From Ceratodon purpureus (lineage: Eukaryota > Streptophyta > Bryopsida > Pseudoditrichales > Ditrichaceae), in the NCBI GenBank assembly GCA_014871385.1, contig CM026426.1, positions 38,347,799 through 38,411,798 on the forward strand: a stretch of DNA of 64,000 nt, given 5' to 3'. The notes under the pieces were generated by a model that ran no database searches, had not been told where the DNA came from, and was given only the letters and a program-made list of their open reading frames with translations. Positions within the stretch are counted from its first letter, which is position 1. Each line of letters opens with the position of its first letter. Positions 1-64,000 of this stretch are shown here, piece after piece. The position numbers and the translations under genes are program-made.

Positions 1-438
1 TCCCCATGGACCGTGCCTCGTTACTTGCAGGTTCACCCATGAATCCCTCTCCAGCTTCACGCCTACCCATTGGTTGATTTTGTCTACATGGTTGTGAATC
101 ATGATGGATTGGACAACGTCACAATCTTGGGAGGAAATGTGAGCACAAGATGGGAAGGAGCTACAAAAAAGTTGTGTAGAGTCTGGAGGTCACCACCGAA
201 TTGGTGTGTATATAGGTAGTTCGGAGCCAACGTGACTTGGCAACAAGAGAGTGTGTTAGTTGGTGGAGCCGCAGTGTATTTGCATGATGCAAACATGGTA
301 CAATTTCTACGTGACATTTGGGTTCAGTGTCCCGGGCTACTGCATCTTGCTACCAAGAGGAGGCTCTACTACCATCGGTGTCAACTACAAGACATGATGA
401 CAGTAGTTTATACCCTTGAACTATTTGTGTACCTGTAA
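1..438 (+). pseudogene. unidentified decayed ORF fragment, cut by window edge
   Basis: Frame 1 reads from the window edge to a TAA at 436-438 and is broken by TGA at 40-42 and TAG at 217-219. The parts between look protein-like (VDFVYMVVNHDG, then DANMVQFLRDIWVQC) and end with Leu/Arg-rich and His/Cys residues. I recognise no domain. It may be the 3' end of a transposon gene lying to the left. The antisense ORF over 99-317 is probably its shadow. Confidence 0.3.
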
Positions 439-3420
439 TTAGTATGTTTTACTTATTGTAGTATTCAAATTGACTTTGAACGGTTATTTCTCTTTAATTT
501 TTAGAGCTATGTTTTGATTTCATAATATATTATAATTTCACGAAATATTGCTCCAAACATTGTGATTTCTAGATTCATTGTTTCATTAACACTTTTATAT
601 CTATTCAAATATGTTAAATATTTATGGAATCATCTTGTACGTTAAACTACAATTGAATATTTACATTTTTTGTTTGTGCGATCCGCATTGGTCAATTGTG
701 TTTTTTTTGCAATGCACTACATGATAAAATAAGTCTTTTTTTGTCTCCTTTTAGTTTTTGGTTTTATATTTATGTATATTTGTATTATTCACTAGATTTT
801 AAATATGTTTTTACATAAACGGGGTTTAATATGTTTTCTAAATATTTTAATATATACCAAGGAAATCTTATATTTCTTATATGTTTTTTAAATCATTTTC
901 ATATATGTTCTTTATTTCTTTTTTTAATTTTTTTTTGTTTTTTTATATATTTTTTTTATGGTTCTTGATTTTCTATCAATCTCATTGTAACCCGCGCTTT
1001 TATTCTTATTTCTTTAAATCATATTCTAGTTTTGGTCATTACGTTTTATAACACCCCTCTCTTTCTTCATGCTTTTCTATTTTTGCTTTTACCCACCTTC
1101 CTTCACCTTTCTTCAACACTTGTGTTTTCTTCATTTTATTTTATTTAATTATGCTTTTTCCTTTATTCATGCTTTTTTATCATTGCTGCCTCATTGTTTT
1201 TGTTTTTTATAACCTTAAAGCTAGAAATTCCATGAACAATTGAAATATTTGCATAAATTGAGTTGTAAGAATGCTTGAGCATCTTGTTCGTTATCTCAGT
1301 AAGCCTCTCACTTTCGAAGGTTATCCATTGACTTGCATGTTTTTATTTGTTGTACTCGGGCTTGACAATAGAAGACACTTACAGAGGTTCTTAAGCCTAG
1401 CTATGATCTCCAATGCCATCCTTTAACCCATCGGTGTGAGATATTCTTTCCACTGAGTCGCCTAAAGTTTACTCCAGTAAACCAACACAAACAAATCACT
1501 CAGTAACATAAGAAAATGCAGAAAGAACAAAGAAAATTGTTGCAAAAGGGGTAGCGTTATGAAAGAAACTTCAATTCAAGACGTGTAACAACAAGAAACT
1601 TTTGCAGTTCTTCACATTTTTCTAATTCATATTCTAATTTTTTTAATTCATTCATTTTATCACCTCTCTCTATATAAATTGCTTTTCTATTTTTGCTTTT
1701 CTACGTTGGTTATACTTCTCTCTCTTTTCCTTCTATCACATTTTATTGATTCCAATTGTTCACTTTTTTTTGTCCCTTTTTTTTTAGCTTTGCTCATGCA
1801 TGCTTTTCTAATTTGGCGTTTCTTTATTTTTTATTTACTTTTTATTGAACTTTTTATTTTTTTACATTCTTCTTCATAATGTGGAATTGGCAAGATATTA
1901 AAAAATAAAGAAATAAGAAAGGAAAGTATAGCTGTAAAATATATTTAATTCATACAAATTGAGGATATATAGTTATAGAACATATTTTATTTAGTTTTAT
2001 TCTTTTAACTATTCCCTTCATGTTTCTGTATTTCCTTCTTCATTATTGCTTTGCCCTTTTTTTATGTACCCCTCTCTTCTTTCATGCTCCTCTATTTTTC
2101 AGTTTTCTATCTCTGCATATTCTGGCTTTTTTATTTTTTCTTATGCTGGCTTTTATATTTTGACTTTTCTACTTTTGATTATTTAATTTTTATTTATTTT
2201 TCTAGTGTTGTTTTATTCTGTATGTTGTCGACGGGGAATTTGCCACATATTTAAAAATGTAAAAAAATCAGACGGTTGGAATATATAGCTATAGAACATA
2301 TTTCATTTTAAAAATATGATTTTCTCTTTCATCCATTCTTCTTTTCAGAATCTCCCACTCCCCTTCATCTTTATTTATTTTCCTTCATCATTTATTCCCT
2401 TCATAATTCTTTATTACCTTCTTCATTCTTCATTTGTATTTTTATTTATTTTTACTTCACTGTCTTCATCTCTCTTTAATCCCTTCATATTTCTTTATTT
2501 TATTTTATTGTTTTACTTCACTTTCCTCATTCTTTATTTGTCTTTTTTTTAATTTTTTAATTTTTTTTTTAATTTTTTAATTTTTAAATTTTTTTAAAAT
2601 TTTTTTTACTTCATTGACTTCAGCTCTCTTTCATCTGTTCATTTTTTTTTAGCCCCCTCTTCTCTCTTCTACCTCTTATTATTCTTCTTATTTCTTTATT
2701 TCATTCCCTCATCTTTCTTTGTTCCCCTCATATTTTTTCATTCTTTTGATTTTTGTTCATCTTTTTTACTTTCGTTCATCTTAATTCCTACCCTCACTTT
2801 ATCTTATGTGTTTTATCCTTCTTCTCATTCTTATATTCTTCCTATTATTTCTCTTCATTTTTTATTTTATTTTTCTCATTTTTCTTTATTCCTATTTTCT
2901 TAATTCCCATATGTCTTTTTTCTCATTTTTCTTTTTTTTCTCATTTTTCTTTTTCTGCTCTCCCTCTCCTTCTCTCCCTCTCCCTCTCCCTCTCCCTCTC
3001 CCTCTCCCTCCCTCCCCTTCGTCTATCTTCTCTCTATCCATCCCTTTCTCTCCCTTGCTCTTGCAAAGACTGTAGAATTTACATCATATAAAAAAATTAA
3101 AAAATTAAAAAAGATATATACGTTATTTTTTTGTGTGTTTATATCCACCTTTTTATTCTCTTATTCTTTCTTTTATTTTCCTTCATTTTTACATTTTTTT
3201 TTTCATTTTCCCTTTGTCCCTTTGTCTTTCTCCTTCCGCTTATTTCTTTTTCTTGATTTCCTTCTTTCTTTTTTCTCTCCCTCTCCCTCTCTCTCTCCCC
3301 TTCCTCTATTTTCTCTCTATCCATCCGTCTCTCCCCCTTATTCTCGATGACGTGGAATTTACATCATATAAAAAATTTTAAAAAGTTAATAAGTTATATA
3401 TATTATTTTTTAATTATGTT
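439..3420. repeat. AT-rich, then pyrimidine-rich low-complexity tract
   Basis: This is about 3 kb of T-rich and then TTC/CTT/TCTCC-rich sequence on the plus strand. Short ORFs here are Phe/Leu/Ser strings forced by composition, and I reject them as genes. Similar tracts occur at 19,860-20,395 and 51,765-52,260, so this may be a dispersed AT/pyrimidine family. No gene is seen. Confidence 0.7.
2973..3012. repeat. (TCTCCC)n microsatellite
   Basis: About six hexamer copies of CCCTCT/TCTCCC inside the pyrimidine tract. A shorter CCCTCT stretch recurs near 3,278-3,300. Confidence 0.85.
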
Positions 3421-3426
3421 CTACAA

Positions 3427-3508
3427 CAGTGGTCGAACAATTATCAACAGTGGTCAAACGAGTATCAACAGTGGTTGAACGAGTATCAATAGTGGAAAAA
3501 CAAGTATC
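3427..3508 (+). repeat. 21-bp tandem repeat, 4 units, encoding a heptad
   Basis: Units lie at 3,427-3,447, 3,448-3,468, 3,469-3,489 and a divergent 3,490-3,508. The core reads CAGTGGTyrAACgAgTATCAA. In frame +3 the units encode seven-residue repeats (TVVKRVS, TVVERVS), a coiled-coil-like periodicity, inside a 104-aa ORF at 3,429-3,743 that I do not otherwise recognise. Confidence 0.8.
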
Positions 3509-4296
3509 TCCGGTTCATATCCACCACATTGGAAGAACGGGTATCAACTTGACAGACCGCCTCGACTCGCCCCGGGTCAGACCATCCATCTTCCCCGTTC
3601 GGGTATTGACCTTGGGATCTCTGTCGGGTATCGACAGCGGGTATCGATTTCCCATTCTTCTAACCTCGCCCCCGGATCAGACCATGTATCATCCCCTTTA
3701 CAAAATCTACGACTCTCGGGCTTTTGATAAACAGATTCTATGATCACCTAAACTAGTGGCGTGATCGGTAACATTCATGTCACTATGAACACTATTGTCC
3801 TTGTAACCGTATCCACTCTGCAAAGTTGATTGTTCCTTACTGTCCTAGGCTGTTGACTCCAACCATTAATTTAAGTAGTAATGATACTAGTAACTCTAGA
3901 AGTTGCATCACAACGCCGCCTAACCGTCGGATGTAGAATCAGTGACTCCATATGCATTAGGAGATTTTGAGTGAACCCAATGTGAAGGCCCTAGGCTGTT
4001 GACTTCAATTAAAGGTTTACTTGATACTCATCATCTGGGACTCCTAGAAGTTGCATCAACTTGAATAACTAAGCAACGCAAATAAATCAATTCCATCCGG
4101 ATGGAGTATAGTCATCGTTGTGGACCTTCCTTTCAGTACCCCAGGTTTTGGAAATCGCAACATCGTAGAGCCGTTCTTGTTGGAGCTAACGGTGCAGAGT
4201 TGAGTCGTTGAGCTGAGGTCTGAGAGTCTGTGTGAGGTGGATCAAAGTGTAGGAGTCGACGGTTTACGGTAGCTCAAAATAGTTTAATGTTCGGAG
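3509..4296. other. no recognised gene; upstream of the 4.3-kb pseudogene
   Basis: It holds the rest of the 104-aa ORF (to 3,743) and about 550 bp without coding signal. The phrase CCTAGGCTGTTGACT occurs near 3,844 and again near 3,990, each followed within about 60 bp by a CTAGAAGTTGCATCA copy. This is a degenerate direct repeat of about 145 bp. Confidence 0.4.
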
Positions 4297-6506
4297 ATGG
4301 GTCCACGAGGTGCAAAGAGGGCTGCGAATGTAAGCAGTGTCGACGGCAGTGGATAAAAAATGGACACCCACACAAGTCAATGGGAAGCGCCCTTCGACCT
4401 CGCAAGATTTTCAGCCGTGCTTGCTCGTCAGTTAGTATCTCTTGCACAGTTCCTACTGGGAGGTCAAAACGTGACATACGATGCTGCTTTCTTCAAGCGC
4501 GTGGTGAATCCATACGACCGCGGCTTAGTCATGGGCGACTTCACCGAACAGAAGTGCCCTTGCTACAAGTGGAAGGCCGATATTACTTCTCTAATGCAAA
4601 GAACAAGAAGATCTGGGATGCTGCGCTCACCCTCTACATTCAAGTGTATGGGGGTCCACCTGAAAAAGGGGGCATCGGTGCCCAATTCCTCCGCGTTGTC
4701 TACATGGAGACTATGCACGGGCAGAAAGTCAATTGGGCAGAGTGGGCGGCGATGATCACCACCGACCGCTTGAAGAACGCTGGACGCAACCCACTGAAGT
4801 TGACCCCACCTGCTCTCAGGGAGTAGATTGAGCAGATATTGAAGATCCTCGGAGAGCAGCCACCATCCAAAGGCGCAGGGGAGAATCTAACTGACGTGTC
4901 TCTATAGCTCGCAATTACCGACTCGGCGACCAACGTGTTGCATGCGGATCAGGGTCCCTCCTCGAGGAGGAAGGTGGTTCAGGCCTTTGACGGCCCCTTT
5001 GTGCTCCCGGTACCCATCGAGGCATGAGAAGGGGGCCAAGTCAGCTGACATGGAAAAGGCCGTTGCAAAAATGGAGACCCAGCAGCCCTCCATGTGAGCC
5101 GAAGTGGACCAAATTTGAAGACAGGTGGATGCAGGAGAGAGCTGCTTAAGAAGCTACGGGAAGATTGTAAACAATTGAAGGTCTAGCTCTCATGGGCAAA
5201 CCTCCAGCATACTTGGATTGATGCGGAGTCTACTCGACTAGGGGATGCATTCACTGAAATGCATGCCAGGCGGTTGTTGCACATTGAACAAGGCAATACT
5301 CGAGGGATGAAGGATGTCAACCACAAAATGTGGAAGAATGTGCAAGAGCTCGCAGCCGTGACCAAGAAACTCGACGTTGCCGATGGAAAGATCTCAGCAT
5401 TGGAGGCATCATTCGAGGAGAGTGAGGGAAAGATTTATGCTCTTGAGGTCTCATTGAAGGAACTCACTAATTGGAAACAACAGGTGATTTTGGAGACAAC
5501 ACTAGTGAAGCCACATGGATTTTTTTGGAAGCTCCTATACCAATTGCAAGAACTCCATTTTGAAATTGATTTGCCATGTCCTTGTTGCAACATGTTTTTT
5601 GTCGAAACTTGTGTTGTCCCATTTAGTTGCGGTTGTTTCTTCCATCCCCATTGCATGTGGAATATTGTCCTTGTTGGAGGCAACAGTTGTCCACGGTGTT
5701 TGAAGACAGCCACTCCTCGTTGGATGGCTCAATAAGGGTTTCCTCTATCCACCGAGCAATCTCACGTTGTCACACAGACTCTAATGGACATGGAGAGCCT
5801 TGGGTGGATGGAGCCCGGTGATTGCGCTGCACGACATTGGGGTCTGAAAAAAAGAAACCGCAAAACTGATAGTAACGTGGAATCACCGGGTGTGAAGATC
5901 TAGGTGGTTGAAGCATCATCGACGTCCATTAATCAGAAGGAGAGTCCATCGAAGACTGGATGTGAGGAGGACGTGGACATGGAGCCCATGCAGGTACATG
6001 AAGAGCCCGTTCTAGAAGCACAATAGTTGATGAAGACGAGGCTAGATGAGGATCACTTCGTCAGCCACTTGTCATATGCAGGAGTAACGGAGTTAATCCG
6101 TGAAGCGAAGTTGCTGGATGCAAGGAACAGCTCCCTAAGCCGTGGACCGCCAAAGGATAAGAACAAAGAGCCGTTGTTGATTCCAGATATTGCATTGGAG
6201 TCAAAGTCGGCAATTCACTTAGAACTTGGAGTACAACTTACCAATGTTTCACCCAACCTTAACAAGGACGCAGAAGAGTTGGAGCCAAAGATGTTGGATC
6301 AGAAGATTAGCAAAGAACCTTCGTTGGTTTTAGCGGACTCAGATTCGAAGGTGCAGGAGCGATAGGGTGAAGAAGCGTTACTAATTGTCTTGGCCTCGTT
6401 GGATGCACATGTGGCAGATCAGAACAACAGACTAACAAAAGAGGACAAAGCGGAGTTGGAGAATGTGATGACAGGTTTGTTTGCAATTAGTGATAGTTTT
6501 CCTTAA
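4297..6506 (+). pseudogene. decayed TE-like gene: N-terminal NW domain, coiled coil, RING-like finger
   Basis: Most of a roughly 730-codon protein can be followed through about 15 in-frame stops and one frameshift near 4,575. The start is the ATG at 4,297 (MGPRGAKRAANV). The first block includes CPCYKWK and then KVNWAEWA at about 4,730, which aligns with PVNWCAFG and LVNWALYG in the minus-strand SET genes of elements A and B. A coiled coil follows (about 5,250-5,480). Next comes a RING-like finger (5,573-5,700) with CPCC, CVVPFSCGCFFHPHC and CPRC; the usual CGH is CGC. An acidic tail runs to the TAA at 6,504-6,506. I infer a third, SET-less relative of the A/B minus-strand gene. Function is unknown. 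Confidence 0.55.
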
Positions 6507-9500
6507 GCAAATTCATGAATGTGCTCGATACCACATGCTATGACAAACGACTTGCATTTTAAAGGACAAGTGCTTGCTTGTCCAGTGACATGAACACTGT
6601 AGATATTCTAGATTCCAAACAGAAACACTAATCACTTTGCATTTGTTTTGAATTCCTGGCTAATGCTTGTTTAAATTTTGTTCTTCTTTTCTTTTAAATT
6701 TGTGGTTGTGGCTTATGTCTTGTTCTGGCTGCATATTTTTTGTAGCTTATGTCTTGTTCTGGCTAAGAAGTGTTTTCACATTGAGGGAGTAAGTAGTCTT
6801 AAGGAAAACAGCAAATACCACTTTTTATTGTGCTCCATTAAACAAATTCTCAATCGATGAGTTGCTCTATAAACATATTTTCTTAATGTCAAAACCTCAC
6901 AGTCAAATGAGGAGCTGTCTATCTAGAGTGTGAACACGTCCCTACCAACACTATACCTCGCGCTCTCTAAGAACAATGGAATTCCGAACGGAAACTAACA
7001 CAGGGTCCATTATTTTCTGTCCACAGCTTCCGTCAATAATATCACAAAGTCTTCATCCATCCAGTCCACATGGACAACAAGAAACTTCAAAGCCACAATT
7101 AGATAATTTTGCTGGTTGGCGTCTACTGTCGCGTGGCACTTGGGGGAAAATTGAATTGAATCATGTACTCCATAGTGGTTGCAATCCATTGGACGATGGA
7201 CTCTAAAAACCATATTCATTAAATTGAGACTTTTCATAGTCTCAATTTAATGCTTGACTTTAGATTCTTCATTGATTTCTTGATTGATTTTATATTTATG
7301 AGAAATGTTTTTTACCATATATGGGAATATTATCCTCGAGTTGAGGATAATCTATAATTAGAAAGTCAAAACAGTTCAAATTTTCACAAAACAATTGCTG
7401 AAATTGTAGGTAGAAAGTCTCAAAGTTCTGAAATTGTCTCAAAATAACGAATATGGTCATTCTGGCGGAAAGATATAGTTGAGCTCAGGTTTCTTGTTCT
7501 TGCTGAGTGGCATGGACGGCCATGTCCAGTAGCTTCCATGTGGCACAACCCATGGTGATGTCAAATTTGTGGTATCAATAGAGTTAGGCTAATAGAACGT
7601 TTAAAAGATAGGGCCCTACACTAGCCTCAAGTTCTTTCTAATGGTATTCTCCAAATTGATAGCCGGGTGCAACAGAGCCATGTTGTTAATTGCTATTTAT
7701 TACCTAAGAAGGTCTAGCTACTCCTACTTTTGACTATTGTTGGCCGAATGGTTGAAGGGGCCTGATTAGGTCTCGATGCTACTAGAGTGAAGAATACTTC
7801 CGTTGGAGGCATGGATATGCGTTTGCTGTTGTGGCTCGCGAAGGTAGGTCCTATAGTTGGTTTGTCTATCTTCTTTGAAGCAGGGGCATGACATTTGGTG
7901 TCCATTGTATGTCAAGGTGGTAGTTGGAAGGCTATTGGTGGCATTGTTGACGCACTCTCTTCTCTTAACTGCCATGAGATAGAATTCAGGCAAGTATTTA
8001 AGGCGAGGGACACATCCATGTAATTGGTCTACTCTGAGAATACCCGGAATACTTTAAAAGGGTATTCCTACTCTACACAAATCCTTTCCTAAAGCCTTCA
8101 CAAGGGCCGACCTATCATATTGTAATCCTCCTCGACGCTTGTAAAACCACAAAAACACAACTCAAAGAGTTGGCTTTGGCTTACGGTAAAAAGTCAACTA
8201 CCTCAAGTAAAAGTCTAAAATTTATCTAATTAGATGATTTAAGGCAAAAGATAAATGACTTACACTAACCCTAATCAATTAGTAGCTCGAAATGGTTTTA
8301 CATACTTAATTACTTCTTTCTTCAACTCTCTTGATTAACGACGTAATTATGGATTGTTCTTTCTTAAGCTACTAATTCTTTATGTTTTATCTTATTATGG
8401 ACTCACATGCAAAAAGTAACGTTCAAATTCATCAAAAACCAAAGGCATCAAAAATTAACATCAAACGAAGAGTTTTAAAAGAACAAGGCACAAATTGGTC
8501 CACAAAAAAAACAATCACATACAACTTTATAATTTTTTTGTTGTGCCAAGATGCACAATTTCAACATATAAAAACCACAACCTAACAATAAATCCAAGGG
8601 AGTAAAATCAACTCCTCAAAACAAAGAAACACAAAAAATTAATAGAACTTAAGTTCACCTGCAGTTCTAAACAGCTTATACATACAACTTCTCGTCACTA
8701 CCCAACTGGTTTGAACGGCCACAACTTTGAATTGACAGCCTCCATGCTCAGCAAGTATCGGTTGAATCACCGGCAACTTTCTACCTCGTAGCCCCTTCAA
8801 CATCAGCTGACCACTATATCTCCAACACTTGAACAGATAGAAAAAGAAATGAAATATCAACCGCCCTTCTTTCCGAGCTGCAGCTCGCGGCCAAACCTCC
8901 AACCGCACTACTCGGCCTCCAGCCAAAACACACACATCGCTCCTAACACTGTAAGCCCCGACTTCTCTCACCCAGACACGGCATCCCCGGGATCACTGCC
9001 TACCTCAAGCGGAGTCACAGACCATAGAAAAGGAGAGTCTCTCTTTCTAGCTACATGCAAAAACCTTCAGCCCACGACCTCAACCCGAAGCTTACCAGTT
9101 TGCTTCTCGAGCTCGCAACTGCATGCACTTCTCAGTCAACACCACACCAACTTCTCCACTGTCCAAAAGTTCCGGACTTTGATCCCGCATGCAGTCGCCC
9201 ATCGTCACAGCTTTCAACTTGCACCGAACTCCTACCTTCCTTCGGCCTCTTGTTGAACCAGCCAACCTCCTTCTAAACAACCGTCTTCCTCCTAACAGCA
9301 ACCGAACCTCCCAAGCAACACCGCTGCAACCAGGCAATGCAGCTCTTCTTGGTCATACCTTTCTCACCTAGACCTTTAACCAAAATCGTTAACCTTCAAT
9401 CATCTACTTGCCGTTAACCAAAGCTCTCAGCACTCCCATCTTGGCGTCTCCGTCTTGCGCGGACAGCAGCAACCAATCTAACGAAATCTCAACTGGGATA

Positions 9501-10842
9501 CAACAAAAGAACCATTGCCACTGCTTGTCGCCGGAATTTTTGGGAGTCACCAAGTGACCTGAAGCTCTTTTGCAGCCGACCTCCTAATCAACCGCTCCTT
9601 TGCTCCTGAGCTCTGAGCTTCTCCACCACTTCTATCTACCTGATTCCCACTCTCTACTCTCCCAACCTTCTACATACTCACCAAAGCCAACACACTCGTG
9701 ATCTCAATAGTTCTTAGATTACTAACCGTAACTCCTAATTTTATGCTTCCAACTAGCAAGCAACTTCTCGTTACTCGCTCTCCTAATCCACACTGCCCAC
9801 TATTGACCAACTCCCTACCCAATTTCTCACACACACTCCCTAATCCTACCTAACCACCAGCCGCTCTTACCCCTAATTCCTCTATCAAAACAGCCACTGC
9901 CTCTCAGCCTGCTCTCGGCCCATACACCATCTCATGCTCATGCCATTCATGCACATCCATGCACATCATATGCTAAACTCCCACTAGCTAGCCTCTTTTC
10001 CTCCTAACTTATTCCTTACTCACATTTTTTCCTAAATTTGAGAGATCATTCAACTCTGTTCTTCTTTTTTCTAGACTCATGTGGTAACTAACTATACCAC
10101 TTAAGTTATAATAATGTAATATCCAAATAAGATGTAGGTTTGAAGGGGAAAAAATTGTAAACCTCCAAAACTAAATTGGTAATTTGGCAATTTCATTTGA
10201 CAACTACCATTAACTATTAGATTCCATGTTTCTTGAACCACGACTTCTTTAGTTCTTAAAACTAGGATCCTGGTCGTGTCCACTTCCATACTTTTAAACT
10301 AACTTTCCTGCTTCTCAACAATAGTTTGTCTTGATTTGCACGCCTGTCCATAGATTGTGGCGGCCACATAAATGCAGCCGCCTTGAATTCTTCAATTTGA
10401 AGTTGGAAAAACAAAAAATATAAAATTGAAGGTGGGATAATGAGAAAAATAAAAGAAGAAAAGGAAATAAAGGAAAAAAAACGGAAATTAGATTTTAAGA
10501 GGAAATTAGAAATAGGTAAAGTAAAAATTAAAAGAGGAATTGGAATTTAGAAGACGAAGAGAAATAAACAAAAATAAGAAATTAGAGGAATAAAACCTAA
10601 GAATTTTGGATGAATTTATTAATAATAGAATAATTAGTATTTAAGAGTCTAACTACGCTAGTTTTGGTCAATTTTAATCTAAAAAGTGTAAATTCTTACT
10701 AAACTAAGATATTGATAAGAAATTTCACTCTAGTAAAATATAAAGAAGTAAGAGATATTAAAATGTATAATCTACAAGTAAGAACTAATTTTGTTATGGT
10801 AGTGCCATCAAGGCACTAGTAGTCTTCTAAAGAATTTAGACC
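6507..10842. other. 4.3 kb without a recognised gene
   Basis: I found only short ORFs without domains. 7,300-8,400 is AT-rich. 8,640-10,000 is C-rich on the plus strand, with many CTAAC/CCTAAT words like a 5' leader or LTR, and has short ORFs on both strands (8,849-9,256 plus; 8,639-8,971 minus) that I cannot assign. 10,380-10,800 is purine-rich. No paired LTR or TIR is evident by eye. Confidence 0.4.
7217..7252. repeat. perfect 15-bp hairpin
   Basis: CATTAAATTGAGACT at 7,217-7,231 pairs with its exact complement at 7,238-7,252 across a 6-nt loop. A second stem, ATTATCCTC/GAGGATAAT, lies about 75 bp downstream. They are probably a foldback or MITE remnant. Confidence 0.75.
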
Positions 10843-12985
10843 AGAATAATTAGTATTCCTTGCATCTGCTTCTCGACGTATGTGTCGGAAATAACTGCCC
10901 ATCCAATGTTTCCAACTAGAGTGCATTGGTGGAAAAAACCTCAGTCACACGGTATGGGCCCAACCATAGGGCATTGAATTTTCTTAAAAAGTCTACTTCC
11001 TAGCATCTTGAAGTATCACTAACATTCCAAGAAGTGGCCTCCGCTTCTTGTAGTACTTATCAAATACCGTTTTGCGACGCCTCTGAATCACCTCAATGTG
11101 TTGGGCACTCTGTCTACGATCATCATCCAACTTCTCCAAACGCTCGAAACAACGAACCAAAGTCCTATTGTCAGTCACCCTACTATCAAAGGCAATTCAA
11201 AGTGATGGCACTTTGAAGCCAATGAAAAGGACAGCCTCTACTCCATAAACCAAGGAAAATGGAGTAGCCTGGGTAGTCACTTTGTAAGTAGTCCTATAGG
11301 CTCACAAACCTGCTGACTGCTTGTCATCCCAATCACGCTTGGAGTCTAAAACGGTTCTCGTCAAGATTGTAGCCAATGTCGGATTGACTCTCACTGTATT
11401 CCCATTACTCTGAGGATGGTAAGGTGTGGTCTTTCGATGATCAATCTAGAATCTATGGGTGATTTCTATAACTACCTTGCCAAGAAAATGTTGACCCCTA
11501 TCACTAACAGGATTTTGGGACAACCAAACTAAGCAATCACTTGCGCAAACAAGGAGATAGCTGCAATCTTTTCATTGTTGTCCTTCACAGCATTAGCCTT
11601 GGCCCACTTGGTGAGATACTCAATGGCCACAATGATGTGTTTCATCCGCCTACTAGTATGAGGGTGAATCCCCTATTTCCCAATCGGTACTAATGGAAGA
11701 GAGACATGCAATGGAAGTTCCATGTAGAGGTTGTTACGGGCATAGCAATGGCATGCATTACAATGCTTAGCATAATGGTGACAATCACGGAACAAGGTGG
11801 GCCAATAATATACATCTCGTTGTGCCTACGGCCCGTCAAGGTGCCTGGAAAATGTCCACCATAAGCACTGTCATGACAAGGAGAGAGAATTGCTGGAATC
11901 TCTGAAGGCTCCAGACATCTCCTCAAAATCTCATCCACACCACGGCGATATAAGCGCCCACCTATCAAGGCAAAGTGGCAGCTATTAATCCATACCTTCC
12001 TTCTATTATGCTTGTTCAAGGTGTCTACCAATTTCTGAGTTTTTAGAAACTCAACAATATCTTGGTATCAAATGGGAGTAGATGTGACAAGGAACAAGTT
12101 CTCACCTATCAAGCTATCATCAATAGCCGTGGTACTAGGCTCCCCCTCTAGTCTAGACAAATTGTCAGCCCTTAGATGTTTCTTGCTAGGCTTGTACAAA
12201 ACCTTGTAGTCAAACTCCTCCAACAATAGCACCCATCGTGCAAGCCGTCCACTTAGATCAGCCTTGTTCACTAAGTATTTGATGGTCATGTGATCCACAA
12301 AGAATACTACATTGTTTGACAACAATTAGTGGCAGAATATCTTCACAAAGAAGACCATAGCCAAACACTCATGCTCTGTTGTGGTGTAATTTCTCTTTGC
12401 GGGGTTTAGGTGTCTACTAGCAAAGGCAATGGGGTAAATTCTTCCCTCATCTCCACAAAGTTGGCACAAGGAATTGCCTATTGCAATGATTGAAGCATCA
12501 CAGTAAACATGAAATGGTAACTTCCAGTTTGGAGGCTTCAAGACAGGGTAGGAACTAAGGCTAGTTTTGGGATTGTCAAAAGCTTATTGACACTCTGGAG
12601 TCTACACAAACTGGACTGGTTTATGTTAGAATTTGCTAATGGGAAGAGAAATGGTAGTATAGTCAGGAATTAACTCCCAATACCATCCAATATGTCCCAA
12701 GGTTCTGTGAATTCCCTTGACATCGATAGATAGTGGCAGTTTAATTATCACTTGAACTTTCTCTGGATCTGGCTCTCTACCATCGTTTGATACCACATAT
12801 CCTAGCAAAACACCACTCTAAACTTCTGTAAAGATCTTGTCTGGACTAAGGACAATGCTTGTCTTTCTACACCGTTCAAAGCTTTCACAAACACAGGCCA
12901 AATGAGAGGCCTTTGAAGACTGAGTGCTAAAGTCATCAATGAATACCGTCATTGATGTGTACAATAAGTCCAAGAAGGCATGAGT
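10843..12985 (-). pseudogene. Ty3/gypsy retrotransposon pol remnant (RT end, RNase H, integrase)
   Basis: Read right to left, the reverse-transcriptase end comes first (MTVFIDDFS near 12,960; GYVVSNDGREPDPEK at about 12,800). RNase H follows at 12,541-12,080, with FHVYCDAS, PIAFASRHLNPAKRNYTT, EHECLAMVF, KYLVNKADLSGRLARW and ADNLSRL. The integrase zinc-binding and core region covers 12,031-11,690. An integrase C-terminal motif (ALWLGPYRVTEVF, then LETLDGQLFP) ends near 10,860. Stops at about 12,326 and 12,068 and many beyond 11,690 show decay. Order RT-RNase H-IN identifies Ty3/gypsy. Gag, protease and LTRs are not seen, so the element is truncated, perhaps by the G insertion 140 bp upstream. 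Confidence 0.85.
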
Positions 12986-13131
12986 TATGGAAATAGGTTG
13001 TTATGTGAGAGAATTCACAGGGGGGTATTGGTGAGAGGAGCATAACTCCGTTGTCGCAGTCAAAGAAGTCAATTCAGAAAAGACTACAGCGCTAAGCAAA
13101 AATAATCTCTAATTCAAATAAAAGGAGTGGC

Positions 13132-13929
13132 TGTAGTACGGCGTGGTTTTAGTATTCCTCTAGAAAACACTCAGTTGACACTAAATATCCTCCAAAGTAA
13201 ACCATTGCGCGTTCGTTTCCACGAAAATCTATAGTTTTCTCTCTTTTAGATAATAAATCGTTATTCATACTCCACTTACCGTTCGTTCCCAACTTCCTTG
13301 CCGGATGGCACATGGCTGGACGTCTACTACTTGACAAGTTTCCAGATTGTTAGACAAGTGGCCATTTCCCACTGCTCTTATTATGTTTAGAGTGGCCGAA
13401 ATCTCCACTGTCTCGTGACTTAAAATGGCTAGACAACCTACTGTTCCTACGCTAACGTCCGGCGAAGGGGGTTTACATTCCGTATGTCTCCTAAGCCGGA
13501 CGAGATGAGTACTCAGTACCGGTTACAGGGACAAAATTTCCACTACAACGACATCACAGTCTTGCTGCTTTGTACCATACCTATCACTTTTTATGAATAA
13601 TTTGCAATAAGTAATATGAGCTTTTGTCCTATCATTAGGGGAGAACCGGTCTTATCTAGGATTCCAGTATTCACACGGCTGTCCATGCCTTCAAGACTAC
13701 GAGCTCTCTGGCTGCAATACGTCTTTCTCCCTCCAAGTTCCTCCCATTAGTTAGTAATTGTCAACACTCCTCGTATGATACCTTTTCAATCCCTCCGAGC
13801 GCTCTCTTGATTCACGCAATCATTCAACACACTTCCAAAAACCTACTGGAAACAACTGTACTAAGATTAGATACTATAATGGACTTGCTAGACAACCGCC
13901 ACTTGACACGATAGTTTCAAAGGTATATA
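13132..13929 (-). mobile_element. element G, left part (3.5-kb gag-like element split by A)
   Basis: It starts TGTAGTACGG and aligns along its length with the left part of element F (31,621-32,430): shared landmarks are TTGACACTAAATA, AAAGTAAACCA and ATCTATAGTTTTC. The 5-bp GTGGC at 13,127-13,131 recurs at 28,787-28,791 just after the right part, so it is read as the target duplication. The sequence breaks at ATATA (13,925-13,929), where element A begins. G without A is 3,524 bp, against 3,520 bp for F, which supports all four boundaries. It lies downstream of the minus-strand gag-like ORF and has no recognised gene. Confidence 0.8.
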
Positions 13930-13949
13930 GGGTGTGAGCACACTACGCC
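13930..13949 (+). repeat. left terminal inverted repeat of element A
   Basis: GGGTGTGAGCACACTACGCC. After the first G it matches the reverse complement of the right end (26,037-26,055) at 16 of 19 positions. It abuts the ATATA duplication. Confidence 0.8.
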
Positions 13950-14560
13950 CCCCTAAAAAGTATGTCGGAAAAGTACTTTTCTGGAAATACCCGGTAGAAA
14001 GTACTTTGTTTTCCCAAGTAAAACTGTGCGAATGCATTTCCCATCACAGAATATGATTGGAACATTGCTTAGCATTGTTATTGTAATCCCAAGATCACAA
14101 AAAAAGTTGTATGGAGTAACAAAAGTAGTACTTTTCCCAAATTTAAAAGTATGTCAGATTGTCAAAAATTATACAAAGTACAAATTTATGCTTAGTTAGA
14201 TGTTTTTTTTTGCTGTCATATTGTAACAGGGTATAGGACTCATAAAAGGCTACGGATCCTACTTGAAAAAACTAGGAGAAGCTGAAGATCCATGGAAATA
14301 TTCGCTGCCTTTTGCTTTTTTTTTTTTCGCAGCCTAGAATATCGTGATTTTCCTACGTAGAAGGCTTTCTGGACGTGTGCCCCGTGTTGGCTAACGGCCA
14401 TTTCATTCTTATCAGTTGTTTTATTAGACATTAATAATTGATGTGGCCGCCACTAAGAGTAGTTGAAAATGTACTTCCAAAATGAGAAGTACTTAGAGTA
14501 CTTTCCTGCAGAATTTTGAACCGTCGGATTACAATGGGCTCACATCTAAGCCGTATGCGT
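13950..14560. repeat. subterminal AAGTAC/GTACTT-rich zone of element A
   Basis: Seven GTAC words occur in about 610 bp, mostly as AAGTACTT or GTACTTTT on either strand. About 2.4 would be expected at random. Dispersed subterminal motifs are typical transposase-binding zones in TIR elements. Whether they bind anything here is inference. GAACCGTCGGAT near 14,519 resembles GAACGGCTCAGAT near 53,352 by the right end of B. Confidence 0.5.
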
Positions 14561-14666
14561 TGTTGATAAGGTCCGATATAAGTGGATCTAGCCGGTTTCA
14601 AATGTAGATGGATCTTCTGTTAGTTTAAGGGATGGAAGGATTTTACTAGAATCTGTCAATCTACAA

Positions 14667-15423
14667 TTGGTTTCTCTTGCATGCACCTACAGTGCATGCA
14701 AGGGTTCTGAACGTCGACTGAATATGTTTTTCGGTGTTGCAAGGACTCTAAGCTGCGGCGCAGCCATCGCCAGGGTTTGCCACACAAATGTCTGGGGAAG
14801 GGCATCTTCCAAACTGCACACTAGTTCAGTCCCTCATAACATCTTACTACGTAGTGCGAGATCTCCCGCAGCTTGTGCAGCAGCGAATACCCATTACTAC
14901 CCTGTCTGCAACGTTGTCAACGAAGAGATTGAGAGTGTAGGTCAGCATTTCACCACCTATTCATGCGATAGTCCCTCAGATGATGTGTCTAGCAGTACCC
15001 ACGTATCCGAAACTCCAACTTCAAAGGTTGGAGATATTAGCTGCTACCTGCATCATTCAAACCAAACGCTGCAGTCCCGTGAGCGCCTGGTCCAGTCGCC
15101 CAAAACCTTGTTTGGATCGTTCACCATTGAGGGCGGTCTCCCTTGGCAGGAACTCAGGTGCTACCGCGACTGTCGAAGTCCTTCCCCTGCGCGTTCGGTG
15201 AGTTTCTCTTCAAGTTTATGCAGAACTTTTGAGTTCCGATTATGTACTTGTTTTGCTGTCAAATTTATGTTCTTTGATGGCAACATGTTGTACTTGTTCC
15301 CCACCGTAACTGCACGTAGGTCCAGGACAAGGCTCTTGCAACCTCTATTTTTTCAGAATGTGATCTGCCTTCTCTAACCGCGTAGTCTCTTCTGTGGGTT
15401 CATGGGTCTCATCACTTGTAGCA
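14667..15423 (+). other. leader ORF / possible 5' exon upstream of transposase-like gene A
   Basis: An open frame runs 14,667-15,377. Part of it (SETPTSKVGDISCYL, then SPKTLFGSF) resembles the ORF at 39,804-40,150 in element B (VEETPVSKQGNRDFYL, then SLFMSPVSLCYS). The shared position and similarity suggest a short upstream exon or upstream ORF of this family. A 3' splice-like CTTGTAG lies immediately before the ATG at 15,424. No known domain. Confidence 0.4.
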
Positions 15424-18400
15424 TGGGGGACCAAGCCCGGAGACAGAGGTTGAGGCCGTGACGTGCTGGTCTTGCGGAGAGGGCGTCATCAATGGAAATT
15501 GTAGAGGCTGCACGGTTAGAGAAGGCAGAGCGCAATCGGTTGTACCAGGAACGCCATCGCAAGAGAATTTCCATGAACTCGGAAGGAGGAGAGACGTGTA
15601 CGACAAACACAGTGCCTGAGATTTCAGATGCCATTTCTACGCGAGATGAATCTAGAGTTGCTCAGATTTGCACCCCTTCGCAGGCAAAAACGCACAGATG
15701 GATCAACCGTGTAGTGTCTTCCTATAGTTCAAGCTTGGTGACACAATCAAACCAGAGTAAGTCCAAACAGAAAGGACGTCGTGAACAAGGGCGGTGGGCT
15801 GAAAAGAGGAGGAGAGAAACATCCAAAGCACTATTTGACAGTCACGCAAGTATTTCTTCAATACTTTGCATGAAAACCATCTTGTATCGCATGTACACAG
15901 CAATCCCATTGTACAATGTTGCTGTTACTTGATGTACTTCAACACCGTTACTATTTCACATACTGGCAAAGAAGTACTAACAGTGTCAAAAATTCTCCCC
16001 TATGTTACTCTTTTTATTTCAAGGTGCAAAAAGTATGTTCCTTACTGAAAACACTAAGGTACTCTTAGTATCACATGTACTAGTTCTTATATTCAGTGTA
16101 CTTGCGAAATTACTTTGTGTACAAATGGATTTAAGTAATTTGTATTATTATGATTTAGGGTACAATCCGCATGTAGTTTTCATAATCTAGGTAGTACTCG
16201 ATGGGGGCAGTGTTGTATACTGAACTACTTTATGTTTTGAGTATGTACGTTTAACTATTACTTTTTAAAAGGCAGGGTACTTGTGGTATTCATGTTAATG
16301 CCGAAGATGTATTCGTTGGTACTCTGTGAATGTACTTTCGGTTTTCAATGTACCTGTAGGTTCAGATTGTCGGTTCTGTAGTACTAATAATACTTTCTTA
16401 TGTATGTGGGGTGTAGACGACATTCTTTTTGCAGTTCAAAGAGGCTCATCAAGAGTGTAAAATCCGGCAACATCGGTTTGGGAATCTGAAACCATGGTGT
16501 GAAACCTCTTAGGGACTGTAATGTGTGCTGCTGCATCTACCATGTAGAAATGGATCTCATGAAGGTAGGAGTGAACATCCTACGGGAGGAGAAGAGGCGT
16601 CTGCATGCACAAAAAGATTTCTCCTGTGAATGTGACGCTTGTTCTGCTTCTGTGGAGACTGCAACAGGTGAGGGTATAGGCTGTGATGCTCATCACAAAA
16701 TATTTAAGAGAATCACTCATTTATAGGAAGCTTGTCTTTGCAAGAAGCCAGAGTTCAATGAATGGCGCAAGCTCTCTTGTCTAATGGGTGATTGTGAAGA
16801 ATGTGGCGTAGATTCTCTAGGTTTTTGCCCATAGGAGATGTCTTCACTGGAAGAACCTAAACTAAGGTGGAAACACTTCTCGTATGTTACTATTGGCACT
16901 GACCGTGAGACAGGGAAGGCGAAGAAAAGGCTGCAAGAGGTATATGAAGAGACTAGTCCTTTGGATTTTGTTACTTACCTAAAACCCAAAGTTCAAGCCT
17001 TTATCAAGCATAATTTTATTGCCAATTGGCAGGATTGACAGTGCAAGGAAATGATGGAAGGTTTGCCCGAGGAAGTTATAGTTTCCCACATCGATTTTGC
17101 AGAGAACTATGAATTCCAGATTCAAAACGAAGTTTAGAGCATGTACTATATGTCTGAGTATGTGTCCTTATTGGTCCATATCACTTTGCAGAGAGTCCGT
17201 GATGTGAGTGGTGATTTGATCACCACAAAACATACACACTACTATATTTCCGATGACAAGAAACATGACAGTTTGTTCGTTTAGCATTGTCTTATGCTAC
17301 ACTGGAGGTGGTTGATTGCTAACGGGGAAAAACCAAGGGAGCATTGGGTATTCTCTGATGGCTGTGCAGGTCAATTTAAGGGGGCTACAGCAATGTATTT
17401 TGTTGCTAGATATCCCAGTCTCATAGGAGGCTGCTCTATGATCTGGAACTTTTTTGCAACTGGACACATGAAAGGTACTTGTTATTCTGTACTTTTGTAC
17501 TTCTTTGAGTGAAGCTCCCGTACTTTTGTACTTTTGTTACTGGAGCATATGTACTTATGTATATCTTGAGTAGAGACAGTGTACTTATGTACTTATGTGA
17601 GAGAAGCAGAATCTATATTACGGGATGGGGATGATGTGCTATGCAGTCAATATGGATTTATAGAACATTTTTGGATGCAATTGTAGGTGAATGGGATGGT
17701 GCAAGAGCCGTAGTCAAGCGTGCTTTAAGCATCAAACAGATTTGAAACCCTGAGAGGCAGCTGCAAAACGCACTCCAATGTGTTGAGTACTTAGAGCAGG
17801 GTTTCTCTAATAGAGCGCCTTCTTCGTATGCAGGGACTAGCAGCAGAGATATTCACCGTACCTTTTGGCACGTAGGTGAGAGCGAGATCAGCAGGGAGTC
17901 ATCGATGGCGTGTCACACTATTGCAGGCTCAAGATCTCTCCATTCCATTATGGAGAATTCTACCAGCAATAAGACATGTTTGCTCGTTAGACCTCTGTCA
18001 TGTTTCTGTGCATCGTGCATAGATAAAGACTGGGAGAATTGTGAGCAAACGACTCATGTCCCTAAGTGGAGGGCAGTACAAATTCAACCCAAAGCGCCGT
18101 CAGAAGAGCTGGAGACCCTGGATGACGACCGAGCCAAGCAAGTATTATTGTGTAATAGCATTACAGTTGTAAGGTTTTTTCTTACATCGAATTCAGATTC
18201 TTTAAATTCGTAACTTTGCTGGACACATGAAGAATAATTTGAGGATGCTCATCTACTGATTTATTCAAGTATACCGAGGAGAGAGGCTAGACGAAGTCCT
18301 TGACATTGGCAATAATTTATTGGTTCCAGTTGAACAACCAAATGAAGAGGGTGTTGACTTCTATATCTTGCAATGCCAACTACGAAAGTATAAATTGAAG

Positions 18401-18682
18401 GTTCCTCTGTTGTGTCCTTGGTTAGCCAAATTTGAAGCAAGGGATTTCGTCATTTAAGGCACTTATTACAAAAAGTCTAGCCGGGGTGAATATACATACA
18501 CATATCTTGAAAAATCAGTCGTAGCTCATGTTTCATCGCACCTGGTTCTAGCCTGCAAGTTCCGAATGAAATTCGCCCCATACTGCCTGAAAGGTGGGGA
18601 TCCAGTATATAAGATCTCCTCAGAAGTAGTCGATGTTGTGAGACACGCTTTAGCACAGATGTGGGAAAATGACGATGAGTAA
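15424..18682 (+). pseudogene. transposase-like gene, element A copy
   Basis: The start ATG at 15,424 (MGDQARRQRLRP) parallels MGNTAKRQRLQQ in copy B. Exon 1 is basic and charged. A GC-AG intron is proposed at 15,846-16,434. A Cys-rich block follows (CCCIYHVEMDLMKVG, CECDACSAS). Next come the DDE-like motifs HIDFAENYEF (about 17,090), ISDDKKHDS, FSDGCAGQFKGATAMYF (about 17,350) and, across a 212-bp intron at 17,475-17,686, HMKGEWDGARAVVKRAL. The C-terminal part (LSCFCASCIDKDW; DIGNNLLVPVE; CPW; KISSEVVDVV) aligns with copy B. Stops include TAG 17,135-17,137 and 17,282-17,284, and TGA after GAC at about 17,036. Known family relation: similar SDGC/HGKG proteins occur in many eukaryotes. Catalysis is inferred from motifs only. 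Confidence 0.7.
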
Positions 18683-21118
18683 TAATTATTGCAATTAAAC
18701 ATGTTTTTTTATAACTTAGTCACTTTCATACTATTTCACTGGAATCAACTAACCTGGACTATGATCCGACTGAAATCTGTGTGTCATGTGTGAGAACGAA
18801 CTTGGTTGTTATCTATCTTCCATGCAGGACGTTGATTGATTGGGTCAATATGCAAGGAGTTATATGTATACCATTATTTTCCAATGTCATTAAGCAAATT
18901 AGAGTCTTCCACCAGTCGTAGTGTTAGTTGAACATGAACATGGCAATAGAAATCAGACATGTATGATGCATATAAAAGTTATGTAGCAATATCGATGGAG
19001 CGCCTAAGTGGAACTGGAATGATGTTCACAATTAAAAATAATCAAAAACCGTTGGTTAAGTTTTTCCTCGGAAGGAATATCCACAGAAATCACTCCTCAA
19101 TTCACAAGACCGGCATCTAGCATTATTATGATCCGTCTAATTTTAACTCAAAAACATTCCTTTCTGAAATTTAAGACATATTGTCCACAGCCGCAGTCGA
19201 GTCTCACTATAAACAGGGATCTGGAGCAATAATGGAATTGCTTTATCTTTTGCAAAGGCACCACTGCTTTATAAAATACCTGTTTGTCAGCTATTAATAC
19301 GCAGCTTACTTGGGGTCTAGGCAGATACTGCAACTGGACAAACGCTTCACAGAATTTGAAGCATAAACCAAAATAATAATGGGTTATACTAGTAGACACG
19401 TCATGATATTGTCTTAAGTGCCTTCAGTGTCTGGGTAAATGCACGTTTCAAATTTCTTTAACCAAAATTTGAATGCAAAACGGCGATTTAAATGATAAAG
19501 GAAATTCAAAATGAATCAACAACAACCAAATAACATAACTATTTTATATTTAACTATATATGGATGTGCATGTATGTTGCCTTAAATAAAACCTTTTTGG
19601 ACAATTATTTTGATTTAGTTAATTTAGAACTCAAAGATAAGTTGTCAATTTTATTTGTTTTAAATATGGAAAGCGGATATAGGCATAGGTGTTATTCACA
19701 TTTATTTAAGATATTTAAAAGATTTTAATTTGAAATAATCTAAGAATACAATTTCAAGGTATGAAATAAGTTTAAACGCTTAGTTAATACTTGAATATTA
19801 GTGGATACGCGGTAATATTTCAAAATTACCTATAAGAGGTTTTCTAATAATGCTTCACATAATTATCCATTCTTTTTATTTTATTTATTTACATTTTTCT
19901 TTTTTTAACCTTCTTTATTCTTCTTGACCTTCCTCATACTTCATTTACTTTTGATTTTCCCTTGAATCCCCTTTCTTTCATCCTTCTTATTCTTCATTTA
20001 TTTTTTTGAAGCTTCTTCTCCCTTCTTGTTCTTGAATTTCTTTTATTTTGATTTCTTTTTATCAATCTTATCCATTCTTTTTATTTTATTTATTTACATT
20101 TTTTTTTTCAACCATGTTAATTTTTTATTATCCCTTTTTTGTTCTTCTTGTCCTTTCCTCATTTCATTTAATTTAATCTTTCAAAGCCTTCATATTTCTT
20201 CTTTTACTCATTCTTCTTTTAGTTGATTATATGTTTTCCAAACTTCTTCTTTATTATTGTCTTTTTTTCTTTAATTTCTTCCTTTCATTCTTATTGTTTA
20301 TTATTGTTCACGTTCCTCTTCTATTTTTTTATTTTTTTTTATTTTTTTTCCTCACCCATTCTTGTTTCTTGATATCTCAAAGTTTTTGTGGACTGAATGG
20401 GTTGGTGGGACAGACGCTGATCTGGATGTTAACAAGTACATGTGGCGGGAGAAGATAGAGCAGAAGGGTTTCTCAGTGGAAGAAAATGATTCTTTTTTAG
20501 GAGAATAGTCCGAGCGGGACGGAATCCAAAGCAATCAGATTGCCGCCTGAATGTGGCCGTTTGGAAACAAATATAGTCGATATAGCAACGTCGAACCTCC
20601 TCCTTTGTATTTCTGGTCTTTGGTATTTTTTTAGCTTCAATTCAGTCTCTGAGAACCGTAACAGCGTCACAACCTAGGTACGCATCTCTTAGTACTCTCT
20701 CATTCCTTGACCCTGTTGCGTGTTTCCTTACTCCTCTTATCAGTTCATTGCTTTCAAAGTTTTCATGTTTGTGTGCTTCAGCCTTCTTCCAAAGTGACAT
20801 TATAAAGTTGACGTCTTCTTAAGAGTTTATTTACGCTTGTTCATCTACGTTGTACTGTTTTTATTTGTTAGACTCAAGAGAATGCGGATGTGTTTTTGTG
20901 AATGCAAGTTCTTCTGGAAACGCAAGTGCATTGGAGGTGGCTTACTAGACCAGGCTTACCCTAAAGCAAAAAGGATTGGAGAGCAAATCAATGGAGGTAA
21001 ACGGTCCTCCAGAGCCCAGCAAAATTGATTTACAAATTTGTGTTCATTTTAGTTAAGTTCTACAATGCACAAATCTCTCCAATGTTCTGACCATAAACTT
21101 AGCAAAAGTTCCTCAATC
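18683..21118. other. non-coding middle of element A between the convergent genes
   Basis: No convincing gene. 19,440-19,850 is AT-rich. 19,860-20,395 is a pyrimidine-rich tract like those at 1-3 kb and 51.8 kb, with TATCCATTCTTTTTATTTTA occurring at about 19,865 and again at about 20,070. 20,395-21,040 has weak plus-strand ORFs only. The region lies 3' of both genes and probably includes their 3' ends. Confidence 0.45.
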
Positions 21119-23424
21119 TTATGGCACTATTTTCTTGCGGCTCCTGACTGTCGACTTGCAGGTGCCGTGATGCTTCTTTTTCATTTTGGTTTTCCTGATC
21201 GACCTGATCAGCTTCTCCTCCATCGGTGACGTTGGCTTCTCCCGTACTAACTTTAGTTTTATCGTCCTTTGCTTGTCTTGGCACTTGCTACTTCTGCATC
21301 GGCATCTGAAGCTGGGTATATCCCGGTCATCAGACTTAAAGTCCTCGCCGTAGTCTTGCCACACATGACAACCGTGGATTAGTAACAGTCCCTAGAAATC
21401 AGTTTAGGATTTACATAATAATAGAAACCTGGCTAGACGACGTAGAGGTAGGGCCTCATATTCGGTAGTACTACTTACCCAAGTCAACTCCTCTCCTGGG
21501 TAGATGTCACGTCTGGCAAAGAATGCCACGTGGTAGATATGGTCTTCAGCTGAGTGGATTCGAGGAGGCATGTCGATGACGTTGGCTTCTTCGCACATGA
21601 AACCACCAAAGTAACAATTTTTAAGAATAATTAGGATTACTAGACACTAAGCATTGAATTCCATTGTACCATGAACATTGTGAGCTAGGACGGTTCATGC
21701 CTGTGGTTTAGAAATCTGGCAACATTGCCATAGTGAGTTGCATCGATACATAGGGAGTTGTTGTCCGTGGCCATTATTTCTGATCGCCAACAAGCATCCA
21801 ACTGAAGCGTATAGGTTTGCCTAAACCAAAGAAGCTTGTGCACCAAGGGGTTCCGTTCGATCAGTTCACCATTAGTCACAATCTCCCCCGCGAGCTCGAA
21901 CAAAAACTTACCTGCTTGGATGTGCTCCACTGTGCTCCACTGTCCAGACACCCCAGCCTCGTGTAGAAGTATTGAAAACCTACCAATGACAAAGCAATTG
22001 TTAAGAACAAGATATTTAAAAACGCAAATTTCATAATGAAAATAGTAACTCTGTCATTTAGTTCATTCATCCTTACCTGGACTTCCGCATTCTGAAGAGA
22101 GGCCAAATTAGCCTCGTAGGACTCCACCATCAAGAGCGCCAACCGCTAGTCCTAAGCAGCTCCATCTTTAGCTTTCTTCGCCAACTCCTCGTCCAACTTC
22201 AACCCCTCTATCTCCATTAGTAAGACTGTGTGCATTGTCAGGAAGTACTCCAATTTTGACATCGAGGCTATCCCCCGATCCTCCACCTTCACTATGGAGT
22301 TAGCAAATTCAGATTTCGTCCCCATCCTTCTAGTGGTCGTTACATTGCCAGGTGGCGGGATAGCCCTCCTCTACAACAACACCAACAGTCAAAAGAAACA
22401 AACAGTTACTAGTTAGAAACTATGCTCTTAGGATACATGTCGCATTCAGACACAAACAAAAATCCTAGAAATTAACCTTAATCAGAACAGATGTATATTA
22501 CAATGCAATTCATTTGAGTTGATCTGGCTAATGCAATGCAAAGTATAGACCTACTCAGAATATTATAACACTGTCCCATTAGATCCAAAGTTCTAATTTT
22601 CAGTAACTTTCTAAATTAGATCTCGAAATGAATCCATTATCATTGCAGTGTCTTCTATAACATAAACCGATATCACACGCCCTAAGCAAATTGCATTGCA
22701 TTAACAACTGACATAATAGGAAAAACACAATACACTTTAGTGCACATACCTTAGTGGGCGTTGCAGCCTCCATTCCAGCGATCGGCTCCAACTTCACCTT
22801 CACCGCATCATCAACCTTGAGACTCCTCTAAGTCCGCTTCGTCACTTTTGCTCCTGTGTTGATGGCAAATTGGAGCTTCGAGAGATCCTGTTCGTACTTT
22901 CGCCGCTGGCTATTATTCGTCTCTTGGCCATACAACGCCCAGTTGACCAAGTTCTTCTGGTACTCAAAGACTACGCCAACAATGAATTGTTTCGTCACGC
23001 ATCTTGGTATCTCTTTAGGTCCGTGTTGATACACGATTGGATGCAAATTCTTTATGCGGTTCATTATCCCTCGCACCTTGCAATCTGACCACGAGTATCC
23101 ACCACGCTCCTTAACCCCCTCCGGCTTCAAACCAAACTCCAGCATGGACTTGTCGCTTATATCCTTATCCTTCCGACAACAATGGGGTTGATGGAGTTCG
23201 GGCCGCACTCTAGATTGTACCTGTCGCGAAAGTCCTCCCATATTAGCACATTCGGAGGATATTTTAGGCCATCTATCAACTCCTGCAAGTCGTCGATGTC
23301 GAGAAAGCGCTCCTCCTCCTTCACGGTCATCCCTAGGTGTACACTGCCCTCAGACTTAGTCTTACCAACCTGCACTCCCATCCCAGATCCCGCACTCCCT
23401 CTAGACTGAATCTTCCACTATGCT

Positions 23425-23910
23425 AGAGATGCGTCAAAGATAACGCCGTTTAACGCGGTTTTTAACGCGGTTTAACGTGGATTTTTTGACTAGTCCAAAG
23501 TGACGCGCCCTGTGACATAGGTCTTTTGATTATGACGCGGCGAGTCATAGCACGTTAAAACGGTTTAACGTGTGCACGTCATCTCTGTTAAACCACGTTA
23601 CTCGGAATAGCCAAAAGTTAACTGGGGTCAGTAAATCAAGGGAGTTACTTTTTGCCACGTGAGCATTTCCCGCTGTTTTTCATTCCACGTTGGAGTTTAC
23701 GTGGATATTTCCCTCCATTGTCCATTCCACGTCTGATATTGCATGGCAGTTGACGTGACAATTGATTTCAATGGTTGAGATGGTGACACGTGTCATGATC
23801 ACGGATCGGAGAATATTCGCGGATGCGAATATGGTGTCGGGTTTTGTATGTTTAGAAAAACGATTTATGTCGACGGTTTTTGTGTGTTTACGTAAACGGA
23901 GTGTGACGTG

Positions 23911-23957
<47 letters not shown>

Positions 23958-24988
23958 CTCCAGCTGAAACACCCAGATAGAGAGAAAAAGAGTCAATCCT
24001 GACTCCAAAATCCCCTCAAAAACCTAGCCGCCAAACCCTAGCCGCCAACCCTAGCTGCCTTCATTTTTTGGTATTACATTTGAACGCACTTTATGTTACA
24101 AGAAACGCACTTTCTAAACCAAGAAACGCGTGCGTCACTTTTGACTGCCTCCTAGACTCCCAAATAAAATATTGCAAGTCAAATCTTATTTTCCACGTCA
24201 CCAAATTCGTCCACGCACACGTCCCACGTCTACGCACGCATTCCACGTCAGATATGTTCATACGTTTTTGTAACACATCTTAACGCACTCTCTATCACAA
24301 GAAACGCGCGCGTCAATGTTGACAGCCCCCTTAGAGCTCTCAAACATTGCTTGACCGGTCAAATCCTAAACCTTCCAACGTCAGCCTATCACCCTACAAC
24401 GCATTTCATGTCAGCACGGTCATTCCACGTCAGACTTCTTGGTACGTTTTTTTAAATACACTTGAACGTGGCGCATGTTACCTGTAACGCCTCAATGTTA
24501 TAAGAAACGCTCTGCTTTGGATATTACTATGGTCAACCATAGTCAAAACTACCTTCCGCGTCAGCCATTCACTCATCAAGCATTCCACGTCAGCGCACTC
24601 ATTCCACGTCAGTCAATATGTTACGTTTTTTTTAACACATTTTAACGTAGCACCTGTTAAGATAAACGTCCTCTCTATTATAAAAAACGTGCTGACGTGG
24701 AGAATTACTATATTTAGTCATATCTAAAGCTCCTTGATAACAGTAGGTTAAAAAAAAGTAGGTTAAAAAAATTACCGTCCAATAGGTACGTGTCCGTTTA
24801 ATTTAACGTGATGCCGTTATTTTGAACGTATAAATTCTATTCGCGTTTCACCCATATCCTTTTTGACGCAGTGACATTATTGGTGACTTTTTCACGTTAA
24901 AACGCTTGACGCGCGCGACGTGTAATTGGATATTTTTTCCACACTAATTCAGGATAGTGTGGATTTACATCAATTTTGACGCATCTCT
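23425..24988. mobile_element. element H: 1.56-kb hAT-like non-autonomous insertion inside A
   Basis: AGAGATGCGTCAAA at 23,425-23,438 is repeated exactly inverted at 24,975-24,988; one further base out the ends are T and C. Near the left end are repeated TTTAACGCGG-type words, and in the body a degenerate tandem array (24,060-24,760, roughly 175-190-bp units) carries CATTCCACGTCAG and TACGTTTTT. TIR form and subterminal repeats suggest a hAT-type non-autonomous element. I could not find a clean 8-bp target duplication, so the class is tentative. No coding capacity. It separates the putative first exon of the SET gene from the rest. Confidence 0.65.
23914..23953. repeat. (CA)n microsatellite
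   Basis: About 20 uninterrupted AC dinucleotides within element H. Confidence 0.95.
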
Positions 24989-25059
24989 GACATGGTGTTC
25001 CCATCCCTCGAAGTCAATATTACTCCCTCTAAACCCCTGGACTTGGACTTCCTCGACAT

Positions 25060-26036
25060 TGGTAAACAACCGCGACGACAAGATCTGCGCCCTACCACTA
25101 CCCTAAACCCTAAAACACTAAACAGATATTCCAACTCTTACCCTACACGACCAACCGACCCTTATCGCAAAAACTGAAAGGAAAATAAACCTTAACTTCG
25201 ACAAAAGAATCTAACTCTAAATCCTCTAACTCTGAATACCCATCTCATGTACCGCACCCAAGAACAAAACACCTCTCAAACAAACAGAGACCCTAAACAA
25301 TGACACACAAACAACTGAAATCAAACCCCAAACCAAACTCTCAGCACAACAAACGCATCTCACAAAACTGTAACTCTCAATCACTCTCTCCTTACAGAAA
25401 CCTCTATCCCTCAAACCCTGTAACCCACAATCCCTCTATCCCTCACAAAACATCCAACCTGAACTAACAACACAACAATAAACAAACAATAAAGATAACC
25501 CTCCTCTACAAAACTCTCAACTCATAAGCAAATTGCTAAACCAAACCCTCAGCAAAACAAACGCAACTCACAAAAACTCTACCTCTCAATCCGTTTATCC
25601 CTCACAGCAACCTCTAAACTTCAAATCCTCTAACACTGGATCCCTCTATCCCTCACAAAACCCCTTAACCCTCCATCTGAACTAACAACACAACGACTAA
25701 CATCATAACAAAAGACCCTCCTCTTCAAAACTCAAAACTTTTAAGCAAATTACGAAACCACAAAACACAACCGAGACTAGACCAATACCACCAACACCAA
25801 CGAGACTGGAGAGACCTGGAGGTGCGAGACAATGACTACCGGCTACAACAGGTGAGACCCAATCCGCTTACCTGAGACCACCGGTCAAGTCCAACGTTAT
25901 TGGTCGATCTGAGCATGGGCGCACGTGGATCGCGGTGGTGATATTGACGGCTACAGTTATCCACAGAAGTACTACAGATACTTACTAGCAGAAATGTACT
26001 TTAAAAGTAATCCTAAAATCTGCCCAAAGTATACCC
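25060..26036 (-). promoter_or_regulatory. 5' region of the element A SET gene and right subterminal zone
   Basis: It is rich in CCCTAAA/AACCCT telobox-like words (25,080-25,720), common in plant promoters and leaders. A segment near 25,810-25,880 (CTGGAGAGA, GGTGCGAGAC, CACCGGTCAA) resembles 51,040-51,090 upstream of the SET gene in B, so the two copies share 5' sequence. The last 90 bp contain AGTACT, GTACTTTAAAAGTA and similar words. No TATA box is clear. Confidence 0.4.
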
Positions 26037-26055
26037 GGTGTAGTGTACTCTCACC
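26037..26055 (-). repeat. right terminal inverted repeat of element A
   Basis: On the minus strand it reads GGTGAGAGTACACTACACC. It matches the left end at 16 of 19 positions and the proposed right end of element B at 15 of 19, including the core GAGAGTACACTA. Confidence 0.8.
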
Positions 26056-26399
26056 ATATACTCAAATGCATAAGTCAAACAGAGTACAAAACAAGGTCTT
26101 GACCTTGAGAAAACCTCTGACTAAATACTATCTCCCATTCGGAGTCCTAGTTAACAAGTGGCCATTTGAATTTCTAGAACTCCGAATCTCGGATCCCTAT
26201 TAATCTGCACGGCTGGCCGCCACCTATTTCTAGTCTTGCCGCTATCATTCTAGATTAGTTTCCGGGAGCAATTGAGCCCCATTGTTAGTCGCTACTATTT
26301 CATCCGGTATCTAACCTACTCCTACAGCCGTTCAAAATCGCAGGCTCTTTCGGTTAGGTGTATCCTTCCCGTTCAAGTGCTTCTTCCTGAGGCGTTTTA

Positions 26400-27845
26400 G
26401 TGAAGGCCCGACGCTAGGGGATACTAGTGTTTGTGCTGAAGGCCCTTCAACCTGTCAGGTGTGCGAGGTGGGGCGGATAGGAGATGGTGACCGGATAGAA
26501 AAGGATACCGGATTGAGGATGACTCATGTCCGTTCCAGCAACGGCAACGGTGTCTTATGTACAGGCTGGAAATCCGGCTAGAAACTCTTTGTGGCGATCC
26601 CGGAGACGACCCTTCCTCCAGAATGAGAAGTTCCAAAAATGCCAGGGTCTCATAAGCTTCTACTTCTTCCAGAATTGGAAACCCCTCTAGGTCCTCCTAT
26701 GTCTCAGGTAGATTGTCAATTGCCCCTCGGACGACCCGGTTCCTCATGTACAGGAGACCAGATGAATGACTGAATCGGGGATTGAGCAGGTGGCACGCCT
26801 GCTCGAGGCTCTCTCGGTTGCTCAACCGGAATCTCCTGCCATCTTGATTGGTCGAAGGGTCTCCAACACCTAGAGTATGCTCTGTGCCTGGAGAGAGACT
26901 CCTTACTAACTCCCTCATCTTCTCCCAAGTTTTCTCCATTACGATCGTTCGATTGTGCATTTAGTCGAGAACGGCCTTCTAGGCGAGATCCGGTTGCTGT
27001 CCTAGATACTGTTGATACATTGCATACAGGTTAGCAACGTCAAGTAGGAGGGCCAGTACCTCCTTCACCTCTACTAACCATTAGACGGCTGTCGCAACTT
27101 GGTCTCGAGCCTCATTGAAATCCGTTTGAGCATCGTGAAGATCCTGTTGACGTTTCAAGACCCGGGCCAAATGACTTCCATCTCTTCCTCCAGTTCCTCC
27201 TTCAAGCTTTCCAGGTCCCGGATGCTACTAAGATTGGCGATGCATTTGTCAAGCCTATCGGCGTGGGTGACAGCAACCACCTCCTGTGCCAACCGCTAGT
27301 GACCCCTTGTTGCCTTGGTGAGGTACATGGTGTACTGAGTCATTTTTCGGGACAAGTGAGCCATGTCTACAGAAAGATCTCCAATGTGCTCTAGAGGTCC
27401 GGTGGGCTTCGGGGCCTTTATGACAAATATCCGTCGCGTAGGAGTTCTAGATCCCTGTCCAGCTTCCAGCTCATTAGGCCGATTGATCTTGGTCGGCATA
27501 GGCGACGGTGACGGAATCTCCGATACGTCATCCGAATCTGACAAAATCCTTTGAAGGAGAATCCTTGTACTCAAATATCCTAATACTAAGACAAACCTTG
27601 AGTACGTCAGACCTCCAAAAGATAAAGAAACCCAACACCCCTTTGCTGAGTTTCCTGATCCACCTTACCAGAACTTTGATCTTCTCCTTCCATTGGAAAC
27701 CCTAACCTAAGACCATTTGAAGAGTATCCAAAAGTCCATAGGGGAAGACAAACCTTGAGTACGTCAGACATCCTTGACATCCTTGATATCATCCATCGTC
27801 CACCTGTCCTTCGCGTCACCCTTCCCCTTGAAGGCGTTGGCAATG

Positions 27846-27878
<33 letters not shown>

Positions 27879-28290
27879 CCCCCCCCCCCCCTCCCCCCCC
27901 CCCGCCCCCCCGGCATTCTCCGCTGTCAATATTTCTCTTGGACGGGAAGCGTAGGCCTCTCTCCAAACCCGCATTGTCCAGCGATCCGGATCTCCCCCGA
28001 GAGTCTCAAACCACCCCCTGTCCTTGACTAAAATCTCTTGCGTCGTCCTAGGATCTGTTTAACCTCACAGTTTCTCCAGGAGCATTGGACATCCCATGAT
28101 GTCCAAATATTCAAATAGCCTCACTTGGTTGTCTTTGTCAGTCCGAAATAGTGGCATAACCTTGAGTACTTTCATCGCCAGAAAGTCTTCTAGTAGCTTG
28201 CATCTCATACGACGGTCTGCAATATTGCTAATCGACCTTACACTGACTCTAGTAACGCCTGCACCAATGGTGCTCACTTAGTCACCTCCC
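26400..28290 (-). pseudogene. gag-like gene of element G, decayed
   Basis: Fragments align in order with the ORF of F. VLKVMPLFRTDKDN and MGCPMLLEK (28,190-28,070) match QRVMPLMPADDGE and MGCALLLDK. DPDRWTMRVWRE and DRWTMDDIKD flank the poly-C tract and match EPEQWTAQEWRD and GWDLDDIKD. APKPTGPLEHIGD (about 27,400) matches FKPTGPPEHTGE. The C-terminal quarter is poorly conserved. Multiple stops and the 64-nt homopolymer tract destroy the frame. It is probably a capsid-like or accessory protein of a non-autonomous retroelement; no zinc knuckle or protease is seen. Confidence 0.65.
27848..27911. repeat. 64-nt poly-C tract (61 C) inside the G gag-like ORF
   Basis: C runs from 27,848 with only G 27,878, T 27,892 and G 27,904 interrupting. 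On the coding strand it is poly-G between coding segments that align to one continuous stretch in F. It is either a recent expansion or a sequencing/assembly artefact. Confidence 0.9.
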
Positions 28291-28429
28291 TACCAGAAAC
28301 ATTTCTAGCTCATCGTCTCTCTATTTTGTCCTAAGTCTGGAGTTCAGCACCCATGTCATAGCGAAAGGCCATAGGGCGCACTAAACAACAAAGGAGAAGA
28401 ATAAAAGGATTCACTTCGCTCCTCTTCCT

Positions 28430-28438
28430 CCTTTTATA
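28430..28438 (-). promoter_or_regulatory. TATA box of element G
   Basis: TATAAAAGG on the minus strand, followed by AGGAAGAG. The identical nine bases sit in the same place in element F (34,756-34,764), about 150 bp upstream of the gag-like ORF here. Confidence 0.6.
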
Positions 28439-28791
28439 TCCTTCTTTCTCCCTGATCATTCATAGTCCTTCATCATGATTGGTCCTAGCTAGCGGCGCTT
28501 AATTGCCACCGCAACTGTCCGCGAAATGATTTCAATCTCCGGCGTGTAGTCGAAACGGACTCCAGTTAAATCCATCTGGACTTCCGGATTAACTCTCGAG
28601 TTGGTTCTAGCCAATAATTTTGCAGATCCTTCCGGCTAACTTTTCTTCTGGGACAACCATCTTATCACTTAATCATTCCATCCTATGCTCCCTACCTAAT
28701 CATGTCGACTATCAAATCACTAATTTTTAAAAATTTAGGCCGGAATTACTCTATCGGTCGGCAAATGGTGGAATTTACTTTCCATAGTGGC

Positions 28792-31362
28792 CTATGCGGG
28801 TATTAGCAGATGATAAAGGTGAAGTATTAAAAGAGTCAAAATTATTTGTCTATAAGATGATATGAGCCACAAATTGATGCTTTCTGAAGATCTCTGTCAT
28901 CGAGTTCCGTGATCACATCGAACAGCAACTTGAGAACTTGAAGTAGGACTTAGAGAAGTGGTTTATTTTTTTTTTGTCCACTGAAAGCAATTCCGTTTTC
29001 AATTACATTGAGAAAGCAATGCGAAAAGCACGGTTCTTGTATTAAAATTATTGAATCAACACGGAGGGGGGCAATTAGCACAAGGATTGCCTTGCTAACT
29101 GCTTCTGACTCCTTGTGAAGTATTGTAAGACAGAAGAGGCTAAAGAGGAGGCATATACCATTTGAGAAGAACAAGCACGTGAACGTAGGGCATCAGAATC
29201 TACATCAAGTGGTGATGATTCAGCGTCTATGGCAAGTGGCGACACTTTCTTAGAGTACACAAAGCTTTGTTACACGTCTTCTTCCACAGTATTTATTCTC
29301 CATCACACAATGGCTTTTGCTACATAGCTTAAGCGCACATCAACTGACAATCACCTGCCATTATACTCATAATATAGGTGTATTGAATGAAGGTTCATAT
29401 TCTATGATGTTGTCGTTGATGGAGGAAGAGGACTCAGATTATTTGATGTAGGATGAAGTGGAGACCGCTATGGAATCAGAGTTTCAGAACAACACCGATG
29501 ACTATTATGTACAAGGAGAAAACTTGACGCAAGTGAAGTACAAGCCTTCTTGGTAGTGATTCTTCGCTCAAATTTTTGAGAATTTGGATTGTTATGTACT
29601 CTCGACAAGCGTGGAATTTGACAGCTCCTAATATTATTGGAATTCATGTTTTACCAGACTGCTAGGACAAGCACTTCAATGCCAAATCAGACCATGATAT
29701 CAACGCTAGTAAGAAAGTCACATTCAGGTTTTTGTTTTGCTAAATTCATTTTCGGTCTTCAGTGCTTGCGGATGTCTATAGTACAATATTTGTATCCACC
29801 ATAATGTCACCACATCCAAATCAAAATGTGATGAAGGTAGCTATGTTTGAAGGTGTCGGAATCTTTATTCAACATCCTCAATCAAGAAGATCAAAAGGAG
29901 CTGCTTCCGGAGTGCAAAGAGCGCTAGGTTTGGAACTCGAGGCAGTGAAAACCACTTTGTCAATGATGTCAATCTGGCAGGGGTCAGTGTGAAAAAAGAT
30001 TTTTCCTATCAATTTCAAGAATAAATTTTGTCCTAAACTTCCCAATTATCATGCAAAAATTACTATACCGCCCCCTAAAACTGCCCTAAATCCTGGTTCT
30101 AGATCTAAAACCCCTAAAACTTAGATCTACTCCAATCCTGGTGGTATTATCTTAGATCTGATACATATTCCAAATCCCATTGGTATGATCGACAATACCC
30201 ACTAGTTTATACACCAGATATACAACATCCACCGAGCGAATTGACTTTTCTACCCCCAAACACTTAAATCTGCATCTCTATACATTTATACACAAATCCC
30301 TTCAACTTTCTTCTATAAATCACTGCACATTTGGACAACATCCTCCTTTCTATTGCTACTATAGCTTGGACCCTCTAAGTACATCCTGACAACAACGGGT
30401 CTACAAACCTGAAATCCTATCCTACACACCATCTCCACACACACACTACAATTTGAGAGCTCCAAACTGAGAGAGAGAGAAAGTGAGCTGTCTTGGGCCC
30501 CCTCCTCACAACCCCATCCAAAACACTAGCCGCTGCCATCTATACCCTAGCCGCCACTAGTTCTCATCTGACCACCACATTTCATCCGAACATCCAATTT
30601 TGTCCATCTGGTAATTTTCAGCCAAATTGGCAGTTTTGATCCAAAACAAAGTTATTGGAGGCGAAGGCAGTAGCTGACAATTTACAGTTGGTAAAGGGAG
30701 GATATACCAACTAAATCCTAGCCTTCACAAACCCATTAAAAGCCTACAAAATCCAACTCAACTAAGTACTTAAAACACTCATACAAAGCTGGAAACATAT
30801 AATATAAGTGTAAAATGGAGCCAAATTTGCAGAAAATGGGTCAAAACAGCCCCAACATTATAGGGCAGCAGCTCCTAACAGCTCTTAGACCACTCTAACT
30901 CTAACTGCTCTCGTGTGGAATGATTACATGAAACCCTAAACCTGCCTCTTAAACCCGCTAAAAACTAGCGGAAATCATCTAGTCGGCTGGGGCAGGGTTC
31001 ATCCAGTCGACTGGACAAATTTCATCCGAGTCCGCTGGACAAAATTCATTCACAGAGACTGGATGAGTGTCAAAAAACTGCAAGTGTAAAACAGCGAGGG
31101 GCTAGAGGGAAATAAAGAGAGGGAGATGGGCAATCTCCGGTTAACATTATCCCCTTTTTCCAGTAGTTTTGTCCTCAAAAATGCAAGGTGCAGTGGAAAA
31201 GAGAAAAAATGAAAACCAGTCTTATAGGAGGAAAAGTGCCATTGATCAACCAAAATAACAACAAAAATAAATAAATAAATAAATAAAAAATAAAAAATTG
31301 TTGAACTATTAAAGAAAAATGAAGCTGCAGCCGAAGTCGTTAAGATAAAGGAGATGGATAGC
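28792..31362. other. 2.6 kb with only an unidentified plus-strand ORF remnant
   Basis: 29,370-29,990 (+) reads as a decayed acidic ORF (SLMEEEDSDYLM, NNTDDYYVQGEN) followed by an open 76-codon stretch at 29,762-29,992 that I do not recognise. 30,000-31,060 is C/A-rich with CCCTAAA words, like a leader or LTR. An ATAAA run lies at about 31,265-31,300. No matching terminal repeats were found by eye. Confidence 0.35.
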
Positions 31363-31420
31363 TCAGTAAGTTGGCGGTGCAGAGGTTAGCTCTGCCATTA
31401 GTGGAGCATCGTCGTCCAGC

Positions 31421-31504
31421 AGCCAAGGCTCAAATTCACGATCCCATTCCTCAAAACCCATCAGCCAAGGCTCAAATTCACGATCCCATTCCTCAAAACC
31501 CATC
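31421..31504 (-). repeat. 42-bp tandem duplication in the E ORF
   Basis: 31,421-31,462 and 31,463-31,504 are identical copies, with the start of a third (AGCCAATGC). At 42 bp the frame is kept and 14 residues are duplicated. Confidence 0.9.
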
Positions 31505-32680
31505 AGCCAATGCTATTGACGTTCGAAGTCGGCTCAATCAGTAGCGAGGGCAGCCTTAAGATCGCTATTCTTGGTAGTGGCGTATTGGCGCACTCCACGA
31601 CTGACCTCGCACGGAGGTGTTGTAGCACGACGTGGCATCAGTATTCCTCCGGAAGGCACTTTATTGACACTAAATACCCCCCAAAGTAAACCACTCCGTG
31701 TTCGTTCCCACGAAGACCTATAGTTTTCCTCCTTTTAGATCATAACGGAAATCACCCCCCGAATCCAACCGTATTCCGTCTTTCGACCGGTTGGCCTGAT
31801 TTGGTAGTTTTTGCCTCGTTCCTATTTTCCGGCTTTTTAGACTAGTGGCCGGTTCCCACTGATCCGTCTATCCTTTCAAGTGGCTGGATTCTCGACCGTC
31901 CCGTGACTTAAAGTGGCTGGACACCCCACTGTTCCTATCTACCACCCGGAGAGTGGAGTAATATTCCTTCCGTATGGCTAGGTACCGGTTCGGATAGCTA
32001 CTCAGTGCCGGTTATGGATACGGAAATCATACTACAATGACATCACCATTACGGTTGTACGGCATCCTAACTATATCATCTCCCTTCCGGATTGGTTCGC
32101 AGTAGGTAATCCAGCTTTTATCCCATCTACAGGAAGCGACCGGTCCGTTTCCGGATCCCGGTGTACACACGGCTCTTTGTATCCTTAAGACTACCAGCCC
32201 TGCTGTAGTACGTCTCCCCTCCCCTCCAGGCTCCTTCCGGGACTGAAAACCGTCAACACTCGACGTTTGACACCTTCCCAATCTCTCCGGGCGCTCTCCA
32301 AACTATCCCACTGTTCAACACTCCTCCGGAACACTACTGAAGACAATAGTACCAACAAACCATTACGGTAACGGACCTGTCAACCAGCCGGTCGACACAA
32401 CAAATCCAAAAGTATATTCTCAAATGCAACAACAAAACGGCGTACAAAACAAGGCCCCGGCCTTGGAAAAACGTCCAGCTTAAATACTAAAACCTATTGA
32501 TCCTAAAGCCACCAAGTGGCCAACCGAGATCCAGAAATTCCGGATCTTGGATCCGGGAATCCCGGACCGGTGGCCGCCTTCTATTCCTAGTTACTGCCGC
32601 TATCTATCCGGATTGACAGCCGGGTGCACTTGAGCCCCATCGTTAGTCGCTGCCATTTTATCCAGTCCTTATCCTAACTT

Positions 32681-34516
32681 CTACTCCTTGTTCTTATCGA
32701 ACCGTGGGCTGTGCCGAGTTCCATCCGACCGTTCCTTCTTCTGTAATCCCTTCTTCAGCCTCTTCAGCGAGGGGCCTTCTTCCGGGGTATCAGCTGCCGG
32801 TTGGTCGATGGCCTTCCGGGCTTGTCCTGCTTGAACCGCCGGGGAGGGAGATCGTGCAGCCACCGGAACTGCGCTGAGATCCACCTCGAGATGTTCCGGA
32901 GATCCCTGTACCGGAACAAAGTCTTCCGGTGGTGGTCCTTGGTCTGGTTCCTAAGAGATGTTCCCGGGATTAACAGTCTCAATCCCAGCTAGGGTGGGCA
33001 GATTATGCAAACTGTCCAAGGTATCCGGGATAGGATCCTCCAACGGTTGTCCTGGCTCCGGTTGCACTCGCCGGATGGTCGACTGTACCGGAGAGGCTGA
33101 AGGTGGCACGTGTGCCGGTCCCCTGGTTGGTGCCTTTGGTCTGGGCTCCTCCCGATCTGCCGGTGGCTCTGGTGGTCTTGACGGACCGTCCTTTCCGGCA
33201 CTGATGATCTCCACGAAGTGCCTCATCTGCAACCAAGTGTCCGTCATCACCTGCGTCCGATCGTGCATAAATTTCACGATCAACTTCCGAGCCGGATCCG
33301 GTTGGCGGGTCAAGAAGGCTTGGTAGACGGCGCACTGATTGGCCACATCTACCGGAAGGGCTAAGGTGGCCTTGACCTCTACAACCGACTGGATGGCATG
33401 GGCTGACTGGTCACGGGCGTCATTGAAGTCCCTTTGGGCATCATGTACCTCCTGCTCGAGCTTGTTAATCCTCTCCCGGTATTGCTCCATCTGGTCAATG
33501 AACTTGGCCTGTAGACTGGCTAAGTCCCGGTGCTTGCGAAGGATAACCAAGCATTCCTCCAACCGGTTAGAGCCCGTAAGGGAAACTACCTCCTTAGCCA
33601 ACCGGCCCTCCAGCTGCCTAGTTGACTGTAGGAACTGCGCATACGCCATCACCTGCTCCGAAAGGTTGACTAAGTCCTGGCACGGTTCCCCGGTGTGCTC
33701 CGGTGGTCCGGTGGGTTTGAAGACTTCCGTGTTCAGGGTTCGCTTGGTCGGGGTGGGAGTCCGAGGTGAGCCGGACGGCTGTCCCTTCTCCAGGCTGGGA
33801 CGGGGTCTCTTAGCCGGCGTGGGGGAGACCTCCATACAATCATCATCATCGTCCTGATCGGACACCTCTTCCAGTTCAGCGTACCGTTGCATGCTCTTCA
33901 ATTCATCATACTCCAGGATCTCCTTAGGGTTCAACAGCCCCCGGTGACGGTAAAGGTGGACGAGGAAAGACGGAAGGCAGGTGGCTTGTTTCTTGGTCTT
34001 CCGGAGGTTGGCTACCTGCCGGTCAACTATCGTCTTTATCATGAGGCCCCAGTCTACGGAGAACTCACCGTCCATGGCTCCGAGGAAAATAGACGCCCAC
34101 TTGATGGTTATCCGTTTGGGCTTTTCCGGATGGAAAATAGGGTTTATAAACCCCACCACCCTCCGGGCTCTCGGATCCTTGATGTCGTCCAGGTCCCACC
34201 CTTCTCTCTTGTCTCCGGGCCCCTTGATATACGTCCACACGAAATCCCGGGCCTCCGGTGCCGAGACCTCCCCAACGTTGGTGAAGCCGTACGTATCCCT
34301 CCATTCTTGTGCCGTCCACTGCTCCGGTTCTCCCCGGATGGTTCCTCGGTTGTCGGGGTTCTTGACGAGGATCTCCTGTGCCGGAAGGGAATGTTTCCAC
34401 CCCCACGCCTTGTCCAATAGTAACGCACAGCCCATGACATCTAAGGCGGCCCGGAGGAGCTCCCACTCTCCGTCGTCTGCCGGCATCAACGGCATGACCC
34501 GTTGTACCTTCAACAA
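32681..34516 (-). CDS. gag-like protein of element F, one in-frame TAG
   Basis: A 521-aa open frame (34,516-32,951) starts MLKVQRVMPLMPADDGE. After a TAG at 32,951-32,953 it continues in the same frame for about 90 residues (EPDQGPPPEDFVPVQG to SPRFDKNKE). The order is a globular N-terminal region with EQWTAQEWRDTYGF, RRVVGFINPIFHPEKP and GAMDGEFSVDWGLMIK (residues about 80-185), an acidic linker (DQDDDDDCME), KPTGPPEHTGE, a coiled coil (about 295-400, KLEQEVHDAQRDF) and a Pro-rich tail. I recall similar ORFs as repetitive hypothetical proteins in liverworts. It is probably structural or gag-like; the reaction is unknown. The TAG may be a CAG-to-TAG mutation. Confidence 0.7.
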
Positions 34517-34755
34517 CTATCCCTCCTCCGCCGGTTCTTTCCCCTTTCTATCCATCCTGCTAAGTCCTCCTCACTGTCACTCCGGTAGCACGTGCACGCA
34601 CGATCCTCACCACAATCCCTCAACTAACGGAAACACTTCCGTCTCACCGTCTCTCTCCTACCGTCACAACCCTAACTGCGCACTCCGCCGAGGAACACAA
34701 GGATCGAGCGTTCCACAAAACGACAAAAGAAAGGAGGAGCACGGTTGCTCTTCCT

Positions 34756-34764
34756 CCTTTTATA
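34756..34764 (-). promoter_or_regulatory. TATA box of element F
   Basis: TATAAAAGG on the minus strand, 240 bp upstream of the ATG at 34,516 and identical to the box in G. It lies about 380 bp inside the element end. Confidence 0.6.
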
Positions 34765-36040
34765 CCCGCACTCACCCCCGCTCGTTCGTAGCTCATCATG
34801 ACGGACGGTCGTAGCCTTTCATCATTGGACGGTCGCGGCCGGCGGCGCTTTAATGGTCGCAGCCACTTTCCCACGTGAATCGCACCCTCCGGCGGTTATC
34901 CTAAGTCCGCTGTGTCAGGGTTCCATCACATGGAGGGTGCTCCCTTCCCTTCGACTCAGACGACCGGATCTCACCCGGCTGACCTTCCGGTTCTCTTATT
35001 TATTCAGCCAACCGTCTTAACCGGCTGTTTCCTTTATCTAAGTAGTACTTCCGTGTTCCTAACACAAATTTTTTTAATTTTTATCATTTTTCTACCGGAA
35101 TTAGTATTCCGACGTGCCAACCGTGGAAATCACTTCCACAGGTGTTGTGCGGGTGGTCACATCCAAAGTCAGCTGTTAGTTTTCTAAAACCAAGCGATCG
35201 GCTTGCTGCAGACGGGCATTGAGTGTGTGCTCGAGCTCTAGCCGACGGATAGATGGCTCGCGTCAGATTGACGGGGCAATTGCTGCTACTAATTGGGCCT
35301 CTAGGGAGTGAATAGCCGACTGGAGGGCTACTTTCTCCTGCACTAGCTGGTCTTGGGCGATGGAAGTAGAATGCACAATGGTAGCCTGTAAAGCCACTTG
35401 TGCAGTCAGGTCCTGCACCGAAGAGGTAAGTGTCGCCGCGGACGATGTAGCCTACTGTCGAGTGGCCTCGTGCTGTCTGGCGGCAGCTTTTTCCCTATCA
35501 AGGATAGTGGCCATAGCTTGAAGATTATTCATGAACAAGCAAAAGTCCGAAGAGGGGTCAAGTGGCCCTTGCGAGGATAAGCCTCGTGAACCGTCCGGAG
35601 GGCCGCTAGAGCAACAACCCGAATGGAGGCGAGCAGGTCAGCTGTTGATTGGAGTCATGTTGGTGTTGGCGGGGTGGGATGCAGTGTCTACAGGCAATGC
35701 AGAGGACTGTCTAGGTCGCTGAATGTCTAGGTCGCTGAGCTGCGGTGGTCAGTCGATTGGAGTCAATAGGAATGGGCGGATTGTGCACGATGAATTTAAT
35801 GGTGGGGTGGTGGGCAGCGGGAATAGCCGGTGAGGGGTTGGTAACATGCGAGGGTGCCTGCCAAAGGATGATCTTTGAGCCGGTGGGAGGGGTGTCCAAC
35901 GGTGCGGACAGTTGGGAGACGGCCGCTCTGGGAATGCGCGGGCAAATTGGCGATGAAGCAGTAGAAGTCGGCTTTGCAGTAGGAGTCGGGATCGGATCTT
36001 GTCCAAGGATTGTGTCGGAGGATGTTACCCTAGAGAAATG

Positions 36041-36675
36041 AGCTGAAGACTAGCAGTTAAGGCGAGTAAGGGGCGAGGAGAACAGCAAGAAGACTCTCTG
36101 TCCTACAGGCAACCTTGGTAGTATAAATATGTAGGCAGGCAATAGAGGAAATAGTCCCAGTAATTTTGGCTTAGCTGTGTTGTCCTCTGTAGTTTTGAGA
36201 CTCCAGTCATAAAACTCGATGCTGCGCCTTTTTGTAATACTCGTTGCTCCTTGACCATACTTGAATACATGCAGTTTTCCTATCACTCTCTCTTGGTGCT
36301 CTTGTGTGAATAACCCTTACTCTACTCGCTCCATTCCCTCCACTCACACCTACAATGCGAATCACTCTGTCTGTGCTTCTTTCCGAGGACGTCCTAAGCT
36401 CACACCATGGCACCCATGCTACCAACAAAAACTACAAGTAAAGAATAGAAACCCTCCTCTCCCCTCTGACTAGTATAAACCCTAAGCGATTTAAGTCTGT
36501 GTCATGGGAACAGAGTCGTGTTGGATGCCTTAACGACTTCCCTACCTTTGAGACTCTTCCTGTCCTAGCTAGATCTCTCCCATACTCAAGATAATTCCCT
36601 CTCACTAAAGAAAATCCTGAAGCCTCACTAGTCCCTCTATTCTCTCCTTCCTCCATCTAAAGAAGCTGGCTAACA
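36041..36675 (+). repeat. candidate 5' LTR of a Ty3/gypsy element
   Basis: The segment has TATAAATA at 36,122-36,129 and ends CTAACA just before a primer-binding-like site and a gag ORF. This is the layout of U3-R-U5 followed by a leader. The left edge is not defined, and no second LTR lies in the window. Confidence 0.45.
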
Positions 36676-36678
36676 TTT

Positions 36679-36696
36679 TGGCGACCATGCTCGGGA
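36679..36696 (+). other. candidate primer-binding site (tRNA-Asp type)
   Basis: TGGCGACCATGCTCGGGA lies 3 bp after the presumed LTR end. It matches the Asp-tRNA complement TGGCGCCGTTGCCGGGGA, known from plant gypsy elements, at 13 of 18 positions. Confidence 0.4.
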
Positions 36697-36744
36697 TGGA
36701 ATTTTGAGAAACCAGGGGGACTACGGACTACTTAGGGAGGAATC

Positions 36745-37443
36745 ATGCCACCTAATAAAGTGGTCCCGGAGCTAGCTAGAAACAATGACGGCAAAGAAAC
36801 TACGGTACAAGATGACATTGAAGGAACAAAGGAATTCCTCCAGTGGATGCAACAACAGATGACGGACCTTGTCGCCAAAAATGAAGCCACCAATGCAAAA
36901 CTGGAACAGTTCAGCGTACAATATCACAACATACAAACAAGCCAAAATCCGGAGACATTTGCTTAGGAATTTGACGGCCAAGCCTCTCAGGTACCCTTAG
37001 AACCATTAAGATCAGCCACAATACCACATGAGAACCCCACGGCGGCAACGTCAAGTAGTCTGGGGAGTCAAAATAGCCACCCTAAGCTACCAAAGATCCC
37101 CTGCTATGTATTTGACGACGCTGGTGACCCAGATTGGCACATTAGAAGATTCAAGGTCATAGCCAAAAGAAACGGTGTTACTCACGTTGCCAATCTTCAG
37201 AACATCTTTGGCAACACTCTTCAAGGAAACCCGATCAATTGGTATATTGATTTTGAAACAAACCATCCCCATTCCACGTGGAAGGAGATGAAGACGAGTT
37301 TTTTGCACAAGTTTCGAAAGCTAAAAACAAGCTCCAAAATATTTAGAGCCCTAAGGAATATTGTGCAAGAAAAAGAAGAGCCAATAGATAAATTGTATGA
37401 TAGATTTAAACAGCTTGCAGACAAGCTAAATCAGAAACCTTAG
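36745..37443 (+). pseudogene. Ty3/gypsy gag
   Basis: The ATG at 36,745 (MPPNKVVPELARNND) opens a frame with a coiled-coil start, a TAG at 36,964-36,966 (GCT TAG GAA, probably once CAG), and a retrotransposon gag core: LPKIPCYVFDDAGDPDWHIR, FKVIAKRNGVTHVANLQNIF, TWKEMKTSFLHKFRKL and EPIDKLYDRFKQLADKL (37,085-37,430). It ends at TAG 37,441-37,443, after which the same frame stays open 26 more codons. No zinc knuckle, protease or pol follows, so the element is truncated after gag. Confidence 0.8.
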
Positions 37444-38952
37444 TCATTTGAAAAAGTGACTATAAAAGAACCAAAAACTATCAAAAAATCACTTTCAAAT
37501 AAGTGGTGCCCTCTGTATGTTTAAGAGGTATTCTAAAATAGTCAATTCATATACTCATTAATTGGTTTAGAGTTCCAAAAGTACCGCAAGGATGTTTTTT
37601 AAGAAGGTCACTTCCGCAGTACTTTTTGTGCATTTTTTTCCACCAAACATTGTTTTTAAATTGGAAAAAACATCCTTTAAAGACAAGAGAGGGCACCAAA
37701 TGAAGAAATCAAGACTTTGGAAAAGTTCATTTTCATGATTTACAACTAGTGGTCAAATTTAGTTTCAATTCAAAATGTTCTTTTTATGAAGATGTGGGTA
37801 AGATACCTTATGACACCCTAGAAAGTGACTAAAATGCTCAAAGACTACACCAAAATGCTCAAAAGCAGCTTTGAGCTTTAAAAAACAGCACACCTCATAT
37901 TCACTTCTTAGTGATCACATATTGCACTTTGTAGTCCACTTAATTGTGCTCTCCCCCCCCCCCCCCTACACCAGTGCTGTAGTCCAACCTCAAGATCTTC
38001 ATCACTGTCATTGCAAACCTCATTTGTTGGAACAAGTGTGGCACTATATTAATGAAGTCCCTCAATGCTTCTAGCTCTCTCTTCCCATCAGCACTTGAAA
38101 TTGTAACATCCATTGCGGAGTTGGAGCCATCACCATTGGGAAGCAATAGTAGGCTAGATGGCTTAGCATTTGGTAGTGGCTGTGTGCCAGAAATTCTCGC
38201 AAAACAGAACATACACTCCAATTTGCTATTTATACATCCAAAACTAAAAAGCGCATGTCCATAGTTCTACAAACCTCAATCTCATACATTCACACGTATC
38301 AGTTCTTAATTGCAATTTTTCACCTACCCTAAAAGTGACTCATTAGACACGTTGAATCATCACATCAATGAGCCTATGGAAACATGCAAATAAGACTACA
38401 TTTACTGATTCTCTCGATTCAAATTAGACTTAGTAGATTGTCATAAGTGAATTTCTTTGTCAGTAGCGTCAATGCTCCTAGACAAAACAAATGATGTTGG
38501 ACTATGTAGGGTGGATGTCTTTGATGTGCGCTCTTGCTCTGCCATTACAACCACATACATTAATCAAAAACTTAATGTTTAGATACCACATTATAGTCAG
38601 GAATCTAGACTCTTGGACTGGATAACCTCTTGCTTTCTCTCTAAATCTTCCTTTTGATTCTTGAACCTAGAAATAATAAAACTTACTTTAGTTTCAAAAT
38701 GTAGACAAGAGTTTAGCAAATGTTGTTTTGTTTTCTGAATCCGGGGAAGTTGTCAAGACTCCTTGACTTGATAGGACTTGTTGTAGTTCTATCAAGTCTT
38801 GTAGTTATGCTCACAATTTTTGACCAGCTCCAATTTCTCTTTAATCACCTCAGCCATTACCTCCAAATCGTCTTTTATCTAGAAAGGAGAGTTCCCCGCT
38901 CCTCGACCTTTCCCTACAATGTTCTTCCCCATGACTAAACCCCTAAAACCCT
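37444..38952. other. no recognised gene; left flank of element B
   Basis: AT-rich. A 93-aa minus-strand ORF at 37,940-38,221 (DVTISSADGKRELEALRDF, then QMRFAMTVMKILRLD) and a short coiled-coil piece near 38,860 (MAEVIKEKLELVKNCEHNY) could be remnants of one gene, but I cannot identify it. A 14-C run lies at 37,953-37,966. Confidence 0.35.
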
Positions 38953-38972
38953 GGGTGGAAGTATGCTAGACC
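38953..38972 (+). repeat. proposed left terminal inverted repeat of element B
   Basis: GGGTGGAAGTATGCTAGACC, followed within 10 bp by TGTACTTTTTG and further GTAC words, as at the left end of A. Confidence 0.5.
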
Positions 38973-40331
38973 AATGTACTTTTTGAGTCACAGTACAATA
39001 TACATTGACGGCACAAATTTGTACTTATAGTTACCTGTACTCAGAAGCTTTTTCTTCGGTTTTTGTTTTGTTTTTCCAAATACTACATATGTAGAGACTT
39101 CCTTTGCATTATTGAATCAATTAGAAAAGCAAGTTAAGTGTGTTCAATTTGTACTATTGTGCACTAGTACAAAAAAGTCACACAGTACTTGTATATGAGA
39201 AAAGTACAAAATTCTTCATCATGAAAGGCTCTAATTCTATTTTCGTTTTTTGCAAAGGAGATAAGAAGGAATAGCCTATTGGAATGCATCCCTGATTTTA
39301 CAAGTACATAGTTATTTTTGGTCTGTACATGGAAGTAAGTGCTCGTTTTAGTTGCAACGGAATACAAAGTGGAAAATTAAATTTTTTGTAATCGGAGGCA
39401 TGATTCTCGACGGTAGCACGCATTTCTACAATGGCCTTCTGTCAAATAATGAAAATGGTCATTTTTCCGTTACTTTGCCCTCGACGTCTTACTGTGTGCT
39501 ACTTGTACACAATTTACTCTAGAGTATATGATGTACATGGAATCCGTCATAACTACTGCCTCGTTGTTCAACAGATCCTGTTTATCCGGGCCGCCATGCC
39601 ATGAAGGCGCCGCCAGCTCTTGATTTGTCCACGTCATCGTCTCTCTCGCTGGTTCCTCATCGCCCATGCAGCACAGTGTTGCGTCTTTGCTGTAGCATGC
39701 TGTTGCTTGCGAATTGAGGTTTACAATGTGTTGAAGAGTTTGGTTCGTTCTATAGTTTAGCTTGTTCATGAGTTTAAGGGCGGTTACTCTTCCTCTGTGA
39801 AGAATGTCAAAGTCGACGCAGCGGCACGTTGTCTTTGTGCAGAGACTGATAACATCATACTTTACTGCAGCTCCGATCACTGAGTCTGGTTCTTCTTGCT
39901 GCCATTCATTTTGTGAGGTTTCTGATTCGGGTTATGTTGAAGAAACCCCAGTGTCAAAGCAAGGGAACCGCGATTTCTATCTAGGCAGATGCAACAACGT
40001 AGATGAGTCCCCTAGGCGGTCTTTATTCATGAGTCCAGTTTCGTTATGTTATTCCGTAAGTAGCTTTGAGAACACACCTTTTGTTTCTGAGGGAAGGCTT
40101 TCAGTAGGGTCTCCTACTGCTTCTTGCGAATCTGTTGCGGTCAGGAAGTGAGGAGATTGATATTCGACGGTGAGTTGCCGCTACAGTCTCATGAAAGAGT
40201 TATTTTGCGTTTTTCTTTTGTAAACCCTTCACGGACTGCACCCCGCAACCATGATCTCAGATTATTCAATTTCAGAAAACGGGTGCGTGTCCATTGTTTT
40301 CTACGTCTGTTTTTCTCTTAGCTTTCGAGCG
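38973..40331 (+). other. left subterminal zone and leader of element B
   Basis: GTAC words cluster at 38,976-39,330. An ORF at 39,804-40,150 (VEETPVSKQGNRDFYL, SPVSLCYS) resembles the leader ORF of A, supporting a shared upstream exon or upstream ORF. TTTCTCTTAG at 40,312-40,321 is a good 3' splice site just before the ATG at 40,332. A long antisense ORF at 39,470-39,880 is probably a shadow. Confidence 0.4.
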
Positions 40332-41128
40332 ATGGGAAACACCGCTAAGAGGCAGCGCTTGCAACAGGGTATCAGCCACCCAGGTCGAGCGGCTAGGCTT
40401 GTCGAAGCTCGCTTGCAGGAGGAGTTACGGGCCGTAGCTACAGAGAGGGCAAGGGAAAGGAAGGCCCTTCAGAGAGCACGAGATAGACAAAGACATGAGG
40501 AGGCATTGGTTTTAGCTTCTGTGCCACCGGATCATGAAGTTGATGATGCTCTCACTGTGCGGGAGTTGAACTGGATCTCCCTTCGCATAGCACAGTACAT
40601 AGTCGAAGAGTTGAGAAGTTGTCCCGGTCCATCTAGTAGGAGAGATGTTATGGAGAAGGTCATGCGTCACAACACTATTTCGCCTTTGCTACCTGTTTAC
40701 TATGGTCGGCCACAGGAAGCAAAGGTTATTCATTCTTTCATTGAGAACTTCAAGAACGAGTTACAGTTAGTGAAGCAGGCTAACTCTAACGAGCTGTTGG
40801 CAAGGAAGAGTGCGTTGTTAGATGCCGCAGTTAGCCAGGAGATCAAGGGAGTGAGGCCGTTGTCACGTCTTTTGGTTACGACACAGAAGAGCATCAATAT
40901 TGCGCTGAATAGAAGGGTTACGCCCCCAATACTCCAGACACGGTTTGCAGTCTTCGATTGCATCGAAAGAAGAGACCAGGGCTATCTGAATACGTCAAAC
41001 AATGCATTCATGCATGGTGGAATGGTCAAACAAAAGTATCACCAAACAAGAAGGACATCGTCAAGCCTAGAGTAGGTCGAAAAGACTGGGCCGAACCTCA
41101 TCCAACACATTACTTGTGCAAGCCTCAG

Positions 41129-41951
41129 GTGAGTTGTAACTTATTGATTTCTTGTTTGTATAATATGATGAGTCCGATTGCTTAGTTTACATACTTTCAG
41201 TACCTCATAGGACAATATCGGTTTCTGGAAGTTGTAGAGAAGTGAACATCAGTTAGTTTGTAGTTGTTGTGTAGCGTATTTTGCCTAGGTTGCATTCCAT
41301 GGTACATAATTTGGATCAAAACATTGCAAGAAAAGGTACTATACATAGTCTTCTTCGGATGTGTACTCTATGTAATATAAACTTCTAGCAAGGTCCTATT
41401 AGAGCGAAGTATAATTTGTACTGGTTGTGTAATTTGGAGTCAATAGATGATTTAGTGCTTTTGCGGACTTTAGATTAAAAGTGGAGAAGTGGTACCGTGA
41501 GTACTTTACGTTCATAGTAAGTACTGGACGTGCGCCGTAATGTAATTTTTGACTTTGGACTTCCCCTAATTGCGATGCAGGGTTATAAATGTCCATAAGA
41601 TGGTTCACACTGTACTTATAGTACTAGTTTAGAGTTTTTCTTTAATACAGTGTTTAGTAATTGACTAAATTTGCTACTTTTGAACACTCGGCTGTAAACT
41701 AAGAGTACAATGTGGTCCTTGGAGTCATGTTCATACGTAGCGTTGCGCTCTATTGTACTTTCTTCATGTACCTTTTATACATGCGGCATTGTTCAAAGTA
41801 CTAAGGGGTACCGACTGTTCGTATCTGTGTCTTTCTTCTAGAGTAATGGTCTCTATTTTGTACAATTAGTACATTTCATTGCATGTTTTGTATGAGGTTC
41901 TGAATGAAGGTCCTCTATCGTACCTGATGTACACTTGTGCGTGATGGGCAG
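41129..41951 (+). other. intron of transposase-like gene B, GTAC-dense
   Basis: CAG|GTGAGT at 41,128/41,129 and TGGGCAG|ACC at 41,951/41,952 keep phase 0 (PQ|TSFYLRFKE). By eye it holds about 18 GTAC words in 823 bp, where about 3 are expected. Confidence 0.75.
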
Positions 41952-43599
41952 ACCTCATTCTACTTGCGCTTCAAAGAGGTCCACCCAGAATGTAGTGTGC
42001 GGAAGAGGGCTTTTGAGAGGTTGAAGTCATGGTGGGTGCGAAAACTCAAGGAGAGGAATACTTGCTGTTGCATATACCATGTGGAGATGGACATGATGAA
42101 GGTTGGATTGAGCAACCTCAGGGACAAAGTCAGGGGGCTCCATGTGCATACCACATGTGATTGTGCGTGTACAGTATGCACAAGCAGTAAGGAAGGGACT
42201 TGTTGTGCGCATGAGAATACTTTCAAACGAATAACTCTAATGTGGGAATCATGTGTTTGTCCAAAAGGAGAATTTGATATGTGGCATAGGCTTGAATGTC
42301 TCATGGGCAATTGTTCTAGCTGTGGTTTCCAACTCTTTCCTATTTGCCCGCATGAGTTGTCTGGTTCTAACACCTTTCTTGTTAGATGGAAGTGTTTCGA
42401 GTACTACCACGTGGGAGTGGATGCTCAGTCTGGAAAAGTGAAGAAACATCTTTGGGAAGCTTTCAAAGAGACAGCTGTTCACGAATTCCTATCTTATATG
42501 GAGAAAAAAGTGACCACCTTTATCACACACAACTTCAAGGCACGATGACAAGATGAGCAATGTCAATTGATGATGAAGAATGTTCCGGAGGGAGTGGTTG
42601 TGTCACATACCGACTATGCAGAGAACTACACTTTTGCCATTCAAAATGAGGTCCAGAGCTTGTACTACTTCAGTACTAGTGTGACCATCCTGGTGCACAT
42701 TATGATGTGGAAAGAAGGAGAGCAGACCATGAAGCAGACTCACTTCTATATATCTGATGATAAGGCTCACGATTCAACTTTTGTTCAACATTGTCTGACG
42801 TTGCATTGGGATTGGCTGGGTGATTCAGGGTTGACACCGGAGGAACATTGGGTCTACAGTGACGGGTGTAGTTCCCTGTTTAAGTGCGCGACAGCGATGT
42901 ACTTTGTTGCACGCTACTTGGCGCTCACTGGGGGTTGCAAGATGCGGTGGAACTACTTTGAGTCGGCTCATGGAAAAGGAGAATGGGATGGGGCTGGTGC
43001 CATGGTGAAGAGGGCGCTTGCTGCTGAGCAGATCCAAAATCCATTGAGGCCCTTACAGAATGCCGCTCAAGTTGTAGAGTTCCTGGAGGAGAAATACACA
43101 GAGCGCGTTGCCAGCTCATATGCTCATGCTAAAACTTCCCCTCTTTCACGTGTGTTTTGGTTGATAGGAAATACAGAGGTGGATCATAATGATAAGAGTT
43201 GTAAGTGTAATACTTTGCCCGACTCAAAGAGTCTCTACTCTATTATGGGCTTCTCTATGGCTGATCCGACTATGCTTAGGACTCGAGAGTTGTCATGCTT
43301 CTGCGTCCCATGCATTGATGGTGATTGGACTGAGTGTGAGAACTTGACGCATGTGCAGGAGTGGGCTGTTCAGAGGCTGTGCCCGATGAGTGCAGGAGGT
43401 GTAGCACAGCAAATTAAAGAAATTGACAACGAGGCTAATTGGGTGTATGACGGCATTTCAGAGGAGGTCGGTGACTTGGTAGACATCGGCGACAATTTCA
43501 TGATTCCAGCAGAAGAGGAGAACGAAGACAGGGTGGAATTCTACATTCTCCAGTGTCAAGCAAAGAAGTTTGTGTTAGCAGAGCCCAAGACTTGCCCTT

Positions 43600-43616
43600 G
43601 GGGGGGGGGGGGGGGG
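43600..43616 (+). repeat. 17-G homopolymer breaking transposase-like gene B
   Basis: It lies after TGCCCTTG (Cys-Pro-Trp). The upstream frame ends 24 bases later, while the correct downstream frame (VFRAGDVVIRA) is one register away. Copy A has ordinary codons here (CPWLAKFEARDFVI). Confidence 0.9.
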
Positions 43617-43867
43617 TATTTAGGGCTGGAGATGTTGTGATCAGAGCAAAGTATTACAAGAAGTACGGACGTGGTGAAAAGACGTATGTACTCTGCGACA
43701 AAGCAGTTGATGCACATGTTGATGCCCATCTGGTTGAAGCTTGTAAATTCTCTATGGTTCTAGCTCAACACAGGGTTAAAGGTACTCCTGTATACAAGAT
43801 GTCAAGTGAAATGCTTCAGATATGTGAAGATGCCTTACGAGGGTGGTGGGCGTTCAACGAAGATTAA

Positions 43868-45008
43868 GTACAAGTTGGTCCACTTTGTACACTGATTTCA
43901 GGATTGTTTCTCATCCGACGTTGGTTTTAGAAGTATTGGTCCTGTGATGATAGAAGTCAAACAAATACTTGGGTAATGTCTGACTGAAAGTGAGCTCTAG
44001 AGATATCCCGCTATCCAAGTGCTCCCCTTTTTTTTTGCTTCAGTCATCTATTGTCTGGCATAGTAGTCTGTGATTAAGAGTACCTGCAATCCCTTTCTTT
44101 TTTTTATTCTTTATAACCTTCTTTTTATAATTTCATTTTGTACCTTCTAATGTCACTCTCTTTTGCGTGTGTGCCTCTTCACTGTAGTAACACCCATCCA
44201 TATTTTTTTTCATTTCAAGTCAGGTTGGACGATCATGGTTCTACATTTTGCTGGATATTAGGTACTGTAGTTTTTTTTCCTTTTTGTTTTGGGCCTTCTA
44301 CAGGGAGCACTGGATAGTGGTATCTCAAGAGCTCATATCTGAGGATAGCACTGTTATTGTAGAATGTTGGAATTGGGAGCAATCGGTTTAGGGTGAGAGG
44401 TTTGTTTCTCATTTGACGTTGGTTTTAGAAGTACTGGTTGGTGTTTAGACAAGTTCTAAGACTACTCAAACAGTACCATTGAAACATTGATTCTAAGAAT
44501 TTACAAGTGAGTTTATAAACTCAAGTTTCGGCTTCGAGCTGTAGAATTTGAATGGTTGTATATTTATCCGAGTTGTTCTATGTTTGCTTCAGAATTGTTG
44601 AAGTTTCATGAGTCCCAAAAATCCTTGCATTTGGTCTATTTGTACATGTAGTGCATCAAAAATGTACAAGGAGTATATTCTGGATATGTACGTGTAGTAT
44701 ATCAAAATGTACAAAGAGTATAATCTGGATATGTACGTGTAGTATATAAAAATGTACAAAGAGTATGCTCTGAATACATCTTCGGTAGTAAAAACAATAT
44801 ATTGGCAGAAATATTGTTCAAGATTAATCCCTTTTATGCATAAACAAAAGGCTTGCAGTTGAAAGTCTAGAAAAATGTGCGAGTGTGGTTCTGCTTTACA
44901 CAAGGATATCACAACACATATGTGGAGTCATCTTCTCCTAGATGGTTTACTGGCTGACCTTCGGATGGCAAGTGGTAAGGCATCGTCTCTACACATTTTA
45001 CTCATACA
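43868..45008. repeat. gap between convergent genes of B, with 45-bp tandem repeat
   Basis: The 45-bp units are at 44,661-44,705, 44,706-44,750 and a partial copy at 44,751-44,778, each with ATGTACAArGAGTAT and ATGTACGTGTAGTAT. The phrase GACGTTGGTTTTAGAAGTA occurs at about 43,917 and again at about 44,415. A minus-strand frame over the repeats encodes Tyr/Ile/Ser repeats and is probably not a gene, although LCKAEPHSH near 44,900 could be a decayed post-SET exon. Confidence 0.6.
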
Positions 45009-47089
45009 CTAACAAGTAAATCGAGGTAGGTCCGGATCATCATTGTTAAAATTAGTGCCATAGTCCCAGGTTAGTTCCTCTCCAGGACATATGATACGAC
45101 TTGCAAAAAATGATACATGATAGAAGCGGCATCTACACTCTCTATCAAAACAGGTATGTCCACTAGGTTAGAATCTTCACACCTGTAATGACAGAGGCCC
45201 ACAGTCATGCCATATCGTAGAATGTGAGAAGAAAGACCGTAGAGTATGTAGAATATGGTCGCAAATTCTAACCTGTGGTTCAAAAACCTGGCCACATTTC
45301 CAAATTGAGTAGAATCCAAGCACAATGCATTGTGGTCGTCTAGTTTCCGCTCAATGGCCCAGTCAGCATCAAGTTGCAAGCTATAGGACTGACCCGCAAC
45401 TACCCCCAAGTTCCTAACCATTTGCTCAGCATTTGTTAAAATCTCTCCGGCCAACTCAAAAATGAACGCACAACTAGGTATTAGCTCAGTCGTCCGAATC
45501 CCCCACCCCGTAAGGGCTGTAGGAAAAACCTCTACTTGAAACTTCATCCCCTGCTAGACAACACAATTGCCACAATCACTATGACACCTACACTTGACAT
45601 TGCACTTCTTAAGGAAAAGACGAGGAACATGACCTCGGCACACTGATTCGCCATTAAAACACCGACTACCCTTCTTACAATAATGTGCATCTTCTTCTTT
45701 GTGATTGTAGAGATAAGAGTCCTCCACAATACCTCCTTCGCTATATGCAACTCCTCCCACTGGATCGGCTTGGCACGCACAAGTACCATTCCCACCCAAG
45801 CATTCTTGGGAACATAGACAGTAGTCCCCGGGGCCAAGGCTCTCAAGGGTGGTAGGCACGTATGCTTGGTCATAGACCACGCTAGAATTAACATATTGAA
45901 AGTGTCTCATAGCAATATCAGACTGACCAACAAGGACAGGGATCCTCTCGAGCCCCTTAGACAAATCTGCTGCATCATACCAAGCTTCGGCCTGATTGAA
46001 TCCCATCCCAATAGACCACCTTCCCCTCGTCATACTCTTAAAAATAGAAAAGAAAAGTTCCAAGGCTGCTTGGGAAGACTAACAAAAGCACAAATGCAAA
46101 GAAATCACGAAGGATCACAAATAACACAAATGGATGGAAAATTAAATACAGAAGCCTTGTCTCGGCCCTGTTAGGGAGACCTCAGTGATGAGGTAAGATA
46201 TATTAATTTACCTGCAAATCCGTTCTACACAAGCACTCTACCGCACCTTAATAGATCAAAAACCAAAAAAACAATCCACTAAAAGCAATCCTACAGATTG
46301 CTCAAGCCCTCATTCTAAGTGGCTACCCTCTCCGCCGTTTTTGTGAGATTGCGCCACCTACCTTGTCGCCCTTGACCTTATCATTCTTTCTCCCTTCATT
46401 CTTACGACCCTTAGCTCTGATTGATGCCGGGGATTCCTCTGCTGCTTGCTCTGCCTCCTTGGCGGTGCGTGCTCTGGTCCGCACATTCGTTTCAGGGACA
46501 ACAATAGGACTTCCACTCATCCCAACAATCTCGGCCAGCTCCTTGTACGTGGTCTTGTCAGCTGAATAGACATTCTCTATCGCCCCCTCAAGTCCCGGCC
46601 CTGAGTCATCGTCCACAATTGGACCCGTTGCTCTCTTCGCTCTCAACTAGAATGGAGACTGGGGCAAATTAGACTTCGACAGCCCTTCTACTTCTCCTTC
46701 CGCTACTTCAGCATCGGTCACGTCGGGCGCTCCTTCCGCCGCTCCAGTATCCTTCGACTGTCCGTCTTCTCCTTCCATTGCACCACCCTGTACCTCCACC
46801 TGCCTTGAGGCTCGCACATCCTTGGTATCCGCGCCTACGCCACTACTCACTACATCCTCCTTCTCCTTTACCCCCCCCCCCTCGGCCTTCCTCCTTGTTA
46901 CCTCCATGAACTTGGCTGCAGCCTCCACCTGCACCAAGGTATCTACAAAACCCGAAGCCGTGGCTCCTCCACCATCCTTACCATTCTCTCCTCAAAGCAA
47001 CCTGCCCTTGCGTCCCGGCAAGCATTGCGACCCAGGCTTGGCTATCTCCTTCCTCGCGGGCTGCGGCGAGACCTCCTTCTCCTTTTCCG

Positions 47090-47530
47090 TTGGCGTTCCC
47101 ATCTCCTTCGCTACAGCACCGTCCCCTTCCTCAGTTGTCCCCGAATCCTCCTTCCCCTTCTTCCTCCCGCTCCTTGCTGCGCCACCCTTCTTCGGCACTG
47201 CCCCTCTATCCCCTTCCTCAGCTCTCCCCGTATCCTCCTTCTCCTTCTTCCTCCCGCTCCCTGCTGCGCCACCCTTCTCCTTCGCTACAGCACCGTCCCC
47301 TTCCTCAGCTGTCCCCGAATCCTCCTTCCCCTTCTTCCTCCCGCTCCCTGCTGCGCCACCCTTCTTCGGCACTGCTCCTCTATCCCCTTCCTCAGCTCTC
47401 CCCGAAACCTCCTTCTCCTTCTTCCTCCCGCTCCCTGCTGCGCCTCCCTTCTTCAGCACCGCCCCTCCATTCCCTTCCTTAGCTCTCCCCGAATCCTCCT
47501 TCTCCTCCTTCCTCCCGCTCCCAATAATCC
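47090..47530 (-). repeat. 28-29-aa basic repeats in the SET protein linker
   Basis: About five tandem units on the coding strand of the type GRAEEGDRGAVPKKGGAAGS then GRKKEKEDS. Alternate units share GAVPKKGG or GAVAKEKGG, which suggests a two-unit duplication. A 1-nt frameshift near 47,565 joins them to upstream coding. The long plus-strand Pro/Ser-rich ORFs here are antisense shadows. Confidence 0.75.
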
Positions 47531-48153
47531 CTGCAGCCTCACCCTGCTTCTTTCCACTTCAACGACGCTCAGTCCTTCATCCCTCTTCCTCGCCCCTGCA
47601 GCGATGCCAACACTCCCTCCTTTATGAGTGCTGCCCCTTCCTTGACATGGACTTGACAGACCCTCGAGCTCCACTCCTTCCACATGGACTGAGGTTTCTG
47701 GCGGTGGCAAGCTTATGTCAAGTGAAGGATCACCGTCTCCAGTTTGGTCTGAAGCCTTCCCCAACTCAGCATCAGTGCTCTCCGAAGTATCACTATCTCC
47801 TTCCTTGACGGTAGTGCCGGAGCTAGAATGTAGGGGGGTCATCTTGGTGTTGTTGTCCTCTTTGTCAGAACCAGAATCGTCTCCCGACTCCAGATCTGGT
47901 TCACGTCCCTAAAGATGAGCACCATCCGAAAGACATGCCATCACCACCTTCTCCAGTGGCCTCTCCAGCATTGGTTGGTCTCTAGATTTAATGTTGCCGC
48001 CCCTGACAACCCGTTGCGGCACTCCATGAAAATCCTCTGGAGCGCCTCCAGACCATGCTGGCTGGCTTGTCTCCCCTTCGACTGTTCGTCTTGCATTGTT
48101 GACGGCCTTCTGAGGTGATGCAAACCTTAGGCTAGAACCTGCCACCACACATC

Positions 48154-48912
48154 CTGTTAGAGTATATAGAATATGGTACCGAATGTAATTGCAGTCGACT
48201 AGCACAAATGAACCAGTACTATCACTACCTATTGGATTTGAACTGGTGGACCATTTGTACAAGTCCGCAATTCTAAATGTACTCTATGACCTCTATGACT
48301 ACCACGTAGGACTTCTAGTACCAAGTTGAATAAAGACAAGAAATACCTGTTGTAGCTCCGTCAAGTACAATGTCGTCTGCGTACAGCACCGTAAGTACAT
48401 TTCAAGCACTATATCATATAGAGTACATAAAATACTTGCTCTAAGTAGCTGCATGTACCTGAAGATTAGGCCTAATATACAAATATGACATTTCCAACGC
48501 CTAACAAAAATCACCGAGTACTATGCAATACACAATAATATACTGGAATTCAGTGAAGGAACTTCCTGTACACATATTGCATTTAGACTTCGACACTAAT
48601 ATACATGTTCAGACACATGCTGTTAATGAACCTGGACTTCATATACACTGTGCAAGTCTAAGTTGTCTCAGATCACAATCAGGTGAAAGCTAGCAACCAT
48701 AGCACGTATAGAGTGTACAACCTTACGATCCAACAATATACTTTCACTACTTTCTATGACAAACTTCTAGAATTCACCTAAACTGGAACAACCGCATACT
48801 ACATTCGCGGACTCCATAGTACATAACACTAAAATTCCTACAAAGCACATATCTAGAATCAACATTGCAAAGCACATATCCAGAATACTAGCACAAATTT
48901 AGATGAACTTAC
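48154..48912 (-). other. intron 1 of SET gene B, GTAC-dense
   Basis: Donor GATG|GTAAGT after VPSDG, acceptor CTAACAG|GATGTGTGG. By eye about 14 GTAC words in 759 bp. Confidence 0.6.
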
Positions 48913-50848
48913 CATCGGATGGCACCTTCGCCATAGCCTGCTCTGTTCTCTCCTCCATTAGTCTCCGCCTTTCTTCGGCTACTCCAAGCATCCTAGCCTT
49001 CTCCACCAATTCCGCAGGTGGCTCTCCCCAACCGAAACTCCGATGCCATTCCGGGTGACAAATCTCCCCGCATCCTATGGCCACGCACTTGTAGCTACGT
49101 GCAAAGACCACTGAAGCACAGAAAGGATGATACAAGTGTCTACACGAGTTAACTACCATGTCATACTACGGGAATGGGAAGGAACACAAGCAGCAAGCGG
49201 TAATCCTGATGAAGCTGGTCTCATCTGCAAAATCAAACGCTCCACATATTGGATCCTTGGGCGCATACACCATTGGACTTGAAGAAAAGCTCAGAGTACT
49301 CCTCCCTTGCTTCAACTGGTACTTCTCGGCTGCAAAGGCATCAAGCTGCAACTGGCCCGACTCCAATTCTCTTGTCAATGCCTGGATCTCAGCTTCGGCG
49401 GTCTCCAGCTCCCTCTTAGCGGCCGCAACCTTGACCTTCTCCTCTGCCAACTGCTCTTGAATTCCCTCCATCTTTATTTTCTCCTTGTACACATCCTGGC
49501 CTTGCTCTTCCAGCGCTCTAATCAGCCCCGTCTTCTGCTCCTCTTGTTTCTTCAATGTGCCTATGCCCCATTCACTTTGCTTACTCTTCCAAATGGCGCC
49601 GTCAAGCCGTTGACCAGCCTCCTTCTTCAGCTCCGGCTTGTACTTCTGCTCCAAGTAAACAGCTTGCATCAGACCCTCCAAATTTTGCAGCCGCTCCTCC
49701 ACTTCCCCCTTCGCCAACCTCCCAGCACTCTGTCCTCGCAAACCGGTATCCTCCTGCAAGCACACACCCGATGCCATGGCGGATTCCAGCCCACCCTTCG
49801 ACTCACCCGGTGGCCCACGACCCTCCACCCTCACCACATCCCCTTGCTCGACCTTTCCCTCCCAGCCAGGTTCAACCTTAATTCCTCGCCACTCCTTACC
49901 TCGGACGTCGACCTTCTTCTTACCCTCAGTGCACCTAGAGTCCGCAATAGACTTCCTGAGCTCTTCAAGCTTTGTCCTGTCCAAGGTATACTGGCCCCTC
50001 TGTTGCTTGTTTGTCTCCTCCCCGAAAGCACACCAATTGACAGGACCACCACCTTCCTCATACTCCAATGCGATACCTTCGGCAAACCTCACCGTGATCA
50101 TGTTTGGATTCTCCTCCTCCCCATGTTGATACAGAATTGGGTGTAGATACTTGACCCTGTCCACAACCTCCACGACTTCGCAACCCTGCCAATAGAACCC
50201 GCTCCGACCACCATCTCCGTAGGGCTTACCAAACAACCTGCGCACAGTGTCGGAGGAGGTCGTGCCTCTACGGAAGTGATGGGGATTGTCTCCCTCGTTG
50301 GGGAGTCCATATTCAGCCTGAAAGTCCGCCCTCTTCAATTCCCGCGGAGGCTTCTTCAGCCTCGAAATCTCGTCGTCAACGTCTTCCACGCACATGAAGG
50401 CCTTCTCAGACCTCACATTTCCCTTCCCTTTCTTCTTCGCTGTGGACTTTGCTTCCGCTCCAGCTTCTTCTTCCAGCTCGTCCTGGCTATCACCCCGACC
50501 TCGTCTCGCGCCTGAAGCCTTCTTCGACAGCTGCTTTGCAGCTCCTCCCTCCACCTCTTCTCGGCCGCGACTTGGACCTTGTTCCCCTGCGCCACCTTTC
50601 TTCGGCAATTCCTCGGCATCAGGCTCCTCACCAGATGCCCCTCCTCTGCCTGTTCCTCCCCGCAGCCTCTTCCGCGGACCCTCCCTCCCGACGTCGTCAT
50701 CATCACTCATCGCCTTGCGGCTCCTCCTCTCTCGCGCTCCAAGTGCTCTCCCCTTCCGCGCACTGGATGTGTCCCCAGAGCGCGCACTCTGGCTTTGCTC
50801 CATTACTCTTTCACCCCTCCACACAAGCCCCGCCCACGTCCACCCCAA

Positions 50849-53445
50849 TGTCCCTTAGAGTCACCAACCCAACAAAAATTAAAACCCCAAAAGGAACCCC
50901 ACAATCCAAGCTAAGCATCGCCTCCCCCTAAATCCATAGTGGAATACATGCAAGCCCAGCCGATTCATTGCAATTCGCCAAGGCTTCTCCTTCCATCGCA
51001 CCTCCGGTGGAGCACACTGCACACTGCCGTCGACCCCAGCTGGAGAGAGGTGCGAGACGATGCTCACCCCGACCACCGGTCAATAGTGCCTCGCTCATCC
51101 TTCACACCGGCGGTCACCAGTAACTCTCTCACACCTTAAACCCCGTAACTGGTGACCACCAGTCACTAAACCCTCCACATTAATTCCCGCCCGTTTGCTC
51201 GCAGTCATGAACATCTAATACCACACCATAGCCGCCTTGAGCATTAATTGACACCTCAATAGTGCACTCCCAGCTGCTATTTCTCTCCTATCCTAGGGCC
51301 CGACTAATTTACTTAGTTACCATTCTCAAATAAATCCCCAAGAACGCTAATAAAAAATAAAATAAATTGCTTGTATGTTGAAACGTATAAGTGAATGTTT
51401 AAATTTATTTTCCTTTCATCAAAAACACTTAAAATACATCTACATGAAATTATAAAATTAAAAAATGAACTACATATATATAATATAATTTCCCATATTT
51501 TTCTTTTTCCAACATGCTAATACCCGTGTTCTTATTTTTTTCCCAAAACTAAGAAAAAACACATACGTACAAGTTAACCTCCAACATATGATAAGTATTG
51601 TATTTCATAATTTATTTAAAGGGGCGTAGAAATGATGTTCATCTATTAAACCCTATTTCGAATCATGAAAACGGCCATGCTAATTTTTACCCTCTCATGT
51701 CTTATTCCAAAAAAACATTCGTATGAACAAATCTACCTTTATTGCACATTAATCTATTTCAAAATTGCTTTATGAGTCGATGATGATTAAAACTCCTAAA
51801 CTTCACTTTCATTTCTCTATTACACCACACTTTCAACAACTTATTCTGTCATCCTTCAACATTTATTTATCCTTTTTTTCCCCTCCGGTTTTTTTTTTTT
51901 TTCCTCCCCCTTATTATTTATATCATTTGATTGCTTCATATTTTCCTCTTCTTTTATTATTCTTCCATTTATTAAATTTTTATCCTTTCTTTCCCTTCCT
52001 TCCTTTAAATGTTTCTTATATTTTTCACTTTCTTTACTTGCCCTTCTTTTATTTGTTTTTCTTCCTCAATAGCTTTTCCCATGAACCGTATTTTAATATT
52101 TCATATTTTTCTCCTCCCCTTTTTATAATTCTTTTATTTTCCTTTATTATTCTTCCTTCAAATCTTAATTTTTTATTCCTTTTTTCCTTTTTCTATTTAA
52201 ACATTTCATATAGCTTTATGTTTTTGGAATTTATCCTTCAAGCTTATTTATTTTTCTTCTTTTTTTTTCCACAAGTGGAAGGGATAAGTGAAAAATAAAA
52301 TAAAAATGTAAAAAAAAACAAGGTTATAATGGGGATGAAATTGAGAGAGAACATTGGGAGTGGAAGCTTGATGAATGAAAAAAATGTCAAACAAAGATTA
52401 TAATGGAGATGCAATTGAGAGTGAATAGTGGGAGTAGAAGGGATAAATGAAAATATATGAGTAAATAGAAGAATAAAAAAGAGGTAGACAATGGAGATGT
52501 GAATGAAGAAGAAAAGTGCGAGTAAAAGGGATAAATGAAAAATATAAATAGAAATGGAAAAATAAATATAAAAATTATAATTAGGATGAAAATGAGAGCA
52601 AAAAGTGGTAGTGGAAGGGATAAATGAAAATAGTGGATGAAATGAAAAAAATAAATTAGGGGAAGAAATGATGTTCATATCTTAATTTTTAAAATTGCAC
52701 CTTCTATTATTAAAAACTTAAAGTAAATATTGACAGAAAAATGTAAAAAACAAAAAATAAACTTACTCTATTCAGTACTTTCTATGGCATTTTTCTAGTT
52801 CATATTCAAGATGTTCAATTAGGAACACTCTATAATCTTTAAATAACAAATGTATAAATAATCAATATTCATTGTTTTCAATTTATATCTTATGATCGTA
52901 TTAAAAAGAGGATCATATTAGAGCCATACTATATTTTAAATTACAATAATTTGTATAGTATTTTGGAAGGCCCTTCAACAAACCAATCACTTGACTGAAC
53001 TAGGCTTCACTTGAAGTTCATCTGAAAAAATCCTGAAGTCCAGACAACTCCATAGCTCTCATACGCTTAACAAATATACAATTTTCAAGAGCAGGATGAT
53101 TCCACATTACATAGATGATGGGCAACGTCGTCTGAGTTGAACTAGGATGCTGTGTGATTTAATCAACTTTAGATCCTGCCTCCGAGGCTGGACATCAACT
53201 CCCGTCAGTCTATGTATTTGAACTCAGCCACGTGTCGAGTCGAGAGCAGCTGGCCCATATGGAGCTCCATCGAAGGGAATCATTAGCGTCAGAGCACGCT
53301 ATTTTGATCAGCTCATCTAAATCGCCAAACCCCTCCTCTTGTATGGAATCTGAACGGCTCAGATTGAGTAAGGTAGAGTACTTATTGTACAATTAAGTAC
53401 TCAAAGGTCCCAATGGTACAATACAGTTTTGCCAAAACTGCACTA
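50849..53445. other. 5' region of SET gene B plus AT-rich insertion
   Basis: 50,860-51,170 resembles the 5' region of the A copy (CTGGAGAGAGGTGCGAGACG; CACCGGTCAA). 51,200-53,340 is AT-rich with no gene and no counterpart in A. The last 120 bp before 53,446 are GTAC-rich and belong to the subterminal zone. Confidence 0.45.
51765..52678. repeat. foldback: pyrimidine arm and purine arm around TTCCAC-AA-GTGGAA
   Basis: About 500 bp of pyrimidine-rich sequence runs into the small palindrome TTCCACAAGTGGAA at 52,267-52,280. It is followed by about 400 bp of purine-rich sequence of matching style (GGGATAAATGAAAATA repeats). The arms are similar rather than identical. A run of purine repeats (AGTGGGAGTAGAAGGGATAA and variants at 52,350-52,620, roughly 60-90 bp apart) is present in the right arm. 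Confidence 0.5.
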
Positions 53446-53464
53446 CCTCTAGTGTACTCTCCCC
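53446..53464 (-). repeat. proposed right terminal inverted repeat of element B
   Basis: On the minus strand GGGGAGAGTACACTAGAGG, 15 of 19 identical to the right end of A. It is preceded inside by AGTACTTATTGTACAATTAA and AAGTACTCAA, the same GTAC-rich style. Confidence 0.6.
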
Positions 53465-54465
53465 CCCTTCACTTTCAGCCGTCACGCTTAAATTTAGCTC
53501 ACACGGGAAATCAATGTTACCTCCTCTAGGAAGCACGGTGCACCTCTTCTTTTTCATTGTAGTGAGACATGACACGCCCTCACCATTGTCTTTCTTCTCT
53601 TCTTAATAAGTAAGTTTCTTCTTATGAAGTCCTTCACGATATTGGCGGCGCTCATCTTTAAACTGACACCAATCTACCTTCTTTTCCACGGACATATAGA
53701 CAAGACCACAAGCAAACTAAAGGGCGAGTTCTTTGTTTGGTATCTCCTCTAACTCAAAAACTTTCTTTTACAAATAAGGAATAGCATCTTGTTCTTCCAT
53801 AGTAGTTATCAAATGGGGAAAGTTAGCATGTGTGCGGCAAGCGGTTAGCGGAGAGCGGAGAGTAGAAAATGGAGAGCAGAAACTGACCTTTAACAAAATT
53901 TTCAATAGTAAAGTGTACCCTATAACCGCGGGAAAATACTAAAAAAAGGCAATTTTTTGGTTACTTTATTTAGAAAAAGGAGTGTGATGCTGTAGATTGC
54001 AGGGTTAAAATCGCTCCAATTTATTATGTTTCCTTTAAGAGGTACAAATTAGGGCTGATGTCATGATGAAGTCACGCATACATTCTGATAGATTTGGTTT
54101 AGGGTTAGATCTAGATACAATAATCCAGCATTAAGTTTTGAGATCAAACATGAAATTCTTGCACAGGATTATGTGATTAATAATAGGAAAAACGAATTTG
54201 ACAAAATGTTAAGGAAGCAAGGTCTGAAAACTTCCTGGAATATTTCAAAGTTTGTGTACAATAATGGAATTACTGAAATCAAGATGTATACCATGTTAGA
54301 GTGCTTGTTTTCATCAAAGATTTCTCCGTCTTTGAATAAAACCATTGCTAGCTTCAATGTTATGCAACGATCTATATAAATCTTACCAACATTCCGTCAA
54401 GTCGTATTAGCTCAAAGATTTCTTTAGAACTTAACCTTGTACTTGCTTGGCTGTGCTTTGAGAGA
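53465..54465. other. no recognised gene; right flank of element B, contains first direct-repeat copy
   Basis: A 60-aa minus-strand ORF (53,393-53,575) crosses the proposed end of B and is probably fortuitous. AGCGGAGAGCGGAGAG lies at about 53,848. From 54,056 the 275-bp direct repeat described separately begins. Confidence 0.35.
54056..54335. repeat. direct repeat, left copy (partner at 54,997-55,256)
   Basis: It shares GCATACATTC, AGATTTGGTTTAGGGT, GGAAGCAAGGTCTGAAAACT, TGGAATATTTCAAAGTT and GAAGATTTCTCCGTCTT-type blocks with the right copy, with many small differences. The copies are about 940 bp apart and flank the ORF at 54,466-54,969. Confidence 0.75.
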
Positions 54466-54969
54466 ATGGGCAATTCTTTTGAGGTCATTGCTTGTGGAAC
54501 GGTTTTACAGGATTTGCTTAAGCGGATGGCGGATGGGCTTGACCCTTGGGATCATATAGGTAGCAATACAACACAGGGTTCAACTCCTCTGACCGTAATC
54601 ACGTTTGAAGACGTCGAGAACGCTTGTGTTGTGTCAAAGCTTTGGAAGTGTGAGATTGACAGCAGTCCTGAATACGCTTGCCTTTGGTTAGCGAGGTGGG
54701 ATTTCGTTTTGTACAGGGGTCGCCATTGGATTCCAAAGGACGAATATGAAGCTCATCCATTCAACATCAACTGGAACGTTTTTAACAGTTCTTGGTCACT
54801 TGCAAATCCAATTAACAACAACAGGTTAGAGACATCGTCCCATGGCGAATTTACTTGTCCTGAGTTAGATCAGTTGAGGTCATTGCTACGGGACAATGGG
54901 CATCAGTCCTTGTGGATGCAGGCTGGAGAGAAAATCTCTCCAAGACCTGGTATTTGGGTCTCTCCCTAG
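54466..54969 (+). CDS. 167-aa protein of unknown function, weak F-box resemblance
   Basis: A clean ORF starts MGNSFEVIACGTVLQDLL. The middle (TFEDVENACVVSKLWKCEID, then CLWLARWDFVLYRGRHWIP) resembles an F-box second half, where a V-x-K-x-W motif precedes a Trp-rich stretch. The usual leading Leu-Pro is missing, so this is only a suggestion. It ends at TAG 54,967-54,969 after GIWVSP. Its last 70 bp (CCAAGACCTGGTATTTGGGT) resemble 55,985-56,010, so it may be partly repeat-derived. It lies between direct repeats and has no intron. Confidence 0.45.
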   Translation: MGNSFEVIACGTVLQDLLKRMADGLDPWDHIGSNTTQGSTPLTVITFEDVENACVVSKLWKCEIDSSPEYACLWLARWDFVLYRGRHWIPKDEYEAHPFNINWNVFNSSWSLANPINNNRLETSSHGEFTCPELDQLRSLLRDNGHQSLWMQAGEKISPRPGIWVSP

Positions 54970-54996
54970 AATAGATGAGATGGGTATAGAATAAAT

Positions 54997-55256
54997 GACG
55001 TCATGCATACATTCCGTTAGATTTGGTTTAGGGTCAAATCTAGATACCATGTTCCCGCCTTACGTTTATAGATCAAACAAGTAATTCTTGCATAGGATTA
55101 TGTAACTAATTATAGCAAAAACAAATTTCACAGAATGTAAAGGAAGCAAGGTCTGAAAACTTGCTGGAATATTTCAAAGTTCGTGTACAATAATCGAACT
55201 GTTGAAACCAAGATATACCTTGTAAGAGTCCTTGTCTTCATCGAAGATTTCTCCGT
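54997..55256. repeat. direct repeat, right copy
   Basis: Partner of 54,056-54,335. It is diverged by scattered substitutions and small indels, so the duplication is old. Confidence 0.75.
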
Positions 55257-56583
55257 CTTCCCACGCATCAAAACTTCTTCATTTGAGTGATACAAGTACA
55301 AGATTCTCATCACGTTACAGCATGTGAGTTCCACAAGCGGAGGCCATTCCTTATTTTTCAGCTTGTTTCAGGGTGGCGTCTTAGCATAGTGACACAATCC
55401 CCGGCATTCCGTGCTGTATGCAGGGGTAGAGTACGACATTGCAGAAGTAAATCTCCAAGCTAGCTTGGAACATTTTAGGACAATAACAACCCAGTGTGTT
55501 GCGCGACTCCGAAGGTGCGTAATGCGGCGTCGAGGAGGACGAGAGCGGCTGTGGGTTTAGCCCCCAAGGCACCGGCAAGTTTTGAGGAGCTGCGGCCGTG
55601 GCTGGTGGAGGTGGAGCGCGCCAAGGAACAAGGCATGGACCTGCCGCCGTATAGGCACATCTAACGCCTCCATGTTGGTGATGGGGAATGGCGGTGGACA
55701 GTGCTCTGTAGCATTGAGCTCCTCCACATCATGGAGCAGCCCCTTATCCCGTATTCCTTCGCCTCCATCGTCGTTGTGAATCCAGTTGTTCAGATGCCCT
55801 TTGTGGCAGGTTTGGATGGCGCAAATTGCTGGTTTAATGTTGACAAGAGTTGGACGAAGTATCCCTTGGGGGGTTGATTGCATTAAGAGATATGAAACTA
55901 GTGGGGTGTTTGCGCGCCGTAGAGGACTGCAGAGGATTGCAGAGGAAAGATCCACTCTTGGTGGATGGAGCAAGGAGAGATATTTTCGCCAAGACCTGGT
56001 ATCTGGGTATCTCCACAGAATAGATGAGCTTGGTATTATGAGATAGATTATCGACCTGTAACAAAAGTTCGTATAGTTATAGGTCTCTTCAAAGAACACA
56101 CAAGGTTGGTATTATGAGAATGGTTATTGAACTTTCAAGAGAGTTCTTATAGTTATGGGTCTCTCCGAAGAATAGATAAGATTGGTATTATGAGAAAGGT
56201 TATTGACCTTTAAAGGAAGTTCTTATAATTATGTATATTGTTTGACTATTTCTCTATTGTATATTTATGTCAACAGGATTAATGGCTATTACTTCATGAA
56301 AAAACCTATTTTTTAAAAAAAGTGGTAATAACATTTTTGGGCTGCTGCTGCTTATATTTTATTGTGAGTTCCATGGTCACTTTGGCACATAATATGTATT
56401 TCCATACTTAGGCCAGGAGCATTGAATTAGAAAGTATAAAAAAAATCTATAAAATGGTCACATGTTTATGATCATGTATAGTGAAGGAAAGTTAGCATGC
56501 GAGTGGAAGATATATGTAATCAACTCCAATCAAATCAAATCAAATCCAATGAAAACAATAAAAGATCGAAGCGTCCTTCAAAC
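55257..56583. other. no assigned gene; GC-rich ORF remnants
   Basis: 55,500-55,780 is GC-rich with open frames on both strands. The minus-strand frame at 55,557-56,099 has VEELNATEHCPPPFPITNME and VPIRRQVHALFLGALHL but no domain I know. 56,240-56,580 is AT-rich and is the 3' side of the methyltransferase-like gene. Confidence 0.3.
56032..56232. repeat. 76-bp tandem repeat, about 2.6 units
   Basis: Units start at 56,032, 56,108 and 56,184, each opening GGTATTATGAGA and containing GTTCTTATAGTTAT (or a close variant). A related single unit ending in CTCTCCCTAGAATAGATGAG lies at about 54,960. Confidence 0.85.
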
Positions 56584-59500
56584 TCATGATATGCTCCACT
56601 CGCTACTTCCACTATCAGAACTCAAGGACTCCGAATCTCCTTCTACAGCCTCTGTATCCATAAATACAAGGGCTTTAGGATCACAAGTAGTAGGTTGACT
56701 AGAAACATATCTAACGAAACCGGATTGAAGCGCTTGTGCTTAGTCCTCAGCATATTCCAGAAGAATAGAAGGCTGAATTGGAGTGGAATTCACATGCCAC
56801 GATGGAATGGGCATGGGTCTTGGCATACGTCGCGGTATTGCCACAACTATTCTGCAATATAAAATGGATATTGGTTAGATTGAGTACGTGGAGATGCAAA
56901 CAAGAGCTAAGCTAAGAGAAATAGACAAGAAGTTAGAAAATGTAAAGTAAGACTTATAGTACTTAGAGCGTCTTGCTTTCTTGGGGTCTGCTTCTTCAGC
57001 TGCTGTCAGTCTAGGATGTTTAGGAGGGCCCATGGGAGATTTTGTAGCCACACATGGTTTGAGAATGGCGTTGAATATAGCTTTGTCATCCTCAAAAGCC
57101 AGAATATGACGACCAATCTCCTCACAAGCCTTAATGGAGGCTCCTGAAATTCAAAGCATTGCAAAGTAGTGAGACTCTAATGAGATAATGAGAGTAATGA
57201 AAATGCAGAACTACTTAATGGATGGTTACCTGTTCCTGCCTTCGAGTCCAGGACTATGTCGCCGGGCTTAGTCAGCTTTCCAATTAGCGCCTGCATTAGC
57301 TCAAGGGCTTTCTCCCTTGGTCCTCTCCATGGAACCTCCCCATTCAAGAGCTGCGTATCCACAACGGTGAGGTTGAATAGGGCATCACTCTCGGTTATAT
57401 TCAGGTCGCCATGTATCATCTCGGATCTCTTTGTTTGAAAAGAGAAATTAGATAGCGGCTCACCACCACAAATGAAGACGCAAATCCACAACCGAATAGT
57501 CTGCAGTCAATCAAAACATGTGACTCCAAATAAGCAGAAAGGTTATCACTGACCAAAGACAAGGAATGGTTACGATGTAAATACTAAGGAGTTGGGGTTT
57601 GTAGGAAAAGCAAGGCCGAGTACATTGATGCTCCACCAGTCTTTGTGCAGCACAAAGTCGAAAGCCTTAGCTTGTTCAAAAATCTCCGCAGCCAGCTATT
57701 GATCATTGTTGTGGATGATGGAGAGAGCACCATCATTCAACAAGTAAAGACTTGCAAAGTCAAAGATGTTCTGCACATACTCCTCATCCCGGGAGTTCCA
57801 AGGTGGAATGACGTTGGAAGGATCGGATGCCGAAGGGACGGGTAGATTCTCAGGGATGTCGGCAATGATCAAGTCTACTTCCAAATGCTTCTCAACCTGA
57901 CATCGTTCTGGAACTTGGTTATGGCGGCCTGCTCCAAACTTGAGGAAACAAGAAAGCAGAGTTAGACTATTTAAAAATAATAGAACTATATGTATCTAAG
58001 AAACGTCTAAGCAACAGATCATACCTTGCAAATGGAGTCTAGAGTCTTGTTCCATACTCGATCGCCACCCTTGTCAGACAACTCCTTATTTCTAACCAAT
58101 AACGAATCCACAGATGAGTTGGAGACATTAACATGTGTGGAATGTGGAGTTCCAGCAGAATAGGTGGTTGGCGGAAATAGTTTGGCCTTCCTTTCGTCAA
58201 TGAGACCTTTGGTGATTTCGGAAGCACTGATAGAGGACGGCGCAGTCGTAGAAGTTGGAGAAGGCTTTGGAACGACTTTAGCTGGAGAGGGTACGAGTGC
58301 CCCCTTCCCTGGTGCGGAAGACTCTGCATGCATTTTCTGTGATGCTTGTGACTGAGAACCCAGAGATTTCAGCCGCCGCCCTCTCTTGGGTGGAGGAGCA
58401 GATGATTGATCTTGCTGTCCTTCATCATCTTCTGTACCATCCACCGAATCTTTGACTACCACCGCATGATCATTGTGTAAAGTCTTCACGTTCGCCTCTG
58501 AATCAATAGCAAAACCACAAAAAAAATCAAGATACGAGCATCTAGCCTCTAAGTGAAGAGCTTTGTACCTCTTCAACTGCTAAAGAGAATAGATACACTG
58601 GTTCGAGCCTCTCTAAGTCCAAGCAGTAAAGTACTTCAGGAGCTGCTGAACGTTGATGGCGCCTTTTGGAACAAGCTCTCTCTTGAACTACCTAGTGAAA
58701 GACAATTATAGAAGGTTATTGTTTGGAAGAAATGAGGAGCACAATTTATAATGCAAATGCGTTTAAGTTAAAAAACGTACCTGTAAGTAATCCGCTTGAC
58801 AACCTCTGCGGTTCCCATTAATTTTGAGGAAATGGACTTCTTATCAAAGGCTTTCTCAGCCTTTTTACCAATGAACGTAGGGAAGGCCTTGTCTCATAAC
58901 AAAATACGCGAATTCCCCACATATGTGCCCGGTTGTTGGCCATCGGGAAATTCCTTCCAATTGATAACGAGGTTCTTCGCCTTGCATATGTCCTCGAATT
59001 CGTTGATGACGGCTTCCTCTAACTAGAATACAAAATTCAATTAATTAGTGACAAGGTAAAATTTAGTGAGTATAAAACAACATCATGTAATTGGAAAGAA
59101 TGATTTTGAAACTATACCCCAGCCTAGAATGAAGCCTTGTTCAACCAAGGGTCGAGGTCGGCTTCCTTGAAATCGGGCGGTAGAAATCGGTAAGAGAGTC
59201 TAGAACTCGGAGATGAGTTCCACCACCTCAACCAACGAGCCTTGTATTTGGCATCAACAGCCGCTGGAACAATCTTCTGTAGCTTATTAAGTGTCACCTT
59301 AGGTTCAGGGAATTCAGTGAAATGTCGATTGATCTGCAAGGAGTAGAAAATGTTTAGACAATAAGAAATGCAAGAATGATGTAATGATACAATATATTTT
59401 ACCCAGCAATAGTGAGTGTCTCATCTCATTGAGGAAGTCGTCACGATACTTGGGATTTGCAATAGCCAAGTACTTGGTAAAGTCCTTCTTCTAAATGGAG

Positions 59501-62500
59501 TCGACCATTCTTTCTGATGCCTCAATCCTGCCATCCCAAACTGCATTTGCAGTTTGTTCCTCCTTTGGTGTCTTCTCAAGGTAGGCCCTAGCTGCTTCAT
59601 CCGAGGCCACTGCAATTTCGCGCTGTTGAAACAAAAAACATGCTTTAGAAAATTTCAAAATTGTCGAAGTATTAAGACCAAAGATAGAAAGTAGGTAAAA
59701 CTTACTCGGTACAGATATGCGATGAAAACTTTAGTTGTCAAGGGAAACCATGACGGATTAGGTGGCTTGTTCTTCAAACACGCTTCAAATTCTTCAGGAG
59801 TGAGAAGGTCTTTAAATTCCTCGAGCTTCATCATTCCAAAGGAGCGGATGCGAAACAATTTTGCTGGAAGATTACTCTTCACGTGGTCATTCTCGGTTGA
59901 CCTGAATATAAAATTAAAAAGTAAGAAAAATAATATATAATAGAATAAAGACTCCAATGTGGATATACAAATACAAATATAGATGTACGTACCAGTTGAT
60001 GTCGTGCATGGCATGAAGCAAATTGCCCACCTGTCCGCGGGGGTCTAACATTTTGCAATGTACTGAGATGTACCAAGAGAGGTCATCCGCATGGTGCTTG
60101 TTTATATGTCGTAGCCATGCAGAGAGGCGATGGTGACCTTCACAGACAAAAAACATCTTGCCTGAGAATTGCATCCACTACTCCTCTCCTTGGAGCTCTT
60201 CTTCAAAAGTCTGATTTGCGTCTTTCCATAATGGGCTATAACCAGCCATGACCTCCTCCGTAACATCCGCTGTGAGCTCTTCATTGTAGTACATGGAGAT
60301 GTACATGACACGGTCCCCATCTCTATATCCCTTTACGAACTCCCGCTTAAGATGTTGTACCCCCATTTTGCCCATTTGTCTAACCTTTGCCATTGAGACC
60401 ATCCTGCACAAGGTTACCAACAAACGCGACTTCTTCTCTGGTTTGATCCTAAAGTTATTGATGACGCCTATGGAGTTCACCTTGTTTTGGATCCGATGTC
60501 ACAATTTGCCTTCTACAGTACTCTTCAAGTTTAATGGAGAGGATGGTTTTACCAACACATCTTGTGTTTGTGTAACCTGACAAAAGGTGTGCAAATTAAT
60601 ACTGGAATTGCTAGTAAGGAAAGCCTTACAAAAAAGACAAATATATAGAAGAAAATAACAATTTCTTCTCATACTTATACATCTCTTGTAACAATTCAAT
60701 TATCATGTGCGCTTGTAAGTATAACTTGGAGCTACTAACTACGTGGTGCACGCCTATAATAATCCCTAGACACTCTACTACTCCAATGAAGGCGTCTCTT
60801 CCAAAATCGCCTAGTTTGTAGGGCAGGGCATGGCACTATTGCCGGAAGGGCAAAGACGACATGAGCTGGCCTCCTCATGCTAATAGACGAAGCAAAAGAA
60901 TGTAGAGAATATGGCGAAGTTCCAAACCGAAGAGATGTGGGCATGTATCCCGGGCAGGTAGGCTCATAAACTCGGGAGGTCAGCATGTACTTTGGAGAAT
61001 GAACCTGGAAAGACTCAGTATCTAAACCCATAGGTATTGCTAAGTCACAGGTACAGTACGGCTCGTTGTATGAGTCCGAGAGGTCTAAAATATTGATCAC
61101 TGAGATGGGGGAATTAATGGAAATCTTAGCAGCATCGGAACATACCTAGAGTAGGAAGAATGAAAATAAGATTAAATTCCACTTTAAAAAAGGAGAAGAA
61201 CAATAATTAATATGAAAGAAGTGAGAGCTTTAAAGGAGAGAAAGCCAAGGTTTTTAACGCTAAACTAATCAAGTACCTCGGTCTCTGCTGGAGTCGGGTC
61301 TTGACTTTGGCTCCCCACATTATCCTCAGAGGACTCCTAATTCACAAACAATGTAATGATTTTTAGAATCAACAGCATCCTTCAAGCAAGCAGAAAATGA
61401 TAAAACAGCCCTGAAAGAGCTCTCGACCCATACCGCAAACGTTAAAAACTAAGTCAAGAAGAATATAACCAGCAGCCCAAGGCAATTAACTTGCACACGC
61501 CATCAACATGATGTACACAAACTTAAACATCTTCGAAGCCCTTCAAGGCACTGTCTGCTCCGACAGTGCCCTTGAAGCATACAATTTTGAAAAAAAAATT
61601 AAAATACATTACCATCATCAGCACAGCTTGAGAGCAGTGCCTCCGGGCGGGGGTGGTGAATTTAAAAAAAATAAAGCAAGAAGCGGCATCATTGGCACTG
61701 TCATGGAGCCTCGGCCCTCTCCACTGCAAGCACACTTGGGGCACTGTCTGCTCCAACAGTGCCCCTCGCGGGAGGCACTACATAAAAAATAAAAACACCG
61801 CAAGGGCATCAAGAGGCTGGCTTAGCTCCATGGAGCCTCAGCACTCTCTCCCTTTACCATTAGATGGGGCCCCTCGCGGGAGGCAGTACATAAAAACAAA
61901 TCACACCGCAAGGGCAACAAGAGGCTTCCTTGGCTCCATTGAGCCTTCGGCCTGGGAGGGTCGCAAATGCAAGCAAGAGTGCACAACCCATTTTGCGGCC
62001 TTAACCAAAATCCCACTACCCACAATATAACCAAATGATGTATTTAAACGATTTAACCAAGTAGCAGCAGAGTTGCAAAAGCAACTAGTACAATCCAGTT
62101 GCAGAAACTCTCAACCTACAACCACAAATCCCACAATGTTGGTCTGCAAGCAAAATACCCACCAAACAAAACAACTGGGAATGCAACAAAGAACCCCAAA
62201 AACCAAACATCTTAAAACTCCACTAACAATGTTTAGGGTTTCGAGAAAGCTCACCTCGTCGTCGTTGTCCTCATGATCTGGCTCAGTCTCCTCCTCCTCC
62301 TCTTCGTCTTCCTTGTTGTCTTGCCCTCCTTGCTCCTTGCGTTCCTCACACTCTTGCCCGACTTGCTCGCCACCCTCCATCCCTGCTTCAACTTCCGCCC
62401 TCTCAAAATCCACCTCCTCAGCAGCCCCGACACGGCCTGGTGGTCGGGCGCCTCCACGCCCTCCACGCCCTCCTCGATGGGCACTTCCTCGGGCCGCCAT

Positions 62501-63086
62501 GGCTCGATCAACTGCTTCTCTCTCTTCCATGATTGCACGTCTAGCTCTCGCACCTCCTCCTTGCGAGTCACCTACTGATGCTTCCAAAGTTCCCCCTCTC
62601 ACACCTCCTGACTGCCTGGCAAATCTAGACCCTCCTCCCTTGGTCCACTACTTGAAATGGATAAGGTTAACCACTACAATGGAATGATTTGAATTTTTAT
62701 AGAGGCGCATGTTTCAAAGAACCTTAGAACTTGGGAATTTCATTTAAAACGAGTCCACCACTAGACTAAGGAAACAAAAACATTGACTTTAACATGGACA
62801 AATACAGATTGAAATTGCAAAGCGAGGGAAATAAACTTACTTTGGAAGAGTGACAATCGTCTTCGGACTGTGACTCATTCTCTTTTAAACGTGAATCCTT
62901 TAAACTAAATGAAGGCTGCGGTATCTCCACAGTTCCTAGGCAATTAAATTCTAAATCTCCCGACATCTCCTTTAGTTTTTCTTCACTACTAACTATAACT
63001 TGTTCGGCAACCGTGTAATCAGATCTCTCTTCTTCTCCCTCAACTATAGATTCTTGTATAAGTTTACGAGTGCTACAAAACTTCAA
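56584..63086 (-). pseudogene. 14-exon gene: ParB-like domain plus beta-class DNA methyltransferase-like domain
   Basis: Exons (approximate ends): 63,086-62,842; 62,651-62,253; 61,336-61,277; 61,147-60,740; 60,580-59,998; 59,901-59,706; 59,622-59,403; 59,335-59,118; 59,024-58,781; 58,691-58,025; 57,939-57,610; 57,500-57,232; 57,145-56,969; 56,851-56,584. Most junctions are GT-AG. Exon 2 is an Arg/Gly- and Glu-rich linker. Exon 5 has VQHLKREFVKGYRDGDRV and CEGHHRLSAW (60,115-60,138), a ParB-type layout. Exon 11 has VDLIIADIPENLP, at the place of methyltransferase motif IV (DPPY). Exon 12 has KPGDIVLDSKAGTG (57,228-57,269), motif I. Order IV then I is the beta class of N6-adenine/N4-cytosine enzymes. 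Nine or so in-frame stops suggest a dead copy. Both DIPE and the missing aromatic question catalysis. Confidence 0.65.
61540..61951. repeat. hairpin and 108-bp tandem repeat in an intron of the methyltransferase-like gene
   Basis: CTTCAAGGCACTGTC pairs with GACAGTGCCCTTGAAG at about 61,546-61,577. The same GCACTGTCTGCTCC-ACAGTGC stem recurs at 61,741-61,764. Units starting GCCCCTCGCGGGAGGCA lie at 61,761 and 61,869, with AAGGGCA, CAAGAGGCT and GAGCCT in each. It is probably an intron-resident MITE or satellite fragment. Confidence 0.6.
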
Positions 63087-64000
63087 AGCTAATGGAAGCC
63101 CAGCTCTCCGACACTTCAGAAGTGCATTTCAAAGGTCACTTTGCACACCTACGCACTTACCTGCTACTCTCCTCTGGCTCAGTTTCCTATCCGTAAAGTC
63201 TGTGCTCCCTTGTTTTCTTCTACTTTTAGGTGTCACATACATGGAGGGGATAGACCCTCCACTCTACTTCATGTGTCTAAGCAAAGTAAGGACCCTCTTC
63301 ACAATAAAACACCCTATCAAACTTCCCTTCAGCTTATATACCCCAAATTCCAATCTAGAATTTATTTTCCTCTAAGATATTTATTTCATAACTAATAATG
63401 TTTACAACTAAATATAAGAAAATTTTGAATTAAAATTAGTGTTTTAAAACATGTACTGCTAATAAGATACTTCAAAATCTAGTATTAGTAGAATGACGGC
63501 TCAATCTAAAACAATACATGTAGTCATCAAATCAAATTAGAACCACGATGTAGGTCTTATTGATCCGTTAAATTTACAACTTTGCACCCACTATCTAACT
63601 GAAAATGACAACTCCTTAATTGAACACCATATTTGTTATTTTGGGAGATTTATCATCTCCCAAAATAATGCATTAGGTCAGGTCGAGCTAAAATGGGCAC
63701 AATGGTCTCATACTTGGCAAGGAAAAGCTAATTAGCAATTTCCATTAAATTGGGAGATGATCACTCAGTAGTAATGGAAAATGAAAGAACTCGATGGTTT
63801 AATAGAAATATATGAAAAAGTACAAGATAGGTCGAACCACCCTAAATGAACATCATGCGAATAACAAGAAATGGACACAACGGATATGCTGGGCAAACTT
63901 ATATTATATATATGTGTAGAAATACAATTTAGGTCAACACTCCTTAAATGATGAATCCGTGACGGGCCCTCCTGTAGAAACATTCAAGTTGTTCGACCAA
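63087..64000. other. upstream region of the methyltransferase-like gene
   Basis: No gene recognised. 63,070-63,390 has plus-strand ORFs that are probably spurious. A perfect 14-bp hairpin, TTATTTTGGGAGAT with its complement, sits at 63,636-63,668, and AATTGGGAGATGATCAC near 63,748 repeats part of it. Confidence 0.4.

Follow-up and report, generated by a model that had tools for sequence, protein, structure and literature searches.

Plants silence transposons through H3K9 methylation, which is written by SUVH and SUVR enzymes. What is known of transposons that bring such enzymes with them? The primate gene SETMAR, a single domesticated host gene, joins a SET domain and a transposase by fusion. 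It resembles the element described here, from the moss Ceratodon purpureus, in having both parts, and its SET structure (3bo5) is among the PDB matches, but it does not form a mobile family in which SET is a gene of its own. TET/JBP-bearing fungal transposons and the Vandal (MuDR) elements are like the moss element in having their own chromatin or DNA methylation modifier aboard; TET/JBP enzymes work on 5-methylcytosine, whereas the moss element carries a putative writer of histone methylation. MuDR elements make target duplications of 8-9 bp. PMC12730594 cites Kojima and Jurka (Repbase Reports 2014) for SET-bearing HarbingerS and MuDR families in the oomycete Phytophthora. These have other hosts than the moss element and probably belong to other transposase superfamilies, and the accessible portion of PMC12730594 mentions neither SUVR4 ancestry nor a plant intron nor a RING-like partner for them. 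The same portion gives canonical Harbinger duplications as 3 bp, so that the 4-bp duplications of the moss element differ from those of both groups. The first-pass annotation knew of no arrangement like the moss one. Since oomycete transposons with a SET gene have already been published, the newness of the moss element lies in its land plant host, its SUVR4 ancestry, a transposase without a Pfam family, and a RING-like partner.

The window, a stretch of 64,000 nucleotides on a contig of 110.5 Mb (genome, 362 Mb), contains two loci, A (13,931-26,056) and B (38,953-53,464), which belong to a single high-copy family of TIR transposons and are both degenerate and divergent. Both hold transposase pieces on the + strand and SET and N-terminal pieces on the - strand, confirming the earlier observation of a SET-carrying TIR element, with the same convergent gene pair, at the two places. 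To judge by sequence, A and B, both evidently decayed, are not near copies of each other: against one intact-ended copy, the SET pieces of A are 32-48% and its transposase pieces 47-56% alike, while the figures for B are 86-92% and 93-97%.

Locus A opens with the left TIR GGGTGTGAGCACACTA (13,931-13,946, + strand), which is similar to GGGTGGAAGTATGCTAG and GGGTGAAAGCATGCTAG of other subfamilies, and closes with the right TIR (26,041-26,056, - strand). Its target duplication occupies 13,927-13,930 (TATA, or ATATA if 5 bp) and 26,057-26,060. Between the ends lie a broken transposase gene (15,727-18,421, + strand), located by tblastn with the C10 copy of the element and carrying six stops in the matched exon 2 pieces and one in exon 1; a SET domain in two pieces, the second with two stops (21,233-21,981, - strand); and a piece of the N-terminal (RING-like/coiled-coil) open reading frame (ORF) (22,870-23,324, - strand). 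The limits of A had been drawn from an interrupted host repeat. A second copy of the repeat (31,613-32,684) reads across the empty site, matching 13,124-13,864 and 26,056-26,325 at 67-71%, and joining the flanks of A restores that site.

Locus B is the closer of the two to the C10 copy. It runs from the left TIR GGGTGGAAGTATGCTAG (38,953-38,969, + strand) to a right TIR (53,449-53,464, - strand) whose outer bases differ from the C10-type end, between CCCT duplications at 38,949-38,952 and, if one TIR base is assumed lost, 53,465-53,468. Transposase exon 1 (40,332-41,116, + strand) is 93-97% identical in amino acids to the C10 copy, and exon 2 (41,928-43,601, + strand), with DDD-like motifs and one stop, is 95% identical. 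On the - strand follow a SUVR4-like pre-SET/SET/post-SET region (44,931-46,078; 86-92% identity), with an intron at NHR^C and two pieces that each contain a single stop; a middle exon (46,326-48,163) of low complexity, with a basic C-terminus, two stops, and an internal 87-bp tandem repeat; and the N-terminal ORF (48,896-50,809; 80% identity, two stops), laid out as a conserved unnamed region, a coiled coil, and a RING-like finger.

How are the ends built elsewhere in the genome? Both ends were read in eight copies, three of them in full and five at the termini. All eight have 17-bp TIRs, identical at one end to the left end of B and similar at the other to its right end, so the predicted GGGTG...CTA termini with short target duplications do surround both genes. 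Exact 4-bp duplications flank seven of the eight, and their sequences are mixed (TGTT, CCCT, TCCT, ACCA, CAGA, TTTT, and AGGT). This rules out as a rule the 5-bp duplication proposed from A, which fits 4 or 5 bp equally because it sits in an AT repeat. With TIRs, target duplications, and a transposase inside, the element is a TIR cut-and-paste DNA transposon, about 14-15 kb when complete (two complete copies measured). Copies are mostly 97-99% identical, and the family is high-copy and recently active. Two further copies (C6_14 and C7_142) lack ends at the expected places, and a search for the left ends of the L021/L029 subfamily was fruitless. By published description, in the portions accessible, the Sola superfamily (Sola1-3) is like the moss element in its 4-bp duplications, short TIRs, and single large transposase, a likeness of description and not of compared transposase sequences. 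Sola2 duplications are AT-rich (PMC3627910, in part), in contrast to the mixed ones here, and the element, with the Sola-type length in seven of eight copies, is not classed as Sola.

The transposase keeps three acidic residues, D221 (35/36), D306 (34/34), and D348 (28/30), and its exon 2 is stop-free in 37 of 78 matches, in line with the expectation of some open frames. It has no convincing Pfam match (one query being a consensus rather than a natural sequence); the families listed include neither a Harbinger nor a MULE transposase, and one weak match, to Zea_mays_MuDR (0.13), falls below the cut-off. It has no match in the PDB, and a search of viral contigs with a transposase profile returned no relatives. 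In a tree that used 19 of 36 database proteins, the 13 SET-bearing rows fall outside a group (88/99) containing two loci without SET.

The SET gene lies inside the element in many copies, as in SET-bearing DNA transposons, and the claim that it moves as cargo between the TIRs is borne out: of 78 transposase loci scored from 1,473 candidates, at least 63 have it on the - strand near the + strand transposase. Two counts were made. In the first, which took SET positions from 109 scored rows plus 10 of the 150 listed and tested strand, not side, 60 of the 78 loci had SET at most 8 kb away, and in none of these did the two genes share a strand. In the second, based on 61 of 79 match rows (second pieces of the same places dropped) and 107 of the 109 SET rows, 59 of 78 were linked within 10 kb, against 0.9 expected and a maximum of 6 in 1000 random placements; all 59 lay 3' of the transposase on the other strand, a convergent arrangement. 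The statement on the 3' side rests on the 10-kb count, since the other tested strand only. The sequence of eight loci without SET in an initial count was fetched, and all eight contained it; three belonged to the 18 unlinked in the 8-kb count, and the remaining 15 of the 78 were judged from hit lists alone. Spacing is fixed (median, 1.3 kb), and gene order and orientation are kept even where SET pieces are only 25-57% alike. From the SET side, every 13th of the 150 listed rows was taken; of these 11 loci, 9 had a transposase within 5.2 kb, and one more, L027, at first a SET without transposase, proved after extension to have one about 6 kb off.

Does the linkage ever fail? Unlinked genes, which the first-pass annotation had named as the finding that would count against it, occur only at a distance. 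Among distant transposase loci, 40 of 60 have no listed SET (36 of 60 known from hit lists alone). The sequence of four divergent loci was fetched; two contain SET, and the other two have none within 8 kb, although the transposase frame is open in one of these. SET may thus be dispensable for transposition, or it may lie further off there, as in L027.

The nearest named proteins to the element SET are SUVR4. The host SUVR4 (C1:11,880,050-11,883,393) is 44-47% identical to it in amino acids over the SET part, and both have an intron at NHR^C in the same position and phase, which rules out acquisition as an mRNA copy; subfamily L004-L008 lacks this intron. The element gene has the pre-SET/SET/post-SET layout and catalytic motifs of a SUVR4-type histone methyltransferase: in the C10 copy SET (PF00856) matches at 9e-17, and pre-SET (PF05033), unreported in that copy, is annotated on close environmental relatives. 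In 24 element SET rows the motifs are largely conserved (NHRC in 17, EL[TS]WDYG in 19, post-SET CxCxxxxC in 20, and GWG in 20), and 11 of the 109 scored SET rows are stop-free over 382-383 of the 383 residues. Plant SUVR4 has a WIYLD domain in addition to these, whereas the element gene sits inside a transposon and WIYLD (PF10440) was found in none of three ORFs scanned in the C10 copy: the SET ORF, the middle one (488 aa, followed by an ORF of 120 aa outside the scan), and the N-terminal one (729 aa). A tree, from which six near-identical rows were left out, places the element SET beside plant SUVR4, as had been predicted; the data neither exclude nor establish the single transposon clade that was predicted along with it (p-AU 0.443). 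Upstream lies the coiled-coil/RING-like ORF, and the "multidomain SET protein" of the first-pass annotation may be two tandem genes, RING-like/coiled-coil and then SET. At Pfam E values up to 10, its 13 members matched zf-RING_Vps41 (11), zf-RING_16 (10; best E, 0.00099), and zf-RING_2 (8; best, 0.0012); in the one member with scores given (member 1, P0157), the RING matches are below the gathering cut-offs. A PDB search with the N-terminal ORF gave nothing significant (lowest E, 0.08; chiefly coiled coils).

Why would a transposon carry a writer of the mark used against it? On balance, we narrowly favor the reading that an old cut-and-paste family captured a SUVR4-type gene and kept it as a regular coding component, whose product is an active H3K9 methyltransferase tuning the element. 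The element would be mobilized by the DDD/E-type transposase it encodes, which recognizes TIRs of 16-17 bp and leaves 4-bp target duplications. The gene would have been taken from a plant genome, intron in place, before the present subfamilies split, and retained since then together with the RING-like/coiled-coil ORF. Its protein, supplied in trans by the element and perhaps partnered by the RING-like protein, would methylate H3K9 on copies of the element or at the sites targeted for insertion, and the effect would be to tune the activity of the element, through self-limitation or steering to silent chromatin, and not to serve the host. Such regulation is inferred, and with that proviso the earlier interpretation, most of whose checks turned out favorably, is supported overall. 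A bolder version, which is possible but doubtful, is that a single bryophyte capture gave a long-lived lineage equipped with both an H3K9 writer and a RING-like partner, a full silencing module that its members used on themselves and on each other, shaping moss sex-chromosome heterochromatin. If so, it would be a natural case of transposons imposing, rather than escaping, histone methylation.

The SET and RING-like proteins might instead act against the host, disturbing its silencing by methylating another residue, competing with SUVR4, or silencing defense genes. Some transposons do encode modifiers of epigenetic marks or regulators of their own silencing (Vandal/MuDR and fungal TET/JBP; PMC12730594, in part), the family is abundant with young copies, and a RING-like partner could serve ubiquitination. 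The SET protein is, however, closest to SUVR4 and the H3K9 methyltransferases, which are writers and not erasers, and we regard this offense as rather unlikely. That a high-copy, recently active plant transposon has its own SUVR4-derived enzyme makes the choice between self-limitation and offense a testable one.

Could the enzyme's main role be to choose where in silent chromatin the element inserts, or to guard such sites? That would give an excess on one chromosome, and C6, with 30.5% of the genome, does hold 45 of the 78 transposase and 98 of the 150 listed SET matches. The same excess is given by buildup on a nonrecombining sex chromosome, though, and the copies are not independent draws, leaving targeting as the chief role improbable. 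In C. purpureus, a moss used in the laboratory, the excess on this 110-Mb chromosome links the question to the origin of repeat-rich UV sex chromosomes. Carey et al. 2021 (Science Advances) reportedly found a previously undescribed cut-and-paste superfamily on the sex chromosomes of C. purpureus; if it is the present family, the transposon has already been noted, not necessarily its SET gene.

The SET gene might also be a passenger, hitchhiking without function like the gene fragments of Pack-type elements. Gene capture is common in plant DNA transposons, frames are broken in many copies, and within subfamilies the SET dN/dS values are 0.17, 0.43, 0.68, 1.28, and 1.37, above 1 in two close pairs. 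Such values would be expected from decay after insertion, and equally from weak selection. A passenger predicts dN/dS near 1, but between subfamilies SET gives 0.26-0.33, with upper 95% limits at or below 0.50 (five of the six possible pairs of four copies, which share sequences and are not independent). This is purifying selection, though weaker than that acting on the transposase, for which comparisons between subfamilies give 0.06 and 0.12. A passenger also predicts scattered linkage, against the order and orientation kept down to the loci with SET pieces 25-57% alike, and the catalytic motifs mostly persist, so that we consider it very improbable. With the linkage, the motifs, the dN/dS values, and the shared intron together, the SET gene appears to be a maintained part of the element descended from a SUVR4-type gene, kept by selection beside the transposase gene and no chance passenger. 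That two unrelated repeats merely lie side by side, through chance or misassembly in a repeat-rich region, is ruled out for practical purposes by the linkage counts, the fixed spacing without same-strand pairs, and the complete units, from TIR to TIR, that sit between exact duplications at sites unrelated to one another.

One consequence concerns annotation. With 109 SET rows scored from 1,081 candidates, many "SUVR"-like genes in such a genome are likely to be transposon genes.

Elements A (window 13,931-26,056) and B (38,953-53,464) belong to a transposon family that is real, large and recently active, and that carries a conserved gene derived from SUVR4. SET-bearing transposons have already been described in oomycetes. 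Within the window, the matching pieces of the two elements lie on the + strand at 15,742-18,679 in A and 41,027-43,864 in B, and on the - strand, including SET, at 23,349-21,122 in A and 50,419-44,940 in B, with amino acid likeness mostly of 38-79%. The SET domain of B matches Pfam PF00856 at 9.9e-8. The first-pass annotation had set the limits of A by the host repeat that it interrupts, and this proved correct: the other copy of the repeat is uninterrupted (31,613-32,355 and 32,414-32,684), and the flanks of A, once joined, align across the insertion site. The termini of A are GGGTGTGAGCACACTA and, inverted, (T)GGTGAGAGTACACTA. The first 9.6 kb of B are 88.5% identical to the copy on contig C10 used as reference (the C10 copy). 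B has the left end of copies elsewhere and a right end with different outer bases, and its target duplication would be CCCT if the right TIR lost one base.

How constant are the ends across the genome? Of five copies fetched, C6_93 served for comparison: each of the other four agrees with it at 97-99% along most of the element, falling to 89.5% in stretches of one; one copy measures 15,084 bp and another 13,825 bp. Both ends were read in eight copies, three of them fetched whole and the other five represented by their ends; all have the TIR pair GGGTGGAAGTATGCTAG / GGGTGGAAGTACACTAG, one copy having a single change. Exact 4-bp duplications (ACCA, CAGA, TTTT, AGGT, TGTT, CCCT, and TCCT) flank seven of these, and no duplication was found at the eighth. 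The 5-bp duplication proposed from A is thus not the rule, the site of A being compatible with both TATA and ATATA. In two further copies no end was found where it was expected, and one more was read on the left only. One divergent subfamily has GGGTGAAAGCATGCTAG as its left end, so a GGGTGNRAGYAYRCTA-like end is common to the family. In its 4-bp duplication and short TIRs the family resembles Sola (PMC3627910), under which it is not filed.

The transposase search of the genome scored the best 78 of 1,473 candidates. When 119 SET positions (109 SET rows plus 10 from another SET listing) were compared with these at a limit of 8 kb, SET was near 60 of the 78, never on the same strand. A second count, with 107 SET rows, a 10-kb limit, and strand and side tabulated, linked 59 of the 78, and in all 59 SET lies 3' of the transposase and on the strand opposite to it, at a median gap of 1.3 kb. 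Random placement (n = 1000) gave an expected 0.9 linked loci and a maximum of 6. Eight loci fetched from the 49 that lacked SET in an initial count all do carry it. Three of these are among the 18 unlinked in the 8-kb count, so the linked total is at least 63 of the 78 scored, and the expectation that the two genes would occur together at many loci holds. Seen from the SET side, the first eight matches comprise five SET-transposase pairs and three host-like genes (one trithorax-like, two SUVH-like by eye) with no transposase match beside them; of 11 loci sampled systematically (every 13th row of 150, starting at row 15), nine have a transposase within 5.2 kb, and a tenth was found on extension. 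The N-terminal ORF behaves similarly. At the best 61 of 2,512 candidates scored, SET is within 10 kb at 43, on the same strand in 42 and with the ORF upstream in all 43; a listed transposase is within 20 kb at 35, on the opposite strand in 34; and neither is among the matches listed at 11. Among the protein matches, one to the transposase and one to SET have longest contigs of equal size (5,267 bases), as do another two, to SET and to the N-terminal ORF (8,592 bases); these are perhaps linked pairs in environmental contigs.

Do the genes stay together in more distant relatives? A transposase of the liverwort Calypogeia fissa (P0034), with the best 60 of 1,944 candidates scored, gave 60 further moss loci, all of them more than 5 kb away from the initial 78. 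A listed SET lies within 12 kb at 20, always convergent, and there is no listed SET at 40. Four of those 40 were fetched. In two, L057 and L060, SET and the N-terminal ORF follow in unchanged order, with a likeness to the C10 copy of 25-57% (SET pieces) and 28-33% (N-terminal ORF). The others, L058 (G000:C2:21,102,618, its 650-aa transposase frame open) and L059 (G000:C10:16,190,129), both distant transposase relatives, show neither SET nor the RING-like N-terminal ORF in 8,000 bases each. The sequence beyond the transposase amounts to about 6 kb for L058 and 3.8 kb for L059; as SET in L027 is about 6 kb from the transposase, its absence from both is likely rather than certain. A 34-row transposase tree places the 13 rows with SET outside a group (88/99) containing L058, L059, P0034, and 13 environmental proteins. 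One gain of SET would fit this tree, in which basal forks are weak and several branches long, and L058 and L059 are useful outgroups to date the capture. Next to one L027-subfamily element (L051:973-4122, on G000:C5), the - strand has a pair of long ORFs, of 504 and 492 aa, that adjoin the transposase, the second being ParB-like by eye (IINGQHSVAASKSLIED); the pair is either further cargo or a neighbouring repeat.

From left to right, the C10 copy encodes transposase exons 1 and 2 on the + strand and, on the - strand, the SET exons, a middle exon of low complexity, and an N-terminal ORF of 729 aa. The transposase exons are in phase when joined (CAG|GTGAGT ... CAG|ACCTCA), as are the N-terminal ORF and middle exon, and the SET intron, AACCACAG|GTTAGA...TTACAG|GTGTGAA, yields NHRCED. 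A stop within the middle exon of the C10 copy is absent from a second copy. As predicted, some copies keep open frames: transposase exon 2 has no stop in 37 of 78 matches, and 382-383 SET residues are covered without a stop in 11 of 109 rows. Among the best 8,000 candidates scored from 5.8 billion proteins, 13 are homologues of the N-terminal ORF, and no function is named for any of them. The ORF contains a coiled coil, with weak PDB matches, and a RING-like finger (at E up to 10, zf-RING_16 matches 10 of the 13 members, the best at 0.00099). Is this one gene or two? N-terminal ORF, middle exon, and SET may encode a single protein: a splice donor after KGDK (AAG|GTAGGT) is in phase 0 with a CAG| acceptor ahead of SET, and CAG| right before the SET start is conserved in the C10, L030, L035, and L005 groups. 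SET may instead be a gene separate from the N-terminal/middle ORF, which a basic tail and stop close in four divergent groups (KRRRGAT*, KKKRGKR*, VKRTSKK*, and VKRTGRR*); a separate ATG is present for the SET ORF in the C10, L035, and L005 groups, but not in L030 and L032.

Where did SET come from? Its closest named proteins are SUVR4s, most with the WIYLD domain, and among solved structures EHMT2/EHMT1, which are H3K9 methyltransferases, come closest. In a 59-row tree, element and environmental SET domains adjoin SUVR4 (the SUVR4 side has support of 88/100) and form a main group (81/95) and a divergent one that includes A (93/85). Of the predicted single transposon clade beside plant SUVRs, the placement stands; the single clade itself is neither rejected as a constraint (p-AU 0.443) nor shown. 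The host SUVR4 on contig C1 (97%, 100%, and 91% to the C. purpureus protein P0052 over the three longest pieces) has an intron exactly at NHR^C, in the same phase as that of the element, and this agreement in position and phase shows that the source gene carried an intron. The intron is absent from subfamily L004-L008. Among 24 element SET rows, NHRC is found in 17, EL[TS]WDYG in 19, CxCxxxxC in 20, and GWG in 20. The seven rows that lack NHRC include three whose reading runs into the intron, and the four rows of L004-L008 type stop short of the last two motifs. SET is under constraint, with dN/dS of 0.26-0.33 between subfamilies (upper limits at most 0.50; five pairs, four copies), 0.11 and 0.20 in two further, nearly saturated pairs, and 0.17, 0.43, 0.68, 1.28, and 1.37 within subfamilies. 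Transposase values are 0.06 and 0.12 between and 0.19, 0.35, and 0.49 within. In ten SET rows, including C9:5,048,356, C6:69,465,468, and C8:13,349,879, the frame is 269 aa long (interrupted by a stop in one of the ten), and identity to host SUVR4 is 46-47%, slightly above the 44% of the C10 copy.

What might the protein do? It is presumably an active enzyme with H3K9 as its residue, and it may act in trans and benefit the element. Most likely, it would write H3K9 methylation on the element itself, thereby limiting or steering it; the main rival is that it interferes with the host. The literature searched, with most subscription papers and Repbase outside reach, contained no plant or SUVR case of a SET-bearing transposon, and a term search of a 2026 review of gene capture by plant transposons (PMC13317346) found neither histone nor methyltransferase in it.

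The window (G000:C6:38,347,799-38,411,798) lies on a contig of 110,524,308 bases, 30.5% of a genome of 362,488,568 bases in 151 contigs. A review puts the C. purpureus genome at 360 Mb and its U and V chromosomes at >100 Mb each, about 30% of the genome (PMC8000587), and we infer that C6 is one of these two sex chromosomes. It holds 45 of the 78 transposase and 98 of the 150 SET matches scored, an excess that is a tendency rather than a measured rate, since the best candidates alone were scored and copies are interrelated. The window also contains smaller repeats. B has 87-bp tandem units in its middle exon (47,098-47,532) and imperfect 74-89-bp repeats close to its right end (52,319-52,655). 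Of tandem units of about 124 bp (L016, near 2,460-2,840), the C10 copy has about three and B has one. Outside the elements, the direct repeats at 54,066-56,232 (223, 84, and about 76 bp) are perhaps a decayed repeat-rich gene, and two 78-bp copies spaced 108 bp lie at 61,761-61,946.
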